Shown here: positions 1-64,000 of the stretch, piece by piece | Position numbering within the stretch: position 1 is the first letter of the stretch | Layout: every line of letters starts with the position of its first letter | Virus record (IMG/VR): IMGVR_UViG_3300032287_004484 | Coordinates: 124,001 to 188,000 of that record | Direction: 5' to 3' (one strand) | Origin: a virus | Length of the DNA: 64,000 bases | Translations under genes and position numbers: made by a program | Notes under the pieces: generated by a model | What the model was told of the DNA's origin: nothing | The model's input: only the letters and a program-made list of their open reading frames with translations | The model's database searches: none

Positions 1-254
1 GTGATTTCTTTTTTTTCATTCATAATGAAACAATCAAAAATACTATTAAGATATTTATCGTGATTTTTAACATGATTAAAGTTTTCAAAATCTGATATAA
101 GCGCAATATTATATTGATCTTTAAATTTTGTTAACCAATAAGTATAAGTTATATATGAATGTTTTGATGCGTTCCTTAAATTAAAGGGTGCGCCAAAACC
201 AACTACAATAGTTTTTTTATTTTGATTAAAAGAATTCTTTTTCTCAAATCTCAT
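1..254 (-). CDS. Hypothetical protein, 3'-truncated by window edge
   Basis: An open frame starts at an ATG at 254-252 and runs off the left edge without a stop, giving at least 84 residues. The ATG overlaps the TGA of the epimerase gene upstream (ATGA), so the two are probably translationally coupled. A hydrophobic stretch with glycines (TIVVGFGAPFNLRNAS, about residues 15-30) could be the first strand and loop of a Rossmann-like or GT-B fold. That fits the glycan genes around it, but I recognise no family. It is the last visible gene of the leftward run 3831 to 1. Confidence 0.6.
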   Translation of the reverse strand, partial: MRFEKKNSFNQNKKTIVVGFGAPFNLRNASKHSYITYTYWLTKFKDQYNIALISDFENFNHVKNHDKYLNSIFDCFIMNEKKEI

Positions 255-1246
255 TCTTTATTTTCCTTATTAAATTGTTTTTCAATCCATTTAAAAGTTT
301 TTTTCATTCCATCTTCTAATTTAGTTGAAGGTTCCCAATTTAATAATTCTTTAATTAAAGTATTATCACTATTACGACTCTTAACACCTTGTGGAGCACT
401 AACATTATAAATATAAGTTGAATCTATAATATCAGTTTTAGAAATTTTCATTGCTAAATCATGCAAATATTGAATAGTAACTCCTTGACTAGAACCTAAA
501 TTAACTGGACCTTGAATTTTATTATTTATTAATTTATGTATTCCAACAATTGCATCTTCTATGTACATAAAAGATCTTCGTTGTTTACCATCTCCCCAAA
601 TTTCAACATGATCTTTTTTCATATTAATATATTCAATAATTTTTCTAATTGAAGCAGCTGGAGCTTTTTCTTTTCCATCTTTCCAAGATCCATGAGGTCC
701 ATAAACATTATGAAAACGAGCAATCGTAACTGGAACTCCAAATTCTTTATTAAGATAACGATAAAGTTCTTCACAATATAATTTATTTAATCCATACATT
801 AAATCAGGATGTGCTGGCCACGCATCACTTTCTTTTAACATAATATCTTTAGAATCATCAGTTTGAAGAGAATCGTTATAGACACAAGCAGATGAAGAGA
901 AAAAAACATGTGGCTTATTCTCACTTTTTAAAATACTTTCTATTAAATTAATATGAATCTTTCCTGATAATCCAGTTAAAAGATGATTATGTTCGCAATA
1001 TCCGATTCCACCCATATCCTCAGCTAGGTTATAAATAATATTAACACCTTGAGTAACTGAGTCAGTAATTTGAGGATTGACCATATCTCCTTTTTTACCA
1101 TGATAATTATCAGCTTCTTTAAATCTTTGATACCATTCATTTTTTGGTTTTTTATCATAAGCTTTAACTTCGTAACCTAAATCTAGACAGCTTTTAACAA
1201 GATGTCCACCTATAAATCCACCTGCTCCGCAAACAGAAACTTTCAT
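251..1246 (-). CDS. gme: GDP-mannose 3,5-epimerase-like extended SDR
   Basis: A 331-residue NAD-dependent extended SDR. The N-terminal Rossmann motif is GAGGFIGGH (residues 7-15) and the catalytic pair is Y151-xxx-K155. Several stretches match plant GDP-D-mannose 3',5'-epimerase as I remember it: NLAEDMGG (73-80), SSACVYN with C121, RFHNVYGPHGSW and KEKAPAA (K194), and SRNSDNTLIKE near the C-terminus. C121, Y151, K155 and K194 sit at nearly constant offset from Arabidopsis C145, Y174, K178 and K217. The expected reaction is GDP-mannose to GDP-L-galactose (or the gulose epimer), supplying a sugar donor in the cytoplasm. AAGGAG lies close upstream of the ATG. The glycosyltransferases upstream on the same strand may use the product. 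Other GDP- or UDP-sugar epimerases are possible, but the motif set favours GME. Confidence 0.85.
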   Translation of the reverse strand: MKVSVCGAGGFIGGHLVKSCLDLGYEVKAYDKKPKNEWYQRFKEADNYHGKKGDMVNPQITDSVTQGVNIIYNLAEDMGGIGYCEHNHLLTGLSGKIHINLIESILKSENKPHVFFSSSACVYNDSLQTDDSKDIMLKESDAWPAHPDLMYGLNKLYCEELYRYLNKEFGVPVTIARFHNVYGPHGSWKDGKEKAPAASIRKIIEYINMKKDHVEIWGDGKQRRSFMYIEDAIVGIHKLINNKIQGPVNLGSSQGVTIQYLHDLAMKISKTDIIDSTYIYNVSAPQGVKSRNSDNTLIKELLNWEPSTKLEDGMKKTFKWIEKQFNKENKE

Positions 1247-1329
1247 TTTTTCTCCTTATATTTCGTAAAAGTTATCACTATATTAAATAATTTTATTAAT
1301 ACTTTTTTCTTATGTTTATCTTTTTCATA

Positions 1330-1593
1330 TTATAATTTAGTTTTTTTTGAATTAAAAAAAGCACTAGACGTTGAATTAGAAGCGCTACTATTATAAGTTG
1401 GACTTGATGTAAATATATTATCAACATTTAAAAAAGGTTGTGAGGTTCCAGTATATGTACTTTTATTATTAACATATTGATCAACATAAGGCACTATTGG
1501 TTTTTCTTCTTCTACTAAAATACAAAATTCATCAACATTTATTAATTCATCTTTGAATAATTTAAGAAGAATTTTAATTTTTTCTTTATTCAT
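1330..1593 (-). CDS. Small hypothetical protein, Ser/Asn-rich C-terminus
   Basis: An 87-residue protein with a charged helical N-terminal half (EKIKILLKLFKDELINVDEF) and a low-complexity C-terminal half rich in Ser, Thr and Asn. The start overlaps the 3' end of the STELLO-like gene by 8 nt, consistent with the same leftward transcript. The N-terminal half resembles short phage proteins with an 'L..GxI...E' helix pair, but no family can be assigned. Confidence 0.5.
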   Translation of the reverse strand: MNKEKIKILLKLFKDELINVDEFCILVEEEKPIVPYVDQYVNNKSTYTGTSQPFLNVDNIFTSSPTYNSSASNSTSSAFFNSKKTKL

Positions 1594-2542
1594 GTTTTTT
1601 CATCTCATTATTATAATATAAATATTTTATTTTAGTTATTTCTGGTAATAAATCGTGAATTGATTCTTTTTCTAGTTTGATAGTATTCTCATATCCCCAA
1701 ACTTCATTTTTTAAATCTTTAATTAAATCATGTTCATTTCTTTGCTGATGAACCGTAATTTTATTAAAAATTATTTTTTGTCTTAAATTAACAAGATTTT
1801 GTAATAAGTATGCTCCCCATATATCATCATATCTTCCAATATTACATAACATCATATATTTAGATATAAGACTTCTATGAATAAAAGTATTCTGAGAATT
1901 AAATGGAGTGAATTGATATGTTGTAAAAGGTCCATCATAAAAAGAATCGTATTCATTATATTTCCAATCAGGAGAATTAGATAATCTACAGATTGCCGAT
2001 ATATCTGGATCTCCACTCCATAAATCAGCTTGAATTAACGGGATAGTCTCTACTTTTTCTTCTAATTTAATTTTTCTTTTATTTAAAAGTTGTTCTGGAA
2101 AGCCACGGTGCCAGGTTCTTTCTGTACCTTTTGTATAAGTAAAAATAGGATCAAAAAAGAATTCATTTGTAGAGTAGCAAGGAACTTTTATTTTTTTACC
2201 AACTAAAACATTTTTTCCCCAATCTGGATATGGAATATTATCATCGTCAACAGTAGCAAAAATTTCGTATTTTTTAGGATCTTGTAGAGCATACCAAAAA
2301 CCAAAATTTCTTCTCTGAATATTATTCCAACCTAAAACATCACTTAATTCTTTATTATAGTGAATTTGAGAATATGAAGAAAGATATGTTACGTGTTTTT
2401 TATCTTTAAAAGTATCTTGAAATTCTTTATCAGGAGTTTTTAAATCACCTACTATAACTAAATCCCATCCTTCAATTTCACTAAATTTTATAAGAGCCTC
2501 TGTTGGCGGATTAATTGTTGTTGTAACTATTACTTTATTCAT
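1586..2542 (-). CDS. STELLO/DUF288-like glycosyltransferase
   Basis: About 318 residues starting MNKVIVTTT. An upstream ATG at 2557 is possible, but the ATG at 2542 makes a clean ATGA overlap with the preceding gene and has GGGGAAT upstream. Family signatures, recalled from DUF288/STELLO proteins, are an N-terminal 'TTTINPPTEAL', an aspartate cluster TVDDDN typical of GT-A metal sites, HRGFPEQLL, 'SGDPDISAICRL' (family: GDPDVDAIxRL), 'PFNSQNTFI' and 'DDIWGAYLLQ'. Characterised STELLO proteins are eukaryotic Golgi-associated glycosyltransferase-like proteins. A soluble phage version presumably transfers a sugar to a surface glycan or virion component, substrate unknown. It sits between another glycosyltransferase candidate and the GDP-sugar epimerase. 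Confidence 0.7.
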   Translation of the reverse strand: MNKVIVTTTINPPTEALIKFSEIEGWDLVIVGDLKTPDKEFQDTFKDKKHVTYLSSYSQIHYNKELSDVLGWNNIQRRNFGFWYALQDPKKYEIFATVDDDNIPYPDWGKNVLVGKKIKVPCYSTNEFFFDPIFTYTKGTERTWHRGFPEQLLNKRKIKLEEKVETIPLIQADLWSGDPDISAICRLSNSPDWKYNEYDSFYDGPFTTYQFTPFNSQNTFIHRSLISKYMMLCNIGRYDDIWGAYLLQNLVNLRQKIIFNKITVHQQRNEHDLIKDLKNEVWGYENTIKLEKESIHDLLPEITKIKYLYYNNEMKKHE

Positions 2543-3831
2543 ATTCTTATTCCCCATTTTGTATTAGATAAATAACTATTAACTGTGTTAGTTAAAAAAG
2601 AACCATCTGGACCATCAGACATTTCGTTATAAAGTTCTTCTAATAATTTATATCTCATTTCTGGATTAGCTTCTAACTGTTCTATTTTTTGATACATTTC
2701 TTCTGGTTTTGAAACTCTTAAAAAAGATGGTACTGGCTGATTTTGTTGAACATCATAAGAATCAGGTATAAATGGTATTGTTCCTCTACTAGCAACAATC
2801 CAAGGTTTACTTGTAGCCCAACCATAATTAGTAGGCATAATTACTGTATATCTTGTATTTCTCATAATATCGTATAACTCATCAGTGCTTTTTACAAAAC
2901 CCTTAAATCTGGGATCACCTAAAGTTCTTGATTCATGCCAATAACCATAAATAGAATTTTCTTTATTAATGTCTGGATCTAAAACCCATCTTTTTAATTC
3001 CATATATCTAAAATCTTCTACTGGATTAAGAGCATCTGATTCTAATTGAGCTGAAATAACGGAGAATTTAAAAGTCTTTTCTCTTCTAAAATCACTATCA
3101 AGATTAACGTCAATTAAATCTATTTTTTCAATTCCATCATAAGTGCTATCCCAATTTTGTATTTCTTGAATAGGAGGTGGACCAAATTTAACAACTCTTT
3201 TCCAAACATGTTTTCCATTAGCTTGAGAAAGGAACCTTACTGGTGGATTAGTAATTTCTCTTGGATAGATTTGATGACGAAAGTGTCTTGGATCAGTACA
3301 GAGAATAAAATATGGAAATGGTTTATAATTAGAAAGAAAAGCACATAAAGGAGCAGTGTATCTAACATTCATTGCTCTTGGAACAGCGATTCCTTCTTGT
3401 CTTAATTTTGGCATATAATATGGAATAGAAACAGATGAATTAGAACCTTGACTCATAAAAAAGAATCCTAAATCTATTTCTAAATTAGCAGTCTTTAATC
3501 CATCAATTATTTTTTGACAACAACCCATTACTAAATCATAGTGTTCTGGTTTAGTAAAACTTTCTTTTGGATCTACAGGTGGCTTATATCCTATATCTCT
3601 TCCTAAAACGATCTTATTTTCTGGATCGATTTCTTTGACATGAGATAAATTTCTTTTTAAATCTTTTTCAGAAGAAGAAATTAAAATTATTTTTTTTACT
3701 GATTTTAATTTTAATAACCATAATAATGTTTTATAATAATCACTTTGTCCTGTATAACCTTGGTCACGACTACCAAACATCATCATTGAACCTAAAATAC
3801 CTAATACAACTGTTAAATCTTGATCTTTCAT
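2539..3831 (-). CDS. Putative glycosyltransferase (GT-B-like)
   Basis: A 430-residue soluble protein. The C-terminal part has features common in GT-B enzymes: a stretch around residues 330-375 with 'YTVIMPTNYGWATSKPW', then 'SRGTIPFIPD' and 'VSKPEEMYQKIEQLEANPEMRYKL', the pattern of a donor-site loop followed by a per-residue list helix. The N-terminal part has a Rossmann-like strand (KKIILISSS). It heads the leftward run and its stop overlaps the STELLO-like start by 4 nt. An SD-like GAGGAGC lies just upstream of the ATG. No exact family recognised; function inferred from fold cues and neighbours. Confidence 0.55.
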   Translation of the reverse strand: MKDQDLTVVLGILGSMMMFGSRDQGYTGQSDYYKTLLWLLKLKSVKKIILISSSEKDLKRNLSHVKEIDPENKIVLGRDIGYKPPVDPKESFTKPEHYDLVMGCCQKIIDGLKTANLEIDLGFFFMSQGSNSSVSIPYYMPKLRQEGIAVPRAMNVRYTAPLCAFLSNYKPFPYFILCTDPRHFRHQIYPREITNPPVRFLSQANGKHVWKRVVKFGPPPIQEIQNWDSTYDGIEKIDLIDVNLDSDFRREKTFKFSVISAQLESDALNPVEDFRYMELKRWVLDPDINKENSIYGYWHESRTLGDPRFKGFVKSTDELYDIMRNTRYTVIMPTNYGWATSKPWIVASRGTIPFIPDSYDVQQNQPVPSFLRVSKPEEMYQKIEQLEANPEMRYKLLEELYNEMSDGPDGSFLTNTVNSYLSNTKWGIRI

Positions 3832-3891
3832 ATGCTCCTCTACATTTATTATTATATTCTATTGTATATAAAAATAATAAAAAGGTTTAAA

Positions 3892-4242
3892 TTATTTTTC
3901 AATATTACTAGTGACTTCTACTATTTCAACAGTAGGATCATTAAATAATTCAATAAAACATGTACCTCTATAACGACCACTATCCCATCTCATAGTTATT
4001 TCCCACCATTGATTATTAGAATTTTTTTCAAAGAATTGACTTGTTGTTACAGGTAAAGAAAACTTCTTACATATTTCTTCTGCTACATCTTCAATAAATC
4101 TTAAATCGTCTTCTGACTTTGTATGAAATATCACCCATTTTTTTAAAGATTCATTTTTACCCTTTTTTACATTTTTTGATATTATTTCAAAATTATACTC
4201 TCTATTAATACCATGCATATCAACTAAATTAAATTTTTCCAT
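3892..4242 (-). CDS. Hypothetical protein
   Basis: A 116-residue soluble protein with mixed alpha/beta composition and several aromatic residues (NNQWWEITMRWDSGRYRG, about 78-95). No recognised family. It is divergent from the DUF1858 gene, with about 43 bases between the two start codons in which both promoters must lie. Confidence 0.6.
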   Translation of the reverse strand: MEKFNLVDMHGINREYNFEIISKNVKKGKNESLKKWVIFHTKSEDDLRFIEDVAEEICKKFSLPVTTSQFFEKNSNNQWWEITMRWDSGRYRGTCFIELFNDPTVEIVEVTSNIEK

Positions 4243-4285
4243 ATAAAAGTATTATATTGTTTTAAAAATAAAAAAAGGAGATTTT

Positions 4286-4498
4286 ATGTTTATAAAAGAA
4301 ATGACTATTGGTGAAGCGTTAGAGGTTCATCCCGAAGTTGGAATGGTTTTATCTGCTTACCACCTCGGTGGATGTTCGCATTGTTCTGTAAATGAGGTAG
4401 AAACTATCGAGCAAGTTTGTGAAGGATATGGAGTTGATGTTGATGAATTATTATGCTCTATGAATTCACTATTAAATGAAGATGAACAATTAGATTAA
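4286..4498 (+). CDS. DUF1858 (ScdA_N-like) protein
   Basis: A 70-residue protein that is essentially a single DUF1858 domain: 'MTIGEALEVHPEVGMVL', then 'HLGGCSHC', then 'ETIEQVCEGYGVDVDELL'. In bacteria this domain is found alone or at the N-terminus of proteins linked to Fe-S repair or redox (ScdA/Ric). The C-x-x-C pair around residues 31-34 could bind a metal or form a disulfide. It has a strong SD (AAAGGAG, 9 bases before ATG) and is a lone rightward gene among leftward ones; its 3' end overlaps the convergent HAD gene by 9 nt. Its role in phage infection is unknown. Confidence 0.8.
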   Translation: MFIKEMTIGEALEVHPEVGMVLSAYHLGGCSHCSVNEVETIEQVCEGYGVDVDELLCSMNSLLNEDEQLD

Positions 4499-5038
4499 AA
4501 TTTCTTTTAATTGTTTTATAGTATCTTTACTATTAAGGTGGAGAATTGATTTTCCACCTTTTTCTTTAAATTCATCACAATTAGATTTTAAATCATCAAT
4601 TAAAATAGAATTTGAGTTAGCATATAGTTTTTTATCACTTTTTTTATTAACAAAATTAATATGATCAGTATCTAAGTATTGTGAAACATTATTTTTTTCT
4701 AACCAATTCTTTTTTTGTTGACTAAAATCTTCATAATTTTCTTTTCTAGCCGTAGAAGATAAAATTCCTAATTTAAAATTATATTCCTTTTTTAATTCAA
4801 AAATATTTTCAATTAATGAATTTTCTTCTAATACATCTAAAGTTTCAAATAATTTTTCTTTTTTAATTAAATCCCAAATTTTTTGTTTTTGATCTTCAGT
4901 TAAATTATGTTTTTTGATAATTTCTTTTTTCATTTTTTCAAAATCAGCAAGTACACCATCCATATCTAAATAAATGATGTACTGATCTAATTTTTTACTT
5001 TCTAAAATAGTATCTAAATATTTTTTAAAGATTGACAT
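4490..5038 (-). CDS. HAD-family 5'-nucleotidase-like phosphatase with N-terminal capsid-targeting tag
   Basis: A 182-residue protein with two parts. Residues 1-14 (MSIFKKYLDTILES) fit the recurring tag of this genome: F4, Y7, L8, I11, E13, with predicted prohead-protease cleavage after I-L-E13. Residues 20-180 form a HAD phosphatase with motif I YLDMDGVLADFE (nucleophile D25, acid/base D27), motif II SSTAR and motif IV LIDDLKSN, resembling the NT5C/YorS group of 5'(3')-deoxyribonucleotidases. If the tag works as in T4 internal proteins, the enzyme is packed in the capsid and injected, where it could act on nucleotides. It lies 3 bases from the next tagged gene. HAD assignment is firm; packaging is inference. 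Confidence 0.75.
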   Translation of the reverse strand: MSIFKKYLDTILESKKLDQYIIYLDMDGVLADFEKMKKEIIKKHNLTEDQKQKIWDLIKKEKLFETLDVLEENSLIENIFELKKEYNFKLGILSSTARKENYEDFSQQKKNWLEKNNVSQYLDTDHINFVNKKSDKKLYANSNSILIDDLKSNCDEFKEKGGKSILHLNSKDTIKQLKEILI

Positions 5039-5041
5039 CTA

Positions 5042-5743
5042 TTAAGAAAACTGTGAATATATTTTTTTAAATTTTTGTATTTCTTTATCGTTTAAATTTA
5101 ATTCTTGTAATACTCCATCTTCATTATAACTATTTAAAATCTCTTCTATAGAAAAATTATAATTATTAACGTTATCATCAATTTCCATAATAAGATCTTC
5201 TGCATTATCCCATTTTTTTCCAATAACATTTACAATATATTTTATAGTTATTCTTGGATCTTTTAAAATAGAATTTTCTAACGATTTTTTAAAATCAGAT
5301 TCAATTTTTTTCTTATTCTCATAAAAAGAATATAAATAAGATAAAGATATACTATTAGATATATCACTTTTTTGTTCATCAGTTAATGCTTCTTTTTGTT
5401 TAGCTATTTTATCTATATTTTGTTCATTAATTTTACTATCAATTGTTTGACTATGCACCATTTGAATTTGTTTTAAATATTCTTTATAATCTTTATTGGA
5501 CAAAGTTTTTGTTTTATTTTTTTCTTTATCTTCGTCTTGTAATTTTTTTAAAGATTCTTCATCAGAAAGTGGTTCAGATTCTGGTTGATACGGTGTTGTT
5601 TCAATTCTATAATCTTTATCACGATATTGCCATCCTGGCTTAACGGTTGGTTTATTTGATCCGCCCCTAGGAGCTCTTATATCTCTAATTTTATCCCCAA
5701 CTGCTTCTTGAATTATCGTTAAATATTTATTAAATAGTGACAT
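5042..5743 (-). CDS. Tagged protein of unknown function, candidate internal head protein
   Basis: A 233-residue protein. The N-terminus MSLFNKYLTIIQEAVG carries the shared tag, with predicted cleavage at I11-Q-E13|A14, close to the [LI]-x-E|A rule of T4 gp21. The remainder is highly charged and helical. It has a basic, Pro-containing segment at about residues 17-45 (RDIRAPRGGSNKPTVKPGW), an acidic/lysine-rich stretch (about 58-80) and a C-terminal helical domain. No enzyme motif seen. The charge and helicity suit a DNA-associated internal protein. It is followed directly by the tagged HAD gene. Confidence 0.65.
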   Translation of the reverse strand: MSLFNKYLTIIQEAVGDKIRDIRAPRGGSNKPTVKPGWQYRDKDYRIETTPYQPESEPLSDEESLKKLQDEDKEKNKTKTLSNKDYKEYLKQIQMVHSQTIDSKINEQNIDKIAKQKEALTDEQKSDISNSISLSYLYSFYENKKKIESDFKKSLENSILKDPRITIKYIVNVIGKKWDNAEDLIMEIDDNVNNYNFSIEEILNSYNEDGVLQELNLNDKEIQKFKKIYSQFS

Positions 5744-5804
5744 GCTTTTATCCTAATGATTTAATATAATATTTTTACAATAACTCCGTAAAAAATTCTT
5801 TTTT

Positions 5805-6545
5805 TTATGGAGTCCAATCACCGCCCATTCTTTTTTTAATAGCTTTAACATAATTACTAGCTTCTAATAAAGAATCATAATTACCGCAATCAAACCAAGA
5901 ACAATCTATTTCTACAATATTTAGACGATCCTCATCAGCATATAAATTAGATAGTTCAGCAATTTCTGTTTCTCCTCTTGAAGATGGTTTTAGTGAATTA
6001 ACTTTTTCTAAAACATCACTTGGATAATAATAAAAACCAGGAACAGCTAAATTACCAATGTATTCTTTTGGTTTTTCAACTATTCTTCGAGTGTCTTTAT
6101 GTATTACTCCATATTGAGAAGGATCAAAGACTCTTAATCCAGTGATCATTGCTTTATTTTGAGAAATAGATTCTTCTAATTCTTTTTTTATTTGATGAGT
6201 AAAATTAAAAAATAAATTATCGCCTAAAATAAGGATAGCTCCATCTCCTTTTAACCATTTCTTTTCTTCTACTATTTTAAAAGCATCTGGTAGTCCAGTG
6301 GGTGTATCTTGAATGAAATAACGATCTATATTAGAACTAAATACATCTCTAAAATCAGAAAAAAAATCATTTTTACAAATAAGAGAAATTCTTTCTACTC
6401 CTAAAGCTTTTAAAACTTGAAATGGATACCACACCATTGGTTGATCATATACTGGTAATAATTGTTTTGATGTGTATTTTGTAAAATTAGAAAGACGAGT
6501 GCCATTTCCGCCGGCTAAAATAATTGCTGATAAATTGTGTTCCAT
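5805..6545 (-). CDS. rmlA: Glucose-1-phosphate thymidylyltransferase
   Basis: A 246-residue nucleotidyltransferase with the sugar-nucleotide pyrophosphorylase signature LAGGNGTRL (residues 10-18), the lysine-containing 'SKQLLPVYDQPM', the donor-site 'LGDNLFF', 'EKPKEYIGNLAVPGFYYY' and a terminal 'WFDCGNYDSLLEA'. It makes dTDP-glucose from dTTP and glucose-1-phosphate, the first step towards dTDP-rhamnose and other dTDP-deoxysugars. It is shorter than typical bacterial RmlA (about 290), lacking the C-terminal helical extension, like the short enzymes of some polysaccharide clusters. RmlB and RmlC lie nearby on the same strand but are separated by unrelated genes. Confidence 0.9.
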   Translation of the reverse strand: MEHNLSAIILAGGNGTRLSNFTKYTSKQLLPVYDQPMVWYPFQVLKALGVERISLICKNDFFSDFRDVFSSNIDRYFIQDTPTGLPDAFKIVEEKKWLKGDGAILILGDNLFFNFTHQIKKELEESISQNKAMITGLRVFDPSQYGVIHKDTRRIVEKPKEYIGNLAVPGFYYYPSDVLEKVNSLKPSSRGETEIAELSNLYADEDRLNIVEIDCSWFDCGNYDSLLEASNYVKAIKKRMGGDWTP

Positions 6546-6590
6546 ATTATTAATATATTATTAAAAAAAAAATAATGTTTATTTTTATAT

Positions 6591-6600
6591 CATAAATATA
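6591..6600 (+). promoter_or_regulatory. T4-late-like promoter element CATAAATATA
   Basis: The decamer lies 25 bases before the ATG of the tagged protein at 6626, followed by AT-rich spacer and AAGGAG. It resembles the T4 late promoter TATAAATA. The stretch around it (ATAAATATATTTTATAAAAAAT minus its ends) recurs almost unchanged upstream of the fibre gene at 48157. Confidence 0.5.
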
Positions 6601-6625
6601 TTTTATAAAAAATAAGGAGAAAAAA

Positions 6626-6835
6626 ATGTCTCAATTTAATAAATATCTAAATATAGTGCAAGAGGCATCTTATGCTGATACAGAAAAAGCTAATGATCCG
6701 AAGCGTTTTGAAGATACTAGGAAGGCTTCTAAAGATAAGCGAGGATTTGTTAGAAACCCTAATAGTGAAACTAATTCTCAAAAAATAGAAAGATTAAAAA
6801 AAGAAGAAGAAGAAAAGAAAAAACAAAGAAGATAA
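6626..6835 (+). CDS. Small tagged, highly charged protein; candidate internal head protein
   Basis: A 69-residue protein starting MSQFNKYLNIVQEASY: F4, Y7, L8, V11, E13, with predicted cleavage before A14. The remaining 56 residues are almost all charged or polar (many Lys, Arg, Glu) and end in a KE-rich basic tail, much like small T4 internal proteins that bind packaged DNA. SD AAGGAG lies 7 bases before the ATG, with a late-promoter-like element upstream. It is a lone rightward gene between rmlA and rmlB, ending 2 bases before the convergent rmlB stop. Confidence 0.7.
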   Translation: MSQFNKYLNIVQEASYADTEKANDPKRFEDTRKASKDKRGFVRNPNSETNSQKIERLKKEEEEKKKQRR

Positions 6836-6837
6836 TA

Positions 6838-7836
6838 TTACATCCATTCTTTATTTTTAAGAGTCCAATCTACTAAATGTTTCAACCCTTCTTCAAAAGA
6901 GAAGGGTGGAATCCAGCCTAAAGATCTTAAAAGAGCATCATTAATTCCATATTTTCGATCATATCCAGGACGAACTTTAGAATCGTCAATGGTATCTATT
7001 GGATAAACATTTATATTCATTATATTAGCAATTTTTTGAATTAATTCTAAATTATTAATTGAATCATTACCAGCAACATTAAATTTAAGAGGAGTTTCAA
7101 GAAAATTTTTTTTCTCGTAAAAAACTGGATCTACTTTATTATCTATAAATATAAGAGCATCACTTAAATTTCTACAATCTAAATAAACTCTTGATCCTAC
7201 TTTTCCACCAGAAGTATATACTGGTATAGTTTTACCTTGACTAAGGTATGAAATTGTTTTAGGTATCATTTTTTCTGGATTCTGCCTCTTACCGAACATG
7301 TTCATGCAATGAATTATAATACTTGGTATTCTATATGTTCTCCAATAAGAAAAGATTATATTATCTTGAGCTGCTTTACTAGCACTATAAGGATTACTAG
7401 GGTGATACTCCCACCCTTCTCGATGGAGATCATCTCCAAAGACTTCTCCATAAACCTCATCAGTAGATAGATGAATAAATTTAGATGGATTTATTTTTCT
7501 TACAAAATCTAAAACGCTTAGTATTAATTGAACATTATTATTAATAATATCATCTGGAGATTCGACTGATGTTGCTACACTAGAATCACTAGCAATAGAA
7601 AATACAGTATCTATGTGTCCTATTTTAGAAATTAAAGTTTCACTAAATGGAACTCTTAAATCATGTCTAAAATTAGTATAATTAGGATGATTATTAAAAA
7701 TTAATCTTTGAGAATCACCTTTTCTAGTTAGTGAATCAATTCCTATAACTTGGTATCCTCTACTGAGGAGATCTTCAACTAAGTGATGTCCAACAAAACC
7801 AGAACTACCAGTAACTAAAACTTTTTTTATATCCAT
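6838..7836 (-). CDS. rmlB: dTDP-glucose 4,6-dehydratase
   Basis: A 332-residue extended SDR with NAD-binding GSSGFVGHH (residues 10-18), the dehydratase catalytic triplet in 'STDEVYGE' (Thr-Asp-Glu) and the active-site Tyr-Lys in 'YSASKAA'. It converts dTDP-glucose to dTDP-4-keto-6-deoxyglucose. Some positions deviate from textbook RmlB (MNMFGKRQNPEKMIPK replaces the usual SNNYGPYQFPEKLIP), but the spacing is right. The product can go to RmlC for rhamnose or, by inference, to the DegT-type aminotransferase at 46000 for an amino sugar. Confidence 0.88.
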   Translation of the reverse strand: MDIKKVLVTGSSGFVGHHLVEDLLSRGYQVIGIDSLTRKGDSQRLIFNNHPNYTNFRHDLRVPFSETLISKIGHIDTVFSIASDSSVATSVESPDDIINNNVQLILSVLDFVRKINPSKFIHLSTDEVYGEVFGDDLHREGWEYHPSNPYSASKAAQDNIIFSYWRTYRIPSIIIHCMNMFGKRQNPEKMIPKTISYLSQGKTIPVYTSGGKVGSRVYLDCRNLSDALIFIDNKVDPVFYEKKNFLETPLKFNVAGNDSINNLELIQKIANIMNINVYPIDTIDDSKVRPGYDRKYGINDALLRSLGWIPPFSFEEGLKHLVDWTLKNKEWM

Positions 7837-7912
7837 ATTTAATTATACTCAAAAAAGATAATTAATGTTTATAATTAAACATAAAAATAAAAAGTAAATA
7901 AAATTACTATGT

Positions 7913-8419
7913 ATGAGTGAAAAAAGTTTTTTTGAAGAAATTATTATTGAGGAACATGGAGTGAGACCAGTTTATTTAATAGTGTTTTTCATATTTTGTG
8001 AGTCCATTATTGCTCTTACAAGTTATGTTACTTCACCAGTTGCAAGATTACATGTCGAACCTAATATAAGTTCAGAATCAATCGCTTTATCAAAAGGAAC
8101 TGTAGTTAATAAAATTGGTGAAAAGGATATGTTTATTAAAGTTACTACTGATGGAAAAGAAGGATATGTTAATAAACTATTTTTATCAGATAATCCGCCT
8201 TCTGGTAAAGTTTCTTTTTCATCAGATATTGATCAGTCTACATCTATTAAAGCTCGCGCTAGAGCATCTAATTTTACTCAAACAGCCGCTGCGAGAGGTT
8301 TTAGTGAATCTCAAATTCTAAGAACAAGAGGCGGTGCTAACGATTATGATATGGATTCTATTAGATGGTTAGAATCTATTAAAATAGATGAAGAAGAAAT
8401 TAAAAAATTTAATAACTAA
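7913..8419 (+). CDS. Membrane-anchored SH3-like protein
   Basis: A 168-residue protein with a cytoplasmic N-terminus (MSEKSFFEEIIIEEHGVRP), one transmembrane helix at about residues 20-40, then a bacterial SH3-like domain (about 43-90: 'ARLHVEPNISSESIALSKGT' to 'EGYVNKLFLS') and a low-complexity tail with 'KARARASNFTQTAAARGF'. The tail resembles that of some bacterial envelope SH3 proteins. It probably sits in the inner membrane with the SH3 domain outside, so it may act on the cell wall or in superinfection control; this is inference. No clear SD. The 3' end overlaps the convergent acyltransferase gene by 4 nt. Confidence 0.65.
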   Translation: MSEKSFFEEIIIEEHGVRPVYLIVFFIFCESIIALTSYVTSPVARLHVEPNISSESIALSKGTVVNKIGEKDMFIKVTTDGKEGYVNKLFLSDNPPSGKVSFSSDIDQSTSIKARARASNFTQTAAARGFSESQILRTRGGANDYDMDSIRWLESIKIDEEEIKKFNN

Positions 8420-9144
8420 ATTTGATCTTTAATTGATTCCATTTTAAAAGTTAAAAAAATATAAAAATCTTCAAAATTAAGAAAACGATCTGGATAAATA
8501 ATTTCTGAACAATTATAAGTTATTATTCTATTTAGATTAGCCATTCCTTTTTTATAAAAAACTATCACTGGAAAATTATTTTGAAAAACAAATTTTAGTA
8601 ATCCTTTTTTAAAGGGATTAGGTTTATCACTAAAAGATCTTTCTCCTTCTGGCATAAATCCTATATTACAGTATTTTAAATAATCTTCAGCCTCATCAAT
8701 AGATTCTTTAATTCTTACACCATCTTTTAAAAGAATCCCCGCTTTTTGAAGAAAAAAATAAAGAAGTCCACTACGGTACATCGCTTTATCAAAAAGAAAA
8801 GCACAATTACCTTCTAATGGATCAAAAGGATATTCAAATTCATTAACGTGATTAAATATTACTATATGTCCATTTTTAGGAATCATATTTTTTGGATATC
8901 TTCTATATATAAAAATTAAAAGAAAAATTCTACAAACTATATTCCAAATTTTTAAAAAGAAAAATAAAAACACTATATTTATCTTTTTAAAATCTTTTCT
9001 TTTTAAGAATGGTAATATCGATATAAAATATAAAAAACCTATTATTGTTCCACTTAAATAAACTACTAATGAATAATAAATTCTTTTTATTATTGAATCT
9101 TTTCTTGAATTTAAATTAGGTGAATCACCTTTATAAACGATCAT
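8416..9144 (-). CDS. PlsC-like lysophospholipid/lipid acyltransferase
   Basis: A 242-residue protein with two hydrophobic segments (about residues 25-48 and 55-80) followed by an LPLAT domain. Block I is 'IVIFNHVNEFEYPFD', with the NH pair but a shifted acid compared with canonical NHx4D; block III is 'FMPEGERSF', the FPEGTRS-type substrate motif; 'NFPVIVFYKKG' is block IV-like. It would transfer an acyl group to a lysophospholipid or glycolipid at the inner membrane. Next to LPS-type sugar genes, a role in modifying host surface lipid is plausible. A CATAAATATA element ends only 6 bases before the ATG, so the start or the element may be wrong, or the message is leaderless. Confidence 0.7.
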   Translation of the reverse strand: MIVYKGDSPNLNSRKDSIIKRIYYSLVVYLSGTIIGFLYFISILPFLKRKDFKKINIVFLFFFLKIWNIVCRIFLLIFIYRRYPKNMIPKNGHIVIFNHVNEFEYPFDPLEGNCAFLFDKAMYRSGLLYFFLQKAGILLKDGVRIKESIDEAEDYLKYCNIGFMPEGERSFSDKPNPFKKGLLKFVFQNNFPVIVFYKKGMANLNRIITYNCSEIIYPDRFLNFEDFYIFLTFKMESIKDQI

Positions 9145-9167
9145 ATAAAATATATTTATGTTTTTTT

Positions 9168-9722
9168 TTAATGATTATTCAAATATTCTTGTAATGATGG
9201 TGCATTTCTATCTTTATTAGAAATCGTTATTTCTCTTATATTAACTGGTGGCATTCTTTTAATAAAGACTTCACTCTGTAAAAGAGGAATACCATTTATT
9301 ATTCTTTCATTTTCGGGAACTCTTGGAGATGATACAGAATATAAAACTCTATTATCATTTTCAAGAGTAAAAAATCCATGAGCACAGCCTTCTGGTACAT
9401 ATACTGATTGTAGAGTCGAATCTGTTAAAAAAACGACTTCTGTTTCTAAATAAGATGGTGATCCTTTTCTAAGATCAATAAAAAAATCATAAATTGATCC
9501 TTTCATTACTGTCACCAATTTTGCTTGTGCAAAATTACCTTCTTGAAAGTGTAAACCTCTAAGAACATGTTTTTTAGATTGAGAAATATTTTGCTGAATA
9601 AAGTGTTTAAAGTATTTATCTTTAAAATCATCTTGTAGATATTCAGAGAAAAAGCCTCTATCATCTTCAAAACTTTTATGGTCTAATAAAAAAGAATCTT
9701 GAATTTTTAAGTTAGTTATCAT
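9168..9722 (-). CDS. rmlC: dTDP-4-dehydrorhamnose 3,5-epimerase
   Basis: A 184-residue cupin of RmlC type: 'FEDDRGFFSEYL' (residues 19-30), 'QQNISQSKKHVLRGLHFQ' with the catalytic His in RGLHFQ, 'VTVMKGSIYDFFIDLRKGSP', 'VYVPEGCAHGFFTL' and 'SNKDRNAPSL' at the C-terminus. It epimerises dTDP-4-keto-6-deoxyglucose at C3 and C5 on the way to dTDP-L-rhamnose. No RmlD reductase is visible in the window, so the host or an unseen gene must finish the pathway. AATAAATACA lies 20 bases upstream of the ATG. Confidence 0.9.
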   Translation of the reverse strand: MITNLKIQDSFLLDHKSFEDDRGFFSEYLQDDFKDKYFKHFIQQNISQSKKHVLRGLHFQEGNFAQAKLVTVMKGSIYDFFIDLRKGSPSYLETEVVFLTDSTLQSVYVPEGCAHGFFTLENDNRVLYSVSSPRVPENERIINGIPLLQSEVFIKRMPPVNIREITISNKDRNAPSLQEYLNNH

Positions 9723-9742
9723 AGTTTATTATATTTTATAAA

Positions 9743-9752
9743 TGTATTTATT
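9743..9752 (-). promoter_or_regulatory. Late-promoter-like element AATAAATACA upstream of rmlC
   Basis: Reads AATAAATACA on the minus strand and lies 20 bases before the rmlC ATG, the same spacing as other elements of this type in the window. It differs from CATAAATATA at two positions. Confidence 0.35.
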
Positions 9753-9788
9753 TAAAAATAAATAATAAAAAATATAAAATATAATTAT

Positions 9789-10424
9789 ATGGACTTAACT
9801 TTTGGAATAGTTACTAAATATGATGATAATAATCGTTTATTAGAAATAATAAATTCTATAAAAAATCTTCATATAAAAAACTATGAAATTATTTTTATTG
9901 GCGATGGAATAACAAGTGAAAATATTATTGGAGAAAATATTAAACATATAAAATTTGATGAAACTATAAAACAAGGTTGGATCACTAAAAAAAAGAATAT
10001 TATAGCAAAATCAGCAAAATATGAAATAATTGTTATGATGCATGATTATCATGTTTTTGATAAAGATTGGTATGAAAAATTTTTAATATTTGGTGATAAT
10101 TGGGATATATGTTGTACATCACAAATTATGATAGATGGTAGAAGGAATTTTGTAGATTGGGCCTTATGGGATAAACCTGGTTTTGGAAAAGGTCAAACAT
10201 GGGATTATAACGACTGGAATGAAACAAAATATATGTATATAAGCGGAGCTTTCTTTTTAGTTAAAAAATATGTTTTATTAAATGAACCTTTTAATGAATC
10301 TTTAACTTGGAATCAATCAGAAGATGTTGAGTGGTCTTTAAGAGTTAGAGAAAAATATAAAATCGTATGCAATGGATCTAGTGTTGTAAGACATAATAAG
10401 TCACATAGACATAATTATATGTAA
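9789..10424 (+). CDS. GT-A (family 2-like) glycosyltransferase
   Basis: A 211-residue protein starting with a GT2-type fold: 'LTFGIVTKYDDNNRLLEIINSI' (residues 3-24), 'YEIIFIGDG' and 'IIVMMHDYHVFDKDWYEKF', where the DxD-equivalent is H-D-Y. 'YISGAFFLVKK' and 'NQSEDVEWSLRVRE' resemble the acceptor/ED region of GT2 enzymes. It is compact and soluble. It starts a rightward run of five overlapping or adjacent genes (9789-13727). Confidence 0.7.
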   Translation: MDLTFGIVTKYDDNNRLLEIINSIKNLHIKNYEIIFIGDGITSENIIGENIKHIKFDETIKQGWITKKKNIIAKSAKYEIIVMMHDYHVFDKDWYEKFLIFGDNWDICCTSQIMIDGRRNFVDWALWDKPGFGKGQTWDYNDWNETKYMYISGAFFLVKKYVLLNEPFNESLTWNQSEDVEWSLRVREKYKIVCNGSSVVRHNKSHRHNYM

Positions 10425-10425
10425 T

Positions 10426-11799
10426 ATGAAAAATAAACTTGTAATTTTTGATTTAGATGGAGTATTAATTGATTCTAGAGATTTACATTATTACTCATTA
10501 AATAATGCTTTAAGTAAAATTGATAATAAATATATAATATCTAAAGATGAACATCTATCTATATTTGACGGATTAAGTACAACTAAAAAATTAAATTTAT
10601 TAGCTGAAATTAAAAAACTACCTAAAGAGTATCATCAGATCATTTGGGAAGATAAACAAAAAGCAACAATAGAATTATTAAAAAAAATTAATAAAAACAA
10701 AATCGCAATTTCTATAATTAATGAATTAAAAAAAATAGGATGGAAAGTAGCGGTTGCTTCTAATAGTATTAGAGAAACTTTAAGAGTATCTTTACATAGC
10801 ATTGGAATATTACATTTAATAGATTATATGGTTAGTAATGAAGATGTAATTAATCATAAACCTCATCCAGAAATGTATTGGAAGTGTATGTTATCTTTAA
10901 ATGCTTTACCATCTAATACTTTAATAGTTGAAGATTCACATATAGGAAGGCAAGCTGCATTATCTTCTGGAGCTAATCTTTATGCTATTAAAGATTCTTA
11001 TGAATTAAATTATAAAACATTTTTTAATGAACTTGAAAAGTTTGATAATAAAAAACAAAAAATAAATATACCTTGGAGTAATAAAAAAATGAACGTATTA
11101 ATCCCAATGGCTGGGGCTGGATCTAGATTTTCTCAAGCAGGATATACTTTTCCAAAACCATTAATTGAAGTTAATGGAAAACCAATGATTCAAAAAATAG
11201 TTGAAAATCTTAATATAGACGCTCATTATATTTTTATAGTACAAAAAGAACATTATGACAAATATAATTTAAAGCAATTATTAAATTTAATATCTCAAGA
11301 CTGTGATATAATTATTGTAGATTCTATTACTGAAGGAGCAGCTTGCACTGCTTTATTAGCAAAAGAAATAATAAACGATGATCAACCTCTTTTAATTGCT
11401 AATTCTGATCAAATTATGGATTGGAATTCTAATGAATGTTTATATGCTTTTTCTAATGATAATATTGATGGAGGAATTTTAGTTTTTGAATCAACACACC
11501 CTAAATGGTCTTTTGTTAAATTAGATTCTAATAATTTTGTAATAGAAGTTGCAGAAAAAAATCCTATTTCAAACATAGCTACTACAGGAGTTTATTATTG
11601 GTCAAAAGGTTCTCATTTTGTTAAATACGCAGAACAAATGATTACTAATAATATTAGAGTTAATAATGAATTTTATATATGTCCTATTTTTAATGAAGCT
11701 ATTAAAGATAATAAAAAAATTAAAATAAAATATGTTGATAAAATGTGGGGAATAGGTACCCCAGAAGATTTAAAATATTATTTGGAAAATAATAAATGA
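10426..11799 (+). CDS. Fusion of HAD phosphatase and sugar-phosphate nucleotidyltransferase
   Basis: A 457-residue two-domain protein. Residues 1-205 are a HAD hydrolase of the beta-phosphoglucomutase/phosphatase type (VIFDLDGVLIDS, then VASNS, then 'KPHPEMYWKC' and 'VEDSHIGRQAA'). Residues 223-457 are a nucleotidyltransferase ('VLIPMAGAGSRF', 'FPKPLIEVNGKPM', 'LIANSDQIMDW', 'GTPEDLKYYL'). Such fusions make NDP-activated sugars or polyols from phosphorylated precursors, one domain removing a phosphate and the other activating. The exact sugar cannot be read from sequence. The gene starts 1 base after the glycosyltransferase stop and its stop overlaps the methyltransferase start by 4 nt. Confidence 0.8.
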   Translation: MKNKLVIFDLDGVLIDSRDLHYYSLNNALSKIDNKYIISKDEHLSIFDGLSTTKKLNLLAEIKKLPKEYHQIIWEDKQKATIELLKKINKNKIAISIINELKKIGWKVAVASNSIRETLRVSLHSIGILHLIDYMVSNEDVINHKPHPEMYWKCMLSLNALPSNTLIVEDSHIGRQAALSSGANLYAIKDSYELNYKTFFNELEKFDNKKQKINIPWSNKKMNVLIPMAGAGSRFSQAGYTFPKPLIEVNGKPMIQKIVENLNIDAHYIFIVQKEHYDKYNLKQLLNLISQDCDIIIVDSITEGAACTALLAKEIINDDQPLLIANSDQIMDWNSNECLYAFSNDNIDGGILVFESTHPKWSFVKLDSNNFVIEVAEKNPISNIATTGVYYWSKGSHFVKYAEQMITNNIRVNNEFYICPIFNEAIKDNKKIKIKYVDKMWGIGTPEDLKYYLENNK

Positions 11800-12497
11800 A
11801 AAATATAAATGAATATTTAAATATGCAAAAAAATCAATATGAATTTGAAGCCTCAAACTGGAGTCTACAAAATTTAGATCATGTTGTAGGAAGTTATCAA
11901 GAACATAACAATTGGAAAGATTATGATGATTACCTTTTTAAAGATATAAATACTAATAATTTAGTTGGATTAGAATATGGATGTGGTCCAGCAAGAAATC
12001 TAATTAGATTTAATAATAGATTTTTAAAAATTGATGGATGTGATATTTCTAAAAATAATATTGATAAAGCTGAATTAAACTTAAAACATAATAACATAAA
12101 TAATTATTCTTTATTTATTTGTGATGGAAAAAGTATTCCAGCACAAAGTGAATTTTATGATATAATTTTTAGTGTTATATGTTTACAGCATATAGCTTGT
12201 TATGATATTCGTTATAGCATATTTAATGATATATATAGATGTTTAAAAAAAGATGGATATTTTTGTTTTCAAATGGGCTTTGGAAAAAAAAATAATTTTA
12301 ATGTTTCTAATTATTATGATAACTCTTTTGACGTTAATGTTACTAATGGTCTACATGATGTTATAATTGAAGATGAAAATTATTTAATTAATGATTTAAA
12401 AGATAAAATAGGATTTAGAAACTATATTTCTTATATAAGACCTACTGGACCTGGAGATTATCACGAAAATTGGATTTGGGTGCAAGCTCAAAAATGA
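11796..12497 (+). CDS. Class I SAM-dependent methyltransferase
   Basis: A 233-residue protein with the SAM-binding motif 'GLEYGCGPARNLIRF' (about residues 54-68), acidic motif II 'IDGCDISKNNIDKA' and motif IV 'DIIFSVICLQHI', then 'RCLKKDGYFCFQMG'. The substrate is not evident. Its position between an NDP-sugar enzyme and glycosyltransferases suggests sugar O-methylation. The start overlaps the previous stop by 4 nt (ATGA). Confidence 0.8.
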   Translation: MKNINEYLNMQKNQYEFEASNWSLQNLDHVVGSYQEHNNWKDYDDYLFKDINTNNLVGLEYGCGPARNLIRFNNRFLKIDGCDISKNNIDKAELNLKHNNINNYSLFICDGKSIPAQSEFYDIIFSVICLQHIACYDIRYSIFNDIYRCLKKDGYFCFQMGFGKKNNFNVSNYYDNSFDVNVTNGLHDVIIEDENYLINDLKDKIGFRNYISYIRPTGPGDYHENWIWVQAQK

Positions 12498-12940
12498 TAT
12501 TAATATCACATAGAGGAAACTTAAATGGTCCAAATATATCTTTTGAAAATAATCCAGAATACATTTTATCTTGTATCAATGATAATTTTGATTGTGAAAT
12601 TGATTTTTGGTTATTTAATAATAAATTATATCTAGGACACGATGAACCTCAATATCAAATTAATTTAGATTTTTTTAATAATAAAAACTTATGGATACAT
12701 TGTAAAAATAATTTATCTTTAGATTTTTGTTTAAAAAACAACCTAAGATGTTTTTTTCATAATAATGATGATTATACTATTACAAATAAAGGATATATTT
12801 GGGCATATCCAGGAAAAGAGTTTAATTCAAATTTATGTATTTCAGTTTTACCAGAAAAAAATAATTTTTTTATTCCAAAAAATATCTATGGAGTATGTTC
12901 TGATTATATAATTAAAATAAAGGAAATTTTAAATGTTTAA
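12494..12940 (+). CDS. Short GDPD-like phosphodiesterase-fold protein
   Basis: About 148 residues from the ATG that overlaps the methyltransferase stop (ATGA); an earlier in-frame start at 12470 is less likely. It begins 'MILISHRGNLNGPN' and continues 'FENNPEYI', 'CEIDFW' and 'LGHDEPQYQI'. These match the glycerophosphodiester phosphodiesterase pattern HRG...EN.P..I...E.D......H.D, with metal and acid/base residues kept (H6, R7, the E-x-D pair, H-D). Usual GDPD domains exceed 230 residues, so this is a minimal TIM-barrel half or a specialised relative. It may act on a phosphodiester-linked surface glycan. Confidence 0.6.
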   Translation: MILISHRGNLNGPNISFENNPEYILSCINDNFDCEIDFWLFNNKLYLGHDEPQYQINLDFFNNKNLWIHCKNNLSLDFCLKNNLRCFFHNNDDYTITNKGYIWAYPGKEFNSNLCISVLPEKNNFFIPKNIYGVCSDYIIKIKEILNV

Positions 12941-13727
12941 AGAAATAGATTATAATAAAAGAATACTAATAGGTACACCACTAGTTGATTGGAAGTGTTA
13001 TAAAAATGAACACGAAGCATGGTTGATAAACAGACACGAAATAAAAAATACTTTTAAAAATTGTGAATTTTTTTCTGCTTTTGAAATAAATAAAACTGGA
13101 TTAGATCCTTTTAATTCTGTAATTCAAAAATTAAATGAAATAAATGGAAAATATTGGACTTATTCAATTAATGATAATGAAAAAGAAATAAGAGAAATAA
13201 ATAGACTTATAAGAATAGAAACTGGTAGAAATTTAGTTAGAGAATATGCTCAAAGAAAAAGAATAACTAAGGGTGGTTCTTGGGGAGAAGATTGTACTTC
13301 TGAAAATAATTCGGTTTTTAATTTTGATGCTATATTATATGTGGATAGTGATATGATATTAACAAAACAAGTGATAGAAGGAGTTATATCTATTGATCAT
13401 CCATTGGTTGGTTGTAGAACATATTACGGATTACCGCCTGGAAAAATAATTAATCATAATCCTTTAATTGAAGAACACTGGACTACAGCTGGACTTTTAT
13501 TAGTAAATTCACCTGCATATTATGATTTGCCTTGGTATCATAATGCTTATTTAAATTTAAGCGATGATCCAAGTTTTCAATATATGTCATCAAGATTAAA
13601 TGAAATGAAAAACGATTTAACAATTAATCAACCTTATGGGATGACATGGGTTAGAAAAGATATTTATATAGATCATGTTGGACAAATAGGATTATTAGAA
13701 CATAGAAATTTACCAAATAGAGAATAA
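12933..13727 (+). CDS. Putative glycosyltransferase (GT-A with DSD)
   Basis: A 264-residue soluble protein with a GT-A-like metal motif in 'AILYVDSDMIL' (about residues 133-143) preceded by 'GRNLVREYAQ', and a later 'HWTTAGLLLVNSPAYY' and 'MTWVRKDIYIDHVG', where the final His may be a metal ligand. Resembles phage and bacterial family-2-like or glycan-modifying transferases, without an exact match. It overlaps the GDPD-like gene by 8 nt and closes the rightward run; its stop lies 2 bases from the convergent gene. Confidence 0.55.
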   Translation: MFKEIDYNKRILIGTPLVDWKCYKNEHEAWLINRHEIKNTFKNCEFFSAFEINKTGLDPFNSVIQKLNEINGKYWTYSINDNEKEIREINRLIRIETGRNLVREYAQRKRITKGGSWGEDCTSENNSVFNFDAILYVDSDMILTKQVIEGVISIDHPLVGCRTYYGLPPGKIINHNPLIEEHWTTAGLLLVNSPAYYDLPWYHNAYLNLSDDPSFQYMSSRLNEMKNDLTINQPYGMTWVRKDIYIDHVGQIGLLEHRNLPNRE

Positions 13728-13729
13728 AA

Positions 13730-14362
13730 TTATAAAATTAATTCTTCATAATCTTTAGGTACTCCATTTTTAAAACAAAAATGTTTAGATTGATTTAATC
13801 CTATCCATCCTTCAGCTCTATGTCTATGTTCGTAATTAGGAGATGGTAGATTTTTTATAAAATTTAATGTTGTCCACCAAAAAGTTCCAGCATAAAAATT
13901 ATTATGTCCAACATGTTCTGGACCCGAACTATTCATCCAATATATTCCAACGGTGTCATAACCTTCAATCATTTTATTAATACAATCGTTCCAATTTAAA
14001 ACATTATATTTTGTCATAGTTTCACGCCAAGGAATATTTGGATAATCTTGACTATAAGAACCCTTAGTATGAGCATATAAAATATATCCATCGTTGTATT
14101 GAGAAAAATTATATAATTCTTGTTGCGTAACTTGTTCCCATCCATTATTTTTAATAGAAACTATTTCATAATTATAATTATTAACGTTTAAAAAGTTTTT
14201 TACGTTATTAATATTTTCATTATTTCCAACAAAACCTATTTTTACAGGAGATGTAAGTGAATCATATAATTTAGATTTTTTTAATGCCCTAAAATGCTGA
14301 TCAACTGGTGTTTGCCACAATCCATCAGCATATATATGATAAAAATGATAAATTCTCACCAA
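13730..14362 (-). CDS. RgpF-like glycosyltransferase-family protein, paralogue A
   Basis: A 210-residue protein starting 'MVRIYHFYHIYADGLWQTP'. It shares its layout with the next gene: the N-terminal 'YHFYH.YADG.WQ' block, 'GYILYAHTKGSYS' (compare the L-x-H-x-K region of rhamnan-synthesis F proteins), 'WRETMTKYNVLNWNDCI' and 'YAGTFWWTTLNFI'. No signal peptide or membrane segment. It probably transfers or modifies a surface sugar, but the family is recognised only loosely. It overlaps its paralogue by 7 nt, so the pair arose by tandem duplication. Confidence 0.55.
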   Translation of the reverse strand: MVRIYHFYHIYADGLWQTPVDQHFRALKKSKLYDSLTSPVKIGFVGNNENINNVKNFLNVNNYNYEIVSIKNNGWEQVTQQELYNFSQYNDGYILYAHTKGSYSQDYPNIPWRETMTKYNVLNWNDCINKMIEGYDTVGIYWMNSSGPEHVGHNNFYAGTFWWTTLNFIKNLPSPNYEHRHRAEGWIGLNQSKHFCFKNGVPKDYEELIL

Positions 14363-15015
14363 GATATTACTCTTCCTATTTCATCACCTGGATGAGTAGG
14401 AGTCCAATCATATTGATTAAAGGGTTCATTGTTTTTTTCAACCGATGGTTTTAAAAAACCTATCCATCCTTCTGCATCATAACGATTTCCTCTAGCAACT
14501 TTTGGAAAATTTCTAATATATTTACAATGTGTCCACCAAAAAGTTCCAGCATAATATCCATCCATAGATTCATCTAATTTACTAGGTATCGGAATATAAT
14601 AACAACCTACTCCAGAATGACCATTATTTAAAAAATTAACACAATCGCTCCAACGAACAACATTATAATATTCCATGCTTTTTCTCCATCTAACATGAAG
14701 ATCGTTATAATTAACTGCTGTTTTAGTGTGCGTATATAAAACTAAACCATCATTTTCTTTTGAATGATAATATAAAGAATCTAAAGTTTCTTGTTCCCAT
14801 CCATCATCTGTTTCATTACAAAAATTAATATTTAAATTATAATTTCTTATAAAATCTTTTACGATGTTTCTATTATCAATATTTCCTACTATTCCAACGT
14901 TAAAAGATTTAAGATTATTAATTAAACCAAATCTAATTAAAGTATCAAAATGTTCTTGAAGAGGTTCTTGCCATCTTCCATCAGCATATACATGATAAAA
15001 ATGATACAAATTCAT
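14356..15015 (-). CDS. RgpF-like glycosyltransferase-family protein, paralogue B
   Basis: A 219-residue paralogue of the neighbouring gene: 'MNLYHFYHVYADGRWQEP', 'GLVLYTHTKTAVNY', 'WRKSMEYYNVVRWSDCV' and 'YYAGTFWWTHCKYI', then 'YDAEGWIGF' as in the partner ('HRAEGWIGL'). SD AAGGAAAT lies 11-12 bases upstream of the ATG. Divergence outside the shared blocks suggests an old duplication with possible change of acceptor or donor. Confidence 0.55.
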   Translation of the reverse strand: MNLYHFYHVYADGRWQEPLQEHFDTLIRFGLINNLKSFNVGIVGNIDNRNIVKDFIRNYNLNINFCNETDDGWEQETLDSLYYHSKENDGLVLYTHTKTAVNYNDLHVRWRKSMEYYNVVRWSDCVNFLNNGHSGVGCYYIPIPSKLDESMDGYYAGTFWWTHCKYIRNFPKVARGNRYDAEGWIGFLKPSVEKNNEPFNQYDWTPTHPGDEIGRVISW

Positions 15016-15063
15016 GTTTTTTTTTATTTCCTTTTTTAATAATTATATAAAAAAAATATAATA

Positions 15064-15426
15064 TTATGATACTATGATATTACTTTTATTTAAACTTGCA
15101 TATACACTTAATGCTAAACTTGATCCGCTATCATTTCTAAATATTACTTCTTTACATGGTCCGATAACGTTTTGAGTTATTTGATTATTAACTTTTTTAA
15201 ATAGAATAAAATCATTATAAGTTTCAGAAACACCATTCATTTTAACTTTTACATCTTGATCATACCAAAAAGTTATTGATTTAAATCCTATGGTCCCACT
15301 AACTGTTCCATCACTAATTTTATCATTGCCAGTTTTTGATGCATTATATACGGTTTCTAAATTAATTTCACTTCCATTAGAAATAGATGCTGAGTATGCA
15401 ATATAAGTTCTTCTGTTATAAGCCAT
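15064..15426 (-). CDS. Small beta-rich hypothetical protein, possible virion component
   Basis: A 120-residue protein of alternating short polar and hydrophobic strands, rich in Ser, Asn, Thr and Val (AYNRRTYIAYSASISNGSE, 'GPCKEVIFRNDSGSSLALSV'), as in small decoration or fibre-associated proteins. No known family. AAGGAAC precedes the ATG, and a late-type AATAAATATA lies 20 bases upstream, supporting expression with structural genes. Confidence 0.6.
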   Translation of the reverse strand: MAYNRRTYIAYSASISNGSEINLETVYNASKTGNDKISDGTVSGTIGFKSITFWYDQDVKVKMNGVSETYNDFILFKKVNNQITQNVIGPCKEVIFRNDSGSSLALSVYASLNKSNIIVS

Positions 15427-15446
15427 TTTTTAGTTCCTTAATATAT

Positions 15447-15456
15447 TATATTTATT
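15447..15456 (-). promoter_or_regulatory. Late-promoter-like element AATAAATATA
   Basis: Minus-strand AATAAATATA, 20 bases before the ATG at 15426 and followed by AAGGAAC. One mismatch to the CATAAATATA form found at 6591 and 23490. Confidence 0.45.
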
Positions 15457-15561
15457 AACGTTGTGATATTTAATTTAAAATTTTAATATTATTATTTAAT
15501 GTTTTAAAAATAATTTTATTTTTTATAAAATAAATTTAAATCCAAGAGTAAAGATATAATT

Positions 15562-15786
15562 ATGAGGAAAATAAAAGATAACAAAATAAAAAATATTGTT
15601 GATTTAGAAGATGAAGAGTCAATAAAAATTGCTATTATAAAAGCAAGAGTACAATATAATTTATCGTTACCTCAAGCTTTAGTTTTTATTATTAAAAAAA
15701 TTGAAAAACAAACTAAAGACGTTTTCTCTGAAACTGAAATTGAAGAACTCTGTTTTTATTTATTACAGAGGTGTGGATTAATATGA
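15562..15786 (+). CDS. Hypothetical protein
   Basis: A 74-residue, mostly helical protein (LEDEESIKIAIIKARVQYNLSLPQAL and a C-terminal helix ending in Cys-Gly-Leu-Ile). No family recognised. It starts the rightward block 15562-20720, and its TGA overlaps the next ATG (ATGA). Confidence 0.55.
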   Translation: MRKIKDNKIKNIVDLEDEESIKIAIIKARVQYNLSLPQALVFIIKKIEKQTKDVFSETEIEELCFYLLQRCGLI

Positions 15787-16835
15787 GATTTGACAATTTA
15801 TATGACGCATCATCAGCAAAAGCATCTTCTTTAAAAATAGAAGACGATTATAGAAGAAAATTTCTTCCTGTTTCTAATCTTTTTTCATTTGACCCAACAG
15901 CTAATATTAACTTACAAAGAAAACTGTTAAATAGTGAAGTTAAAACTATTTTAAATAAAAAGAAAAAAGAATTAAAAAAATGGAAATCACCTCCTCTTGG
16001 AATGAATTTAAAGGTTCATTCTCATAGACTTTATACGCAATTATATGATTTTTATCCAGAAAGCGGAATGTTAGTTGTTCCTTATGAAATTATTATTTAT
16101 GATACAAACAGCGGGATAGAATTTAAAATTCAAGAAAAATATCCAGATTTAGTACAATGGAATCTTCAATTGATGAGTATTGAAGCTCTTAAAAGATATT
16201 ATGGAATGATTAAAGAATTATTAGGCGGATTAAATAAAGAGGATTTTAAAGATATTCTTTTTCATTTTTTTGATAATCGCTATTTCTTTCCAAATAAATC
16301 TTTTAAACCATGGATTTGGTATGATGTAAGAACTTTAGATATAAAACCTTTTCCAATTAAAGGTGTTCAAGATTATCCTGGAATTATAGTTAAGGGTTAT
16401 ATGTTTTTTTGGGGAGACCTTTGGTTAGAAAAATATATTCGAGACAGTTTAATTGAAAAAGAATCTGGATTTGGTTTTAGAAATTTTTTAATAAGTCCTT
16501 ATAATATACCTCCTATATTTTTTACTTATCCTAATAAAACTTTAGTTACTGATTGGATGTTAGAAAAGATTGGTAATTTAATTAAAGAAGAAGATAATAT
16601 AGTATCTAATATTTTTAAAACTCAATTAGGTGTTAATACTTTTAAAGATATTAAAATTAGTGTTAGTAAAGTTGGCATTAAAGATATAAAGATAACTTTT
16701 GAAGATGTTTTTTATCTTCCGAATGAAAAAAATTGGGGAACTAAAACTCAGACAAAATTAAAAGATTTTTCTAAATATTTACCTAATAAAAAAATAAATA
16801 TAAAAATGACAAGGAACCATGGAAGAGTTATTTGA
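15783..16835 (+). CDS. Hypothetical protein, possible structural or assembly protein
   Basis: About 350 residues from the ATG at 15783, chosen because it overlaps the preceding stop as ATGA and has AGAGG upstream; an in-frame ATG 12 bases earlier is less likely. The N-terminal region is basic and helical (KKKKELKKWKSPPLG), and the middle is rich in Trp, Tyr and Phe ('SFKPWIWYDVRTLDIKPFPIK'). No signal peptide or catalytic motif. It is followed by the repeat protein at 16819 with a 17-nt overlap. Aromatic-rich proteins of this size are common in phage tails and baseplates, but there is no recognisable homology. Confidence 0.6.
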   Translation: MRFDNLYDASSAKASSLKIEDDYRRKFLPVSNLFSFDPTANINLQRKLLNSEVKTILNKKKKELKKWKSPPLGMNLKVHSHRLYTQLYDFYPESGMLVVPYEIIIYDTNSGIEFKIQEKYPDLVQWNLQLMSIEALKRYYGMIKELLGGLNKEDFKDILFHFFDNRYFFPNKSFKPWIWYDVRTLDIKPFPIKGVQDYPGIIVKGYMFFWGDLWLEKYIRDSLIEKESGFGFRNFLISPYNIPPIFFTYPNKTLVTDWMLEKIGNLIKEEDNIVSNIFKTQLGVNTFKDIKISVSKVGIKDIKITFEDVFYLPNEKNWGTKTQTKLKDFSKYLPNKKINIKMTRNHGRVI

Positions 16836-18141
16836 ATCAAGAATAAAAGTCACTATTCATAATAAAACATATAATTTTACTTTTCCTGACTTATCAGAAG
16901 TGAATGGAAGAATTATTTTTGTAAATAATGTTAAAAAAGAATTAAGAGAGTATTTTTTTAAAGGATATGAAGATAATAGATCAGGAAAATCAAAACCTAA
17001 TTCTTTTACAAGTAGAGTTTCTGAGGCTGATTTATTTATGAAAAGAAAATTATCCTCTATGTTAGAAGAGATTTATGATGCTGGTTATAAAAAATACGAT
17101 TTAGATAAAGAAAAAGAATATAAAGTTGAAGATTTAGATATAGAGGATCCAAAATTAGAATCTAACATTAAAATATTAGCAAGTCAAAGTTTTTCTGATG
17201 GGATGAACGATGCTAAAAATTCATCTTATAAAAAAACTAAAATTAATATACCTAATGAATTATTTTTTATTAAAGATAAATTAAATGATATTTTAATTAA
17301 AGCTTATAATGATGGATATGATGAAGGTATCAAATTTATTAATCAAAAATATAAAATTGATATTCCAAAAATTAATAATTCATATATTCAAGAAAAAATT
17401 AAAATAGAAATTGATTCTGCTTTTGCTACTGGTAAAAAAGATTTTGACGATAATAAACCAGAAAATTTAAATTACGAACCTAATTTAAATTTTATTAAGG
17501 ATTCTGTTTTAAAAAATCAGGTTTTAGATACTGTTAAAAAAGCATACGCTGACGGATATCAGGATTATCTTAATAAGGCAGAAAAAAAACTATTAGAAAA
17601 ACAAAAAGAAAATGAAATTAGAACTAAAGAAGAAAAAGAATTATTTTATCTTATAAAAAAATATGGAAAAATTTTACAAAATAAATTTGTTAGCGCTCTT
17701 TATCAATATGTAATTAAAAGTAATGAACTTAAAGATTTAGGTGATTATAATTTTATTAATATTAAAAGTGAAGACCAAAATTTATTAGACCAAGTTAAAA
17801 AAATAGTTACATCTGCTTTTACTAAAGGTAAAGAAGATGCTATGAATGGAAGAAGAAAGAGGTTTCCAATTTTTAGTATGCCTTATAAAATAAAAGATGA
17901 TCTTATTCAAAATGAAGTTGTTAATTTAGTTAATAAAGCATACGATGATGGATATAATCTTGTAATGGATGAAATACATAAAAACTTAACTTCTGAAATT
18001 AATAAAAATCCAGAAATTAAAAGATTAGAAGAATTATTAGAAAAATTTAAAAAATATAAACCGATTAAAAAAATATCTAATCTTCCAGATCGTTATGTTA
18101 ATCAAATGATTTATTCGGTGGAAGTTCCTAGTGAATCTTGA
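16819..18141 (+). CDS. Helical repeat protein with AYxDGY-type units
   Basis: A 440-residue, Lys/Glu-rich protein made of four diverged units of roughly 75-100 residues. Each unit has a first helix with F/A-x-x-G-x-x-D (FKGYEDNRSG, FSDGMNDAKN, FATGKKDFDDN, FTKGKEDAMNG), a proline-containing linker and a second helix ending AY-x-DGY or YDAGY (near residues 90, 168, 252 and 376). No transmembrane segment. The repeats suggest a filamentous or scaffolding role, or a metal-binding one through the D-x-x-D-G-Y acidic residues. SD AAGGA directly precedes the ATG. No family recognised. Confidence 0.65.
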   Translation: MEELFESRIKVTIHNKTYNFTFPDLSEVNGRIIFVNNVKKELREYFFKGYEDNRSGKSKPNSFTSRVSEADLFMKRKLSSMLEEIYDAGYKKYDLDKEKEYKVEDLDIEDPKLESNIKILASQSFSDGMNDAKNSSYKKTKINIPNELFFIKDKLNDILIKAYNDGYDEGIKFINQKYKIDIPKINNSYIQEKIKIEIDSAFATGKKDFDDNKPENLNYEPNLNFIKDSVLKNQVLDTVKKAYADGYQDYLNKAEKKLLEKQKENEIRTKEEKELFYLIKKYGKILQNKFVSALYQYVIKSNELKDLGDYNFINIKSEDQNLLDQVKKIVTSAFTKGKEDAMNGRRKRFPIFSMPYKIKDDLIQNEVVNLVNKAYDDGYNLVMDEIHKNLTSEINKNPEIKRLEELLEKFKKYKPIKKISNLPDRYVNQMIYSVEVPSES

Positions 18142-18547
18142 CGAAATAGTCAAAACAGATCTTTCATCTATTACTTATAGATCAGTTCGTGAAAGAAGAA
18201 AAGACTTTAGAAGGAAAACTCCTAATACAGTTTTTTTATTTAAAGATAAAAATATTTTACACTACTCTTCTCCATCAACTAAAAACAGAAATAAAACTTA
18301 TAAAATATTAGTTAAAAAAGATAAGAATAATGATATATTTTTTCATTGTACTTGTAGTGCTTTTAATATGCAAGGATTTGCTTATCGAGCTCACTCTTTG
18401 GGTTGTGGAATAAAAAAAGAAACTAGAAGAGATTATAGATGGAGAAAATATCACGGTAAAAACACTGTTCTATGTAAACATCTATGGATTCTATTTCATA
18501 AAGATATAAAAAAATTAAAAAATAATCTTGAAAGAATCAAAAAATAA
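18131..18547 (+). CDS. SWIM-type zinc-finger protein
   Basis: About 138 residues from a GTG start that overlaps the previous stop by 11 nt. The C-terminal half has the SWIM metal pattern C-x-C...C-x-H: C73-T-C75 in 'FFHCTCSAF' and C115-K-H117 in 'TVLCKHLW', with a long basic insertion between (KKETRRDYRWRKYHGK). The N-terminal part is very basic (SVRERRKDFRRKT). SWIM domains bind DNA or protein partners. A DNA-binding role in packaging or recombination fits, but this is inference. A TTG start in the same frame further in cannot be excluded. Confidence 0.65.
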   Translation: MNLDEIVKTDLSSITYRSVRERRKDFRRKTPNTVFLFKDKNILHYSSPSTKNRNKTYKILVKKDKNNDIFFHCTCSAFNMQGFAYRAHSLGCGIKKETRRDYRWRKYHGKNTVLCKHLWILFHKDIKKLKNNLERIKK

Positions 18548-18575
18548 TATATTATCTCCACCCATGGAAAACAAA

Positions 18576-18884
18576 ATGAGTAAATTTAGAGATTATTTAG
18601 AAAAAATTAAAGTTGATTATAATTTAAATGATGTTGTAATTTCAGAGGCAAAAAAGAAAAAAAAGAAAAAAATGAAGCCAACTGAAAAATTAGAACCTGG
18701 CGATGTACTATATAAAGGTACAGGTACTTCTGCTGATAAGTTAGGTGTTGGTAAGGCTGCATATAGAAAATATTTTTTAAATATAAAAAATGGATTATTA
18801 GCTTCTGGAAAAAATGCTGGTAGTGCTATTGCTATTGCTTATTATTCTACTAATAAACATTTTAAAGACTTAGAAAAAAAATAA
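18576..18884 (+). CDS. Small tagged basic protein, candidate internal head protein
   Basis: About 102 residues from the ATG at 18576, chosen because GGAAAA sits about 7 bases before it and the N-terminus then reads MSKFRDYLEKIKVD, aligning with the other tagged proteins (F4, Y7, L8, I11). The E13 position is Val here, and the best protease site is I-S-E24|A25, followed by a run of lysines. The C-terminal 70 residues form a small domain ('GTGTSADKLGVGKAAYRKYF', 'SAIAIAYY') of unknown function. It lies between the SWIM protein and the 458-residue hypothetical. Confidence 0.6.
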   Translation: MSKFRDYLEKIKVDYNLNDVVISEAKKKKKKKMKPTEKLEPGDVLYKGTGTSADKLGVGKAAYRKYFLNIKNGLLASGKNAGSAIAIAYYSTNKHFKDLEKK

Positions 18885-18893
18885 TTTTATTGA

Positions 18894-20270
18894 ATGAAAG
18901 ATAAAAAAAACTTACAATCTAATTATCATTTCATTCAAAAACTATCTTTTTATTTTAGTCAAAAAACATCCTTTATTTCTTCTACTAATGGTCTAAATTG
19001 TAATGCTACTGATCCAAAAGAAATAATAAAACTTATAATTAATAAAGATAAGCAAATAAATTATGATTTGTTATTTAAAGATATTTTTTTAAATAATAAA
19101 AAAATAGATAAATACATTGATTATTACAAATTATCTAAAATTAGTTATCATGATAATTTAGAAGTAATACAAATTTTATTAAGAATATTATCTCAAAAAA
19201 GAATTAAAAAATTACTTATTAACGATTTCAAATTAATTAGAAGTCTTAACAGATATATTGTTGAATTTAAAAATATTTTTACAAAAATAAAAAAGATTGA
19301 TTTAATTACAAAAAATTATCCTAAGTTTTTAAAAGATAGCGGTAGTCAAGTTTTTAAAATAGAATACGATAATGGAGATATATTTTATTTTAAAAACATC
19401 AAGAAAAAAATTAAAAATGAAATATTAATTGATTCAACAATTAAAAATTCTGAGTTAAGACCGTGTCATTTAAATTTATCAGATACCTACAATAAACAGC
19501 AATTATATAGATTATTAAGATTTAAACTAAGAAAATTATCAAATCAAAAAATCTCAGAAATTTTATTAATCATTTTAGAATCAATAATTAAATTAGATAA
19601 AATTTCTGATAAAATCTATATACCTGAATTAAACGATAAATTAAAAGAAATATCAATTGAGGATCAGCGTTGTATTTTTAAAGATTTTGGAGAAATTATA
19701 AGTGCTTTTAATTATTGTCAAAATGATAAGGTTTCTTTTACGACGTATAATGAAAAAGTAGTTGATTTTATAATTCACAAAGAAAATAAAAAAGAATTAT
19801 ATTCCTGTAAATACACGAAAAATAATAGTTCTAAATCATCTTTAAGTTATATTTTAGATTACATGAAAACTTTACAATTAGATGATGAAGAAAAAAAATT
19901 ATACGATTTATTATCTATTGTTGTTGAATCTAAAGGTTCTCTTAATTCTTTTAATAATTTATCAAATTTTTTAAACATTAAAGAGTCTAGTGATATAGAA
20001 TTCTTTAATCTTCCAATAAAAGATCAAAGAAATGGAAGATTAATTTATATCTATTCGAGGAATTGTAAAAAGATTTTAAATAATTCATTTTATAAAAATC
20101 TTTTAAACAGAATATTAAACAAATTGGATATTAACCAAATAACTATTAATTATGACAGAAATAATTTTATATCTTTTGATAATAATCATTTTAGCGAGAG
20201 TTCATTCATCTTTGAATCATCAGTAAGTGTAAATAAATATAATTCTAAATTATGTTTTAAAATGGAATAA
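18894..20270 (+). CDS. Large hypothetical protein
   Basis: 458 residues, strongly Lys/Ile/Asn-rich and mostly helical, with a beta-containing part near residues 155-170 ('FKIEYDNGDIFYFKNIKKK'). No membrane segment, signal peptide or catalytic motif was found. The gene starts 9 bases after the tagged protein and ends 3 bases before the VRR-NUC gene, so it belongs to the same block. Function unknown. Confidence 0.6.
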   Translation: MKDKKNLQSNYHFIQKLSFYFSQKTSFISSTNGLNCNATDPKEIIKLIINKDKQINYDLLFKDIFLNNKKIDKYIDYYKLSKISYHDNLEVIQILLRILSQKRIKKLLINDFKLIRSLNRYIVEFKNIFTKIKKIDLITKNYPKFLKDSGSQVFKIEYDNGDIFYFKNIKKKIKNEILIDSTIKNSELRPCHLNLSDTYNKQQLYRLLRFKLRKLSNQKISEILLIILESIIKLDKISDKIYIPELNDKLKEISIEDQRCIFKDFGEIISAFNYCQNDKVSFTTYNEKVVDFIIHKENKKELYSCKYTKNNSSKSSLSYILDYMKTLQLDDEEKKLYDLLSIVVESKGSLNSFNNLSNFLNIKESSDIEFFNLPIKDQRNGRLIYIYSRNCKKILNNSFYKNLLNRILNKLDINQITINYDRNNFISFDNNHFSESSFIFESSVSVNKYNSKLCFKME

Positions 20271-20273
20271 AAA

Positions 20274-20720
20274 ATGGAAGATTTATACGAAGAGTTAGAA
20301 GAACTAAATTCTATCAAAAAGAAAAAAAAGAAACCGCGTGAAAAAAGGGTTCTTGAAGAAGATGAACAATTTAATGTTATCAGATATTTAAGAGATAAAC
20401 ATCCTGACGTTCTTTTTAGAGTTTCTATTGATGGAGTAAGATTACCTATTGGCATTTTAATGAAAATTAAAAAAAGCGGTGGTCTTCAAAAAGGATTACC
20501 AGATATTGAGATCTTTCATCCAAATAATGGTTATCATGGTCTTTTTATTGAAATGAAAAAGACTGGAAGAAAACTTAAAAAGAAAAATGGTGATTGGGTT
20601 GATGAGAAAATAGAACTACAGGCTTTAACAATTCAAAAATTAAATTCACTTGGATATTTAGCAGCTTTTGCTGATGGAGAAAAAGACGCAATTAAAATAA
20701 TTGATGATTATTTTAAGTAA
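20274..20720 (+). CDS. VRR-NUC domain nuclease
   Basis: A 148-residue PD-(D/E)xK-type nuclease of the VRR-NUC family. It has 'EEDEQFNVIRYL' (first acidic helix, residues 28-39), 'GGLQKGLPDIEIFHP' (catalytic G-L-P-D, D77) and 'GLFIEMKKTGRK' (E93-x-K95), followed by 'LTIQKLNSLGYLAAFADG'. The N-terminus is lysine-rich. Phage VRR-NUC proteins are often stand-alone structure-specific endonucleases for branched DNA, such as recombination or packaging intermediates. It closes the rightward block and overlaps the convergent neighbour by 8 nt. Confidence 0.85.
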   Translation: MEDLYEELEELNSIKKKKKKPREKRVLEEDEQFNVIRYLRDKHPDVLFRVSIDGVRLPIGILMKIKKSGGLQKGLPDIEIFHPNNGYHGLFIEMKKTGRKLKKKNGDWVDEKIELQALTIQKLNSLGYLAAFADGEKDAIKIIDDYFK

Positions 20721-22041
20721 TTTCTTTTTTTAACATTTTAATAAAATTATCTTGCCTTATATTTTTAATAAAATTTCCAATTCTATTTAAAGAATAATCG
20801 ATTTTAGGTAATTTATATTCTATATCGTTTGTTTTTGTTTTTAAAATTGATGATGTTGCATAAATGGATCTTGAAATTAAATTAGTTAATTTCTCTGAAT
20901 CTTGCTGATTTAATTCAAATATTTTTTGATCGTCTTTAAAATTAGTAAATATTTTTAAAAAAACTGGATAATCTTTGAAATGTTCTTTAAAATCTTTAAA
21001 AGTAGTATTTTCATTAAAAGTGTCAGAACTCTTTAGTAAATCAATAAAATCTCGTTTATAATCTTTTGTATAAAATCTATTTTCCATTTTATTTAATGCC
21101 AAATATAAAGGTTTTATTATATAATTAATTTCTTTATCTTTTATTTTAACATTGTTTTTTATTTTTAAAATAATATATTTTATTTCTTTTTCAGAAAAAC
21201 CTTCAAAGTCATTATATAATATAATTTCTTTTATTTTTTCTTTTATTTTTTTTTCAAAATTATTATCATCTTTAAAGATTTCATTTATTTCAAGAATAGA
21301 AAAATCTACATTATTTATAATAAAATTATCTATTTTAAAATCAAAATTATAGTGATTACCTAATAAAGCATATAGTTCTCTTAAAATTTCTTCTGGAGAA
21401 TATGTTTTAGCATCTTTAGAATTATTTTTACTATCTTTATCACTTTTTAATGGCATATATAGTAATTTGCTTTCTTTATCTTTTGCTTGAAATTTATAAA
21501 TATCTTTATTATCTAAAATTGTATGTAAATTAAAATCATGTAAAAAAGTTAATAAACCGTTACTTACATTATCTTTATTAATAACTAAAGAAAATAATTC
21601 ATGGTTAGAATTTTCATTATAAATAGAAAATGATATTTTTCTTAAAATTTGATAATTAATTAAATTAATAAAATCATTAGAATTTATTTTTTCTTTATTA
21701 TTTTCGTATATTTTTTTAAATTTTTCAACTAAAATATATTTTAGATCTTTTAAAGTAATTTCATTTAAAAAATATTTATCAAAATCTGAAACGTCAAAGA
21801 TTAGTGATAATTTATTATTATCATTAAAATAATTAATAATGGGATTATTTATTTTTATGTAAAAATCCGTATGTTTTTCTTTATATATTTCTTTTAATAT
21901 TTCATTAATATAATCAACAGATTTTTTAAATATTTCTATAACCTGTATAGGTGTTTTATCACTTATATTAAAATTATATTTAACGTTTTGATATGAACCT
22001 ATTCCTTCAATAATTATTGAAAGATTTTTTATAAATTTCAT
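20713..22041 (-). CDS. Large hypothetical protein
   Basis: 442 residues, very rich in Asn, Lys, Ile and Asp and largely helical after an N-terminal beta segment ('NLSIIIEGIGSYQNVKYNFNI'). No catalytic, membrane or signal features. It is convergent with the VRR-NUC gene. Its 5' flank has only a short AT-rich spacer without a clear SD. Confidence 0.55.
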   Translation of the reverse strand: MKFIKNLSIIIEGIGSYQNVKYNFNISDKTPIQVIEIFKKSVDYINEILKEIYKEKHTDFYIKINNPIINYFNDNNKLSLIFDVSDFDKYFLNEITLKDLKYILVEKFKKIYENNKEKINSNDFINLINYQILRKISFSIYNENSNHELFSLVINKDNVSNGLLTFLHDFNLHTILDNKDIYKFQAKDKESKLLYMPLKSDKDSKNNSKDAKTYSPEEILRELYALLGNHYNFDFKIDNFIINNVDFSILEINEIFKDDNNFEKKIKEKIKEIILYNDFEGFSEKEIKYIILKIKNNVKIKDKEINYIIKPLYLALNKMENRFYTKDYKRDFIDLLKSSDTFNENTTFKDFKEHFKDYPVFLKIFTNFKDDQKIFELNQQDSEKLTNLISRSIYATSSILKTKTNDIEYKLPKIDYSLNRIGNFIKNIRQDNFIKMLKKEIT

Positions 22042-22079
22042 ATTTTATTTTTATGATTTAAAATAATTAATTTTAAAAA

Positions 22080-22376
22080 TTAAATAGCATATTCTTCTAA
22101 TTGGTATTTTTTTATAAGATCAATAAATCTAGTGTTTCTTAATTGTAAATAAGATTCTTCTTTTATTTTTTTAAATTTTTCATTATCTAAAGGAATTTTA
22201 ATATCACTGTTAATATTTTGTCCATATTCACTAATAGAAACATAATCTGATTTGATTGGTGATCCACAAAATAATTTATCTGTTTTTGTATCTAATATTT
22301 TAATCGTATTAATTAATTGACGATTACCTTTTAAAGAAATCAACAAAATATACCTACTAATTGCATTTATTTTCAT
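22080..22376 (-). CDS. Hypothetical protein
   Basis: A 98-residue soluble protein ('ISRYILLISLKGNRQLINTI' at the N-terminus, a helical C-terminus). No family recognised. A perfect 16-bp palindrome starts 2 bases upstream of the ATG. Confidence 0.5.
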   Translation of the reverse strand: MKINAISRYILLISLKGNRQLINTIKILDTKTDKLFCGSPIKSDYVSISEYGQNINSDIKIPLDNEKFKKIKEESYLQLRNTRFIDLIKKYQLEEYAI

Positions 22377-22378
22377 AT

Positions 22379-22394
22379 ACTAATTATAATTAGT
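22379..22394. repeat. 16-bp perfect palindrome upstream of 22376
   Basis: ACTAATTATAATTAGT reads the same on both strands. It lies immediately before the start codon at 22376 on the minus strand, where it could be an operator or a small hairpin in the leader. In AT-rich sequence such palindromes also arise by chance. Confidence 0.3.
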
Positions 22395-22427
22395 AGTTTT
22401 TAAAATGTTTAAACCTATAAAATATTT

Positions 22428-22787
22428 TTAAACAAAAAATATCCAATTATGTTTTGGTCTATTATGTGTATAATAAAAATCTTTTTCGTGAAAATAAGCT
22501 TCTTTTTCAAATGGATTTTTATAATATGCCTCTAAATAAGGATTTTTAAAATTAAAACTTATTAATTCTTTAATTATGTTAATTAGCATAAAATAAACAT
22601 ATAAAAAATAAAATCCTATTATCAATAATTCTTTTTGCTGTTCAATATGAATTAATTCATGATTAACTATTATTTCAATTTCTGGATCTTTTTCTAAAGT
22701 TTTTAAAATAAAAATAAAAGGATATAAAGTTATACCGCTAGCAAAACCAAATGTAATGTACTTAACTAAATTTGTAAATATTATCAT
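22428..22787 (-). CDS. Membrane protein with HExxH zinc-peptidase motif
   Basis: A 119-residue protein with hydrophobic segments at about residues 10-30 and 54-74 around H43-E-L-I-H47 (VNHELIHIEQQKELL), with E94/E96 (NPFEKEAYFHE) as a possible third ligand. As I recall them, small bacterial membrane proteins, common in Bacteroidetes, share the order 'HExIHxxQQxELLxxGFYxxY...PFExEAY'. It could be an intramembrane or membrane-attached protease acting on host envelope or phage proteins. No clear SD. A TATAAATATA element at 22801-22810 is only 13 bases away. Confidence 0.6.
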   Translation of the reverse strand: MIIFTNLVKYITFGFASGITLYPFIFILKTLEKDPEIEIIVNHELIHIEQQKELLIIGFYFLYVYFMLINIIKELISFNFKNPYLEAYYKNPFEKEAYFHEKDFYYTHNRPKHNWIFFV

Positions 22788-22809
22788 ATATAAATATTTT
22801 TATATTTAT

Positions 22810-22836
22810 ACTATTATTTTTAATAAAAATAATAGT
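22810..22836. terminator. Perfect 12-bp AT-rich hairpin, possible terminator
   Basis: ACTATTATTTTT at 22810-22821 is followed by a 3-base loop and its exact complement at 22825-22836. It lies 39 bases downstream of the stop at 22875 (minus strand) and just before the next gene. Symmetric and AT-only apart from one C-G pair, so either strand could use it; there is no separate T-tract. Confidence 0.4.
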
Positions 22837-22874
22837 ATTTAATATCTTTTTTTAAAGCTTTTGATAAATTATCT

Positions 22875-23468
22875 CTAATTAATTAATTTTATAGTTATAA
22901 TGCAATCTTTATCGACACTAATTATAAAACCTTTATACTGCGTTTTTTTTATTTTATCAAATCTTTTTTGATTTTTATCGTTAAAATCGTCATATTTTAT
23001 TTTTGAAGAAAAATTTGATTCTACTAATTCTATAATATTTTTAAAAATTATTTTAAAATTTTTATTAATCATTGCTTGTCTATAAGATAAAGTTTTTTCA
23101 TATCCTTCTTTATCTTTAAAAAAATTAGGCGATTTTTTTACTATTATATTTGCGCCAAAAGTATTAAAAAACTCAACAAATTTTACTTGCTCTTCATCTC
23201 CTTTTATATACATTTCACCATCAGTTAAAAGATATAACGATTTTAAATCTATTCTTTTATATGAATTATCTTTTATTTTAATTTTTGTTCTTGCTGAAAC
23301 AAGCGATTTTTTTATGCCTATTTTTTCTCCTAAATCCTCAAGTTTTCCTACTACTTCTGCTCCTATTTCTTGAACTGCTGCTTTAGCAAGTCTATATCCT
23401 TTCCAAGCTTCATCATAATTTTGTTTTTCTTCTTGAATTATTTCTAAATAATCATAAAAATTTTTCAT
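22875..23468 (-). CDS. Tagged protein of unknown function, candidate internal head protein
   Basis: A 197-residue protein starting MKNFYDYLEIIQEEKQ (F4, Y7, L8, I11, E13). The first 42 nt are nearly identical (39 of 42) to the start of the gene at 24037, while the rest is unrelated. Residues 18-60 form a helical, Ala/Gly-rich stretch ('AWKGYRLAKAAVQEIGAEVV') and the C-terminus is alpha/beta ('GFIISVDKDCIITIKLIN'). No known family. AAGAGG and a CATAAATATA element precede it with late-promoter spacing, fitting synthesis during head assembly. Confidence 0.65.
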   Translation of the reverse strand: MKNFYDYLEIIQEEKQNYDEAWKGYRLAKAAVQEIGAEVVGKLEDLGEKIGIKKSLVSARTKIKIKDNSYKRIDLKSLYLLTDGEMYIKGDEEQVKFVEFFNTFGANIIVKKSPNFFKDKEGYEKTLSYRQAMINKNFKIIFKNIIELVESNFSSKIKYDDFNDKNQKRFDKIKKTQYKGFIISVDKDCIITIKLIN

Positions 23469-23489
23469 TTTTTTTATTTACCTCTTAAA

Positions 23490-23499
23490 TATATTTATG
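23490..23499 (-). promoter_or_regulatory. T4-late-like promoter element CATAAATATA
   Basis: Minus-strand CATAAATATA, 21 bases before the ATG at 23468, with AAGAGG between. Identical to the element upstream of the tagged gene at 6626. Confidence 0.5.
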
Positions 23500-23527
23500 T
23501 TATATTTTTTTTTCAATTTAGCAAATT

Positions 23528-23929
23528 TTAAAAAAATATATTATCCCATTCTTTAGGTAATAAGGATATATCTATTTTTCTAACTTTAATTGGTAAATTA
23601 TTTAATTTAGCTTTTTTTAATCTATGATGTCCATCTATAATTATTTTTTCTCCAGTAGAATCTTTAGTTATAATTATTATTGGATAATCTAAATCAGAAG
23701 CTTCTACTCTTAGTAAAGTATCTTCATCTGTTTTTTCACTATGAATAGAATTATATTTTTCAGACGGTTCTTCTATTATAGGAATGTTATTTTCTTTTAG
23801 TTTTTTTTGTATATCAGACATTGTAACTTGATTAATTTCATCTGACCAGTATTCATCTATAAGATTAGGATTTTTTATTAAAGATGTAGCATCATTAATA
23901 ATTTTTAAATATTCATATAGTTTAATCAC
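23528..23929 (-). CDS. ParB-like nuclease-fold protein with tag-like N-terminus
   Basis: About 133 residues from a GTG start. The N-terminus MIKLYEYLKIINDATS aligns with the tag (L4, Y7, L8, I11) but has Asp at position 13, so cleavage is uncertain. The C-terminal half is a ParB/Srx-like core: 'LLRVEASDLDYPIIIITKD', 'KIIIDGHHRLKKAK' (the DGHHR box of ParB-type NTPases and nucleases) and 'LPIKVRKI'. In phages such domains occur in DNA-binding or nuclease proteins. If packaged, it could act on host or phage DNA after injection. No good SD at the GTG. Confidence 0.65.
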   Translation of the reverse strand: MIKLYEYLKIINDATSLIKNPNLIDEYWSDEINQVTMSDIQKKLKENNIPIIEEPSEKYNSIHSEKTDEDTLLRVEASDLDYPIIIITKDSTGEKIIIDGHHRLKKAKLNNLPIKVRKIDISLLPKEWDNIFF

Positions 23930-24036
23930 ACTATATATTTAGTTGATAAAATAATTAATTGTGATTTATTTTAAAAATTTTTTGTGTATATTTATGTTTA
24001 TTATTATTAAAAATAAAAATAGAGGTACAAATTAAT

Positions 24037-24285
24037 ATGAAAAATTTTCATGATTATCTAGAAATAATTCAAGAAAAAACTGCGAATATTCCAAGCAGAG
24101 GATCAGAGGATCATCTTAAGATGATCGCACAAAAAATTTATAATATGGTTAAATCTGATGGAATGGCTACATGGAATTCAACTTCAAGATCAGAAGTATA
24201 TGATAATAAAAAATACTATGGAGTACAAAAGTTATCGGAAGATCAGATAATTGAAGTTTTAGGTATGGTTGATAAAATGTTTTAA
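24037..24285 (+). CDS. Small tagged protein, candidate internal head protein
   Basis: An 82-residue protein starting MKNFHDYLEIIQEKTA (F4, Y7, L8, I11, E13), with predicted cleavage after I-Q-E13. The remaining 69 residues form a small alpha/beta domain ('DHLKMIAQKIYNMVKSDGMATW', 'EDQIIEVLGMVDKMF') of unknown function. AGAGGTAC lies upstream of the ATG. Its tag DNA is almost the same as that of the gene ending at 22875. It is convergent with the dCMP deaminase gene. Confidence 0.65.
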   Translation: MKNFHDYLEIIQEKTANIPSRGSEDHLKMIAQKIYNMVKSDGMATWNSTSRSEVYDNKKYYGVQKLSEDQIIEVLGMVDKMF

Positions 24286-24293
24286 TAAATATA

Positions 24294-24722
24294 TTAAAGT
24301 ATTTTTTGATATTTTATTTTTCCTTTTTGAAATATAAGATCGGTATAATTAGAATTATAATCTTCTATATAATTAACTTCTTTTATACCACTATGAACAA
24401 TTAGCGCTGCACACTGAGCGCATGGTTTAGTTGTGCAGTACATTACTCCACCTTTAATAGATATTCCTAAATAAGCAGCTGTTGCGATTGCTCCTTGTTC
24501 AGCGTGCTGACAAAGAGCTTTTTCAAGATTAGTTCCACTGATATTATTAGAATTACATCTTGTACAATCATCTGTAGAACATTTTTTAGGAGGACTATTC
24601 CATCCTTCTGCAACGATTCTATCTTCAATCGTAATGATTGCGCCAACTTTACGGGACAAACATTCGCTTTGTTCAGCAATTCGTAAAACTATGTCTTTAA
24701 AGAATCTATTTTTATCTTTCAT
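24294..24722 (-). CDS. Deoxycytidylate (dCMP) deaminase
   Basis: A 142-residue zinc cytidine/deoxycytidylate deaminase. The active site is H73-A-E75 (CQHAEQ) and P-C101-A-Q-C104 (TTKPCAQCAAL); an additional Cys cluster near residues 48-56 (KKCSTDDCTRC) is typical of ComE/dCMP deaminases and may bind a second zinc. It converts dCMP to dUMP for dTTP synthesis, which fits an AT-rich genome. It neighbours thioredoxin and the ribonucleotide reductase. Confidence 0.88.
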   Translation of the reverse strand: MKDKNRFFKDIVLRIAEQSECLSRKVGAIITIEDRIVAEGWNSPPKKCSTDDCTRCNSNNISGTNLEKALCQHAEQGAIATAAYLGISIKGGVMYCTTKPCAQCAALIVHSGIKEVNYIEDYNSNYTDLIFQKGKIKYQKIL

Positions 24723-24793
24723 AATTATAATAAATATATTAAAGTTATATTATAAATGTTTAAAAAATAATAATATAACTTTATTAATTTATT

Positions 24794-25126
24794 TTAATTA
24801 AAATTCTTAGCCATGAAATCTATAAATTTGTTTCTTGGTGTTGCTCCAATAATTTTATCTACTACAACACCATTGTCAAGGACTATAAAAGTAGGTATAG
24901 AATTTACTGAAAAACCTCTTAAAATTGAAACTAAATCACCATTATCAGCATCTAATTTAAGAATTTTAATTTCTTTATTACCTTTAATCATCATGTCATC
25001 TATATCATAAATTATTGGAGACATCATTTTACATGGAGAACACCATTCTGCCCAAATATCTAATAAAACTTTATTATTAGATATTTGTTCTAAATATTCT
25101 TCGTTATTTTGTATGCTTAATATCAA
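24794..25126 (-). CDS. Thioredoxin
   Basis: A 110-residue thioredoxin fold with active site W28-C-S-P-C32 in 'DIWAEWCSPCKMMSP' and the cis-Pro region 'SIPTFIVLDNG'. It likely re-reduces the C-terminal cysteine pair of the ribonucleotide reductase, whose gene it overlaps by 4 nt (ATGA), implying co-translation. The Ser in the CxxC differs from the usual CGPC. Confidence 0.9.
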   Translation of the reverse strand: MILSIQNNEEYLEQISNNKVLLDIWAEWCSPCKMMSPIIYDIDDMMIKGNKEIKILKLDADNGDLVSILRGFSVNSIPTFIVLDNGVVVDKIIGATPRNKFIDFMAKNFN

Positions 25127-26979
25127 AGAGCAACCTCACAAACCCCGCCTCCGCAGGCTACTATTTCACCTCTGTTAGTAAAATCTTCGATTTCTCTTAC
25201 CTTAGTAAGATCAATTACTTTAACTAATTTTTCCATTTGGTCATATTTTTCAACAGATATTTCTTCAAAAGGTGCTTGCTGATAAGTTCCGCCGTCATAT
25301 GGTAATAGAGATACTCCAGTGTACTGATCTCTAGTATTCCACATTTCTTCTCTTAAAGAATCCCATTCATTTTCTCTAACAGAAATAGTTACTGAACAAT
25401 TATGAGTATTTGCTCCGCTTCGATGTCCTTCTTTAATCCAACTAACATTATACATATTAGCACGTTTTAACATATCTAGAGCAGTAGTTTTTTCTCTTGT
25501 GACAGATCCTTTTGGAGATTCTTGAGGAATAGAAACTACAACTCCATTTTCACTAAAAATATCTTGTTCTACTAATTCTGGAATTACTGTTCCTAAATAT
25601 TTTGCTAGAGGATCATTACCATTCATTCTTATTCTTCTAATATACCATTGTGAATGGCGATCATGTACTCCAGAAGAACTTCCAACAATAGTTGAAACGG
25701 TTCCTTCTGGTTTAACTGCTGATACTCTTGCTGCTACATTAATACCAATTTTTTTAGCCATTTCTTCATTAGTTTGAAGTGCTAATTTTGCTCCTTGTCT
25801 TAGAAGTTCAGGAGTAACGAATCCCATATTATCAGCAACACCAGTAAATGAAACACCTAATAGAGCTTCTTTTTCTGTTTGTATTTGCCAATTTTCAGAC
25901 AGGTAAGGAAATGTAGTATAAGAAGCCTGAATAGTTCCTATAATTGTTGCGGCTTTAATTCTTTTAAAGAATTCTTTTTCATTAGTAATTCCAGTTTGGT
26001 TAATACTTGTTAAATTACAAAACTGTTGTGAGTTAAGACCGATTTCAGCACAGGGATTTGTACCTAATTCATAATCGTTAGTCCAAAAAACACCTGGTTC
26101 ACCAGCATTAGAATCACGACACATATTATAAATATAATCAAATTCTTCTTTTGTTGTTTCTTGTCTATGTAAAACAACAGAATTATTTGCTCTAGCACGA
26201 TAAGGAGCTTTTTCCCACCATGTTCCACTTTTACATTTTAACATTTCTTCGTTATTTTTATCAAACAAAGATATTAAAGCTGCTCGACGAATTCCACCAG
26301 CAAGAACACAATCAGCAATCATACAAATAATATCGTGAACTTCTATTGCTTTTAATTTTCTTCCAATAGCATTAACAAACATTTTATCTACTTCTGTCAA
26401 CATGTGTCTTAGAGGTTCTGGTCCTGGAGCTTTAGCGCCTGTAGTAACTAGATATGATCCTTTAGGTCTAATTCCACTAAAATCATATTCTGGTTTAATT
26501 CCAGCATTAAAATAAGAATCTACTAACATGTTTAAAGATTGTCCCCAACCTTCTATACTATCGTGGACTCTAAAATAGCCTTCTTCTTTTGGTTTTCTGA
26601 TTGCTGGTAATTGATTAACGTGTCTATTTTGAACTGAAAATCCAACTCCTGTTCCACTTAATAATAAAAATAAAATTTCACTAAAAACTCTTTGATAAGT
26701 AATATTAACGAACGAACAATTATAAGACCTAGAATTATTAGAAATCACTGCTTCTCCACTAAATTGCATAGACCTCATAGACGGCATAATTTTTAAATCG
26801 TGCACTAAAGAAAATGCTTTGGTTATTTCAGAACTTAATTTAGGAAAACGATCTAAATGCATGTTCATTGTTCTATTTGTTGTTTCTGAAAGTGTTTCTC
26901 TTCTTTGGAGATGTGATATATATTTAGCATATGTTCTAAAACTGACAACATCGCTAAGTAACTTGTTTGATTCGTTCAT
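25123..26979 (-). CDS. nrdJ: Adenosylcobalamin-dependent ribonucleoside-triphosphate reductase (class II)
   Basis: A 618-residue monomeric-type class II RNR. Expected residues are visible: C88 (SYNCSFVN) and C321 (FCNLTSIN) as the reducible pair, C310 (NPCAEI) as the thiyl-radical cysteine with E312, and C609-x4-C614 (CGGGVC) at the C-terminus as the shuttle pair. 'LSGTGVGFSVQ' and 'PEGTVSTIVGSSSGVH' are conserved RNR blocks. It is shorter than the Lactobacillus leichmannii enzyme (739). It makes dNTPs from NTPs using host adenosylcobalamin, with the thioredoxin encoded next to it as reductant. SD AAGGAAAA precedes the ATG. Confidence 0.92.
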   Translation of the reverse strand: MNESNKLLSDVVSFRTYAKYISHLQRRETLSETTNRTMNMHLDRFPKLSSEITKAFSLVHDLKIMPSMRSMQFSGEAVISNNSRSYNCSFVNITYQRVFSEILFLLLSGTGVGFSVQNRHVNQLPAIRKPKEEGYFRVHDSIEGWGQSLNMLVDSYFNAGIKPEYDFSGIRPKGSYLVTTGAKAPGPEPLRHMLTEVDKMFVNAIGRKLKAIEVHDIICMIADCVLAGGIRRAALISLFDKNNEEMLKCKSGTWWEKAPYRARANNSVVLHRQETTKEEFDYIYNMCRDSNAGEPGVFWTNDYELGTNPCAEIGLNSQQFCNLTSINQTGITNEKEFFKRIKAATIIGTIQASYTTFPYLSENWQIQTEKEALLGVSFTGVADNMGFVTPELLRQGAKLALQTNEEMAKKIGINVAARVSAVKPEGTVSTIVGSSSGVHDRHSQWYIRRIRMNGNDPLAKYLGTVIPELVEQDIFSENGVVVSIPQESPKGSVTREKTTALDMLKRANMYNVSWIKEGHRSGANTHNCSVTISVRENEWDSLREEMWNTRDQYTGVSLLPYDGGTYQQAPFEEISVEKYDQMEKLVKVIDLTKVREIEDFTNRGEIVACGGGVCEVAL

Positions 26980-27047
26980 TATTTTTTCCTTTTTGATTGA
27001 TATGATTAAAAATATCTTTTATTGTAATACAACTAAAAATTGTAAAA

Positions 27048-27545
27048 TTAATTATATATCATAAAATTATTTATGATTATTCCTTCTCCACGTTGAAGAT
27101 AGAATCCATAGTTAAAGAAATAATTTTTTTCTTTTTTTTCTACTTCATCTGGATTAAAAGTTTCAATTATGTCTACGTCTCCAACTAACCAATCGTGTTC
27201 AAATTTATCATATGATGCTATAGAATCATCTAAACTTATATCTTCAATTTTAACTGGTGATAAAATACCATCAGAATCTAATCTTAGAAATGAACCTTCG
27301 CTTTCAAGGAACTGAATAATTATTTGATTATCGTCACTTGTTTTAATTATATAAGCTTTATTTTCTATTTTATTAAGAACTTGTTTTGGTATTAATTTTA
27401 ATTCTACATCTTTATAAAAGAAATTAATTGATGATCCCCATTTAAAATGTAATGCTTTTAAACTTTCTTCTCTTTTACGCTTTATTATCTCTTCTTTATT
27501 TTCATTAATAAAGAACATTGTTTTCGATAAACATCTTACAATCAT
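27048..27545 (-). CDS. Hypothetical protein
   Basis: A 165-residue soluble alpha/beta protein, with a helix rich in Lys/Arg/Glu at residues 13-30 and a beta-rich middle ('AYIIKTSDDNQIIIQFLESEG'). No known family. Its ATG overlaps the stop of the 27542 gene (ATGA), so the two are coupled. Confidence 0.55.
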   Translation of the reverse strand: MIVRCLSKTMFFINENKEEIIKRKREESLKALHFKWGSSINFFYKDVELKLIPKQVLNKIENKAYIIKTSDDNQIIIQFLESEGSFLRLDSDGILSPVKIEDISLDDSIASYDKFEHDWLVGDVDIIETFNPDEVEKKEKNYFFNYGFYLQRGEGIIINNFMIYN

Positions 27546-27904
27546 TTATAACTCCAAAAATCTTTTTTTAGTGTGCTAATTAGAAAATTGCTTAATTCAT
27601 TATCTGCCATTGTTAATCGTCTAATAGTTGTCATCTCATCTTGATTAGCAACATCTTTTTGAAAATCAGTAGGAAGAAGATTATAAAACTCATAAAATGA
27701 TATTGAATTAAAAAAATAATATTTAGAATAATTATTCCCCATGAAATAATAAATACATTCTGGAATAATAGTGTTTTCTTTTTTATAAGAAAAGAATTTT
27801 TTTAAAGTCGGTGGATTGACATTTCTTTCATTACAAAACTTGATTATGTAATTAATACTATACTTTGTTTCTTGTTTGATTTTACTAAGAGAAAAATTAT
27901 CCAT
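27542..27904 (-). CDS. Hypothetical protein
   Basis: A 120-residue, mainly helical protein ('KQETKYSINYIIKFCNERNVNPPTLKKFF' cut to fragments gives a helix-turn-helix-like start). It might bind nucleic acid, but this is not supported by a recognisable motif. Coupled to the downstream gene by a 4-nt overlap. Confidence 0.5.
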   Translation of the reverse strand: MDNFSLSKIKQETKYSINYIIKFCNERNVNPPTLKKFFSYKKENTIIPECIYYFMGNNYSKYYFFNSISFYEFYNLLPTDFQKDVANQDEMTTIRRLTMADNELSNFLISTLKKDFWSYK

Positions 27905-27949
27905 GCTATTATAATTTATTTAATATTTTAATAAGTGTTTAAAACTTTT

Positions 27950-28369
27950 TTATTCCATATCGTATAAAATTAAAAAAATTCCAAACATTGTTAAAATTAT
28001 GCCAATGATATTATTAAAAGAAAATTTAATTTCATTATTAAAAAACATAATTAAAAAAATGATAATTGGATATCCTAATTCAAGAATTGAAATAACAAAA
28101 GGATTAACTTCTTTCATGGACATAAAAACTAAAAAATTTCCTAAAATATTAAATAATATAAATGATAACATTAAAATATAATTTCCATTACTAATTATTT
28201 TAATATCGTTATATAAATCTTTATTAAAATAACCAAAAGCAATGATTAAAAAATTTATAGGAAATAAGATCATACAAAAACCAGCATATGATAATCCTAA
28301 CCTAGTAATTTTACTAGACAGATAATAGGAAAATCCCCACGCAATAGCTATAAAGTAAGCAAAAATCAT
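27950..28369 (-). CDS. Half-size EamA/DMT-type membrane transporter
   Basis: A 139-residue protein with four predicted transmembrane helices (about residues 3-20, 28-47, 63-83 and 90-136, the last likely two). The pattern 'AIAWGFSYYLSSKI' at the start and 'NPFVISILELGYPIIIFLIMFF' followed by 'GIILTMFGIFLIL' match one repeat of EamA/drug-metabolite transporters. Like SMR-type proteins it would need to dimerise to form a pathway. Substrate unknown. Confidence 0.7.
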   Translation of the reverse strand: MIFAYFIAIAWGFSYYLSSKITRLGLSYAGFCMILFPINFLIIAFGYFNKDLYNDIKIISNGNYILMLSFILFNILGNFLVFMSMKEVNPFVISILELGYPIIIFLIMFFNNEIKFSFNNIIGIILTMFGIFLILYDME

Positions 28370-28434
28370 TGGCTATAAGTTTTTAAATTCTTTTAAGTAT
28401 CTTTTTTCTTGTTTCTTTTTTTTTTGTTGTTTAG

Positions 28435-28500
28435 TTACTTAAACCGAAGAATATTTTGTCCACCTTCAGGGAAATTATATACAAGATGTTTATGATATGT
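28435..28500 (-). pseudogene. Remnant of a coding region (C-terminal tail)
   Basis: On the minus strand an uninterrupted 21-codon frame without a start ends 'YNFPEGGQNILRFK' and a stop. The residue pattern looks like the C-terminus of a real protein, but a TAA lies directly upstream and no start exists. The 185-base gap 28370-28554 otherwise holds only AT-rich sequence and the leader of the first fibre gene. The remnant may be left from a deletion next to the fibre locus. Weak evidence. Confidence 0.3.
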
Positions 28501-28554
28501 TTAAAAAAAACTTTTTTATGATAAATTTTTTCACATCGATAAAAAAATAATAAA

Positions 28555-29967
28555 ATGGCTTGGAAATATAAATATGATTCACTTTCTCAATTTGTAGCTG
28601 ATTACCAATCAGCTGTTGGAATATGGACAGAATATGGAAGGATAGATTCTGTTCAAGTAACGCCTTTTACTAATCCTGCAAATGATGGATATGTAATTAT
28701 ATATGCTATACAGCCTGGATCAAAAATAAGAAATCTTAATAGATTTTCTTTTTCACTTACTCAATTTTTAAATCTTAGTTTTTCTAAGGAAATACCAGGG
28801 CTTAATTTATATTTGGGAGAAGATCCTACTGTTAGAACAGTTAATACTTGGGATCTTTTAACTACTGTTCAAAAACAATATTATCAAGATACAGCCATAA
28901 GATTAATTGCTGATAATTATTTAAGAGTTTATTGGCCACCAGAACCATTAGAAACTCTTAATCCTATTGCTCAAATTAGAATTGATAACACTATCGTTTC
29001 TCCTGCATCAACATATTCATTCCAAAGTTTCTTAAACGAGGAAAAGATTTTAAGAATTTATGTTAGAAATATTGGATTAAGTACATTACAAATATTACAA
29101 AATCCTTCATTATCTAGTAGCGTTTATTATCAGATTACCCGTCAATTAACTAAAACAACTCTCATTAAAGACGATCAAGATTATATAGATATATCACTTT
29201 ATTCTAATGTTCTTGGATTAAAAAATGTTGTTTTGACTTTTAGAACTAATGATCCTGCAAGACCAATTTTTTCTTTTGAATTAAGTTCCATTGTAGAGCT
29301 TAATATTTCAAGTCTTGCACCTCAAATTTCTCTTACTACTGCTGAAGATATTAGTAAAGTAGAAAATGGAGATCAAATTAGTCTTGTTGATTTTATAATT
29401 AGTACAGTTAAAACTTATAATGATATTGATTATATTGTTCTTAAAGATGCTGCTAATAATGAAATTATAAGATTTAATAGTCCTGCAGCTTCAGGCGGAA
29501 CTAATTATTATGAATGGGTTCCAAATACTCCTATTACTGCCGACACAACGATATCTGCCTTTGTCAGCGACATTAATAATAATCAAAATGTTTCAAATGT
29601 GGAAATAGATTTTATGAATCGTACTTATTGGGGATATCATCCTAATGCTACACTAACTAGCAATCAAATTAATTTCTTAGATAGTCGTTTACAACACTAC
29701 GTATCTGGAACTTATGAGTTTGGCGTTAATAATTATGCCACATCGGGTGTACCAGTATATCTTTATATTGCTTTCCCAACTAATTTAGGAGAAATACAAT
29801 ATGTAGATGATTTAGATAATGGTTTTACTTATGTTCCAACATCATTTAATATCAGTCAAATTAATTTTACTAATCAGCACAACTATACTACTTCCTATAA
29901 AGTATATCGTACGGTTAATAAAACATTTGGTAATGATTTATCTTGGCGCGTGACTATACTAGGGTAA
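28555..29967 (+). CDS. Tail/fibre structural protein
   Basis: A 470-residue, beta-rich protein starting MAWKYKYDSLSQFV. It is poor in Cys and rich in Asn, Thr, Ser and Ile, with 'ISSLAPQISLTTAEDISKVENGD' and Ig-like strands ('YIVLKDAANNEIIRF'), then 'YYEWVPNTPITADTTISAFV'. It heads the rightward fibre block, so it may be the fibre's baseplate-proximal part or a related wedge protein. No known family. Start supported by the lack of upstream in-frame ATGs rather than by a strong SD. Confidence 0.6.
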   Translation: MAWKYKYDSLSQFVADYQSAVGIWTEYGRIDSVQVTPFTNPANDGYVIIYAIQPGSKIRNLNRFSFSLTQFLNLSFSKEIPGLNLYLGEDPTVRTVNTWDLLTTVQKQYYQDTAIRLIADNYLRVYWPPEPLETLNPIAQIRIDNTIVSPASTYSFQSFLNEEKILRIYVRNIGLSTLQILQNPSLSSSVYYQITRQLTKTTLIKDDQDYIDISLYSNVLGLKNVVLTFRTNDPARPIFSFELSSIVELNISSLAPQISLTTAEDISKVENGDQISLVDFIISTVKTYNDIDYIVLKDAANNEIIRFNSPAASGGTNYYEWVPNTPITADTTISAFVSDINNNQNVSNVEIDFMNRTYWGYHPNATLTSNQINFLDSRLQHYVSGTYEFGVNNYATSGVPVYLYIAFPTNLGEIQYVDDLDNGFTYVPTSFNISQINFTNQHNYTTSYKVYRTVNKTFGNDLSWRVTILG

Positions 29968-30018
29968 AAATTAAAAAAAATAATATATTTTAGTAGTAAG
30001 ATTTAAAAATATTTAGAT

Positions 30019-30807
30019 ATGCCAGGTATATTTGGTCTTCTAACCCCAGTTGATATTAGAGATTCTTATGCAATTTTTGACCCTAAATATCAAATCGGTG
30101 GATTTAGAGATGTAGAAACTATATCAGATCGTAACGCTATTTCAGAAGAAAGACGTAGAGCGGGGATGTTTTGTTATGTTCGTTCTGAAAACATTCTATT
30201 TATTCTTGGTGATGGCTTAACTAATTCTGATTGGGAACTTTTTGATGTTTCTGGAAACCTATCTGGATCAATTTCTTTTGAAGAAGTTAGAATCACTAGC
30301 TCATCCGGAACTATTAGCGATTCTGGAAATTTAAATGATGTAAATATTAATAATTTTTCAACTATCGGTTTTACTGATGCTGAATCAATATCTGGTTTTT
30401 ATGCTAATATAAATGATAATGGAAAATTATTATTTGTACATAATCTTGGAACGGATGTATTAACATTAAAAAATGATTCTAGTAATTCTTTAGAAGGAAA
30501 TCGTATTTTTACTGGAATCAATAACGATGTATTTATTTTACCTAAATCAGCGATGTTATTACAATATTTAACTAGTGATTTACATTGGAGAATAATAAGT
30601 GGATTAGGTAATTCAAATTTTAGTAAAACATTTAATTTTAGCAACGTTAGTTCTGTAACTATTAATCATAACCTTGGGTATTTGCCAAATATCTTTCTTT
30701 TTGATATTAGTGGAGTTGAAGCTTTTGCTCAAACAAGTTATGTCAATGATAATCAATTAATTTTAACTTTCAATAAAAATGAAAGTGGATATGTAATATT
30801 AAAATAA
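30019..30807 (+). CDS. Fibre protein with one LQYxSxxxWR module
   Basis: A 262-residue protein. The N-terminus (MPGIFGLLTPVDIRDSYAIF) may attach to another tail part; residues 91-195 form the recurring module ('SSSGTISDSGNLN', 'GKLLFVHN', 'NRIFTG', 'LQYLTSDLHWRII'); the C-terminal 60 residues ('SSVTINHNLGYLPNIFLFD', 'GYVILK') are a common phage fibre end. Structural, outside the particle. Confidence 0.7.
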   Translation: MPGIFGLLTPVDIRDSYAIFDPKYQIGGFRDVETISDRNAISEERRRAGMFCYVRSENILFILGDGLTNSDWELFDVSGNLSGSISFEEVRITSSSGTISDSGNLNDVNINNFSTIGFTDAESISGFYANINDNGKLLFVHNLGTDVLTLKNDSSNSLEGNRIFTGINNDVFILPKSAMLLQYLTSDLHWRIISGLGNSNFSKTFNFSNVSSVTINHNLGYLPNIFLFDISGVEAFAQTSYVNDNQLILTFNKNESGYVILK

Positions 30808-30828
30808 ATTTTATAAGAGGAAAATAAA

Positions 30829-31542
30829 ATGGCGCAAAAGAAATTTTTTGTTGATATTAATTTAAATAAAAATCAACTAATTAACGCTGCATTAGAAAAT
30901 ATAAGTTCTAGTGGAGTTGCATCTCCTGCAACAGGGCAAATTATCTTTGATACTGGTGATTCAAAATTAAAGTATTATACGGGATCGATTTGGCAAAGTG
31001 CTGAAACTCGTTTTGAAGGAGCTCTTCAATATAAAGGAGCTGTTGCTCATAGTGCTACTGCACCAGTAAATCCAGCAAAAGGTGATTTATATGTATTTAA
31101 TTCTGCTGGAACTGCTACTAATTTTGGCGGAACTGTAGTACAAAGTGGTGATTTTGCAATTTATAATGGATCTGGATGGGATATAATTCAAGGAAACATT
31201 GTTTCTGCTTCTGAAAGTGTTGCGGGTATCGTAGAATTAGCAACTGATGCTGAAACAATAACTGGAACAGATACTGCTAGAGCAGTTACTCCAGCAAATA
31301 TAGCAGCTTGGGCTACACAAACTGATAAAACAGTTGTTAGAAAAAGAGTTTATAGTAGTCAAACTATATCTACTACTCCTAATACTTTAACTCATGGTTT
31401 AGGAAACAGCGATGTACAAGTTCAAGTATATAATTCAAGTGGCGATATGATTGAAGTTTTAGTTACAAAAGGAAGTGGAACAATAACTTTAACAGCAAAT
31501 AGTTCAGTACCTGGTAATTGTTTAGTAGTAATATCCGGTTAA
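30829..31542 (+). CDS. Tail fibre protein
   Basis: A 237-residue fibre protein. It contains 'GQIIFDTGDSKLKYYTGSIWQ' (phage fibre collar-like stretch) and 'ASESVAGIVELATDAET' plus 'TARAVTPANIAAW', repeats well known from T4-like gp12/gp34-37 and other fibres, ending in a beta domain. SD GAGG lies a few bases before the ATG. Confidence 0.8.
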   Translation: MAQKKFFVDINLNKNQLINAALENISSSGVASPATGQIIFDTGDSKLKYYTGSIWQSAETRFEGALQYKGAVAHSATAPVNPAKGDLYVFNSAGTATNFGGTVVQSGDFAIYNGSGWDIIQGNIVSASESVAGIVELATDAETITGTDTARAVTPANIAAWATQTDKTVVRKRVYSSQTISTTPNTLTHGLGNSDVQVQVYNSSGDMIEVLVTKGSGTITLTANSSVPGNCLVVISG

Positions 31543-31552
31543 TTTTAATTAA

Positions 31553-34195
31553 ATGATTAGATATACAAATCTAGATCTTTATGGACATTTAGCCCTTGAA
31601 TTAGGAGCAGATAATTCAGGTAGTAGTGATTTAACAAATGTCGATACTAGTGATGTATCATTTTTAAGATTTACTGGAACTAATCCTATCGTTTATGGTT
31701 TAAATCCAGGTAATAATGAAAATAATAATAAAATTTTAATTATTACTTTTATTGGTACTGGAACTTTAACCTTTAAACATCTATCTAATCAAAATACTTC
31801 AGATAACTTTAGAATTAAAACTCCTAATGGAGAAGATTATATTGTTCCAATTAATTACGGATCAATTTTAATTTATGATTCTTATGATAACTTTTGGCAT
31901 ATAGTAGGTGAGGCAAAATTAGCAGCTGGTTCTAATGGACAAATTCAATTTAATAATGGTGGATCTCTTAAGGGTAATTCTAATTTAACTTGGGATGCTA
32001 ATAATAATATTCTTAATGTTAGTGGAACTACGTATTCAACAGCTCTTTTTGACAATGGAAAAAGAGTAGCAACTCTAACTGGAACTGAAACCCTTTCTAA
32101 TAAAACTTTAGTATCTCCTGCTATTACAGGAACTCTGACTTTTGGTGAAATTCCATTTTATCAATATGGACATCATGGACTAAGTATATTTGAAGATGTT
32201 GATCTTTCTCAATCTCCTCTTCAAACGGTTTATAATTTTGGAACTCCAGATAGTGAAAAAAGCTCTGTTTTATCCTTATCAGTAAAAGATGAATATAAAG
32301 CTTTTATAGGAACATCAGGCTATAATTCAACAAATACGATAACTATAGGATCAACATCTAATTATTCTACTTTTCAAATAAGAAAAGGAACTTCAGTTGG
32401 ACCAGTAGATCTTGTAAGTGGTGGAACATCACTATTAGTTTTAAATTATTTAGGACAATTAATATTACCAACTAATATACAATCTACATCGCCAACAACA
32501 GGAACTCTTATAGTTAATGGTGGAGCAGGAATCGCTGGTCAACTATCTTTAAACGATAATTTCAATTTATTACAAGCTAAAACCTTAAGATTTTATGATA
32601 CTGATTCATCTAATTACGTAGGAATTAAAAGTCCAAGCACAATAAATTCAAATTATACACTAACATTGCCTAGTACTGATGGAACTAATGGACAAACATT
32701 AATTACTAATGGTAGTGGAACACTTACTTTTGGAACTATTGACCTAACTCATAATAATCTTTTATCTCTTCAAGGTGGTGGAGGTGGTAATTATTATCAT
32801 TCTAATCAACCTATTAATACTACAGATCCAGTTCAGTTCGGAGGTATTGAATCAACAAAAGAATTTAAACTAAGTGGTGATTCAACAGTTACTACTAGTG
32901 GTTCAATTACATCTTTAACTACAGCAGATATATCTACTATTAGATATAATTCAACTTCTCAGGGAACTCTTCATGGTTTAGCTGATGGTGTAGATGGAAA
33001 AATAGTAATCATAAATAATATTAACACTGGAAAATTATTAATTGCATCAGATAGTGGAGTAGAAACTACTGCTTCTAATCGTATTTTAACTGAGGGAGAT
33101 GTTAATCTTAGTTTAAAATATAAATCATCTATTATTCTTCAATACGATAGTACATCATCTCGATGGAGAGTCGTTAATCGTCATGCTCATAATGATTCTA
33201 GTGAACTTCAAGGTGGTGATAATCTTAATTATTATCACTCTAATCAGCCAATTAATACCACAGATGCTGTTACTTTTAATAATTTAACAGTCGTTAATGG
33301 AGCATCTGTTACTGGAACAATTCGTTTTAATAATATTACTTATCCTAATGTTGACGGTACAAATACTCAAGTTCTAACTACGAATGGTAGTGGAACACTT
33401 TCCTTTTCTACTATTACTCATAATAATATTAATGGATTACAAGGTGGTGGAGGTGGTAATTATTATCATTCTAATCAGCCTATTAATGTTGCTAACTCAG
33501 TTCAATTTGCTGGTCTTAATATTAATGGAATATATTCTTTACCTACTACTGATGGAACTAATGGACAAGTTCCTACTACTAATGGTAGTGGAACTCTTAC
33601 TTTTCGAAATGTTTTAACAGATATAGTTCAAGATACAACTCCTCAATTAGGTGGAAACTTAGATGTTAATGGATATGATATTATTTCTACATCAAATACA
33701 AACATCGATCTTTCTCCAAATGGAACCGGAATAGTTAATGTTAATTCTAATCTTAATGTATCTGGATCTTTAACAGCAAGTAATATTAATTATCCGACAT
33801 CAGATGGTACAAATCGTCAAGTATTAGCAACAAATGGAAGTGGAACTCTTGGTTTTATTACTCTTAATTCATTATATGATTTTGGAAATATATCTTCTTC
33901 TTCATCAATTAATTTAACTAATGTAAATTCACTATCTAAATTTACTCATACAAATGCTAGTTCATCTGTAATAACACTAACTAATGGAATAGTTGGTAAA
34001 ACATATAAAATAATTGGTAATTCAAATGGGGTTCAATATTCTTTTACCTCTAGTGGTGTAATTAAATGGCCAACAGGAATAACACCGATTATATCAGCTA
34101 ATGGAAAAAGTGATTTATTTGTATTTGAGTGTACTGGAACTAATAAATATTTAGGCTACTATTTTTATAATTATGATAGTACGGGTTTATTTTAA
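31553..34195 (+). CDS. Large tail fibre protein
   Basis: An 880-residue fibre built of repeats: two copies of the LQYDSxSxxWR module (about residues 35-125 and 432-545), three 'QGG...YYHSNQPIN' segments, 'NKTLVSPAITG' (phage tail repeat) and several '.YP.TDGTN.Q.L.TNGSGTL.F' units. The C-terminus ('GKTYKIIGNSNGVQYSFTS', 'KYLGYYFYNYDSTGLF') is a receptor-side tip type shared with the protein at 37887. Structural; probably trimeric. Confidence 0.8.
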   Translation: MIRYTNLDLYGHLALELGADNSGSSDLTNVDTSDVSFLRFTGTNPIVYGLNPGNNENNNKILIITFIGTGTLTFKHLSNQNTSDNFRIKTPNGEDYIVPINYGSILIYDSYDNFWHIVGEAKLAAGSNGQIQFNNGGSLKGNSNLTWDANNNILNVSGTTYSTALFDNGKRVATLTGTETLSNKTLVSPAITGTLTFGEIPFYQYGHHGLSIFEDVDLSQSPLQTVYNFGTPDSEKSSVLSLSVKDEYKAFIGTSGYNSTNTITIGSTSNYSTFQIRKGTSVGPVDLVSGGTSLLVLNYLGQLILPTNIQSTSPTTGTLIVNGGAGIAGQLSLNDNFNLLQAKTLRFYDTDSSNYVGIKSPSTINSNYTLTLPSTDGTNGQTLITNGSGTLTFGTIDLTHNNLLSLQGGGGGNYYHSNQPINTTDPVQFGGIESTKEFKLSGDSTVTTSGSITSLTTADISTIRYNSTSQGTLHGLADGVDGKIVIINNINTGKLLIASDSGVETTASNRILTEGDVNLSLKYKSSIILQYDSTSSRWRVVNRHAHNDSSELQGGDNLNYYHSNQPINTTDAVTFNNLTVVNGASVTGTIRFNNITYPNVDGTNTQVLTTNGSGTLSFSTITHNNINGLQGGGGGNYYHSNQPINVANSVQFAGLNINGIYSLPTTDGTNGQVPTTNGSGTLTFRNVLTDIVQDTTPQLGGNLDVNGYDIISTSNTNIDLSPNGTGIVNVNSNLNVSGSLTASNINYPTSDGTNRQVLATNGSGTLGFITLNSLYDFGNISSSSSINLTNVNSLSKFTHTNASSSVITLTNGIVGKTYKIIGNSNGVQYSFTSSGVIKWPTGITPIISANGKSDLFVFECTGTNKYLGYYFYNYDSTGLF

Positions 34196-34241
34196 AATTA
34201 TTTTATATCATGTATAGAAATATAATTATAAAGAGAAAAAA

Positions 34242-37200
34242 ATGATATTTGATGTACCAAGAATAACTACAAGTTTAAGAGATTCCATAACTCCTGTAAA
34301 TTCATCAGTTATTTATAATACTGATAATAATCGTTATGAATATTATAATGGTACATCTTGGAAATCTTTTGGCGAAGGTGGAGTAATATCCTTTAATACG
34401 AGAACAGGAGAAGTAACTCTCCTTGATTCTGATATCGCTTCATTAGGTGATTTTACTATTAGCGGAACAGTAACTATCAATAATGATATCATACTTGGTC
34501 CACAAGCACTTAAAATTTCTACTGCTTCTATTGATCCAAATGTAAGTGGAGTATCAGCAAATGTTGGATCTATAATTTTAAGAAATGATGGTTCTATCTG
34601 GCAAAAATTAGATACTGGTAATACTGATTGGAGTCAAGTTCAAACGTCTGAATTCACTAATGAACCAACTGGTTTTCCTATTAACCCAATAACTGGTGAA
34701 ATAGATAGAACTTCATCAACTATTTCTTTTTCTGATATTGATAGAACTTTTTCAATAGGTCCATCTGGATCTAGTTATATTGTTTTACTTCAAGGTAGAC
34801 AGTATCGTAAAACAACAACAGAATCCCTTCAAATATCCACTGCTGAAGGTTTACATTATATTTATTTTAATACTAATGGCAGTTTAACAGAAACTACATC
34901 TTTTTCATTAGATTTAATTTTACACTATGCTATCATTGCTATAGTTTATTGGGATTCAACAAATAATAAAGCAATTTTATTTGGTGATGAACGACATGGT
35001 TGTACTATGGATTCTCATACTCATGCTAGAATTCATGCCGATAGTGGTGCTGTATACGTTTCTGGTATGTCACCTGGTAATTTTATAACTAATGGTAATG
35101 GAAATAGTGAATCTCATATAACTTTTAGTTTAACAGAAGGTAAATTAAGAGATGAGGACATTTTACATACTTTAGCTGCTAAATCAACATCTAATCCAAT
35201 ACCTATCTTTTATAAAGAAGGAACAGTCTGGAGATCTATAACTCCAAGTGCTGTAGGTGGAACTTATGCTAGAGCAATAGGTAGTTCTGGAAGTCCAGGG
35301 ATTATTGCTTATAATTATTTTGATGGAAGTTCTTGGACTAGAGTTAGTCTTACTTCTAATTATTATGTTTGTTACCATGTTATAGGTACGAACGATGTTA
35401 ATAATCCTTATATTCTTTTAATGGGAAATAATGAATATAATACTGCTCCATCTGCTAGTGCTGGATCAATTGTTGAAATCAGTACTTTTACTGGTTTACC
35501 ATTTGCTGAATTAGTATTAGTAGCAACATTTTTATTTAAATATTCTACAGGTAATACTAATTCGTTAAAAGCTAAATTAGTTCCTACTAACGCTACTGAT
35601 TATGAAGATTGGAGATACGCTAAAACTCTTAATCCTACAACAGCCGCTATTAATGATCATAATAATTTAGGTGGTATTTACGGTGGTTATCCATTTTATC
35701 ACTCAGATCAACCAATAGGTATTGAAGATTCACCTACTTTTAGTGGTTTAACGGTAAATGGTAATTTATATGTTTCTGGAACAACTACAACTATTAATAC
35801 TTTAAATTTACAAGTAAAAGATAAAAACATAGAATTAGCAATAAGTGATTCACCATCAGATGCTATTGCTGATGGTGGTGGAATTACATTAAAAGGAACT
35901 ACTGATAAAACTCTTAATTGGGTTGATTTTACTGATTCTTGGACTAGTTCTGAACATATAGATTTAGCATCTAATAAAGTTTATAAAATTGCTGGCGCTA
36001 CTGTATTAAGCGCTACTCAAGTTTTAGGTAAAAATGTACCAACTGGTGATATTGTAGGAACTACTGATACTCAAAATATTTCTAATAAAACAATAGATGG
36101 ATTTATTCTTAATGGCGATATAAATTCTACTTTATATGCTAGTGATGTAGATTTAATTGATAATAATTCTAGTGCTATTAGTTTTGATACATCTGGAAAA
36201 ACAGGAATTTTAGAAATAGAAACTACTAATAATTCTGAACAAGTTAAAATGAGTGGTGGACTATCGGTAACTGGAACATCTACTCTTAAAAATGTGACAG
36301 CATCAGGAACTATTACTTTAAATGGACTAACTTATCCTGTTAGTGGTGGAACTAATGGACAAGTATTAACTACTAATGGAAGTGGAAATCTTTCATTTAG
36401 CACTATTACTCAAAATCATAATCAATTAACTAATATTCAAGGTGGTGATGGTACTAATTTTTATCATTCTAATCAACCTATAAATACAACTAGTAATGTT
36501 TCTTTTAATAATTTATCAGTTGTTAGTGGAGTCAACGCTACTGGAAGTATTAAACTTAATAATATCTTTTATCCAATTTCTGATGGAACTAATGGACAAT
36601 TATTAAAAACAGATGGAAGTGGTAATTTAAGTTTTATGACTCTACCAGGTGCTACAGCATCTGTATTAGATACATATTTAAATTCACAAAAAGCAACAAT
36701 TGCTACTGGTGCTACTAGAACAATACAGACAATATTTACAGAAACAATAACCGGCATTTATCACTTTTGGAGTTCAGATGACCCAAGAATCAAAGGAACA
36801 GTTACAGTTAAATCAACTGATATATCAAATTCAACTTTAGAAACTTTTTCATCATTTATAACTGGTTTACAAAATAATCCTCTCACTTTAAATGTATATT
36901 CATCAGGAGGAAGTATTGTATTTCAAAATAATACAACTTCTTCAATCGTTTTAGTTATAAGAAGAGAAACAACTCCTGCTATTGGCGGTTCTACTGGATT
37001 AACTACTCTTACAATTGGAACTGGATTAACAGGAGGATCATATAATGGAACATCTCCTATAACTATAGGGATAGATTCAAGTGTTGTTACTCTGTCTGGA
37101 TCACAAGAATTAACTAATAAAACTTTAACATCTCCTATTATTACATCGCCAACTATTAGTGGTAATATAAGATTAGGTACAAATACTTTTAGTAAAACAA

Positions 37201-37853
37201 CTGGTTCGGGAGATGTTAGTTTTGATAATGGAACTACTGATACTCCTGGGGCTTTATTTTATTTTGCTAATAACAGTAATTTTGGAATTGATAGTTATAA
37301 TAATGGTTCTGTCCAAGTTTTAAGATTTGTAAAAAATTTAAATGAAGCAGGTGGGGCTGTATTAGGTTATTTTGATCCTAATGGCAATTTAGTTACAAAT
37401 GGTTTTTTAAATCCATTAGCATGGAAAGCAGGTCAAGTTATTCAAGATATAACTTTATCAAATACAGAAGTTACTGTAGTTAGCACTACTATCGCAACCA
37501 CTACTTCTAATGTAGATTTTATTACTTATAATTATACTCCTATTAGTTCTAGTAGTTATTTAATTGTTCATATTCACATTTCAAGATATTATATGGCAGA
37601 TGTTGCTACTGGTAATGAGGCTTGGTATTCTGTTTTAAAAGTTGCTGGTAATGAAATTGCTTATGGTTTTCAAAAAACAACGAACGCTTCTAGAACTGGA
37701 ACTTTATTCCCATTAACTGGAAGATACACTAATTCATCTACAGCATCTAAAACTATTGCGGTTGCAGCAAGAAGAGATACATCAGATGATTCATTTACAA
37801 TAGATAATTCAGCAACAGCAATTTGGTTAAGAATTACAGAGGTGGCAAGATAA
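34242..37853 (+). CDS. Very large tail fibre protein
   Basis: A 1203-residue fibre. It begins with a collar-like 'NSSVIYNTDNNRYEYYNGTSW', has 'NTRTGEVTLLDSDI', a long unique segment at about residues 150-460 and then repeats ('YHSDQPIG', 'SNKTI', 'YHSNQPIN', 'YP.SDGTNGQ'). A 'DTYLNSQ...FWSSDDPRIKGT...RRET' domain (about residues 805-910) recurs in the proteins at 37887 and 48157. The C-terminal domain ends 'AIWLRITEVAR'. No enzymatic motif seen. Confidence 0.8.
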   Translation: MIFDVPRITTSLRDSITPVNSSVIYNTDNNRYEYYNGTSWKSFGEGGVISFNTRTGEVTLLDSDIASLGDFTISGTVTINNDIILGPQALKISTASIDPNVSGVSANVGSIILRNDGSIWQKLDTGNTDWSQVQTSEFTNEPTGFPINPITGEIDRTSSTISFSDIDRTFSIGPSGSSYIVLLQGRQYRKTTTESLQISTAEGLHYIYFNTNGSLTETTSFSLDLILHYAIIAIVYWDSTNNKAILFGDERHGCTMDSHTHARIHADSGAVYVSGMSPGNFITNGNGNSESHITFSLTEGKLRDEDILHTLAAKSTSNPIPIFYKEGTVWRSITPSAVGGTYARAIGSSGSPGIIAYNYFDGSSWTRVSLTSNYYVCYHVIGTNDVNNPYILLMGNNEYNTAPSASAGSIVEISTFTGLPFAELVLVATFLFKYSTGNTNSLKAKLVPTNATDYEDWRYAKTLNPTTAAINDHNNLGGIYGGYPFYHSDQPIGIEDSPTFSGLTVNGNLYVSGTTTTINTLNLQVKDKNIELAISDSPSDAIADGGGITLKGTTDKTLNWVDFTDSWTSSEHIDLASNKVYKIAGATVLSATQVLGKNVPTGDIVGTTDTQNISNKTIDGFILNGDINSTLYASDVDLIDNNSSAISFDTSGKTGILEIETTNNSEQVKMSGGLSVTGTSTLKNVTASGTITLNGLTYPVSGGTNGQVLTTNGSGNLSFSTITQNHNQLTNIQGGDGTNFYHSNQPINTTSNVSFNNLSVVSGVNATGSIKLNNIFYPISDGTNGQLLKTDGSGNLSFMTLPGATASVLDTYLNSQKATIATGATRTIQTIFTETITGIYHFWSSDDPRIKGTVTVKSTDISNSTLETFSSFITGLQNNPLTLNVYSSGGSIVFQNNTTSSIVLVIRRETTPAIGGSTGLTTLTIGTGLTGGSYNGTSPITIGIDSSVVTLSGSQELTNKTLTSPIITSPTISGNIRLGTNTFSKTTGSGDVSFDNGTTDTPGALFYFANNSNFGIDSYNNGSVQVLRFVKNLNEAGGAVLGYFDPNGNLVTNGFLNPLAWKAGQVIQDITLSNTEVTVVSTTIATTTSNVDFITYNYTPISSSSYLIVHIHISRYYMADVATGNEAWYSVLKVAGNEIAYGFQKTTNASRTGTLFPLTGRYTNSSTASKTIAVAARRDTSDDSFTIDNSATAIWLRITEVAR

Positions 37854-37886
37854 TGATTAAAATATATATAAAGGTAAAAATATAGA

Positions 37887-39863
37887 ATGAAATTTGTAAA
37901 TTTATCATCATTATTTAGAGATTCCTCAGAGACACAAAACTTATTATCCTTAATTGATTCTAAAGGTTTTGGAATAAATTCTACTGTTATAACAACATCT
38001 GGAAATATTAATAATCTTTCTACTGATGATATTAGTTCCATTAAATTAACACAAGCAACTACTTTAACGGGTTTAGCAAATGGTGTTGATGGAAAAATAG
38101 TAATTATACATAATGCAAGTCCTAGTAATTTAACAATAGCAAATAATTCTGGATCTTCTAGTTCAGGTAATAAAATTTATACTGGATCTACATCAGATTT
38201 AACTTTATTACCTAATTCTTCTGTTTTATTACAATATGATAGCGATTCAACCATTTGGAGAGTTATTGGGATAAGTAATTCTCATAATGAATTAACAGGA
38301 AAGCAAGGTGGTGATGGTACTAATTTTTATCATTCTAATCAGCCAATAAACACTAATAGTAATGTTTCTTTTAATAATTTGACAGTTGTTAGTGGAGTCA
38401 ACGCGACTGGAAGTATTAAACTTAATAATATTACTTATCCTAGTACTGATGGAATTAGTGGACAAGCACTAATAACTAATGGATCCGGAACTTTATCTTT
38501 TACTAATGTTTCTCAAGTACATAATGATCTTACCTCAATTCAAGGTGGATCAGTTGGAAATTATTATCACTCTAATCAACCTATTAATACGACAAGTAAT
38601 GTTAGATTTAATAATTTAACGGTTGTTAGTGGAGTAAACGCAACTGGAAGTATTAAACTTAATAATATTACTTATCCAACTTCTGATGGAACCAGTGGAC
38701 AAGCTTTAGCAACTGATGGTAATGGTAATTTATATTTTACAACAGCAGGCGCTGGAACTGTTTTAGATACTTATATCACTAGTAAAGCAGTACAAATAAG
38801 CAATAATTCTACAAGTTCAGTTAATGCCCTATTTAGTGAAGTTGTATCTGGAATATATACTTTTTGGGTTAGTACTGACCCGAGAATTAAAGGTACTTTC
38901 TATTTAAATCAAAATGATATTAGCAATTCTGTGTTAGAAACAATATCTTCATCTGTATCAGGAAAACAAGATAATGCTAATTGTTTAAATGTTTACATTT
39001 CAAGTGGAAACATTATATTTCAAAATAAATTAGGTTCACAAGTAGTTGTAGCAGTAAGAAGAGAAACAAGTCCTTCTCATACTGGAGGTGGATCAGCTAT
39101 CAGTTCTGTTGCTTCTCACGCTGATTTAACAAATCTTCAAGGTGGAGATGGACAAGATTATTTTCATTCTAATCAACCTATAAATACAACTAGCACAGTA
39201 ACTTTTGCTGGAATTAATGTTCCATTAATTGAAAGTAGTGCTAGTGGAACATTGTCAAATGTAAGCACTAATAATGTAGGAGCCTTTAGATTTACTTGTG
39301 AATCTAGTACAGCGATAACTGGATTTGCTAATGGTAGTAATGGAAAATTATTATATCTTCATAACGCTAGTGCTGTAAATGTTACTTTTAAAAATAATTC
39401 AACATCATCATTATTAGCCAATAGGATTATAACTGGAAATAATGGCGATTTGATTTTAGGACCAGATAAATCGATCACTTTACAATATGATTCTTTTTCA
39501 TCTAAATGGAGAGTTTTAGGAGGAAGTGGAGGAAATAGTGGACAAAATCCTGAAACTCTTAATTTATCCAACACTAATTCAACAATTGATTTTTCAAATT
39601 ATTCTACTACTTCATTTAGAATAAAAAATCCAGCACAAATGACATTTACTAATGGAGTTAATGGAACATGGTATACATTAGCAATAGTTAGTGATGGATC
39701 TTATTCTTTCACATCTGAAACTAGATTTCCTCTTAATAACGCTCAACCAGTTCCATCTTCTGGAACTGTCGACATGTATAGTTTACATTGTATTGATACA
39801 GTTAGTGGAACCCGATATTTAGCAACATTTGCATACGATTATTCAGGAGTTATTTTACCATGA
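37887..39863 (+). CDS. Tail fibre protein carrying two recurring modules
   Basis: A 658-residue fibre starting MKFVNLSSLFRDSSE. It has two LQYDSxSxxWR modules (about 25-130 and 446-548), three 'YHSNQPIN' repeats, the 'STDPRIKGT...RRET' domain and the tip 'GTWYTLAIVSDGSYSFTSE'. Its first 130 residues are paralogous to the protein at 48157 on the far side of the enzymatic island. Its stop overlaps the adhesin start by 4 nt, suggesting that the adhesin caps this fibre. Confidence 0.8.
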   Translation: MKFVNLSSLFRDSSETQNLLSLIDSKGFGINSTVITTSGNINNLSTDDISSIKLTQATTLTGLANGVDGKIVIIHNASPSNLTIANNSGSSSSGNKIYTGSTSDLTLLPNSSVLLQYDSDSTIWRVIGISNSHNELTGKQGGDGTNFYHSNQPINTNSNVSFNNLTVVSGVNATGSIKLNNITYPSTDGISGQALITNGSGTLSFTNVSQVHNDLTSIQGGSVGNYYHSNQPINTTSNVRFNNLTVVSGVNATGSIKLNNITYPTSDGTSGQALATDGNGNLYFTTAGAGTVLDTYITSKAVQISNNSTSSVNALFSEVVSGIYTFWVSTDPRIKGTFYLNQNDISNSVLETISSSVSGKQDNANCLNVYISSGNIIFQNKLGSQVVVAVRRETSPSHTGGGSAISSVASHADLTNLQGGDGQDYFHSNQPINTTSTVTFAGINVPLIESSASGTLSNVSTNNVGAFRFTCESSTAITGFANGSNGKLLYLHNASAVNVTFKNNSTSSLLANRIITGNNGDLILGPDKSITLQYDSFSSKWRVLGGSGGNSGQNPETLNLSNTNSTIDFSNYSTTSFRIKNPAQMTFTNGVNGTWYTLAIVSDGSYSFTSETRFPLNNAQPVPSSGTVDMYSLHCIDTVSGTRYLATFAYDYSGVILP

Positions 39864-41233
39864 TGGCGATGTTACCACCTATAAAGGAATTACAATCAGC
39901 TGCTTTACAAGATTTAAATTTAACTGATGGGATCCTACCTACTGGAGTATATAGACGAGTAACAGGAACATATACTAGTGTTTCTGATAATAATACTGAA
40001 ATTATTTGTTTAGATTTTAATGCTACAGTTTGCGGGACTGGCGCTAGTCTTAATGATTCTTATACTGCTCAAGCAACAATATATCAACCAATAATTAATC
40101 ACGACTCTTCTGGTATTACTATGTTAAAAGGTAATAATGGTTCACTTGGCGGAACTGGTGGAGGTGGTGGCGGTACTTTTGGTGGAGGAAGTACAGCTGG
40201 TGGCACTGGAGGTTCGGGTGGCAGTGGCGGACAAGGATTATCTGGTGGTGATGGTGCAGCAGGTGGTGGTGGCGCAAGTGGAGCAAGTGGGGGAAGCGCA
40301 GTACTATCTTTAGCAGGAGCTAATGGCTCTTCTGGTAGTTCAGGCGGAACTGGTGGAGCTGGAGGTATATTAAATTGTGTTTCTTCAGGCGGAGCAGGTG
40401 GAAGTGGAGGAGGCGGAGGCGGAGGAGCTTCGTTTTTATCTACTCCAGGTGTTCCTGGAGGTGCAGGCGCTAGTGGAAATCCTGGTGCTGGAAATGGAGC
40501 TCCTGGTGCTGCTAGTTCTGATCCTTGTAGTGGTGCTGTTTATCCTGGTGGTTCAGGAGGATCTGGCAATGCTTCTGGAAGTATCAATGGAAATTCTACA
40601 GCTGGAGGCGCAGGAGGCAGCGGTTCTTTAGTTCCTGGTGGAACTGGTAATACTGGTAATAATGGAGGCACTTGTGGTGATATTTTAACTGGTGGTGGTG
40701 GTGGAGGTGGAGCAGGTGGTCCTGGATTATCAGGAGTAGCTTTACCTAGTGGAGTATCTGGTGGTAATGGTGGTACAGGCGGAAATGGTGGTACAGGTGG
40801 TAAACCAAGCAAAAGTCTTTTTATTTATTCTTATAATTCAATAAGTGGTTCTATTTTATCACCTACAATCTCAGGTGCTTCTGGTTTAACGGGATCAGCT
40901 GGTTCTCTTGGATCATCAGTAACTTTAGGATTAAATACTGTAACTTCTGGTAACGGTAGTCCTGGAGGAAATGGAGGAAATGGTTCTAGTGGAGCTAATT
41001 CATATATATCTATTGTAAGCAGAAATACTAATAATATAAATTTAAATATCTGTAGTCCAATTCAAGGATCTAATGGTGATGGAAGTACTGGAAATGGAGG
41101 AGCTGGAGCATTAAGTATTTCTTCTAATGGATCAAATGGATTTACTGGAATAGGTGGAGCAGGTGGAGCAGCTCTTGCTAAAATACCTGCAAGAATTAAA
41201 AATACAAGTTGTGGCTCAATAATTAATATATAA
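39860..41233 (+). CDS. Glycine-rich gp38-like adhesin
   Basis: A 457-residue protein with about 90 ordinary residues at each end and a central region (about 94-400) of repeated G-G-x and G-x-x motifs (for example GGTGGGGGGTFGGGS, 'GGAGGSGGGGGGGAS') interrupted by short variable sequences. T-even-type gp38 adhesins, such as that of phage S16, fold such stretches into packed polyglycine type II helices whose loops bind the receptor. The gene follows the fibre it would cap, overlapping by 4 nt. The stretch is visibly richer in G+C than its surroundings because of glycine codons. Function in receptor binding is inferred from composition and position. Confidence 0.75.
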   Translation: MMAMLPPIKELQSAALQDLNLTDGILPTGVYRRVTGTYTSVSDNNTEIICLDFNATVCGTGASLNDSYTAQATIYQPIINHDSSGITMLKGNNGSLGGTGGGGGGTFGGGSTAGGTGGSGGSGGQGLSGGDGAAGGGGASGASGGSAVLSLAGANGSSGSSGGTGGAGGILNCVSSGGAGGSGGGGGGGASFLSTPGVPGGAGASGNPGAGNGAPGAASSDPCSGAVYPGGSGGSGNASGSINGNSTAGGAGGSGSLVPGGTGNTGNNGGTCGDILTGGGGGGGAGGPGLSGVALPSGVSGGNGGTGGNGGTGGKPSKSLFIYSYNSISGSILSPTISGASGLTGSAGSLGSSVTLGLNTVTSGNGSPGGNGGNGSSGANSYISIVSRNTNNINLNICSPIQGSNGDGSTGNGGAGALSISSNGSNGFTGIGGAGGAALAKIPARIKNTSCGSIINI

Positions 41234-41245
41234 AAGGAAATAAAA

Positions 41246-42094
41246 ATGGAATTTACTCAAGCATATATATATAAAATTTTTGTATTTGATTCAAATACTG
41301 GTGAATTATTGAAAACAGAAGATTATTCTAATTTTCCAGATGTTCAAGAAGAAATTATAAAACATAATACTGATAATCAAGATAATCGTTGGAATTTATA
41401 TGTTGGAACAGAATATCCACCTAAAGGTGTAAAATTTGATATAACTATTAAACAATTTGTTGAAAAAACACTTTCTGAAAAATATGCTGATGGAGAAATT
41501 CAAATTTCTGATGAATTTAAGATAGTTAACGATTCATTAGTAAGATTAACTAAAAAAGAATTATATGAAAAAGGACTTATAAAATTAGAATATGACGAAA
41601 AAATAGATGAATTTGATCAAATAGTTAAACTTACTAAAAAAGAAATGTATGAACTTAATAAAATTACTAAATATCAAGTTTTTGATTACTTTATTCAAGA
41701 ATTAAATTTAAAAATAGAAACTAAATTAAAAAATTATTATAATTATCCTATGCAAGAAATAGGAACTTGGTCTTTAAAAAAAGAACAATCAGTCAAATGG
41801 TTAGAATTAACTAATCAAAATAAAATAGATGTTATTAATAATTCAATATCAATATATTATTTACTTTTTTCTGAATCTAATATTTTAGATACTGATAATG
41901 AATCTGATAAAATATTAAAAATTGATATATTATCTAATAAAATAATAAATAAGTATAAAGATTTAGAAACAGTTTACGGCAATATGTTTTTATTAAGAAG
42001 TCAAACTAAAAAACAATTAGAAGATATTTTAAATACTGAAAATAGTAATGTATTTCAAAAAATGGAAGAAGTTTTTAATAATATTAAAACATGA
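41246..42094 (+). CDS. Putative fibre assembly chaperone/accessory protein
   Basis: 282 residues, with an N-terminal 'YIYKIFVFDSNTGELLKTEDYSNFPD' and a repeated lysine-rich helix ('RLTKKELYEKGLIKLEYDEKID', 'KLTKKEMYELNKI'). The C-terminal part is helical. Position directly after the adhesin and composition suggest a fibre chaperone, but there is no recognised domain. It precedes the enzymatic island and overlaps its first gene by 4 nt. Confidence 0.5.
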   Translation: MEFTQAYIYKIFVFDSNTGELLKTEDYSNFPDVQEEIIKHNTDNQDNRWNLYVGTEYPPKGVKFDITIKQFVEKTLSEKYADGEIQISDEFKIVNDSLVRLTKKELYEKGLIKLEYDEKIDEFDQIVKLTKKEMYELNKITKYQVFDYFIQELNLKIETKLKNYYNYPMQEIGTWSLKKEQSVKWLELTNQNKIDVINNSISIYYLLFSESNILDTDNESDKILKIDILSNKIINKYKDLETVYGNMFLLRSQTKKQLEDILNTENSNVFQKMEEVFNNIKT

Positions 42095-42897
42095 TTATTA
42101 CTTTAACAGTTTGTTATAATAATTTCACTGTAATAGAAAAAAGTATTGATAGATATTATGAATTATGTTATTATAAACCTGATATTCATTTTATTTTAGA
42201 TAATGAATATCCTTTAAATAAAGATAGACTTAAAGAAACACTAAAAAAAATATCTCATAAATATGATTGTCTAATTTTAGAACCTAATAAAAATTTAGGA
42301 ATTAAAAATGGTACAAATTGGGCATTAGATCAAATATCGTTAAGTGATAATGATAAAATAATTATATATGATTCTAATGCTTATCCTATTACTAAACACT
42401 TTGATAAAGCATTAATAGATGTTTTAGAAAATAATGAAGATATTGTCGGAGTTTGTTTAACAGGTGGATCTTCATATACGAATAATTTAGAAAAGTTATA
42501 CGATAAATATTCTAAGCATTATTATTTTAGTGAAAATAATTTTAATATGGGTTCATCAATAGGTGTTTTTAATTATTACATTCATAAACAATTAAAATAT
42601 GATATTGATCTTTATAATAATTATTATGGAGATGCTATAAATTTACCTGATTCAAAATTAAAAAAATTACTTAAAAAAATAGATAAAAAAATGATTTTTT
42701 TATCTGATTATAATGAAAATTTAAAATTTTATTTTAATCAAGAAGATAAAGAATATATAAACTATAAAATTATTGCGCAAATTAATTCTTTAAATGATTT
42801 TAATCTAGAAAAATACCTTTTAAATAAGAATAAATATAATAAAATATCTCTTATAAATTACAAAATAAAAAAAATAAATGAGGTATTAAATTTTTGA
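42091..42897 (+). CDS. GT2-like glycosyltransferase, island copy 1
   Basis: A 268-residue protein beginning 'MIITLTVCYNNFTVIEKSIDRYYEL', with 'HFILDNEYP', 'LILEPNKNLGIKNGTNWALDQI', and 'KIIIYDSNAYPITKHF' in the place of the DxD region. Related to the protein at 44609 by the same order ('NNNYP', 'NFNKNLGLFNSMYEI', 'YIILHEGNN'). A cytoplasmic glycosyltransferase of unknown donor and acceptor. It overlaps the genes on both sides by 4 nt, so the island is one tightly coupled operon. Confidence 0.6.
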   Translation: MIITLTVCYNNFTVIEKSIDRYYELCYYKPDIHFILDNEYPLNKDRLKETLKKISHKYDCLILEPNKNLGIKNGTNWALDQISLSDNDKIIIYDSNAYPITKHFDKALIDVLENNEDIVGVCLTGGSSYTNNLEKLYDKYSKHYYFSENNFNMGSSIGVFNYYIHKQLKYDIDLYNNYYGDAINLPDSKLKKLLKKIDKKMIFLSDYNENLKFYFNQEDKEYINYKIIAQINSLNDFNLEKYLLNKNKYNKISLINYKIKKINEVLNF

Positions 42898-43523
42898 AAA
42901 AGGTTGTTATTTTTGGGTTTAGTGGTTTAACTAAAGGTTTTATTGTTAATAATATAGATTATCTTTTAAAAGGTAATATATCTTATGATATAGAATGTAT
43001 TTATATTGATAAGGAATATATAAAAGAAACATCTTTTGAAGGAATACCTATATTAAGTGATATTAATAAATATAAAGGTTATAGTTGTCTTATATTGACT
43101 TATCATCATGATTTAAGAAAAAAATGGATAAAAATTGCTGATTCATTAGAAATGGAGCATATAAGTATAATACATAAAGATAATTATATTGCTGAAAATG
43201 TTAAAATAGGTAAAGGTTGTTTTATAGGTCAGAATAATATAATTGAAAGTGGTGTCATCATAGGTGATTATTTTATTGCTGGATATAATAATAGAATAGG
43301 TCATGATAGTATTATAGGTGATTTTTGTCATATTTATGTTAGTGCTAATATAGGTGGGTATAATAAAATAAAAGATAATACTTCAATATGTTCTTCATCC
43401 TGTACTAAAGAGTATATAAGTATTGGTGATAATTCTATTATTGGTTTAGGTGCAGTTTTATTTAAAGATCTTAATGATAATTGTACAGCAATAGGAAATC
43501 CAGCAAGAGTAATTAAAAAATGA
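42894..43523 (+). CDS. NeuD/PglD/VioB-like hexapeptide acetyltransferase
   Basis: A 209-residue protein from a TTG start that overlaps the previous stop. An N-terminal Rossmann-like part ('KVVIFGFSGLTKGFI') is followed by left-handed beta-helix hexapeptide repeats ('NVKIGKGCFIGQNNIIESG', 'DYFIAGYNNRIGHDSIIGD', 'ISIGDNSIIGLGAV') and 'AIGNPARVIKK' at the end. The His in NRIGHDS is the family's catalytic base. Such enzymes N- or O-acetylate amino sugars made by a PLP aminotransferase, which fits the DegT gene in the same operon. Confidence 0.85.
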   Translation: MKKVVIFGFSGLTKGFIVNNIDYLLKGNISYDIECIYIDKEYIKETSFEGIPILSDINKYKGYSCLILTYHHDLRKKWIKIADSLEMEHISIIHKDNYIAENVKIGKGCFIGQNNIIESGVIIGDYFIAGYNNRIGHDSIIGDFCHIYVSANIGGYNKIKDNTSICSSSCTKEYISIGDNSIIGLGAVLFKDLNDNCTAIGNPARVIKK

Positions 43524-44059
43524 TAAAAATACATAAAGATATAGAAAAGAATATTTTTGAAGACTCACTACTTTTTATTTTAGATAATTATGATACTATA
43601 AAAAAGGATCTCTTAAATGTTCCTAAAAAATGTTATTCAGCATTTTATCAAATTCAAAATGTAAGTGATTATGATTCTAATTGGACTTTTTACCCTTTAA
43701 TATATAAAAAAAGAATTTTAGATTTTGAAAGACTAGCAACATTTACTACTCAATTATTAAATGATATAGGGGTTATTAATGCTGGTTTTTCCTTAATTTC
43801 ACCAAAATCAAAAACATCTTTACATAAAGATAATACTCCATATACATATCGTTCACATCTAGGTTTAATAGTTCCAAAAAATAATAGTTTTTTATTAGAT
43901 GGAGAAGATTTTACTGTTAAAGAAAAAGAAATCACTTTATTTTCAACTGAATTAGAACATATAGCAATAAATGATAGTGATGAGGATAGGTTTATACTTT
44001 TATTAGATTTTTTAAGACCTAATATATCTATTAACAAATTATTTTTAAAAAATGTTTAA
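43520..44059 (+). CDS. AspH-like Fe(II)/2-oxoglutarate hydroxylase, copy 1
   Basis: A 179-residue protein with the aspartyl/asparaginyl beta-hydroxylase core: H102-K-D104, Y110-R111-S-H113-LGLIVP, 'EKEITLFSTELEHIAIN' with H147, and 'DRFILLLDFLRP' with R157. H102, D104 and H147 would form a facial triad, and R157 would bind 2-oxoglutarate. Known relatives hydroxylate Asp/Asn side chains in proteins or free amino acids; the substrate here is unknown. A paralogue lies at 45417. Confidence 0.75.
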   Translation: MIKIHKDIEKNIFEDSLLFILDNYDTIKKDLLNVPKKCYSAFYQIQNVSDYDSNWTFYPLIYKKRILDFERLATFTTQLLNDIGVINAGFSLISPKSKTSLHKDNTPYTYRSHLGLIVPKNNSFLLDGEDFTVKEKEITLFSTELEHIAINDSDEDRFILLLDFLRPNISINKLFLKNV

Positions 44060-44612
44060 CCAAGAATTAGAAAAATTATTAAATGTAGATATTAAATTAA
44101 ATGCTGAGTTTTATAATGATATTATAGATTCGGAATTATCAATAATATATCACGGTGAAAGATTAGCAAGTATTCTATATAAAAGAAGTGGTTTATTAAA
44201 ATTAAGTAAAATTGAATCAGTACACGCAAAAAAAATAAAAAAAATTATAAAAAAAATACACCCTATTGAAAAAGATTTTTTTAAGTTTTATAAATCAGTA
44301 TTAAAATCGAGGGATTTAAAAAAATATTCTCTTTTAATTGATGATTTAGAACAATATGCTATATATAGGTATAATACATTAATTAAAGTATTAAATGATA
44401 AAATAATAATTAATACACTAAAAGATATATTAAGAGATGAAGCAGATCATTCAAATGATAATATAAAAATTACATATAAAAATAAATTTGAAGGATATGA
44501 AAATTATTATTTATATAATAAGTATATTGATTTTTTAAATATTGATTATGATCAATTTAAAAAAATGATGTGGAATTGTGAGTTTTATAAACAACTAAGA
44601 GGACATAAATGA
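44052..44612 (+). CDS. COQ7-like ferritin-fold diiron protein
   Basis: A 186-residue helical protein with the ligand pattern of a diiron four-helix bundle: 'HGE36RLASILY' (compare DHAGE of COQ7), E55-S-V-H58, E100 in 'LIDDLEQYAIYRYN', and E130-A-D-H133 in 'LRDEADHSND'. Two ExxH motifs with separate glutamates are the COQ7/ferritin-like arrangement. COQ7 hydroxylates an aromatic ring; a phage enzyme in a sugar/hydroxylase operon could hydroxylate another substrate. It overlaps copy 1 of the hydroxylase by 8 nt. Motif reading is by eye and not confirmed by alignment. Confidence 0.55.
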   Translation: MFNQELEKLLNVDIKLNAEFYNDIIDSELSIIYHGERLASILYKRSGLLKLSKIESVHAKKIKKIIKKIHPIEKDFFKFYKSVLKSRDLKKYSLLIDDLEQYAIYRYNTLIKVLNDKIIINTLKDILRDEADHSNDNIKITYKNKFEGYENYYLYNKYIDFLNIDYDQFKKMMWNCEFYKQLRGHK

Positions 44613-45424
44613 ATTTATTTTGTGGAACTATCGCTTATAATAAATTTTCAATATTAGAAAAATCAATTATTAATTTTATTGAAAAATCTAAAATTAAAAA
44701 TAAAACTCATTATGTAATTGATAATAATTATCCTTACGGTGATTCTAAAAAATTAGAAAAATTATGTAATGATTTTAATATTAAATATCTAAATTTTAAT
44801 AAAAATTTAGGGTTATTTAATTCTATGTATGAAATACAAAATTTATGTCAAGAACAAGATTATATTATTTTACACGAAGGAAATAATTTAATTTTAGATG
44901 ATGGATTTGATGAAGCATTAATTGATGCATATAATATTTTTGCTTATGATCATAAAGATGAAATTTATTATTTATGTTTAGAAAATGAATTTAGTAATGA
45001 ATTACAAAAATTACAAAAAAATAATATTAATTATTCTATAATACAAGATAAAAAATTGATTGGTTTTCCTTATTCTGGAACTAATATTTGTAAAAAAGAA
45101 AAATTAAAAGTTTTTTTATCTAATTATAATAATATTTATTTTGATGACCCCTATTTAAATTCAAATATAAAAAAAGATGCTTATATACTTAGAGATTATA
45201 AAGAAATATCACATTATTTTCTTAAAGAAGAAGATATAGAATATAAAATGTATAAAATGATAACTGTTTTTTTAAAATATTCAAAATCTTTTGATGAATT
45301 TTTAAAATTATATAATGAAAAAACTGAATATGTTTATATGATGATTAATAAAATAGATAAAAAAGTATTGAATTATATAGGGTATATTCCAGAAAGTCCT
45401 ATTATAAGGAATAATCATGAGTGA
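44609..45424 (+). CDS. GT2-like glycosyltransferase, island copy 2
   Basis: A 271-residue paralogue of the protein at 42091: 'MNLFCGTIAYNKFSILEKSIINF', 'HYVIDNNYP', 'NFNKNLGLFNSMYEI', 'YIILHEGNNLILDDGFDEALIDAY'. Glycosyltransferase assignment rests on this GT-A-like order. It is followed by the second hydroxylase (8-nt overlap), so a transferase-hydroxylase pair occurs twice in the island. Confidence 0.6.
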   Translation: MNLFCGTIAYNKFSILEKSIINFIEKSKIKNKTHYVIDNNYPYGDSKKLEKLCNDFNIKYLNFNKNLGLFNSMYEIQNLCQEQDYIILHEGNNLILDDGFDEALIDAYNIFAYDHKDEIYYLCLENEFSNELQKLQKNNINYSIIQDKKLIGFPYSGTNICKKEKLKVFLSNYNNIYFDDPYLNSNIKKDAYILRDYKEISHYFLKEEDIEYKMYKMITVFLKYSKSFDEFLKLYNEKTEYVYMMINKIDKKVLNYIGYIPESPIIRNNHE

Positions 45425-45998
45425 AATAAAAACATATCTTAATCAAAATATTGTTTCTTTATACGAAGATAAATTAAAATATTTACAAAAAAATATTAAT
45501 GTTTTTAAACAGGAATTATCTGATATACCTTTAGATAAATATGAAAACTTATTATTTATGAAAGATGTTGTAGATGATGATTATAAATGGAAAGTATATG
45601 GGATAAGATATAAATATAAAAACATTGATTTTGGAGATTATGCTCCAAAATCTGAAAGAATTTTAAATGAAATTAATTGTGTTAATGGTGGTTTTAGTTT
45701 ATTTTTACCAAATACAGAAACAACTTTACATTCTGGAACTACTCCTTACACTTATAGAAGTCATCTTGGATTAGATGTACCAGAAAATTGCGGTTTTATT
45801 TGTAATGATAATGATATCAGTATTAAAAATGGCGATATAAATTTTTTTGATGCTACTGATAAACATCAAGCTTGGAATAAATCTCAAAAAAATAGAATTA
45901 TATTATTAGTTGATTTTTTAAAACCAAATATTGATAAAAACAATATAATAAGAGGAACTAAGCAGCAAACTAATATTAAAACATATAAGAATAATTAA
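45417..45998 (+). CDS. AspH-like Fe(II)/2-oxoglutarate hydroxylase, copy 2
   Basis: A 193-residue paralogue of the protein at 43520, with H105-S-G107, Y113-R114-S-H116-LGLDVP, 'KNGDINFFDATDKHQAWN' (H150) and 'RIILLVDFLKP' (R160). The third iron ligand position is Gly instead of Asp, as in human AspH as I recall it (HTG...), which works with a two-histidine iron site. The two phage copies thus differ in metal-site type. Substrate unknown; position next to the adhesin makes a phage protein substrate thinkable. Confidence 0.75.
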   Translation: MSEIKTYLNQNIVSLYEDKLKYLQKNINVFKQELSDIPLDKYENLLFMKDVVDDDYKWKVYGIRYKYKNIDFGDYAPKSERILNEINCVNGGFSLFLPNTETTLHSGTTPYTYRSHLGLDVPENCGFICNDNDISIKNGDINFFDATDKHQAWNKSQKNRIILLVDFLKPNIDKNNIIRGTKQQTNIKTYKNN

Positions 45999-45999
45999 A

Positions 46000-47115
46000 A
46001 TGATCAATATACATCAACCGAAAATAGATTTATTTGATAAATTTGAAATACTTAAAACTTTATCAACAAATTGGATAGGTAAAGGTAAAAAAGTAGAAGA
46101 ATTTGAAAAAAACTTACAAGATTATCTTCAATTAAAAAATATCACCACAGTTACTTCTGGTACACAAGCTCTATATGAAGTTTTTAGATTATTAAAATCT
46201 AAAACTCAAAAAAAAGAAATTATAGTTTCATCACTATCTTTTATTGGAGTTTTAAGTTCGTTAAAAATAAATGATTTTGATTTTGTCTATGCTGACATAG
46301 ATAAAAGTCATTTAAGTTTATCATTAAAATCAATTAATCAAAAAATAACTGAAAATACAGCAGCTGTTGTGATACAACATTATGGCGGTAGACCAAATCA
46401 TGAAATAGAAAAAATAGCAAAATCTTTAAAACAAAAAAATATTTATTTAATTGAAGATTGTGCAACAGTTTTCGGAGGAACTATAAATGATATTCATCTT
46501 GGTAGTTATAGTGACTTCGCAATTTGGTCTTTTGATTCCGTAAAAATAATTACTACCTTAGATGGTGGAGCAATTTATTGTAAAAATAGCGATGATCTAC
46601 AAAAAATAAAAGAAAATATACATTTTGGATTAGTTGATTCACCTACCTCTTATAGTGCTTTTCAAAAGAAAAATGAATGGTGGGAAATAAATCCTAAATC
46701 ATATGGAACTCGTAATGTATTAAACGATGTTACTGCTTCACTTGGAATCTCTCAATTAAAAAAAATAAAAAAATTTATAAAATGTCAACAAGATGTATGG
46801 GATTTTTATTTAAATAATATAAAAAACAAAAAAATATCTTTTCCAATAGAATCGTCACCACATATTAAAGAATCTTATTTCTTTTTTTGGATTTTATCGC
46901 CAGAAAGGGATCAATTAGCTCAATTTTTAAAAAAAAATGAAATCTTTAGCACTTTTAGATATTATCCTTTACATAAAACTGAACTATATCATAAAGAAAA
47001 TGTTTTTTTACCAAATACTGATTTTATGTATCAAAGATTATTATGTCTACCTTGTCATAAAAGTTTAATAATAAAAGATTTAAAATATATAATAAATTTA
47101 ATAAATAAATTTTAA
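46000..47115 (+). CDS. DegT/DnrJ/EryC1/StrS-family PLP aminotransferase
   Basis: A 371-residue sugar aminotransferase with 'TSGTQALYE' (S53-G-T phosphate site), 'LIEDCATVFGG' (D153 on the PLP nitrogen) and 'SFDSVKIITTLDGGA' with the PLP-binding Lys at K182; the C-terminal 'FRYYPLHKTELY' is also typical. It would convert a keto-deoxysugar nucleotide to an amino sugar. With RmlA and RmlB in this genome giving dTDP-4-keto-6-deoxyglucose, and the NeuD/VioB-like acetyltransferase in the same operon, an acetylated amino-dideoxy sugar is a reasonable product. It follows the second hydroxylase by 1 base. Confidence 0.9.
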   Translation: MINIHQPKIDLFDKFEILKTLSTNWIGKGKKVEEFEKNLQDYLQLKNITTVTSGTQALYEVFRLLKSKTQKKEIIVSSLSFIGVLSSLKINDFDFVYADIDKSHLSLSLKSINQKITENTAAVVIQHYGGRPNHEIEKIAKSLKQKNIYLIEDCATVFGGTINDIHLGSYSDFAIWSFDSVKIITTLDGGAIYCKNSDDLQKIKENIHFGLVDSPTSYSAFQKKNEWWEINPKSYGTRNVLNDVTASLGISQLKKIKKFIKCQQDVWDFYLNNIKNKKISFPIESSPHIKESYFFFWILSPERDQLAQFLKKNEIFSTFRYYPLHKTELYHKENVFLPNTDFMYQRLLCLPCHKSLIIKDLKYIINLINKF

Positions 47116-47148
47116 AAGGCTAATAAAAGTTATTACATAGTTTAAATA

Positions 47149-48057
47149 ATGAATAAAAATATATACATACAAATAACTGGTGGAGTTGGTAAACATGTAG
47201 CCTTTACTTGTCTTTTACCCTTACTTAAAAATAAATATGAAAATATATACATATCCTGTATATATGAAGATATATTTAAAGGAAATCCTTATGTAAAAGA
47301 AGTAAATCCTAAAGTAGATAAAACTTTTTATAAAAATATTATTCTCAACGATAAAACAAAAATAGTTTTAAGTGATCCATATGATTCTGAACTATTTTTA
47401 AAAAAGAAAATTCACATGTTAGAAGCTTGGGGAAATTTATGTGAAATAGAAATAAATAACCCTATGAATTTAAAAACAGAACTTTACATGACAGAACGTG
47501 AAAAATTTACTGTAGATAAAGTAATAAATGAATTGAGAATAAAAACTAAAGATAAATTTATTATGATACAGTTAAATGGAGGACAAAGCCCTCATAACTT
47601 TGATATGAATAATGAAAAGGAATTTACATTTTTTAATGAAGAATCAAAAAGATTTTATCCTTTTGATTATTATATAGAACTTATCAAAAAATTAAAACAA
47701 AATTATCCAGAACATGCTATAATTAGATATGGTCTTATGAATGAAACAATACCAAATGAAATAAGTAATTTAATATTAACTATTCAACCAGCAATTCTTT
47801 ATAAAAATTATTATTGGATTTCTCAATACGCTAAACATGTAATATGTATAGATTCATCCTTACAACACATGACAGCAGGCATAAAACCTTCCGTAGTTAT
47901 TTGGGGAAATACAAAATCAGAACATTTTGGATACAATATTCATAAAAACTTACAAGAAAATAATGAGGACACGACGTCTTACTGTAGACCACTAGGAGAA
48001 AATAATCCCAACATTAAGTTTCCTTCTCCAAACAAAATAATGGAAAATTTAATATAG
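47149..48057 (+). CDS. GT9-like (heptosyltransferase-type) glycosyltransferase
   Basis: A 302-residue GT-B-type protein. N-terminal 'IYIQITGGVGKHVAFTCLLPLL' is the first Rossmann strand and loop; the C-terminal 'HVICIDSSLQHMTAGIKPSVVIWG' matches the family-9 D-S-x-x-x-H-x-A-A...P-V-V-x-x-x-G donor site. Known members are ADP-heptose:LPS heptosyltransferases. Here the sugar is unknown. Last gene of the island; 33 bases separate it from the DegT gene. Confidence 0.7.
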   Translation: MNKNIYIQITGGVGKHVAFTCLLPLLKNKYENIYISCIYEDIFKGNPYVKEVNPKVDKTFYKNIILNDKTKIVLSDPYDSELFLKKKIHMLEAWGNLCEIEINNPMNLKTELYMTEREKFTVDKVINELRIKTKDKFIMIQLNGGQSPHNFDMNNEKEFTFFNEESKRFYPFDYYIELIKKLKQNYPEHAIIRYGLMNETIPNEISNLILTIQPAILYKNYYWISQYAKHVICIDSSLQHMTAGIKPSVVIWGNTKSEHFGYNIHKNLQENNEDTTSYCRPLGENNPNIKFPSPNKIMENLI

Positions 48058-48125
48058 TTAAAAACATTTAAAAAATGAAGTATATTAAAAATTAAATAAA
48101 ATTTAATTATTTTATAAACAGCAAA

Positions 48126-48135
48126 CCTAAATATA
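48126..48135 (+). promoter_or_regulatory. Late-promoter-like element CCTAAATATA
   Basis: Lies 21 bases before the ATG at 48157. The following bases (ATTTTATAAAAAAT) repeat those downstream of the element at 6591. It would allow the fibre genes after the island to be transcribed independently. Confidence 0.4.
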
Positions 48136-48156
48136 TTTTATAAAAAATGGTATTAA

Positions 48157-49737
48157 ATGAAATATATTAATTTATCATCTTTAGTTAGAAATTCAAATGA
48201 AAACGATGACATATTATCGTTATCAGCCAAAAAAGGATTCGCACTAGATTTTACAATAGTAAATACATCTGGTACTCTTAACAATTATTCAATTTCAGAA
48301 GAATCTTCTTTTAAATTTACAGCAGCTACTAATATCACTGGATTTAGTGGAGGATTTAATGGTAAATTTCTATATATTTATAATGGAAATAATTCGTCTG
48401 TTTTAATTTTAAATAATAACTCTTTATCATCTTTATCTCAAAATAGAATTTTAACTAATACTGGTGCTGATTTAGAAATTCCAATTAATGGCGGAGTAAT
48501 TTTACAATATGACAGTGATTCGTCCGTTTGGAGAATAATAGGTGGAAGCGGAAGTGGAGCATCAACTGGTGGAGGATCTAGCGTCACATTTACTTCTTCA
48601 ACTGATTTTTCTCTTGGTAGTCCAATATATTTTAGTTCTAGTGGTACGTGGCAATTAGCAAAAGCTGATTTAGATACGACTTCTGTTCAATATGTAATTT
48701 CTCAAAAAACAGGTTCTGGAAGTATTTCTTATACTGCTCTAGCAAGTGGAGAAATAACTTTAACAACGGGACAATGGGATGTAGTTACAAATGGTAGTGG
48801 CGGATTAACATCTGGGTCAATTTATTTCTTATCATCTTCTACAGCAGGTAAAATATCTACTAATGTTGGATTAATTTATGCACCAGTTCTAAGAGCTCTT
48901 TCATCAACTAAAGGATTCGTTTCTCTTTCAATTAATTCAATCGAAAGTGGAATGGGTGATACTTTTTATCGAGATACTGTTACAACAATTGCTAATACAT
49001 CAGCAATAACTCTAACTTATCCACCTGCTGGTAAAGCATATACTTGGTTATCTATTGATGGAGCAATTCAAAGTGGAATTGATTTTGACCTTGCAGGTAA
49101 TACCCTAACTTTAGGAGCAACAGTTCCATCTGGAACTTTAATAGATGTTTTATATGCTAGAGCAGTTCTATTAGCCGATTCTAATGCAATTAATAAAATG
49201 GTCGCATTTAGTGAAACAGTAACTGGATCAGCAAAAACAACTTTTAATTTACCTTCAGTTCCATCTGGATTAAATTCTTGTATAGTTTTTGTAGGAGGAT
49301 CTATTCAAGATACTTCTAAATTTAATCTTTCTGGTAATGTTTTATCTATGAGTGATCCAGTCCCAGTAGGAGTTCAATTAGTTGCTTATATTTTAAATTC
49401 AAGTGGAATTTCAAATAGCATAGATTCATATGTAAATCGTCAAGCATATAATTTATCAGCAAATGGAGCAATTTCAATATCAACTATATTTGGAAGTCAA
49501 AGTACTGGATTTTATAGATTTTTTGATATGAATGATCCTAGAATAAGTGGAACAATATCTTTAAAACATAATGGCATTGGCGTTGATCCAGATATAAGAG
49601 TTGATTCAAACAGTAGTTTAATTAGTATAACAATAAATACCGCAAGTAAAGTTAATATCTATATATCTTCTAACTTACTAACCTTTCAAAATTTAACATC
49701 TAACACTTTAGCTTTAAGGATTTATAGAGAGATATAA
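48157..49737 (+). CDS. Tail fibre protein, paralogue of 37887 N-terminus
   Basis: A 526-residue fibre starting MKYINLSSLVRNSNE. Residues 1-130 are homologous to the protein at 37887, including the LQYDSDSSVWRII module end. The middle has two copies of a beta unit ('TYPPAGKAYTWLSIDGAIQSG', 'NLPSVPSGLNSCIVFVGGSIQ'), and the C-terminal 110 residues match the 'DPRI.GT...R.YRE' domain of the proteins at 34242 and 37887. Structural. Confidence 0.8.
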   Translation: MKYINLSSLVRNSNENDDILSLSAKKGFALDFTIVNTSGTLNNYSISEESSFKFTAATNITGFSGGFNGKFLYIYNGNNSSVLILNNNSLSSLSQNRILTNTGADLEIPINGGVILQYDSDSSVWRIIGGSGSGASTGGGSSVTFTSSTDFSLGSPIYFSSSGTWQLAKADLDTTSVQYVISQKTGSGSISYTALASGEITLTTGQWDVVTNGSGGLTSGSIYFLSSSTAGKISTNVGLIYAPVLRALSSTKGFVSLSINSIESGMGDTFYRDTVTTIANTSAITLTYPPAGKAYTWLSIDGAIQSGIDFDLAGNTLTLGATVPSGTLIDVLYARAVLLADSNAINKMVAFSETVTGSAKTTFNLPSVPSGLNSCIVFVGGSIQDTSKFNLSGNVLSMSDPVPVGVQLVAYILNSSGISNSIDSYVNRQAYNLSANGAISISTIFGSQSTGFYRFFDMNDPRISGTISLKHNGIGVDPDIRVDSNSSLISITINTASKVNIYISSNLLTFQNLTSNTLALRIYREI

Positions 49738-49738
49738 A

Positions 49739-51565
49739 ATGCCAATAAATAAAATAGCATATCAAGTATTAGAAGAAAACCAACAAAATTATATCAATAT
49801 TCTTAGAAGTGGTCAATCAGTAAGTGATATAGGATGGACCACATATGCTGATTCAGCAGGAACTAATCCAGTCGATGGAATCGGTGGAAGCCCAAGTATT
49901 ACTTGGTCACAAAACACTTCTAGTCCTTTAAGTGGCGATTCTGACTTAAGATTAGTAAAAGATGCAGTTAATAGGCAAGGAAATGGAGTAAGTATTCCTT
50001 TCACTATTGCTAATAGACATTTAGGAAAAGTTCTTCAAATAACTTGTGATATGGAATTAATCTCTGGAACTTATGCTTCTGGAGATTTAAGAATAAGCAT
50101 AATACAAGACCCTACTGGAACTCCAGTTGTATTAGAACCTGTAGGAACGTCTCTTGAGTTAGGTATTGCAAATCAAAGAATAAGAGAAATTGCTACTTTT
50201 CAAAGTCATATCTCTATTACTTCTTATAGATTATGTATTCACGTAAGTAGTACAAGTGCAAACGCTTATACAGTAGATTTTGCTAATTTTAAAGTATGGG
50301 AACCAACTCAAAGTATAGGAAGTGTTATAACAGATTGGCAAAGTTATACACCTACAATAGTTGGGTGTGGTACAGTTTCTACTGTTGATTTTAGATGGAG
50401 AAGAGCTGGAAGTTCAATGGAGATATTCGGTTCATTTAGAACTGGTACTACAACAGCAGTTCCAATTCAAATTCCTTTGCCAAATGGTTTATTTCCAAAT
50501 TTACCAAATAGTGCTAATCAAACAAGAAATAGTGTTGGAATTGGGACAAGAGCGGAATATTCTTCAACCGTAAATTCTTATAATGTAATAGCTGATAATA
50601 GTTTAAATTATTTAACTTTTGGTTATTTGAATGCAGGTAGTTCATCTTATGACCCATTAGCAACTTTTAATTGTTCAAGTGTATTTAATACGAATGATGA
50701 TATACTTGTTCGTGCTGAAGTTCCAATAGCAGGTTGGGGTTCTAGTGTTGCAATGAGTTCTGATAGCGGAGATGGAAGAGTTATAAGTGCTATGGTTACA
50801 GGAAGTTTAAGTACTGGGGCAAATACTTCTACAAATTTAACTTGGAGTTCCCCTACTATACTTTATGATACTCATGGAGGTTTTAATGCTACTACTGGAT
50901 ATACTGCACCTGTTTCTGGTTATTATCAATTTACAGGTTATTTTAATACAGATAGCACAAGTGGGACTTATTGGAATGCTTGGGTATCGGGTTCAAATAG
51001 ACAAAGTTGTGGTGTATCTTTAAGCGGTTTTATTTTTGTTTCTGGTACAGTTTTATTATTGGCAGGGCAAAATTTAACATTTAGACCTGCTTCTGGTAGT
51101 GTAGCAAGCGTTAGTTCTGGAAATTATTTTACAATAAATAGAGTTTCAACCGGTAGTCAAGTTATTGCAACAAGTGAAACAGTTGCTTGTAGTGTTAATA
51201 AAACATCTGGAACTGCTAGTGCTTCAACAAGAATTGCATCTTGGAATACAAAAGATTTAGATACTCATGGAAGTTTTGATTTAACAAATGGAACTTTTAC
51301 AGTTCCAATGTCTGGAGTTTATTTAATAAATGCTTCTGCTCATACTTTTAATTTTACTTCTTATAATCAAGCAGGATTCACAATACGTTCTGGCACTACT
51401 GTTTTATCTACTTCAACGATGTACTTCACTTCTTCTTTTGAACCTGAGATAGGTACATCAGCTTTACGAAGATTTATAGCAGGTGATATAATTAGTTTAT
51501 ATGGTTATGGAAGTGGTTTTGCTTGCAATAATTTAATTATGAATATATCAAGGATAGGAATATGA
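49739..51565 (+). CDS. Fibre/receptor-binding protein with C1q-like domains
   Basis: A 608-residue protein. Residues 1-190 resemble a carbohydrate-binding beta domain ('NRHLGKVLQITCDMELISG', 'VDFANFKVWEPTQ'), residues about 200-335 a second beta domain starting 'WQSYTPTIVG', and the C-terminal 250 residues contain two C1q/TNF-like jelly rolls ('GYTAPVSGYYQFTGYF'; 'FDLTNGTFTVPMSGVYLINAS' with 'AGDIISLYGYG'). C1q-type tips are used by phages and bacteria to bind surface ligands. Start is 1 base after the previous stop. Confidence 0.7.
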   Translation: MPINKIAYQVLEENQQNYINILRSGQSVSDIGWTTYADSAGTNPVDGIGGSPSITWSQNTSSPLSGDSDLRLVKDAVNRQGNGVSIPFTIANRHLGKVLQITCDMELISGTYASGDLRISIIQDPTGTPVVLEPVGTSLELGIANQRIREIATFQSHISITSYRLCIHVSSTSANAYTVDFANFKVWEPTQSIGSVITDWQSYTPTIVGCGTVSTVDFRWRRAGSSMEIFGSFRTGTTTAVPIQIPLPNGLFPNLPNSANQTRNSVGIGTRAEYSSTVNSYNVIADNSLNYLTFGYLNAGSSSYDPLATFNCSSVFNTNDDILVRAEVPIAGWGSSVAMSSDSGDGRVISAMVTGSLSTGANTSTNLTWSSPTILYDTHGGFNATTGYTAPVSGYYQFTGYFNTDSTSGTYWNAWVSGSNRQSCGVSLSGFIFVSGTVLLLAGQNLTFRPASGSVASVSSGNYFTINRVSTGSQVIATSETVACSVNKTSGTASASTRIASWNTKDLDTHGSFDLTNGTFTVPMSGVYLINASAHTFNFTSYNQAGFTIRSGTTVLSTSTMYFTSSFEPEIGTSALRRFIAGDIISLYGYGSGFACNNLIMNISRIGI

Positions 51566-52104
51566 TAAAATTAATTATTAAAAATATATACTTGCCTTAT
51601 CCTCAATACAGTTGGGATACAATAAAAGAAAACCAAGAAGAAGCCGATAAGTTTATAGATAACAATAGACATCTTTTTGGTAAACCTGAAAGATGGGCTC
51701 TTGCTAAAGAACTTATGGAAAATGGTGATACAAACGAACCAGAACATTGGATGTGGCACTCAGAACATTATGAAGATAGTGATGTTTTACAAACTGAAAT
51801 TAGAATTAGAAAATATATCGTAAATGAACTTAATGAGTTAGGTCATACAATAGAAGTAGAAAAAGAAGAAAGTGAAAATTGGGTATTACTTAAAGCCGAT
51901 TATACTATCGAAATAATAGATTTAGATAACGATTATGATTGGTTATTAAGTGAATGTCATAGAAAGAGAAAAGCTGAATATCCTGATAGTGGTGATTATT
52001 TAGATGCTATTGTGAAAGGCGATGAAGAACAAAAACAAACGTATATAGATAAGTGTTTAGAAGTTAAACTAAAATATCCTAAACCTATAAGAGAGGATAT
52101 ATAA
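51562..52104 (+). CDS. Tail fibre assembly chaperone-like protein
   Basis: A 180-residue, acidic, mostly helical protein ending 'KRKAEYPDSGDYLDAIVKGD' and 'CLEVKLKYPKPIREDI'. The 'YP..DYLDAI.KGD......Y...C..VK..YP' ending is common in phage tail-associated small proteins, and other chaperone candidates here end similarly. Overlaps the preceding fibre gene by 4 nt. Confidence 0.55.
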   Translation: MIKLIIKNIYLPYPQYSWDTIKENQEEADKFIDNNRHLFGKPERWALAKELMENGDTNEPEHWMWHSEHYEDSDVLQTEIRIRKYIVNELNELGHTIEVEKEESENWVLLKADYTIEIIDLDNDYDWLLSECHRKRKAEYPDSGDYLDAIVKGDEEQKQTYIDKCLEVKLKYPKPIREDI

Positions 52105-52668
52105 ATGGCTATTGGTTTTAATAATGATATTAATAATCTAGGAGTATTAAATGGGACTATTAATAGTGAGTTTAGAAATGTAATTCAAAATATAACAAAT
52201 TTATCTACTGGTCAAAATAATGGAACTACTACTTCATTATACAATAATATCCAATCTCTTTCAAATAGTACAAGTCAATATAGAATAATATGTCAAGGAA
52301 CTATTATTCCTAAATCTTCTAATTCCTTAATAGAGGTAATAGGATTTTTAAGTGGGTATGCTGATAATACTGCAACAACTCAAATGGAATCATTAGTATA
52401 TGTTCATACTGCTAGTCAAGGAACAATAGCAGGTCTAGCATCAAATCCACCATCAGGAACTTTAATAGGTAAATTTATTGCGGGTACGTCAATTTCTACT
52501 ACTGGGGCAGGTGTTGGTTCTTTTGGAGTATTAGCTTATACCACAAGCCTAATAGCAAACACTACTTATTTTATTACTTTAATAAGTCGTAGTTATAATG
52601 GAAGTTATGCCTATGTAAATATTTCCAATGTGCACTTTTCTAGTATGGTATTTAAGGAGTATATATAA
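52105..52668 (+). CDS. Small fibre/tip protein
   Basis: 187 residues, beta-rich. A helical start ('GFNNDINNLGVLNGTINSEFRNVIQNITNL' in the family style) is followed by a jelly-roll-like C-terminal domain ('RIICQGTIIPKSSNSLIEVIG', 'VHTASQGTIAG', 'ANTTYFITLISRSYNGSYAYV'). Probably a short fibre or a tip subunit. Starts immediately after the chaperone-like gene's stop. Confidence 0.6.
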   Translation: MAIGFNNDINNLGVLNGTINSEFRNVIQNITNLSTGQNNGTTTSLYNNIQSLSNSTSQYRIICQGTIIPKSSNSLIEVIGFLSGYADNTATTQMESLVYVHTASQGTIAGLASNPPSGTLIGKFIAGTSISTTGAGVGSFGVLAYTTSLIANTTYFITLISRSYNGSYAYVNISNVHFSSMVFKEYI

Positions 52669-52669
52669 A

Positions 52670-53008
52670 ATGCTAAATTATTCTGATATATTAAAAAATG
52701 CTAATTATAATAAAACATATTCTAGTAAAGATGTTCATGATTGGAATACGTTTATATTTGATAATCCAGAAGATAAACCTAATGAAGAATTATTAAATCA
52801 ATTTATACATTATGTAAGTAATATACTACCAATCAAAGAAAAACAAAAAGAGATTCAAAGATTATTATTAGAATCTGATTATATCGAACTATCTTCTTTT
52901 TTAGAACGTAAAGGACAAGAAACCTATAATCTTTGGATGACTTATCGAACTAATTTAAGAGAAGCATATCATGATTTTGAATTACCTATACCTGAGAAAC
53001 CATTATGA
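52670..53008 (+). CDS. Tail fibre assembly chaperone-like protein
   Basis: About 112 residues from the ATG at 52670. This start has an excellent SD (AAGGAGT at 52654-52660) and begins just after the preceding stop; an earlier in-frame start would run through the previous gene. The helical protein ends 'YNLWMTYRTNLREAYHDFELPIPEKPL', resembling the W-x-x-YR-x-x-LR ending of caudoviral tail-fibre assembly proteins. Confidence 0.6.
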   Translation: MLNYSDILKNANYNKTYSSKDVHDWNTFIFDNPEDKPNEELLNQFIHYVSNILPIKEKQKEIQRLLLESDYIELSSFLERKGQETYNLWMTYRTNLREAYHDFELPIPEKPL

Positions 53009-53301
53009 AAAGCATTACTGAAATAGAAAAAGATGGTTACATTTTAGTTAATAATCCAGATCTTGTACCCGAATATAAATTTAATCTTTCTAATTATGCT
53101 ATTGGTAGTGGTGAAAGGGCTCTTTATTTTGGTGAATTACAGGTATATAATACTTTAAAAGTTGAAGGTGAATTAAATGTTTTATCTGGAACTTTATATA
53201 GTTATAATTTAGGTTCATCTATAACGAGTGATACTACTATTTATGGAGTAATTAATGTTACTGATGAAATAAATATTGGAGGGATTCTAACTGTAATATG
53301 A
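53005..53301 (+). CDS. Small fibre-associated hypothetical protein
   Basis: A 98-residue, beta-rich protein ('ALYFGELQVYNTLKVEGELNV', 'SSITSDTTIYGVINVTDEINIGG') with a repetitive strand pattern as in beta-helical fibre parts. Overlaps both neighbours by 4 nt. Confidence 0.5.
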   Translation: MKSITEIEKDGYILVNNPDLVPEYKFNLSNYAIGSGERALYFGELQVYNTLKVEGELNVLSGTLYSYNLGSSITSDTTIYGVINVTDEINIGGILTVI

Positions 53302-53582
53302 AAATTTTTCAAAATAATACTTTTCCAATTAAAATAAGAAAACAAAATACTGATAGTCAATCAATAAATATTTTCAATTATCGAAATGTATTTTTTAAAG
53401 GTGATATAAATATTTCTGATCTTAATATAGATTCTACAAGTTCAGCAAGTTTTTTAGAACAAAAACCAATTAACATAGAAAATATAAATATAGAATCAGG
53501 TAAATTATTATTAATTGATCAAGATGTAAGAATAATTAGTGATGTTATTATAGCAAATGGTGGAGAAATGAGGATCATATAA
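53298..53582 (+). CDS. Small fibre-associated hypothetical protein
   Basis: A 94-residue beta-rich protein ('NIENINIESGKLLLIDQDVRI', 'SDVIIANGGEMRII') similar in strand rhythm to the preceding one. Both could be short beta-solenoid pieces of a fibre. No family recognised. Confidence 0.5.
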   Translation: MKIFQNNTFPIKIRKQNTDSQSINIFNYRNVFFKGDINISDLNIDSTSSASFLEQKPINIENINIESGKLLLIDQDVRIISDVIIANGGEMRII

Positions 53583-54260
53583 ATGGCTAGTATTATCAAA
53601 GTAGATCAAATACAAGAAAGTACTACTGGTGTAGGAACTAATTTCTCTAACACTGGAAGTGCTACTACTCCTACTATATCTATAGGGAATCAAACTAATA
53701 AAGGATTGTATCATTTAGCAAATGATAAAATAGGAGTATCAGTTGGTGGACAAAGAGTAGGTGAGATAGGTGCAGGTTATGGCGGATTTACTGGGAATAT
53801 AATTCAAGTTCAAAGCACAGTAAAAAGTAATCCATTTACATTAAATGCTACAAATACTTTTACTGATATTCCAGGATTAAACGTAACGGTGATTCCTAAA
53901 TATAATACAAGCAGAATATTAATTATTTGTCATATAGGCTGTGTAAGTACTGGTACTGGTGGAGGAGCTTCCATATTTAGATTTATGAGAAATAGTACGG
54001 CAGTAGGAATAGGTGATGCAGAATCATCTAGATTAAGAGCTGGATTTAGAACTTCTCTTGGATATAACGGTGATCATGGAAATGCTACATCTATGACTTT
54101 TTTAGATTCACCATCCTCTACTTCATCATTAGTTTATACTGTACAAATGGCATGTGAATTTAATACTACTATTAATGGAACAATAAGTAATAGTGACGGT
54201 GCTAATACATATCAAGCAAGACATATTTCAACTATAACAGTAATGGAATTACAGCAATGA
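53583..54260 (+). CDS. Fibre protein with KVGEIG-type shaft and globular tip
   Basis: A 225-residue fibre protein starting 'MASIIKVDQIQESTTG', with 'TNKGLYHLANDKIGVSVGGQRVGEIG' followed by a beta-sandwich tip ('LNVTVIPKYNTSRILIICHIG', 'HISTITVMELQQ'). It is a diverged paralogue of the proteins at 54606 and 55709. The tip type is widespread at the C-termini of phage fibres. Structural; receptor contact likely. Confidence 0.7.
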   Translation: MASIIKVDQIQESTTGVGTNFSNTGSATTPTISIGNQTNKGLYHLANDKIGVSVGGQRVGEIGAGYGGFTGNIIQVQSTVKSNPFTLNATNTFTDIPGLNVTVIPKYNTSRILIICHIGCVSTGTGGGASIFRFMRNSTAVGIGDAESSRLRAGFRTSLGYNGDHGNATSMTFLDSPSSTSSLVYTVQMACEFNTTINGTISNSDGANTYQARHISTITVMELQQ

Positions 54261-54604
54261 TAAATTATGTTTTAATATTAGATACTAATTATAAAGAAAA
54301 AAAATGGTCTTTAGATGGATATACTTATGATGGTCTTAACTGGTTAGATGAATCTCCAAAACCAACTAAAGAAGAATTAGATTCTCAATGGGAACAAGTT
54401 TTATCTATAAAAAATAAACAAAATTGTAAATCAAAAGCTAAACAGTTAATTGCTAATACTGATTGGTCTGTTTTACCTGATGTAAATATAACTAATAAAT
54501 CAGAATTTGAATCATATAGAAACATATTAAGAAATTACATTATTAATCCTATAGAAAATCCAGAATTTCCTATTGAACCAAAACCTGTATGGAGTATAGA
54601 ATAA
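54257..54604 (+). CDS. Tail fibre assembly chaperone (Caudo_TAP-like)
   Basis: A 115-residue protein with the family pattern 'AKQLIANTDWSVLPDV', 'FESYRNILRNYIINP' and 'PIEPKPVW' at the C-terminus, as in phage tail-fibre assembly proteins that help fold the adjacent fibre. It overlaps the fibre before it by 4 nt and ends 1 base before the next fibre gene. Confidence 0.75.
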   Translation: MINYVLILDTNYKEKKWSLDGYTYDGLNWLDESPKPTKEELDSQWEQVLSIKNKQNCKSKAKQLIANTDWSVLPDVNITNKSEFESYRNILRNYIINPIENPEFPIEPKPVWSIE

Positions 54605-54605
54605 G

Positions 54606-55322
54606 ATGCCTGATAGTATTATAAAAGCAGATAATATAACTTCTCTTAGTGGAGGTGGTATAGGTTTTCCTGATGGAAGCGCAGCTAATCCATCACTAAA
54701 ATTTACTAATGATGGAGATACGGGATTATATAGAATAGGAAGCAATACTATTGGTATAGCAAGTAATGGAAGTAAAGTAGGTGAAATAGGTGCTGATTAT
54801 GGAGCTTTTAAAGGTAATGTAGTTCAATGTAGAGTTACAAGATATGATATACAAACATCTGGTTCAACAGGTAGTGGAGTGGATGGAGTAGAATTAACTG
54901 GAATGAGAGTATCTATTACTCCTAAATTTGCTAGTAGTATGATTCTTTGTCAATTTCAAGTTCATTTAGAACTGAACAGTGCTGATTGGGATGCAATGTT
55001 TACTGTTTATAGAAATGGTGCGGTACCAACTGGGGTTTATGCGGGTTTTAATACAGTTGTAGGTAATGCTAATTGGAGCGGATTAAGTATAACATCTTAC
55101 TATGATTCAACAAATAATGCTGATTCTACTCCAAATACACAATCTTTTATGTATCACGATTTTCCTAATACTACTAATACATTAACTTATGCTCCAGGAA
55201 TTAAAACAAGTTCTCCTAGCGCAGCTAAAACTTTTTATATAAATAGAACAGTCAGTAGTCTTGGAGCAAGTTCTTATGAAGCTGGCGTTTGTTTTTCTAC
55301 TGTTTGGGAGATTGCACAATGA
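54606..55322 (+). CDS. Fibre protein, member of duplicated pair (A)
   Basis: A 238-residue fibre protein starting 'MPDSIIKADNITSLSGGGIG'. It has 'GDTGLYRIGSNTIGIASNGSKVG' and 'EIGADYGAFKGNVVQCRVTRYD', then a beta-sandwich tip ending 'STVWEIAQ'. It shares a 72-bp identical segment and its general tip sequence with the protein at 55709, so the two come from one recent duplication that includes the small gene behind each. Confidence 0.75.
   Translation: MPDSIIKADNITSLSGGGIGFPDGSAANPSLKFTNDGDTGLYRIGSNTIGIASNGSKVGEIGADYGAFKGNVVQCRVTRYDIQTSGSTGSGVDGVELTGMRVSITPKFASSMILCQFQVHLELNSADWDAMFTVYRNGAVPTGVYAGFNTVVGNANWSGLSITSYYDSTNNADSTPNTQSFMYHDFPNTTNTLTYAPGIKTSSPSAAKTFYINRTVSSLGASSYEAGVCFSTVWEIAQ
54778..54849 (+). 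repeat. 72-bp exact repeat, copy 1 of 2
   Basis: Identical to 55800-55871, within paralogous fibre genes. It encodes 'GEIGADYGAFKGNVVQCRVTR' minus its ends. Flanking sequence differs, so this is the best-conserved core of a duplication or a gene-conversion tract. Confidence 0.85.
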
Positions 55323-55633
55323 TACGAAAACCTAGTATTACAGATGCTATTATAAGTTTAAGACCAAATAGTGCTTTTATTTTAGAAAGTGACGATATAT
55401 CTCGATTAGAATGGAAAGATAATAATACTATTTCTCCAACCTTAGAAGAAATACAAAATGAATTAAATAGATTACAACAAGATTTTTATAATATAGAATA
55501 TAAAAATTTAAGAGAAAAAGAATACCCTAATATTAAAAATCAATTAGATATTTTGTATCACCAAGGATATGATGGGTGGAAAAAAGTAATTCAAGAAATA
55601 AAGGATAAATATCCTAAAAATGGAAATATTTAA
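55319..55633 (+). CDS. Small fibre-accessory protein, duplicated pair (A)
   Basis: About 104 residues from the ATG that overlaps the fibre stop (ATGA). It begins 'MIRKPSITDAIISLRPNSAFIL' and ends 'EYPNIKNQLDILYHQGYDGW' plus a 'DKYPKNG' tail. The YP..x.QLD..YHQG element is common in phage tail-associated small proteins and fibre assembly chaperones. Paralogue at 56338. Confidence 0.65.
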   Translation: MIRKPSITDAIISLRPNSAFILESDDISRLEWKDNNTISPTLEEIQNELNRLQQDFYNIEYKNLREKEYPNIKNQLDILYHQGYDGWKKVIQEIKDKYPKNGNI

Positions 55634-55707
55634 TGAATAAATTAATTAATTTTATTGAAAATCTAGTATTTCTTAATAAACCACAAACGATATGGAAGGA
55701 GTCATAA
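55633..55707 (+). CDS. Very small ORF (24 residues)
   Basis: ATG overlaps the preceding stop as TAATG and the frame encodes 'MNKLINFIENLVFLNKPQTI' and a few more residues before TAA. It fills the gap before the TTG-started fibre gene, whose SD lies inside it. Could be a real small peptide or a coupling leader for the next gene. Length alone is no support. Confidence 0.3.
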   Translation: MNKLINFIENLVFLNKPQTIWKES

Positions 55708-55708
55708 A

Positions 55709-56341
55709 TTGATTATAAGTGGTGATACAATTCAACCATCTATTGGAACTAATATAACTGTTCCTAGTGGATTAGGTATAAATGTTGGAAGTACTAAAAT
55801 AGGTGAAATAGGTGCTGATTATGGAGCTTTTAAAGGTAATGTAGTTCAATGTAGAGTTACAAGATATGATACACAAGTAAGTCTTACAACTGGTACTGGT
55901 GTTAGTGGAATCGAAATAACTGGGATGCAAGTTTCTATAACTCCTAAATTTATAAATAGTATGATAATTTGTCAATTTCAGATTCATGGAGAAGGTTCAA
56001 GCGGAGAGCATAATTTAATGTTTAATGTTTATCGAAACGGAAGTATACCAACAGGTACTTATTCTGCCTTTAATACAGTTGCTGGAAATAATATTTGGTC
56101 TGGAGTGTCAATGGCCACTATATATGATTCTGCTCAAAATAGTGATTCAACTCCTACTACTCAAACTTTTTTTTATCATGATTTTCCAAATACTAATTCT
56201 AATTTGATATATTCTCCAGGAGTAAAATCTACGGATGGCACAAGTAGAACTTTTGTTGTAAATCGTTCCATAGGAAGTTTAGGAGGATCAGCTTCTGAAG
56301 TTGGGATTAGTTATTCTATGGTTTGGGAGATTGCTCAATGA
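55709..56341 (+). CDS. Fibre protein, member of duplicated pair (B)
   Basis: A 210-residue fibre protein. TTG start supported by a strong SD (GGAAGGAG about 8 bases upstream). N-terminus 'MIISGDTIQPSIGTNITVPSG' is shorter than in pair A, then 'STKIGEIGADYGAFKGN' and a tip ending 'SMVWEIAQ'. Relative to the copy at 54606 the N-terminal shaft is abbreviated, which might change how it attaches. Confidence 0.75.
   Translation: MIISGDTIQPSIGTNITVPSGLGINVGSTKIGEIGADYGAFKGNVVQCRVTRYDTQVSLTTGTGVSGIEITGMQVSITPKFINSMIICQFQIHGEGSSGEHNLMFNVYRNGSIPTGTYSAFNTVAGNNIWSGVSMATIYDSAQNSDSTPTTQTFFYHDFPNTNSNLIYSPGVKSTDGTSRTFVVNRSIGSLGGSASEVGISYSMVWEIAQ
55800..55871 (+). repeat. 72-bp exact repeat, copy 2 of 2
   Basis: Identical to 54778-54849. 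See that entry. Confidence 0.85.
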
Positions 56342-56655
56342 AAAATAAACCTTTACTATCAGATGCAATAATTAAAATTAGACCTAATAGTGCTTTTATT
56401 TTAGAAAACGAAGATCTTTCAAGATTAGAATGGAAAGATAACTCTATTTCTCCTCCTAATGTTGATGAAATAAATTTTGAATATTCAAAACTTTTACAAG
56501 AATATGAATCTTATGATTATTGGAGAAATAGAAAAAAAGAATATCCTAAAATAGAAGATCAGTTAGATATTCTTTATCACCAAGGATATGATGGTTGGAA
56601 AAAAATAATCCAAGAAATAAAAGATAAATATCCTAAAAATGGAGATACTAAGTGA
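56338..56655 (+). CDS. Small fibre-accessory protein, duplicated pair (B)
   Basis: About 105 residues from the ATG overlapping the fibre stop (ATGA). It begins 'MKNKPLLSDAIIKIRPNSAFIL' and ends 'DQLDILYHQGYDGWKKIIQE' plus 'DKYPKNGD', paralogous along its length to the protein at 55319. Each probably serves the fibre encoded just before it. Confidence 0.65.
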   Translation: MKNKPLLSDAIIKIRPNSAFILENEDLSRLEWKDNSISPPNVDEINFEYSKLLQEYESYDYWRNRKKEYPKIEDQLDILYHQGYDGWKKIIQEIKDKYPKNGDTK

Positions 56656-57722
56656 GTAAATTATATGTAGATCAAATACTTCCTAGTACCACAAATAATG
56701 TTTCTTTTGTACAAGGTGGAACTTCTAATTTTATATCACCTTCTTTTGTTGGTGAATTAAAATCATTTAGGATTAGAAGAACTACTTCTGTCGCTTTTCC
56801 TTTTTGGAATTTATCTCTACCAGACCAAACATTATCAGCAGGAACTTATCCTGATTATGTTGAATATCTCCGAAGTATAAAAATAGAAACATGTAATCCT
56901 ACATTATTGACAGGTAACGTATCTACAAGTGGGAACTCTACTACTATAACCTTTGCTTCTTCTCAAACTTTAACAGCAGGTAGTTTATTATATTTTCATT
57001 CTTCAGCTCAATTTAGAATTATTCTTTCTGGAAGCACAACATCTTATGTAGTAGATGAACCTATTACTTTATCGAGTCAAGCCGTATCTTTAATAGATCA
57101 ATCAACATACAGTTCTATTTTTTCAGGTGCTTGGAGTACTACGGCTTTTACCTTAACTGACAATGCTCAAAATAAAATTCTATTAGATGCTTTGACCGAA
57201 GATGCTTACTATACTGGTGCAAGTATTTCTAGTAATGTAATAACGCCAATTAATACTACTAACTGGTTAATTCTTAGATGGGGAACTACTGATATTAATA
57301 TAACAAGTTTTAATCCTACAACAAGAGTACTAAATATTGCTTCTGGTTCTCCTAGTGGCACTACAATAGAATTATATCCACATCGTATTTCAGGTTCTAT
57401 AAATGCTTATCATAAACAAGTTGAAGATTCTGTACTAATTAATAATGGAATACAAGTAGTAAATGGTTTAAGATTGAGGGATAGATTTCAAGGACATAGA
57501 CATCAAGCCTTTGGTAGTTCTAGTACGGGAACTAGGTCTACATTAGCCGACAATATCTCTTATGTAGGTTTTGATCCAGGAGGGACTACGGGGCAATCTA
57601 ATGGTATGGTTTTAAATCCATCTACGGATACAGTAAACGGAACGCCAAGAACGGGACAATTTACTAGACCTAGAGGACTTGGGGTAATTTTCTATGAGTA
57701 TATGGGAAGGGTAACAGCATGA
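56652..57722 (+). CDS. Fibre protein with collar-like C-terminus
   Basis: A 356-residue protein from a GTG start overlapping the previous stop. N-terminal 'SKLYVDQILPSTTNNVSF' resembles other fibres in this block. The C-terminal 'DRFQGHRHQAFGSSSTG' and 'GLGVIFYEYMGRVTA' are features of tail-collar-type receptor-binding tips, where His residues of an H-x-H may bind a metal. Structural. Confidence 0.7.
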   Translation: MSKLYVDQILPSTTNNVSFVQGGTSNFISPSFVGELKSFRIRRTTSVAFPFWNLSLPDQTLSAGTYPDYVEYLRSIKIETCNPTLLTGNVSTSGNSTTITFASSQTLTAGSLLYFHSSAQFRIILSGSTTSYVVDEPITLSSQAVSLIDQSTYSSIFSGAWSTTAFTLTDNAQNKILLDALTEDAYYTGASISSNVITPINTTNWLILRWGTTDINITSFNPTTRVLNIASGSPSGTTIELYPHRISGSINAYHKQVEDSVLINNGIQVVNGLRLRDRFQGHRHQAFGSSSTGTRSTLADNISYVGFDPGGTTGQSNGMVLNPSTDTVNGTPRTGQFTRPRGLGVIFYEYMGRVTA

Positions 57723-58159
57723 GCCTTACAAAAATAACAAGTACAGTAATAAATACTTTAAGTTCTTTTTTTAGTATTAATAGTAGTACAGGAGCAATAA
57801 CTACAAATGTTCCTGATTTAATTGGAAGTAATACAACACTATATCCTTCTTTTGCATGTAGAGCATGGGTAAATTTTAATGGAGTTCCATCTACTCCTAC
57901 AATTCGAGCAAGTGGAAATGTATTGAGCGTTACAAAGACTGCTGATGGCGATTATACCGTAAATTTTATAACTCCTATGCCCGATGCGAATTATTGTATA
58001 TTTTCAACAGGTCACCAAGTGGATGCAGATGGCACATTTATTTCTTTTAGCGTTCTTTCAAGAAGTACAACAGGGTATAGAATAAGATGTGGACATTATG
58101 ATAGTGGGCAATATAGTCTTAGAAATTGTGATTATGTAGGTACTGGAGTATTTAGATGA
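57719..58159 (+). CDS. Small fibre protein with common phage tip domain
   Basis: A 146-residue protein. 'ACRAWVNFNGVPSTPTIRASG' and 'DYTVNFITPMPDANYC' are a widespread phage fibre C-terminal domain. The N-terminal 35 residues ('LTKITSTVINTLSSFFSINS') probably attach it to the fibre. It overlaps its neighbour by 4 nt and is the last large fibre gene. Confidence 0.75.
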   Translation: MSLTKITSTVINTLSSFFSINSSTGAITTNVPDLIGSNTTLYPSFACRAWVNFNGVPSTPTIRASGNVLSVTKTADGDYTVNFITPMPDANYCIFSTGHQVDADGTFISFSVLSRSTTGYRIRCGHYDSGQYSLRNCDYVGTGVFR

Positions 58160-58203
58160 GAATAGCCGGATATAACAAAAAAGATAATAGATTAGAAGTT
58201 TAG
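58156..58203 (+). pseudogene. 15-residue ORF, possible truncated accessory gene
   Basis: An ATG overlapping the preceding stop (ATGA) opens a frame 'MRIAGYNKKDNRLEV' and a stop. Each preceding fibre gene is followed by an accessory gene starting exactly this way, so this may be the broken remnant of one. Very short; low confidence. Confidence 0.25.
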
Positions 58204-58210
58204 AAGGAAA

Positions 58211-58558
58211 TTAAAAATAATTATTATCTTCACAATTATTAATTATTTCTTCAACTTTATTTTTCCAATTAGTATCATAAATAATTTTTTTATGTTCAAA
58301 ATTTAGTGGTCTAAAATTACAACTGTTCATGTCTCGATTTATTAAATAAAAAATAACATATATCTTCCAATCTTTTTCTTCTGGCATAGTTCCGATTAAA
58401 TATTGACTTAATAACTTATGTGATTTATTTAGATTGCCATTACCATATTCTAATAAACCATTAAATTTTAAATCGTTTAGAATATCAGAAGTAGATAAAT
58501 GTTCAAAGGGTAAGCATATGCCTGTAAATAAAATAAACATTAATAAAAATTTTTTCAT
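58211..58558 (-). CDS. Small secreted protein with signal peptide
   Basis: A 115-residue protein with a clear Sec signal peptide (MKKFLLMFILFTGICLPFEH: two Lys, hydrophobic core of about 12 residues). The mature part is about 95 residues, has Cys residues (near 82 and 109) and helical content ('LSTSDILNDLKFNGLLEYGNG'). GGAG lies 8 bases before the ATG. Exported phage proteins of this size often act at the envelope, for example in superinfection exclusion. No family recognised. It points against the flanking genes. Confidence 0.6.
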   Translation of the reverse strand: MKKFLLMFILFTGICLPFEHLSTSDILNDLKFNGLLEYGNGNLNKSHKLLSQYLIGTMPEEKDWKIYVIFYLINRDMNSCNFRPLNFEHKKIIYDTNWKNKVEEIINNCEDNNYF

Positions 58559-58692
58559 AAAGATTCTCCATAAATAAGCATTTAGTATAATTTCTATATA
58601 ATATACAAGAAGTGTACCAAGGTTAAATTTTTTTTAAAAAATAGAACTATAAAAAAATAAACATTAGAACATAATTTCAAATATAATAAAAT

Positions 58693-59106
58693 ATGGATAA
58701 TACTAAAAAGACTGATTACTTTAATGTTTTTAAATTTAAAGCTTATTTTGTTTTAGATTCTAAGAAATCTAGTAATCTTATGGAAGAATATTTAGATGGC
58801 ATTGAGTTTTTTTATAAGAAGAAAAGTTTTTTTTCATTTAATAAAAATAAAATTATTATTGATGTTTATTATAACATGAATAAGAATTTTGATATTGTTA
58901 AAAATGAATTGAAAAATAATAAAAAACTTCTTATTGGTAAACAAATAATAATAAAGAATTTATCAAGTGATGAAAAAACTCAAATAGAAACTTTTAGATT
59001 AAAAATAAAAAAATATTTAAAGATAGAAATATTTCCTAATAAAATAAGTTATTCTAAAACTGGTAGATTATTTTATAAAATAAGGTTGGAGTGTATAGAG
59101 GTATGA
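58693..59106 (+). CDS. Hypothetical protein
   Basis: A 137-residue basic protein with mixed alpha/beta content ('FNVFKFKAYFVLDSKKSSNLM', 'KIIIDVYYNMNKNF'). No family recognised. Its stop overlaps the next ATG (ATGA). Confidence 0.55.
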   Translation: MDNTKKTDYFNVFKFKAYFVLDSKKSSNLMEEYLDGIEFFYKKKSFFSFNKNKIIIDVYYNMNKNFDIVKNELKNNKKLLIGKQIIIKNLSSDEKTQIETFRLKIKKYLKIEIFPNKISYSKTGRLFYKIRLECIEV

Positions 59107-59390
59107 ATAAGAAAGATTTAATTGTTGCTTTATGTAAAAAGAATGATTTTGATTTTATCGAACCAGAATTTTTAGATATAACTAAAAATGAATATTTTCA
59201 AATGGTTTTTGCTTCGCCAGATGAAGAGAAGATTAACAGTATGAATGATGTTAATAAATTTGTTAATTTTATTGAAATGATAATAGATGAATCAGAGAAA
59301 ATTTATAAAAAGAAATTTAATGATCGTATCTTTATGATAAAAGATTCACTCCTCGTCTTTGGTGAGTGGAAAGAATTAGAGAAGGTTTGA
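59103..59390 (+). CDS. Hypothetical protein
   Basis: About 95 residues from the ATG at 59103 (ATGA overlap); a GTG at 59091 is a possible earlier start. Helical and acidic ('NDVNKFVNFIEMIIDESEKIY'). No family recognised. It ends 1 base before the DNA glycosylase gene. Confidence 0.5.
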   Translation: MNKKDLIVALCKKNDFDFIEPEFLDITKNEYFQMVFASPDEEKINSMNDVNKFVNFIEMIIDESEKIYKKKFNDRIFMIKDSLLVFGEWKELEKV

Positions 59391-59391
59391 T

Positions 59392-60213
59392 ATGCCAGAA
59401 GCACCAGAAATAAAGATGTATACTGATTTTTTAAATTATATCTCTGAAAAATCGTCTTGTGTTGGAATCCAAAAAATGCCTCAATCTAAAAATAAAGATA
59501 TATCTTTTTCTGTTTTAGATCCAGAATTAGGTATTCCATCACTTAAGTTACGATTTGAAAGTAAAGGTAAAGAAATAGGTGCTAATTTTTTACACGAAAA
59601 CGGATCATTGTATAAAAGGTATCTTTTTCAAATGGGAATGAGTGGTTATTGGTTATTATGTGACGAACCATCTTTTCATAAAAATATTAAAATTAAAAAC
59701 AATACCGTTTTAAGATTTTTAATATATTCTGAACTTACAGATATTCATGGTTTTTTATGTTTAGTAGATACGAGAAGATTTGCTAAATGGAGCGAGGTTA
59801 CTCCAGATAAATGGGGTAATAATCGAGGTCCAGATCCTTTTTATGAGAGAGATCAATTTAAAGAGAATATTCTTTTTTCATTACATCAAAAAGATTTTGG
59901 AAAACCAATTTATGAAACTCTAATGAATCAAAAATATTTTAATGGAATTGGAAATTATCTAAGAGCAGTGATATGCGGAAGAATAGATGAAACACCTTTT
60001 CAATCAGCTCGTGATTATATTAAAAAAGATCCAGATTTATTTTTTGATACAATATGGCAAGTTATAGATGAATCTTACGATATGCAGATTAAAAATGCTA
60101 CTCCTTCTAATTGGTATAGTCCTTATGACGATAAAAAGGAAAAAAACTTAGAAGATTCAAATGGACGAAGATTTTGGTACAAGAAAAAGTGGGATCCAGA
60201 TAAAAATAAATAA
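59392..60213 (+). CDS. NEIL1-like (Fpg/Nei family) DNA glycosylase, zincless-finger type
   Basis: A 273-residue Fpg/Nei-family bifunctional glycosylase with N-terminal MPEAPEIK (P2 nucleophile, E3), a lysine in 'SKGKEIG' (K60), 'QMGMSGYW', 'VDTRRFAKW' and 'NRGPDPFYE', and the helix-two-turn-helix 'QKYFNGIGNYLRAVI'. These match human NEIL1 as I recall it (RGKEL, FGMSG, VDIRRFGRW, RGP, QRFFNGIGNYLRAE). The C-terminus 'NGRRFWYKKKWDPDKNK' has no Cys4 zinc finger and looks like the zincless finger of NEIL1 and Mimivirus Nei1. It would remove oxidised bases from DNA. Confidence 0.88.
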   Translation: MPEAPEIKMYTDFLNYISEKSSCVGIQKMPQSKNKDISFSVLDPELGIPSLKLRFESKGKEIGANFLHENGSLYKRYLFQMGMSGYWLLCDEPSFHKNIKIKNNTVLRFLIYSELTDIHGFLCLVDTRRFAKWSEVTPDKWGNNRGPDPFYERDQFKENILFSLHQKDFGKPIYETLMNQKYFNGIGNYLRAVICGRIDETPFQSARDYIKKDPDLFFDTIWQVIDESYDMQIKNATPSNWYSPYDDKKEKNLEDSNGRRFWYKKKWDPDKNK

Positions 60214-60225
60214 AAGGAGTTTTAA

Positions 60226-60699
60226 ATGTTAAAAGACTTTAAGTTTTATTTGGAGATGGTAGAAATCAATAAGGATATAGTTTTAAGCAAAATTAGTGAA
60301 ATCAATTCTTTTAAACAAGGAATCAAAAAAGAAGATATTAATTCTGAGAACTTTACTTTCTCTTATTTCCCTGAAAGGGACTTTAATCCTGTAATTTATA
60401 CTAATACTGAAGGTACTACAAATTTTTATGTTCCTACACTAGATGACTTATCAGAAAAAATAAAATCAGAAAAATTATTTGCTAATAACAACACTTTATC
60501 TTATACGATTGAGTATATGGAAGACGGCGCTATTATTAAAAAATCTTTTGGGACAGAAGAATATGGTGGAGAAAGAGAAGAAGGAATGGAACACGAAAAG
60601 AAAATAGTATCTTCATCTGAAACTAAAAAAATAGATAAATTTGGTGAAAAATATGAAAAACAATTCACTATTATGGCAACTTCTGAATTAAAATATTAA
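60226..60699 (+). CDS. Hypothetical protein with a tag-like N-terminus
   Basis: 157 residues, with SD AAAGGAG 6 bases before the ATG. The start MLKDFKFYLEMVEINK only loosely resembles the shared tag (F, Y, L shifted by one; no clear [LI]-x-E at the right place). The rest contains 'TNTEGTTNFYVPTLDDLSEKI' and a beta-rich acidic C-terminal part. No family recognised. It precedes hsp20. Confidence 0.5.
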   Translation: MLKDFKFYLEMVEINKDIVLSKISEINSFKQGIKKEDINSENFTFSYFPERDFNPVIYTNTEGTTNFYVPTLDDLSEKIKSEKLFANNNTLSYTIEYMEDGAIIKKSFGTEEYGGEREEGMEHEKKIVSSSETKKIDKFGEKYEKQFTIMATSELKY

Positions 60700-60729
60700 A
60701 AAAAAATTTAAAAAAAACAGATATTTTTT

Positions 60730-60811
60730 ATTTAAATCCTATATAAAATAATATAGAGATTATTGCTGATAAGGATAATCTCTATAAAAATTGCTCAAAG
60801 AGGATTTGAAT
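60730..60811 (+). promoter_or_regulatory. Candidate SD-masking leader structure of hsp20
   Basis: ATTTAAATCCT (60730-60740) can pair over 11 bases with AGGATTTGAAT (60801-60811), which contains part of the SD and ends directly at the ATG. Between them a perfect 12-bp hairpin forms: 60752-60763 with 60775-60786 around an 11-base loop. Together they resemble an RNA thermometer-like arrangement. A TATAAAATA stretch at 60743-60751 could be a late promoter; if used, the first strand of the masking helix would not be transcribed. Confidence 0.4.
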
Positions 60812-61264
60812 ATGACAACAAGTTTATCAAAAATTATTAATAACAACGGACAAAATCTTTTTTCTGATTTTGATTTTATTCTCACAAACTTTATGGATTC
60901 TCAGGGTCGATATAAGTTTGCTGAATCTTCTGGTTTTCCAAAATTGAACCTATATAGTTCTGAAACAGAAGATGGTAAAGTGAAGTACACAATTGAGGCT
61001 TCTATTACTGGATATGATAAAAATGATATAGATGTAATTGTAGATAGAAATAAATTAACTATATCATATAATAAAGATTTAGATAAAGATGAAGAAAAAA
61101 AGAATTATTTCTTACAAGAAATTAAGAAATCTTCTTTTTCAAGAAGTATTCTTTTATCTGAAAAATTAGATGTAGATAATCCTATCACATCTTATTCAGA
61201 CGGGTTATTAAAAATAGAGTTTTTTGAAGATATAAAGAAAAAATCTAAAAGATTAACATTCTAA
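60812..61264 (+). CDS. hsp20: Small heat-shock protein (Hsp20/alpha-crystallin)
   Basis: About 150 residues from the ATG at 60812, chosen over an in-frame TTG at 60791 because AAAGAGGA sits 7 bases before it. The protein has an N-terminal arm with 'DFDFILTNFM', then an alpha-crystallin domain: 'PKLNLYSSETEDGKVKYTIEASITGYDKNDIDVIV' in order (strands beta2-beta5), 'SFSRSILLSEKLDVD' and 'SYSDGLLKIEF'. The C-terminal I-x-I tail is absent or degenerate (KSKRLTF). Hsp20 genes are common in marine T4-like phages, usually near head genes. A chaperone for phage assembly proteins. Confidence 0.9.
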   Translation: MTTSLSKIINNNGQNLFSDFDFILTNFMDSQGRYKFAESSGFPKLNLYSSETEDGKVKYTIEASITGYDKNDIDVIVDRNKLTISYNKDLDKDEEKKNYFLQEIKKSSFSRSILLSEKLDVDNPITSYSDGLLKIEFFEDIKKKSKRLTF

Positions 61265-61274
61265 TTTTTTCACT

Positions 61275-61308
61275 TTTGACTCCTTAAATTTTACTTTAAG
61301 GAGTCAAA
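61275..61308 (+). terminator. 14-bp perfect stem-loop after hsp20
   Basis: TTTGACTCCTTAAA (61275-61288), a 6-base loop and the exact complement (61295-61308), 10 bases after the hsp20 stop. Strong hairpin but without a T-run directly after it, so it may stop transcription, stabilise the message end, or both. Confidence 0.6.
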
Positions 61309-61388
61309 TAAATAAAAAAAATTAATAAAAAAATAATCACAACGTAAAAATACTATAATCGCGAAATTTAACCTATAGGTGAGTATTA

Positions 61389-62573
61389 ATGATGGAATAT
61401 AAAAGTTATAAAAAAATACAGGAAAAAATAGAAGTTTTTGAAGATGCTTCTTTTGTCTCTTTACAAGATGACAAAACAGCTCTTATTAAAAATTCTAATG
61501 GAGATACTTGGAGCGTTCCATTTTCTTTTGAAGAAGATGAACTAACTCTTTTTGGTGAAAAAGCTGAATTAGTAGAATTAGCACCTGAAATTATTGAAGA
61601 AGAAAAAGAAGAAACAGTAGCAGATGTTAATTGCATGGTTTTAAAATCAGTTAAAGATGAAGAATTATTTAATGAAAGCTTAAATAGATTAGTTGAAGTC
61701 TTTGTTAATGAAAGAAAAAAATATAAATCAAAAAATAAAAAATCAAAAGTAATTTCTGAGTCAAAAACTGTGGAAACAGAAGAAGAAAATGAAGAGAAAA
61801 TCTGGGATTTTTTAAATAAGGATTCTAGAGATTTTACAGTTGCTTTTACTGAAAGTTGGGAAGATAAAATTAAACAAGTTAAAGAAAGTTTTAATGAGTT
61901 ATTTGAAAGTGGATTTTTATTTTCTAATGGAACAATTAAAAGAAAAACAATCTTAGATCCAGCTTTAATTTTAGAAGCTTATAAAGCAAAAAAAGAAAAT
62001 GTAAATTCATTTTTTGAAAATTTAAAATATATTAATGATTGGTATTTAAAAGCAGAAGAATTAGGTGTTATGAATGAATCACTTAATGGAGTTTCTCCAC
62101 TTTCTAAAGATTGGAAAACACATCTTCTTAAAAATCTTGTTCTTCAAAAAAGAAAAGGATTAGAAGTCAATATTAGTGAAGTTTTAACTGATCTTGAAAA
62201 ATTTGCATTAGAAATAATTTCTGAATCTGATATGACGATGAATATTGGATTAGATTCAAGTAAAATCCCTGGTTCACATAATGGAGAAAATCAAATTAAT
62301 TTCTTAAAAATGGGCGGAGTCTTTACTTATACCGATTTAGAAAAACTAATTTCTGATTTTACTAGAGCTATGTCAACTTATCAAGCATCTGGAATGGAAA
62401 GAGACACTCTCGGAAAAATCTCTAATTATAAAGATATTGCTGATAAAATGTATCGTACTAATATGATTGACGATGAAACAGTAACTAATATAATTACTGA
62501 TTTTAACACTACTTATGGTCCAGTTAAAGATAACATGTATGCTCCTTTAACTACATTTAAAGCAGGTGTGTAA
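61389..62573 (+). CDS. Probable prohead core/head-associated protein
   Basis: 394 residues, acidic and Lys/Glu-rich with an N-terminal beta-like domain ('FVSLQDDKTALIKNSNGDTW', about residues 18-50), a long charged helical stretch (about 60-150) and a C-terminal domain ('HNGENQINFLKMGGVFTYTDLEKL'). Internal sites of [LI]-x-E type occur (for example V-I-S-E). It is coupled to the protease gene (TAATG), so it is probably a scaffold or core component processed by it. I do not recognise a T4 counterpart by sequence. Confidence 0.6.
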   Translation: MMEYKSYKKIQEKIEVFEDASFVSLQDDKTALIKNSNGDTWSVPFSFEEDELTLFGEKAELVELAPEIIEEEKEETVADVNCMVLKSVKDEELFNESLNRLVEVFVNERKKYKSKNKKSKVISESKTVETEEENEEKIWDFLNKDSRDFTVAFTESWEDKIKQVKESFNELFESGFLFSNGTIKRKTILDPALILEAYKAKKENVNSFFENLKYINDWYLKAEELGVMNESLNGVSPLSKDWKTHLLKNLVLQKRKGLEVNISEVLTDLEKFALEIISESDMTMNIGLDSSKIPGSHNGENQINFLKMGGVFTYTDLEKLISDFTRAMSTYQASGMERDTLGKISNYKDIADKMYRTNMIDDETVTNIITDFNTTYGPVKDNMYAPLTTFKAGV

Positions 62574-63226
62574 TGGAATCAATCTACTTATCAGAAGCGG
62601 TAGTAATTAAAGATCACGAACTCAAAGAAATTATTATCGAAAGTAATGGTAGAGAAAGAAGAGTCCTTCAATTAGAAGGGCTCTTTCAAAGAGCTAATGA
62701 GAAAAATCGTAATGGAAGAATTTATCCTCTTCCTATCTTAGAAAGAGAAGCTTCTCGTCTTGTATCTTCTAAAATTAAAATAGAAGGCGGACTTATTGGA
62801 GAAATGGAACACCCTATCATTGAAGCTAATGATCCTAATGCAGTTTCTAGAGCAACTAAAATTCTCTATGAAAGAGCCTGTATCATGATCAAAGATCTTA
62901 GAGTTTCTGGAGATGATATTATCGGTAAATGTGAAATCTTAGATGATGCTAATCAATACGGTGCTACTCTAGCATCTATGGCTCGTCGAGGACATATGGC
63001 TGGTATCTCATCAAGAGCAGTTGGATCTAAACCTAAATTAGATTCTAATGGCGGACTTATGGTTAACGAAGATATTCAATTTGTTACTTGGGATATCGTT
63101 AGTGATCCTAGCGTTCATAATGCTAGATTAAAAGCTTTTATCAGCGAAGAAGTTCAGCGAATTCAACACTTACAAAAATCTGGAAGAAAAACTAATCTGT
63201 GGCAAGTTTTAGAAAAATTTAATTAA
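62573..63226 (+). CDS. 21: T4 gp21-type prohead core protease
   Basis: A 217-residue serine protease of the T4 gp21 type (T4 protein 212 residues). It has 'QLEGLFQRANEKNRNGRIYP' at residues 33-52, the catalytic His in 'GEMEHPII' (H80), and the Ser in 'AGISSRAVGS' (S146/S147), then 'FVTWDIVSDPSVHNARL'. It cleaves prohead scaffold, capsid and internal proteins, in T4 after [LI]-x-E. This is the expected processor of the tagged proteins in this window. The gene starts on the last base of the preceding stop and ends at a strong terminator. Confidence 0.9.
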   Translation: MESIYLSEAVVIKDHELKEIIIESNGRERRVLQLEGLFQRANEKNRNGRIYPLPILEREASRLVSSKIKIEGGLIGEMEHPIIEANDPNAVSRATKILYERACIMIKDLRVSGDDIIGKCEILDDANQYGATLASMARRGHMAGISSRAVGSKPKLDSNGGLMVNEDIQFVTWDIVSDPSVHNARLKAFISEEVQRIQHLQKSGRKTNLWQVLEKFN

Positions 63227-63232
63227 ATAAAA

Positions 63233-63260
63233 AAAAATCAGTCTTTTAAGACTGATTTTT
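63233..63260. terminator. Bidirectional rho-independent terminator
   Basis: AAAAATCAGTC (63233-63243), loop TTTTAA and GACTGATTTTT (63250-63260). The A-run before and T-run after make it work on both strands. It separates the rightward protease gene from the convergent gene ending at 63259. Confidence 0.85.
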
Positions 63261-64000
63261 AAATATCATATTTATCTATTACAGATAAACTCTTATCTTC
63301 AATATTATATTTACGCATAATCTTATTAATACTGTCTTCATTTTTATTAGAATAAATCTTTTCTTTAGAATCTATCAATAATTTACCAATCAATTTTAGA
63401 TTATTTTGATTTGATAAAAAATCAAATAATTTTTGATGATTAATTTTTTGATGCTCCATAAGATTTATTTCACTTAAAATAGAATTTAAAATTTTAATAA
63501 AATTATCTTTATTTTTTGTTAATAAATTATAAAAAGATTTACTTACGTTTTTAATGTTTTTACTTGTAATTAAATCTTGAATTAAATTTTTATTATTTTT
63601 ATTAATAACTAATTGTAATAATTCTTTTAATCTTTCTTTAAATATACTAATAAAGAAATTTTCTGGTTCTTTTTCTTGTAAATAATTAATTATATTTATC
63701 AAATTAAAAGTAAAAAATAAAAATTTAAAAAGATCAGCTTTTTCATTATCATTTAAATCAGGTAAAAAATCTTTTGAAAGAGAATCAAATGGAAATTCTT
63801 GACTTATATATTTAAAAACGTTTAAATCAACATTAGAGTCTCTTAATAATTTATCATTTTTAAGATAATTTAATATGTAATTAATATTAATCGTCTTATC
63901 TTCAGTCAATTCTTTTATCTTTTTAATAAGAGATTTTTTTTCTTTATCTTTTAAACTTTCAATTTTCTTTATTAATTTTAAACGATATATTTTATTATTA
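63259..64000 (-). CDS. Hypothetical protein, 5'-truncated by window edge
   Basis: The frame is open from the stop at 63259 to the right edge (at least 246 codons). A TTG at 63909 is possible but the frame continues upstream without a stop, so the true start probably lies beyond the window. Lys/Asn/Leu-rich and entirely helical ('DLFKFLFFTFNLINIINYL', 'IFKERLKELLQLVINKN'). No family recognised. Confidence 0.6.
   Translation of the reverse strand, partial: NNKIYRLKLIKKIESLKDKEKKSLIKKIKELTEDKTININYILNYLKNDKLLRDSNVDLNVFKYISQEFPFDSLSKDFLPDLNDNEKADLFKFLFFTFNLINIINYLQEKEPENFFISIFKERLKELLQLVINKNNKNLIQDLITSKNIKNVSKSFYNLLTKNKDNFIKILNSILSEINLMEHQKINHQKLFDFLSNQNNLKLIGKLLIDSKEKIYSNKNEDSINKIMRKYNIEDKSLSVIDKYDI

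Follow-up and report, generated by a model that had tools for sequence, protein, structure and literature searches.

A T4-like capsid targeting tag is the probable common N-terminus of otherwise unrelated proteins in a large phage

Introduction

Capsid targeting sequences (CTSs) are a known kind of signal and are well worked out in phage T4, whose propeptides are 10-20 residues long. In the T4 internal protein IPIII, residues 4 and 7 control targeting and residues 8 and 10 control processing; Asp at position 10, the cleavage position, blocks processing while targeting is kept (review of Black's work, PMC9026906). Of the three internal proteins of T4, each blocks a different restriction enzyme of the GmrSD (type IV) kind (PMC12373910).

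N-terminal packaging signals are also described outside T4. The first 30 residues of phage P1 DarB direct a reporter to the capsid (PMC9024508); P1 belongs to a different phage group, and the likeness to the tag reported here is taken from the description of that signal. In SPN3US/phiKZ, inner head proteins carry N-terminal propeptides that a prohead protease removes by cutting after Glu (PMC5694885). Those propeptides are mostly much longer and follow an A/S-x-E rule, whereas the tag described below has 13 residues and ends mostly in I-x-E. The long S/A-x-E propeptide of phiKZ/SPN3US type was thus rejected as a description of the tag.

We analysed a window of 64,000 bases (bases 124001-188000 of the 290,274-base virus record G000; G+C ~26%). 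A sequence-only reading had proposed that seven proteins encoded in the window share an N-terminal capsid-targeting propeptide.

Results

The tag is enriched at gene starts

All seven ORFs were present; the protein starting at 18576 begins at an internal ATG of the TTG ORF 18528-18884. ORFs were called across the whole G000 record, and a non-overlapping set of 420 genes was used for counts. The pattern M..[FL]..YL..[IV] stood at the start of nine of these genes. Shuffled N-termini gave a mean of 0.098 and a maximum of 2 (500 sets), and the expectation from the internal rate was 0.04. At the DNA level, the tag pattern matched five times in the window (0.04 expected). A position-specific profile scored by leave-one-out showed a clear gap, with nine members at 0 expected false positives: six of the seven proteins, and three more elsewhere in G000 (Table 1). 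The common tag therefore stands for six proteins, whereas the seventh (23528-23929, GTG start) is a weak member whose leave-one-out score is reached by 3.65 expected false positives. Chance or composition as the source of the tag is ruled out by the shuffled N-termini and the leave-one-out profile.

When the ten tags were compared, F/L4, Y7, L/I8 and I/V11 were each found in 10/10 and E13 in 7/10. Residue 14, which is not part of the defining pattern, was A, S or G in six of the ten (p = 0.0013), and conservation ended there. Similarity among the bodies was not significant, which bears out their description as unrelated. The mature bodies are not all basic, in contrast to those of T4 internal proteins, which speaks against a full likeness to T4. 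AlphaFold models made without alignments for two tagged proteins (mean pLDDT 42 and 48) were unusable apart from a helix at about residues 3-13, predicted in both at this low confidence.

The tag DNA of the genes at 22875-23468 and 24037-24285 is identical at 39 of 42 bases, and this had been taken as a sign that the tag moves between genes as a module. The count is real, but the identity lies within what codon bias allows (P = 0.095) and does not show movement. Copying of a module at the DNA level was dropped as an explanation for this reason. The genome is AT-rich and the tag lies at the start codon, so the similarity might instead be a translation-start feature of the DNA. This is scarcely credible, because the closest pair is similar from the start codon only up to codon 14, identical residues are encoded with about the variation expected from codon use, and conservation goes by residue position.

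Table 1. Tagged proteins and the presumed processing protease. Coordinates are those of the window unless marked G000; an arrow marks the predicted cut.
Feature	Coordinates	Strand	Remarks
Tag MSIFKKYLDTILE↓S of HAD-family deoxyribonucleotidase-like protein 4490-5038	5000..5038	-	Clean profile member
Predicted mature HAD protein, 169 aa	4490..4999	-	phrog_2643, E = 4.5e-27
Tag MSLFNKYLTIIQE↓A of 5042-5743	5705..5743	-	Clean profile member
Predicted mature body, 220 aa	5042..5704	-	No family match
Tag MSQFNKYLNIVQE↓A of 6626-6835	6626..6664	+	Clean profile member
Predicted mature body, 56 aa	6665..6835	+	pI 9.8
Tag MSKFRDYLEKIKV of 18576-18884	18576..18614	+	Clean profile member
Predicted mature body, Lys-rich	18648..18884	+	pI 10.1
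Tag MKNFYDYLEIIQE↓E of 22875-23468	23430..23468	-	Clean profile member
Predicted mature body, 184 aa	22875..23429	-	pI 9.4; no family match
Weak tag MIKLYEYLKIIND↓A of 23528-23929	23891..23929	-	Asp at predicted cleavage position
Tag MKNFHDYLEIIQE↓K of 24037-24285	24037..24075	+	Clean profile member
Predicted mature body, 69 aa	24076..24285	+	
Tag MKDFKHYLSLINE↓S	G000 21177-21494		Clean profile member beyond the range read earlier
Tag MKTFKDYLNKIENFNE↓S	G000 38581-38883		Clean profile member beyond the range read earlier
Tag MSLFKKYISIIQE↓G	G000 266193-267131		Clean profile member beyond the range read earlier
Likely member MKGKSFQDYLSVIKE	G000 55226-55777		Tag with two-residue insertion (SFQDYLSVIKE)
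gp21-type prohead protease (Peptidase_S77), presumed processing enzyme	62573..63226	+	PF03420, E = 2.1e-20, above cut-off

The tagged bodies differ in kind

The call of a HAD phosphatase at 4490-5038 was backed by the match to phrog_2643 (5'-3' deoxyribonucleotidase), with a Pfam score slightly below the NT5C cut-off. As cargo, this protein resembles 5'-3' deoxyribonucleotidases, judging from its sequence. The ParB-like call for 23528-23929 found no support in Pfam or NCBIfam, the sole match being phrog_17560 (function unknown). The likely member with the insertion has matches among phage proteins that bear the annotation high-potential iron-sulfur protein. A search of viral contigs for relatives of the bodies at 5042, 22875 and 266193 found none.

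The tag resembles the T4 CTS and a gp21-type protease is present

The protease had been recognised earlier at 62573, and its Pfam match agrees with that call (Table 1). The gp23 capsid protein (PF07068) is encoded at G000 191,870-193,162. With both the gp21 and gp23 families present, the head genes of this phage are, by family match, T4-like. The alignment places LISE↓S of the G000 capsid protein in the region where that of T4 is cut (FLTE↓A). [LI]xE sites also occur there in other gp21 phages, with some alignment columns gapped. Just upstream of the head genes, an ORF at window 59392-60213 starts MPEAPEIK and, by eye, resembles a formamidopyrimidine-DNA glycosylase.

Tag positions 4/7 and 8/P1 correspond to the residues of T4 IPIII that have been mapped as controlling targeting and processing, respectively. 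Like T4 IPII and IPIII (MKTYQEFIAE↓A), the tag is N-terminal, with aromatic residues at 4 and 7, an aliphatic residue at 8 and Glu at the cut site, which for the tag is a predicted one; as in T4, the bodies are unrelated and a gp21 protease is encoded in the same phage. Unlike IPII and IPIII, the tag has an extra I11 and a predicted cut at 13, not 10. Tagged proteins are also more numerous here than in T4, and the cargo takes in enzyme-like domains and acidic proteins. The earlier comparison with the start and cut of T4 internal proteins thus held at positions 4, 7 and 8, but not for the place of the cut. A cut site of T4 length, at residue 10, was not seen in the ten G000 tags (E13), whereas a near relative (G002, below) has both lengths. 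By its residues, the tag looks like the T4 signal made three residues longer.

E13↓[ASG] fits the gp21 protease rule as far as the residues go. The site [ILV]xE↓[AGS] stands at the tag end in 5 of 11 tagged proteins, and one further protein, 18576-18884, has its nearest [ILV]xE↓A, VISE24↓A, at residue 24 (codon of E24 at 18645-18647). In the remaining five the site reads E↓E, E↓K, D↓A or FNE↓S, which speaks against the cleavage reading. If the protein at 23528 (Asp13) is a true member, it is predicted to be packed yet uncut. More broadly, the tag might direct proteins to the head yet mostly stay on, the likeness of E13↓A to a cleavage site being due to ancestry or helix capping. Several tags with E↓E, E↓K or a D in this place would suit such a course, as would the E↓L and E↓M of G002, and in T4 an Asp at the cleavage position allows targeting without processing (PMC9026906). 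We consider it unlikely, however. Position 14 is enriched for A/S/G, tagged genes more often have [ILV]xE↓[AGS] at residues 10-16 (Fisher p = 3e-5, a partly circular test), and in the protein at 18576 a site of the usual kind, VISE↓A, follows eleven residues later. Cleavage at the tag end is the reading that we prefer.

A rule from T4 finds similar starts in other gp21 phages

A rule was written from T4 data (aromatic residues at positions 4 and 7, an aliphatic one at 8, Glu at 10-15, and a permitted residue two before Glu) and applied to ten gp21-positive phages and to four without a PF03420 match. The gp21-positive phages gave 26 matches against 1.94 expected, or 17 against 1.6 with this phage left out. 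The four phages without a gp21 match showed no enrichment (1 against 0.62 expected), so among these genomes the pattern was not equally common in the absence of a gp21 match. The rule was not blind, because the G000 tag and the T4 literature had already been seen when it was written. phiKZ had neither a PF03420 match nor a rule match.

T4 matched at ipII, ipIII and 61.1. Rule matches elsewhere include PSSM2_114/115 of P-SSM2 and the Lw1 protein described below. Two additional genomes, Aeh1 and S-SM1, gave 3 matches (0.21 expected) and 1 match (0.12 expected), respectively. The sole S-SM1 match is the cytidylyltransferase SSM1_190 (T4-GC190), which starts MKKFSAFLNE↓A, and the T4-GC190 gene cluster is named among proteins detected in purified S-SM1 virions (PMC3037559). 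As in the tagged set here, the cyanophage T4-GC190 protein is an enzyme with a CTS-like start (P-SSM2, S-SM1); it differs in that its tag is of T4 length and that in many homologues the match begins only past about residue 110.

A short amphipathic helix could fill many docking roles, and the tag might localise proteins elsewhere, for instance to a membrane, a replication compartment or a host complex. We regard this as improbable: the conserved positions coincide with those of a capsid signal that was mapped by mutation, T4 internal proteins and a virion-detected enzyme are among the rule matches, and enrichment tracks gp21 among the genomes tested. A destination in the head accounts better for these findings.

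Enrichment was uneven across gp21 phages. CP220 and G001, both with gp21, had no rule match, and KVP40 and HTVC008M had one each; the tag is therefore not universal among gp21 phages. The strict 13-residue DNA pattern found 27 stretches in viral contigs, nearly all chance or unrelated, and thus the extended tag looks lineage-specific. A scan with the shorter M-K-x-F-x-x-Y-L-E-A found 33 stretches, which were mixed and often not at gene starts.

Two single proteins were recorded during this comparison. T4 gene 61.1 (L204, 67-231) encodes a 54-aa protein of unknown function whose start, MKTFKEFIKE, fits the rule. In phage Lw1 (L175, 3157-3990), a protein with a GGAGSGKG nucleotide-binding motif starts MKSFKDFVSLDE↓A and adjoins an untagged HAD homologue; these features make it a candidate for an enzyme packaged by a phage of E. 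coli.

In a near relative the tag stands on other bodies

A search with the capsid protein found G002, a 51,755-base contig with a capsid fragment that shows 86% identity over 262 residues (88% over 235). With the tag pattern fixed beforehand on G000, G002 gave four strict matches against none in the control, and 11 looser matches against one. Ten of its matches are gene starts of tagged proteins. Several tags have T4-like spacing (e.g. MKLFQHYIIE↓A and MKNFINYLEE↓A). The tagged bodies of G002 had no match among those of G000.

One tagged G002 protein has a cREC domain (PF20274, E = 3.8e-16); its G000 homologue, at 56777, is untagged, begins at the domain and is 35% identical. HAD homologues in Lw1, CfP1, Cronuts, Mm5 and XacN1 likewise begin at the domain, and the homologue in phage immuto has a different N-terminal extension; most annotated phage homologues of the HAD protein start without the tag. 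None of three iron-sulfur-type homologues had the tag. Since these three kinds of body occur both with and without it, the tag is evidently gained or lost on bodies, and cargo turnover is fast. On the sequences compared, this turnover is better evidence for modularity than the 39/42 identity discussed above.

Descent from one ancestral gene, with only the start kept, is very hard to uphold as an explanation of the tag. The tagged genes do have a start codon and tag in common, and the DNA of two neighbouring tags is almost the same. However, the bodies are without similarity and include a HAD domain and an iron-sulfur-type domain, with a cREC domain in the relative, and homologous bodies occur without the tag. 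A tag attached to separate bodies remains our reading.

Beside the tagged genes of G002 (L234, 2097-10684), several large ORFs start with similar but shifted motifs (MKLYDYFSLLSES, MKFTKKLSIIIES and MKFCSKLNLILEA). By their resemblance, these are perhaps further targeting signals with other spacing.

Leaders and promoters

The early-type motif TTTTTAGGTTT was found in 0/8 tagged-gene leaders against 39/167 leaders, a weak difference, and a search of the tagged-gene leaders for a late-promoter signature gave no clear late motif. At about 25 places in G000 (e.g. 6351, 110240 and 283496), TTTTTAGGTTTA(A/T)(A/T)CACTTA is followed by a TATAAT-like box about 17 bases on; this is probably an early promoter of this phage. 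At G000 23,248-33,393, TTTTTAGGTTTTT precedes every gene in a series of short genes, many of which start ATGAAAAGAAAA; this makes a repeated leader module.

Discussion

The common N-terminus is very probably a capsid-targeting propeptide of the T4 CTS kind. The gp21 and gp23 genes, the residue match to T4, the enrichment of the rule, the virion-detected enzyme of S-SM1 and the different bodies of the relative all support the capsid-targeting reading proposed earlier. Core binding, cleavage, packaging and ejection would most likely proceed in this phage as in T4. Residues 1-13 would form a short helix with a hydrophobic face of F4, Y7, L8 and I11. This face may bind a gp22-like core during prohead assembly and draw whatever follows inside. 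Cleavage after E13 by the gp21-like protease would come next, and the freed protein would be packed and ejected with the DNA. Cargo would change as a body gains or loses the tag, giving each phage its own cargo mix.

New here are the lengthened form of the signal, the number of proteins that carry it and the finding that cargo is almost completely exchanged from one close relative to another. Because T4 internal proteins block GmrSD enzymes, an anti-defence payload is a reasonable guess in this phage, not a result. We suggest, tentatively and as a possibility that we think somewhat doubtful, that the tag is an open delivery code: phages with gp21 may put it on almost any domain, nucleotide-acting enzymes included, to inject ready-made proteins against nucleotide-signal or restriction defences of the host. 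Examples would be the HAD nucleotidase-like protein here and the cyclic-phosphate-processing receiver-domain protein in the relative. In that case, N-terminal sequence alone would list a phage's injected proteins.

If the tag works as in T4, this large and distant member of the T4-like phages marks about ten proteins with an extended form of the signal, and the set so marked in a near relative is almost entirely different. The injected cargo of gp21 phages could then be predicted from sequence, and the tagged genes would at once supply candidates for injected anti-defence proteins and for injected enzymes of unknown function.

Follow-up and report, generated by a model that had tools for sequence, protein, structure and literature searches.

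T4-like pelagimyophages carry glycosyltransferases in their fibre cluster, and AspH has been annotated as one of their core proteins (PMC7029224). Jumbo cyanophages have sugar clusters and 2OG-oxygenase clusters, which were read by their authors as capsule modification or secondary metabolite synthesis (PMC7824862). The sugar clusters of cyanophages and pelagimyophages have been interpreted as host O-antigen modification (PMC7824862, PMC7029224). In bacteria, the viosamine island of Pseudomonas syringae glycosylates flagellin, a surface protein (PMC3927599). Mycobacteriophage-encoded enzymes glycosylate virion proteins, according to the summary given in a later paper (Freeman 2023, cited in PMC13313380).

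We analysed a 64,000-nucleotide window from the 290-kb record of an uncultured T4-like jumbo phage, which has a T4-like terminase and no close relative. As in pelagimyophage HRC-type islands, glycosyltransferase (GT) genes are embedded between the fibre genes of this T4-like phage, within an island of eight genes (42091-48057). The island resembles the pelagimyophage fibre clusters in its T4-like, aquatic source and in having GT and LPS-type genes among fibres; however, the GTs of pelagimyophages are mainly GT8, their AspH is not described as GT-paired, and no DegT/NeuD/diiron/double-AspH operon is described (PMC7029224). In the cultured phage HTVC008M, the sole PF05118-like match was weak, under the cut-off and outside the fibre genes. 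Jumbo cyanophages likewise combine several GTs with sugar-nucleotide enzymes, and a second cluster of theirs holds 2OG-Fe(II) hydroxylases; however, their clusters are not described within a fibre operon and include a carbamoyltransferase and a halogenase (PMC7824862). The P. syringae island also combines a DegT enzyme, a VioB-type acyltransferase and a GT, but it is cellular, uses a VioS/VioR/ACP acyl chain and has no 2OG or diiron hydroxylases (PMC3927599). The initial annotation knew of no described phage system of this kind, a claim that has to be narrowed in view of the partial precedents (PMC7029224, PMC7824862). Earlier work has described both GTs within fibre clusters and an AspH in T4-like phages (PMC7029224); the gene combination of the present island is a new version of this theme.

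Organisation of the island

All eight ORFs were present, and the junctions from gene 1 to gene 8 measured -4, -4, -8, -4, -8, +1 and +33 nt, in agreement with the initial annotation, in which the first seven genes overlapped or lay within 1 base of each other. The run into the island is headed by a tail-fibre-like gene (37887-39863, + strand; gap to the next gene, -4 nt), which had no confident family match and was judged by eye to be a paralogue of the fibre gene beyond the island. It is followed by a candidate Gly-rich adhesin (39860-41233, +; 30% G), a possible substrate that had no Pfam or PHROG match, and by a putative fibre accessory or chaperone gene (41246-42094, +; phrog_10358, a PHROG of unknown function, 8e-12), which overlaps the first island gene (start 42091) by 4 nt. 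The coding run is thus unbroken from the fibre gene at 37887 and the adhesin through the island, with overlaps of 4-8 nt. The last island gene ends at 48057, 99 nt before the next tail-fibre-like gene (48157-49737, +; phrog_21488, 1e-5). A scan of 41.2-48.1 kb revealed no plus-strand terminator-like site. An early-promoter-like motif had 82 matches genome-wide, one in the whole window, and none within the fibre/island region.

The GC content of the island was 21%, vs about 31% for the fibre genes. Recent acquisition was rejected as the explanation; GC3 of island and fibre genes fell in one low range (6-15%), and the GC dip was therefore attributed to amino-acid make-up rather than foreign origin. 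Hydropathy analysis detected no membrane segment in any island protein, unlike LpxO; the substrates are therefore probably cytosolic.

Hydroxylases and candidate diiron protein

The family calls of the initial annotation were of unequal strength: those of the two AspH proteins and the DegT enzyme were solid, as was that of the acyltransferase apart from a sub-cut-off score, that of the GT9-like protein was weaker, and those of the GT2-like and diiron proteins were weak. AspH1 (43520-44059, +; 6.6e-24) and AspH2 (45417-45998, +; 6.5e-23) scored 85.0 and 81.8 bits against PF05118 (Asp_Arg_Hydrox; curated cut-off 22.6) and were the sole PF05118 proteins in the 290-kb record. Both have the conserved R-x-H-L-G-L core and a 2-His(-carboxylate) iron site. 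Alignment showed that AspH1, a 2OG-Fe(II) hydroxylase with an HxD...H site, has H-K-D...H with RSHLGL, an LpxO-like ligand set, and that AspH2 has H-S-G...H, the two-His (HxG) arrangement of human AspH (PDB 5apa, 8.4e-9). The two proteins are sisters (39% identity; support 98/96). AspH1 was weakly similar to the LpxO and OlsC models. It does not qualify as an LpxO lipid A hydroxylase: it scored 48.5 bits against the LpxO NCBIfam equivalog (cut-off 500) and lacks membrane segments (maximum 19-residue hydropathy 1.23, vs 2.53 for LpxO). The initial annotation had taken AspH enzymes to hydroxylate Asp/Asn. This target is unsupported, because PF05118 includes lipid and other hydroxylases and the EGF-type AspH consensus C-x-[DN]-x4-[YF]-x-C-x-C is absent from the phage ORFs scanned, although a substrate encoded by the host is conceivable.

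The candidate ferritin-like diiron oxygenase (44052-44612, +) had sub-cut-off matches to Rubrerythrin (PF02915, 0.01; 16.7 bits, cut-off 22.8) and Ferritin_2 (PF13668, 0.02; 15.4 bits, cut-off 24.7). No COQ7 model matched in Pfam, and the earlier COQ7-like label was not upheld. Of 230 phage proteins at least 120 aa long, this one alone has the ligand pattern E/ExxH/E/ExxH, which arose in 45 of 20,000 shuffles. Predicted structures of this protein and of the first GT2-like protein (pLDDT about 46) gave meaningless fold matches and were discarded.

Glycosyltransferases and amino-sugar pathway

GT2a (42091-42897, +) is a weak GT2-like call (PF00535, 7e-4; 20.0 bits, cut-off 23.3). Its paralogue GT2b (44609-45424, +) had no family match of its own and was placed solely through similarity to GT2a (29% identity, E 5e-16). 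Profile comparison of the GT2-like proteins with two further phage GTs gave nothing significant. GT2a and GT2b, like AspH1 and AspH2, are related to each other; the GT2-AspH pair does occur twice, as noted initially, and the unit appears duplicated. The GT9-like protein (47149-48057, +) was 33-34% identical to the annotated phage glycosyltransferases HTVC111P gp53 and HTVC112P gp49. It fell under the cut-offs of Pfam (0.0044; 16.8 bits vs 22) and TIGR02193 (5.8e-5), and the HTVC111P homologue is likewise slightly under the Pfam cut-off.

The DegT/DnrJ/EryC1/StrS sugar aminotransferase (46000-47115, +; PF01041, 5e-64) scored 217 bits vs a Pfam cut-off of 19.8. Its nearest PDB chain was TlmJ (9.6e-51), a tallysomycin pathway enzyme, and its PLP-lysine motif WSFDSVK aligned with WSFDAMK of TlmJ. 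The NeuD/PglD/VioB-type hexapeptide sugar N-acyltransferase (42894-43523, +) matched TIGR03570 (NeuD/PglB/VioB) over its full length (1e-38; 133 bits, cut-off 160.8); its PDB matches were PglD-like proteins and VioB, and its HD motif aligned with that of 4m9c.

Putative genes for the sugar donor lie ~35 kb from the island on the opposite strand: RmlA, a glucose-1-phosphate thymidylyltransferase-like protein for dTDP-glucose supply (5805-6545, -; TIGR01207, 2.5e-52, under the equivalog cut-off; PF00483, 2e-38), RmlB, a dTDP-glucose 4,6-dehydratase-like protein (6838-7836, -; TIGR01181, 1.9e-61, under the equivalog cut-off), and RmlC, a dTDP-4-dehydrorhamnose 3,5-epimerase-like protein (9168-9722, -; PF00908, 1e-45; TIGR01221, 1.2e-39; PDB 1dzr, 1.8e-26). 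RmlA and RmlB of the dTDP-amino-sugar route suggested initially were thus found in the window, with RmlC in addition; their presence makes dTDP-4-acylamino-4,6-dideoxyhexose a plausible product.

Fibre linkage in other phages

In the ~32-kb Pelagibacter phages HTVC111P and HTVC112P, the GT9-like homologue directly follows a fibre gene, and the stretches examined contain no other annotated glycan genes. In the marine phage AG-345-L05, it lies beside a fibre gene, a 2OG-Fe(II) oxygenase, a sulfotransferase and a carbamoyltransferase. These phages share with the island a GT9-like enzyme in a fibre module and, in AG-345-L05, an adjoining 2OG-Fe(II) oxygenase; in contrast, the compared stretches have no PF05118 AspH, DegT or NeuD homologue, and AG-345-L05 has the sulfotransferase and carbamoyltransferase instead. 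The fibre link proposed in the initial annotation is firmer than the sequence alone had indicated, because two further phage lineages have their GT9-like homologues in fibre modules. Hydroxylase genes sit amid fibre genes in P-SSM2, and a P4H-type 2OG-Fe(II) oxygenase does so in the second fibre locus of the present phage. On one viral contig, a DegT-GNAT-GT set lies amid genes that are probably structural.

A search of other phages for the AspH-diiron-GT2 neighbourhood, which the initial annotation had proposed, revealed no whole-island relative. This applies to viral_contigs scans with AspH, diiron and GT2 proteins or alignments and the DNA pattern for PYTYRxHLGL; such contig and genome scans rely on exact short peptides, and distant relatives may escape them. 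The single genome scan yielded a lone planctomycete AspH, near which no further homologues of island genes lay. In the phage collection, tblastn gave no match for the diiron protein, GT2a, GT2b or ORF 41246; AspH matches in Salmonella and Acinetobacter records were LpxO-like, lay among bacterial genes and were rejected as phage genes.

Discussion

On balance, we lean towards the island being a late-expressed, fibre-coupled modification cassette that decorates fibres or adhesin, and we favour virion modification, with a putative fibre or adhesin substrate, over host-surface modification. This reading is suggested by the gene run that passes unbroken from the fibre and adhesin genes into the island with no terminator-like site, the missing early-promoter-like motif (as to timing), the lack of membrane segments in the island proteins, the fibre modules that hold GT9-like homologues in two phage lineages, the hydroxylase genes amid fibres in the second locus and P-SSM2, the DegT-GNAT-GT contig, and the apparent GT2-AspH duplication. 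Its pathway step draws on AG-345-F15, in which RmlA-RmlB-RmlC-DegT are contiguous (by eye). Virion glycosylation in mycobacteriophages, as outlined in the citing paper, is a precedent for phage enzymes acting on virion proteins. There, the targets are reportedly capsid and tail tube, and we know of no hydroxylases. Against fibre modification count the weak GT2 and diiron assignments, the absent EGF-type consensus, the distance and strand of the Rml genes, the lack of a whole-island relative in the scans that could show conservation beside fibres, and, by analogy, the host O-antigen interpretation of the published clusters.

That interpretation leads to the strongest alternative, which we regard as possible but clearly less probable: the enzymes would change the LPS or capsule on infected cells, so as to block superinfection or keep progeny from rebinding, and the fibre locus itself would be no more than a plastic site at which such genes collect. 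Pelagimyophage and jumbo cyanophage clusters have been read in this way (PMC7029224, PMC7824862), the AG-345-F15 genes belong to a large cluster with GDP-sugar genes, Flavobacterium phage immuto has a GT/DegT/PglD-like island, the LPS heptosyltransferases are GT9 enzymes, and AspH1 weakly matches LpxO and OlsC. However, the island encodes no flippase, polymerase, ligase or membrane enzyme and lies outside early-promoter-bearing regions, phages as small as ~32 kb still have the GT9-like homologue coupled to fibre genes, and AspH1 is far below the LpxO cut-off.

Under fibre modification, RmlA and RmlB, perhaps with RmlC, would yield dTDP-4-keto-6-deoxyhexose. The DegT enzyme would aminate C4 and the NeuD/VioB-type enzyme would N-acylate it, giving dTDP-4-acylamino-4,6-dideoxyhexose or, with RmlC, possibly an L-sugar. 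AspH1 and AspH2, each GT2-paired, may hydroxylate side chains of cytosolic virion proteins, most likely the neighbouring fibre or the Gly-rich adhesin, to create or tune acceptor sites, to which the GT2-like and GT9-like enzymes would attach and extend the sugar. Speculatively, the diiron protein might carry out a further oxidation on protein or acyl group. The predicted outcome is fibres bearing an acylated amino sugar, with altered adsorption, stability or recognition. The specific chemistry in which AspH makes beta-hydroxy-Asp/Asn (or similar) on the adhesin and the paired GT2-like enzyme adds the acylated amino sugar is doubtful; we know of no hydroxylate-then-glycosylate protein chemistry in viruses of bacteria.

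It is improbable that the N-acyl group of the amino sugar, rather than a protein, is what the hydroxylases and the diiron protein modify, with glycosylation alone targeting fibre or host. A VioA/VioB island does make hydroxyacylated Qui4N, a sugar found on flagellin, but the hydroxyacyl groups there come from the acyl-chain enzymes VioS and VioR, not from 2OG oxygenases (PMC3927599); and AspH1 resembles acyl-chain hydroxylases weakly, but the presence of a GT2-like partner gene for each AspH argues for acceptor rather than donor chemistry. Least probable is a small metabolite, such as a hydroxylated amino acid-sugar conjugate, with no macromolecule modified: the aminotransferase has TlmJ as its nearest solved relative and a secondary metabolite is the predicted product of a 10-gene cyanophage cluster with 2OG oxygenases (PMC7824862), but the island has no NRPS, ligase, carrier or export gene and sits within a fibre locus.

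Phage fibres determine which cell is bound. If the island does modify them, gene-encoded fibre decoration would add a level of control over adsorption that the fibre sequence itself does not reveal, and receptor-binding prediction by sequence alone would be limited. Decoration would also account for the hydroxylases, sulfotransferases and single glycosyltransferases that certain aquatic phages retain next to fibre genes. The ~32-kb cultured Pelagibacter phages carry cassettes, which makes the question of fibre decoration directly testable. If hydroxylation does precede glycosylation here, the island would be one case of wider fibre-coupled cassettes of GT, hydroxylase, sulfotransferase and carbamoyltransferase genes.

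Gene order and protein families of the island

All eight ORFs that the initial annotation had placed at 42091-48057 were present. Junctions up to the DegT gene are 4- or 8-nt overlaps or a 1-nt gap; the gaps past it are 33 nt and then 99 nt. The putative accessory gene (41246-42094; phrog_10358) overlaps the island start by 4 nt and lies 12 nt from the Gly-rich adhesin gene (39860-41233), which is itself overlapped by the fibre gene (37887-39863). Fibre, adhesin, accessory gene and island therefore form one nearly uninterrupted coding run.

AspH1 (43520-44059) and AspH2 (45417-45998) are firmly assigned to the PF05118 hydroxylases. They are 39% identical and were sister copies (support 98/96) in a tree of six rows with long branches. 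Their iron sites have diverged: AspH1 has H-x-D...H, and AspH2 has H-x-G...H, as in human AspH, which it matched at 8.4e-9. The DegT aminotransferase (46000-47115) is equally solid, with TlmJ as closest solved relative. Assignment of the NeuD/PglD/VioB-type acyltransferase (42894-43523) is good and that of the GT9-like transferase (47149-48057) moderate; that of the two GT2-like proteins (42091-42897 and 44609-45424) is weak and was not strengthened by later comparisons. The protein at 44052-44612 carries an E/ExxH/E/ExxH ligand set, a weak but suggestive sequence indication of a candidate ferritin-like diiron protein; a COQ7 identity specifically found no support.

Predicted sugar supply

The minus strand of the window carries genes for RmlA, RmlB and RmlC at 5.8-9.7 kb; no RmlD was recognised. 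On paper, these three enzymes with DegT and the NeuD-type enzyme suffice for a dTDP-4-acylamino-4,6-dideoxyhexose. Support for such a chain comes from marine phage AG-345-F15, where genes for RmlA, RmlB and RmlC (recognised by eye) are immediately followed by a DegT relative. Flagellin decoration through a viosamine island is a known cellular analogue (PMC3927599). A second glycan cluster (9789-13727, plus strand) contains genes for a GT2, a HAD phosphatase fused to a nucleotidyltransferase, and a methyltransferase, besides two genes that have no assignment.

Probable destination of the predicted modification

Operon context, timing, solubility and comparison with other phages point to the virion as destination of the predicted product. 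The first argument is the coding run shared with fibre, adhesin and accessory gene. The second is absence of the early-promoter-like motif TTTTTAGGTTT...C.CTT plus -10-like element from the fibre/island region; of its 82 places in the genome, most lie within the first 40 kb or the last 70 kb, and the whole window has one, versus one in a shuffled window. Genome-wide, TTTTTAGGTTTA..CACTT plus a -10-like element is strongly enriched between genes, typically 35-100 nt ahead of ORF starts; it lies mostly outside the window (e.g. genome stretches L002, L003 and L011-L014) and is nearly missing from the structural half. TTTTAGGTT was held by 34 of 211 upstream regions versus 0.83 expected. Judged by sequence, the enriched intergenic motif is probably the early promoter of this phage.

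The main rival is that host O-antigen is modified instead, as similar clusters have been interpreted (PMC7029224, PMC7824862). We consider this less likely: no membrane segments were found in the island proteins, and neither an export gene nor a ligase gene could be identified, which argues for the virion, as does the location of GT9-like homologues of other phages in fibre modules. That Asp/Asn is the hydroxylated residue is only an assumption, because PF05118 includes lipid hydroxylases and a scan of the phage proteins found no EGF-type AspH consensus. For the hydroxylases, possible targets also include a different residue, the acyl group of the sugar and a host molecule.

Fibre-coupled enzymes in other phages and loci

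GT9-like homologues occurred in 3 of 50,697 phage records, from two other lineages, both of which keep the gene inside a fibre module. In Pelagibacter phages HTVC111P (31.6 kb) and HTVC112P (32.5 kb) it follows a fibre gene without a gap. In AG-345-L05 the LamG fibre gene is directly followed by a cassette (L036:9995-14561) of 2OG-Fe(II) oxygenase, sulfotransferase, DUF7936 protein, GT9-like and carbamoyltransferase genes; a sulfated or carbamoylated fibre glycan is possible. The contig with the nearest DegT of the IMG/VR scan has DegT, GNAT acetyltransferase and glycosyltransferase-like genes amid probable tail genes (weakly assigned). A P4H-type 2OG-Fe(II) oxygenase (genome 62092-62724, L005:2092-2724, minus strand; PF13640 2.4e-14, phrog_61) sits amid fibre-like genes at a second fibre locus of this phage, and P-SSM2 has a 2OG-Fe(II) oxygenase among fibre genes. 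In the small phages HTVC111P (gp50, L034:8237-8644; PF02794 2e-12) and HTVC112P (gp46, L035:1997-2383), an HlyC-type RTX lysine acyltransferase gene adjoins a tail protein gene and is possibly another virion-modifying enzyme.

Relatives and novelty

The virus record comprises 290,274 bases, of which the window covers 124001-188000; window GC is 26%. The terminase of the virus is T4-like, with an uncultured 595-kb phage as best phage match (29.5% identity); the viral contigs searched yielded no close relative. Small paralogous ORFs of about 70-110 aa, their N-termini repeated, form long tandem runs at genome 1-10000 and 22000-32000. A lipoprotein-like ORF at genome 195561-196460 (L009), its start similar by eye to cytochrome c peroxidase, and other lipobox ORFs might hint at the host.

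Because published work covers glycosyltransferases of fibre clusters, AspH of T4-like phages and jumbo-phage clusters of 2OG-oxygenase and sugar genes, this kind of system is already known. No other instance of duplicated GT2-AspH pairs with a diiron protein, DegT and NeuD in a fibre operon turned up at the search sensitivities applied. The more general finding, on which a limited search of open papers returned no report, may be that single modification enzymes are recurrently coupled to fibre genes.
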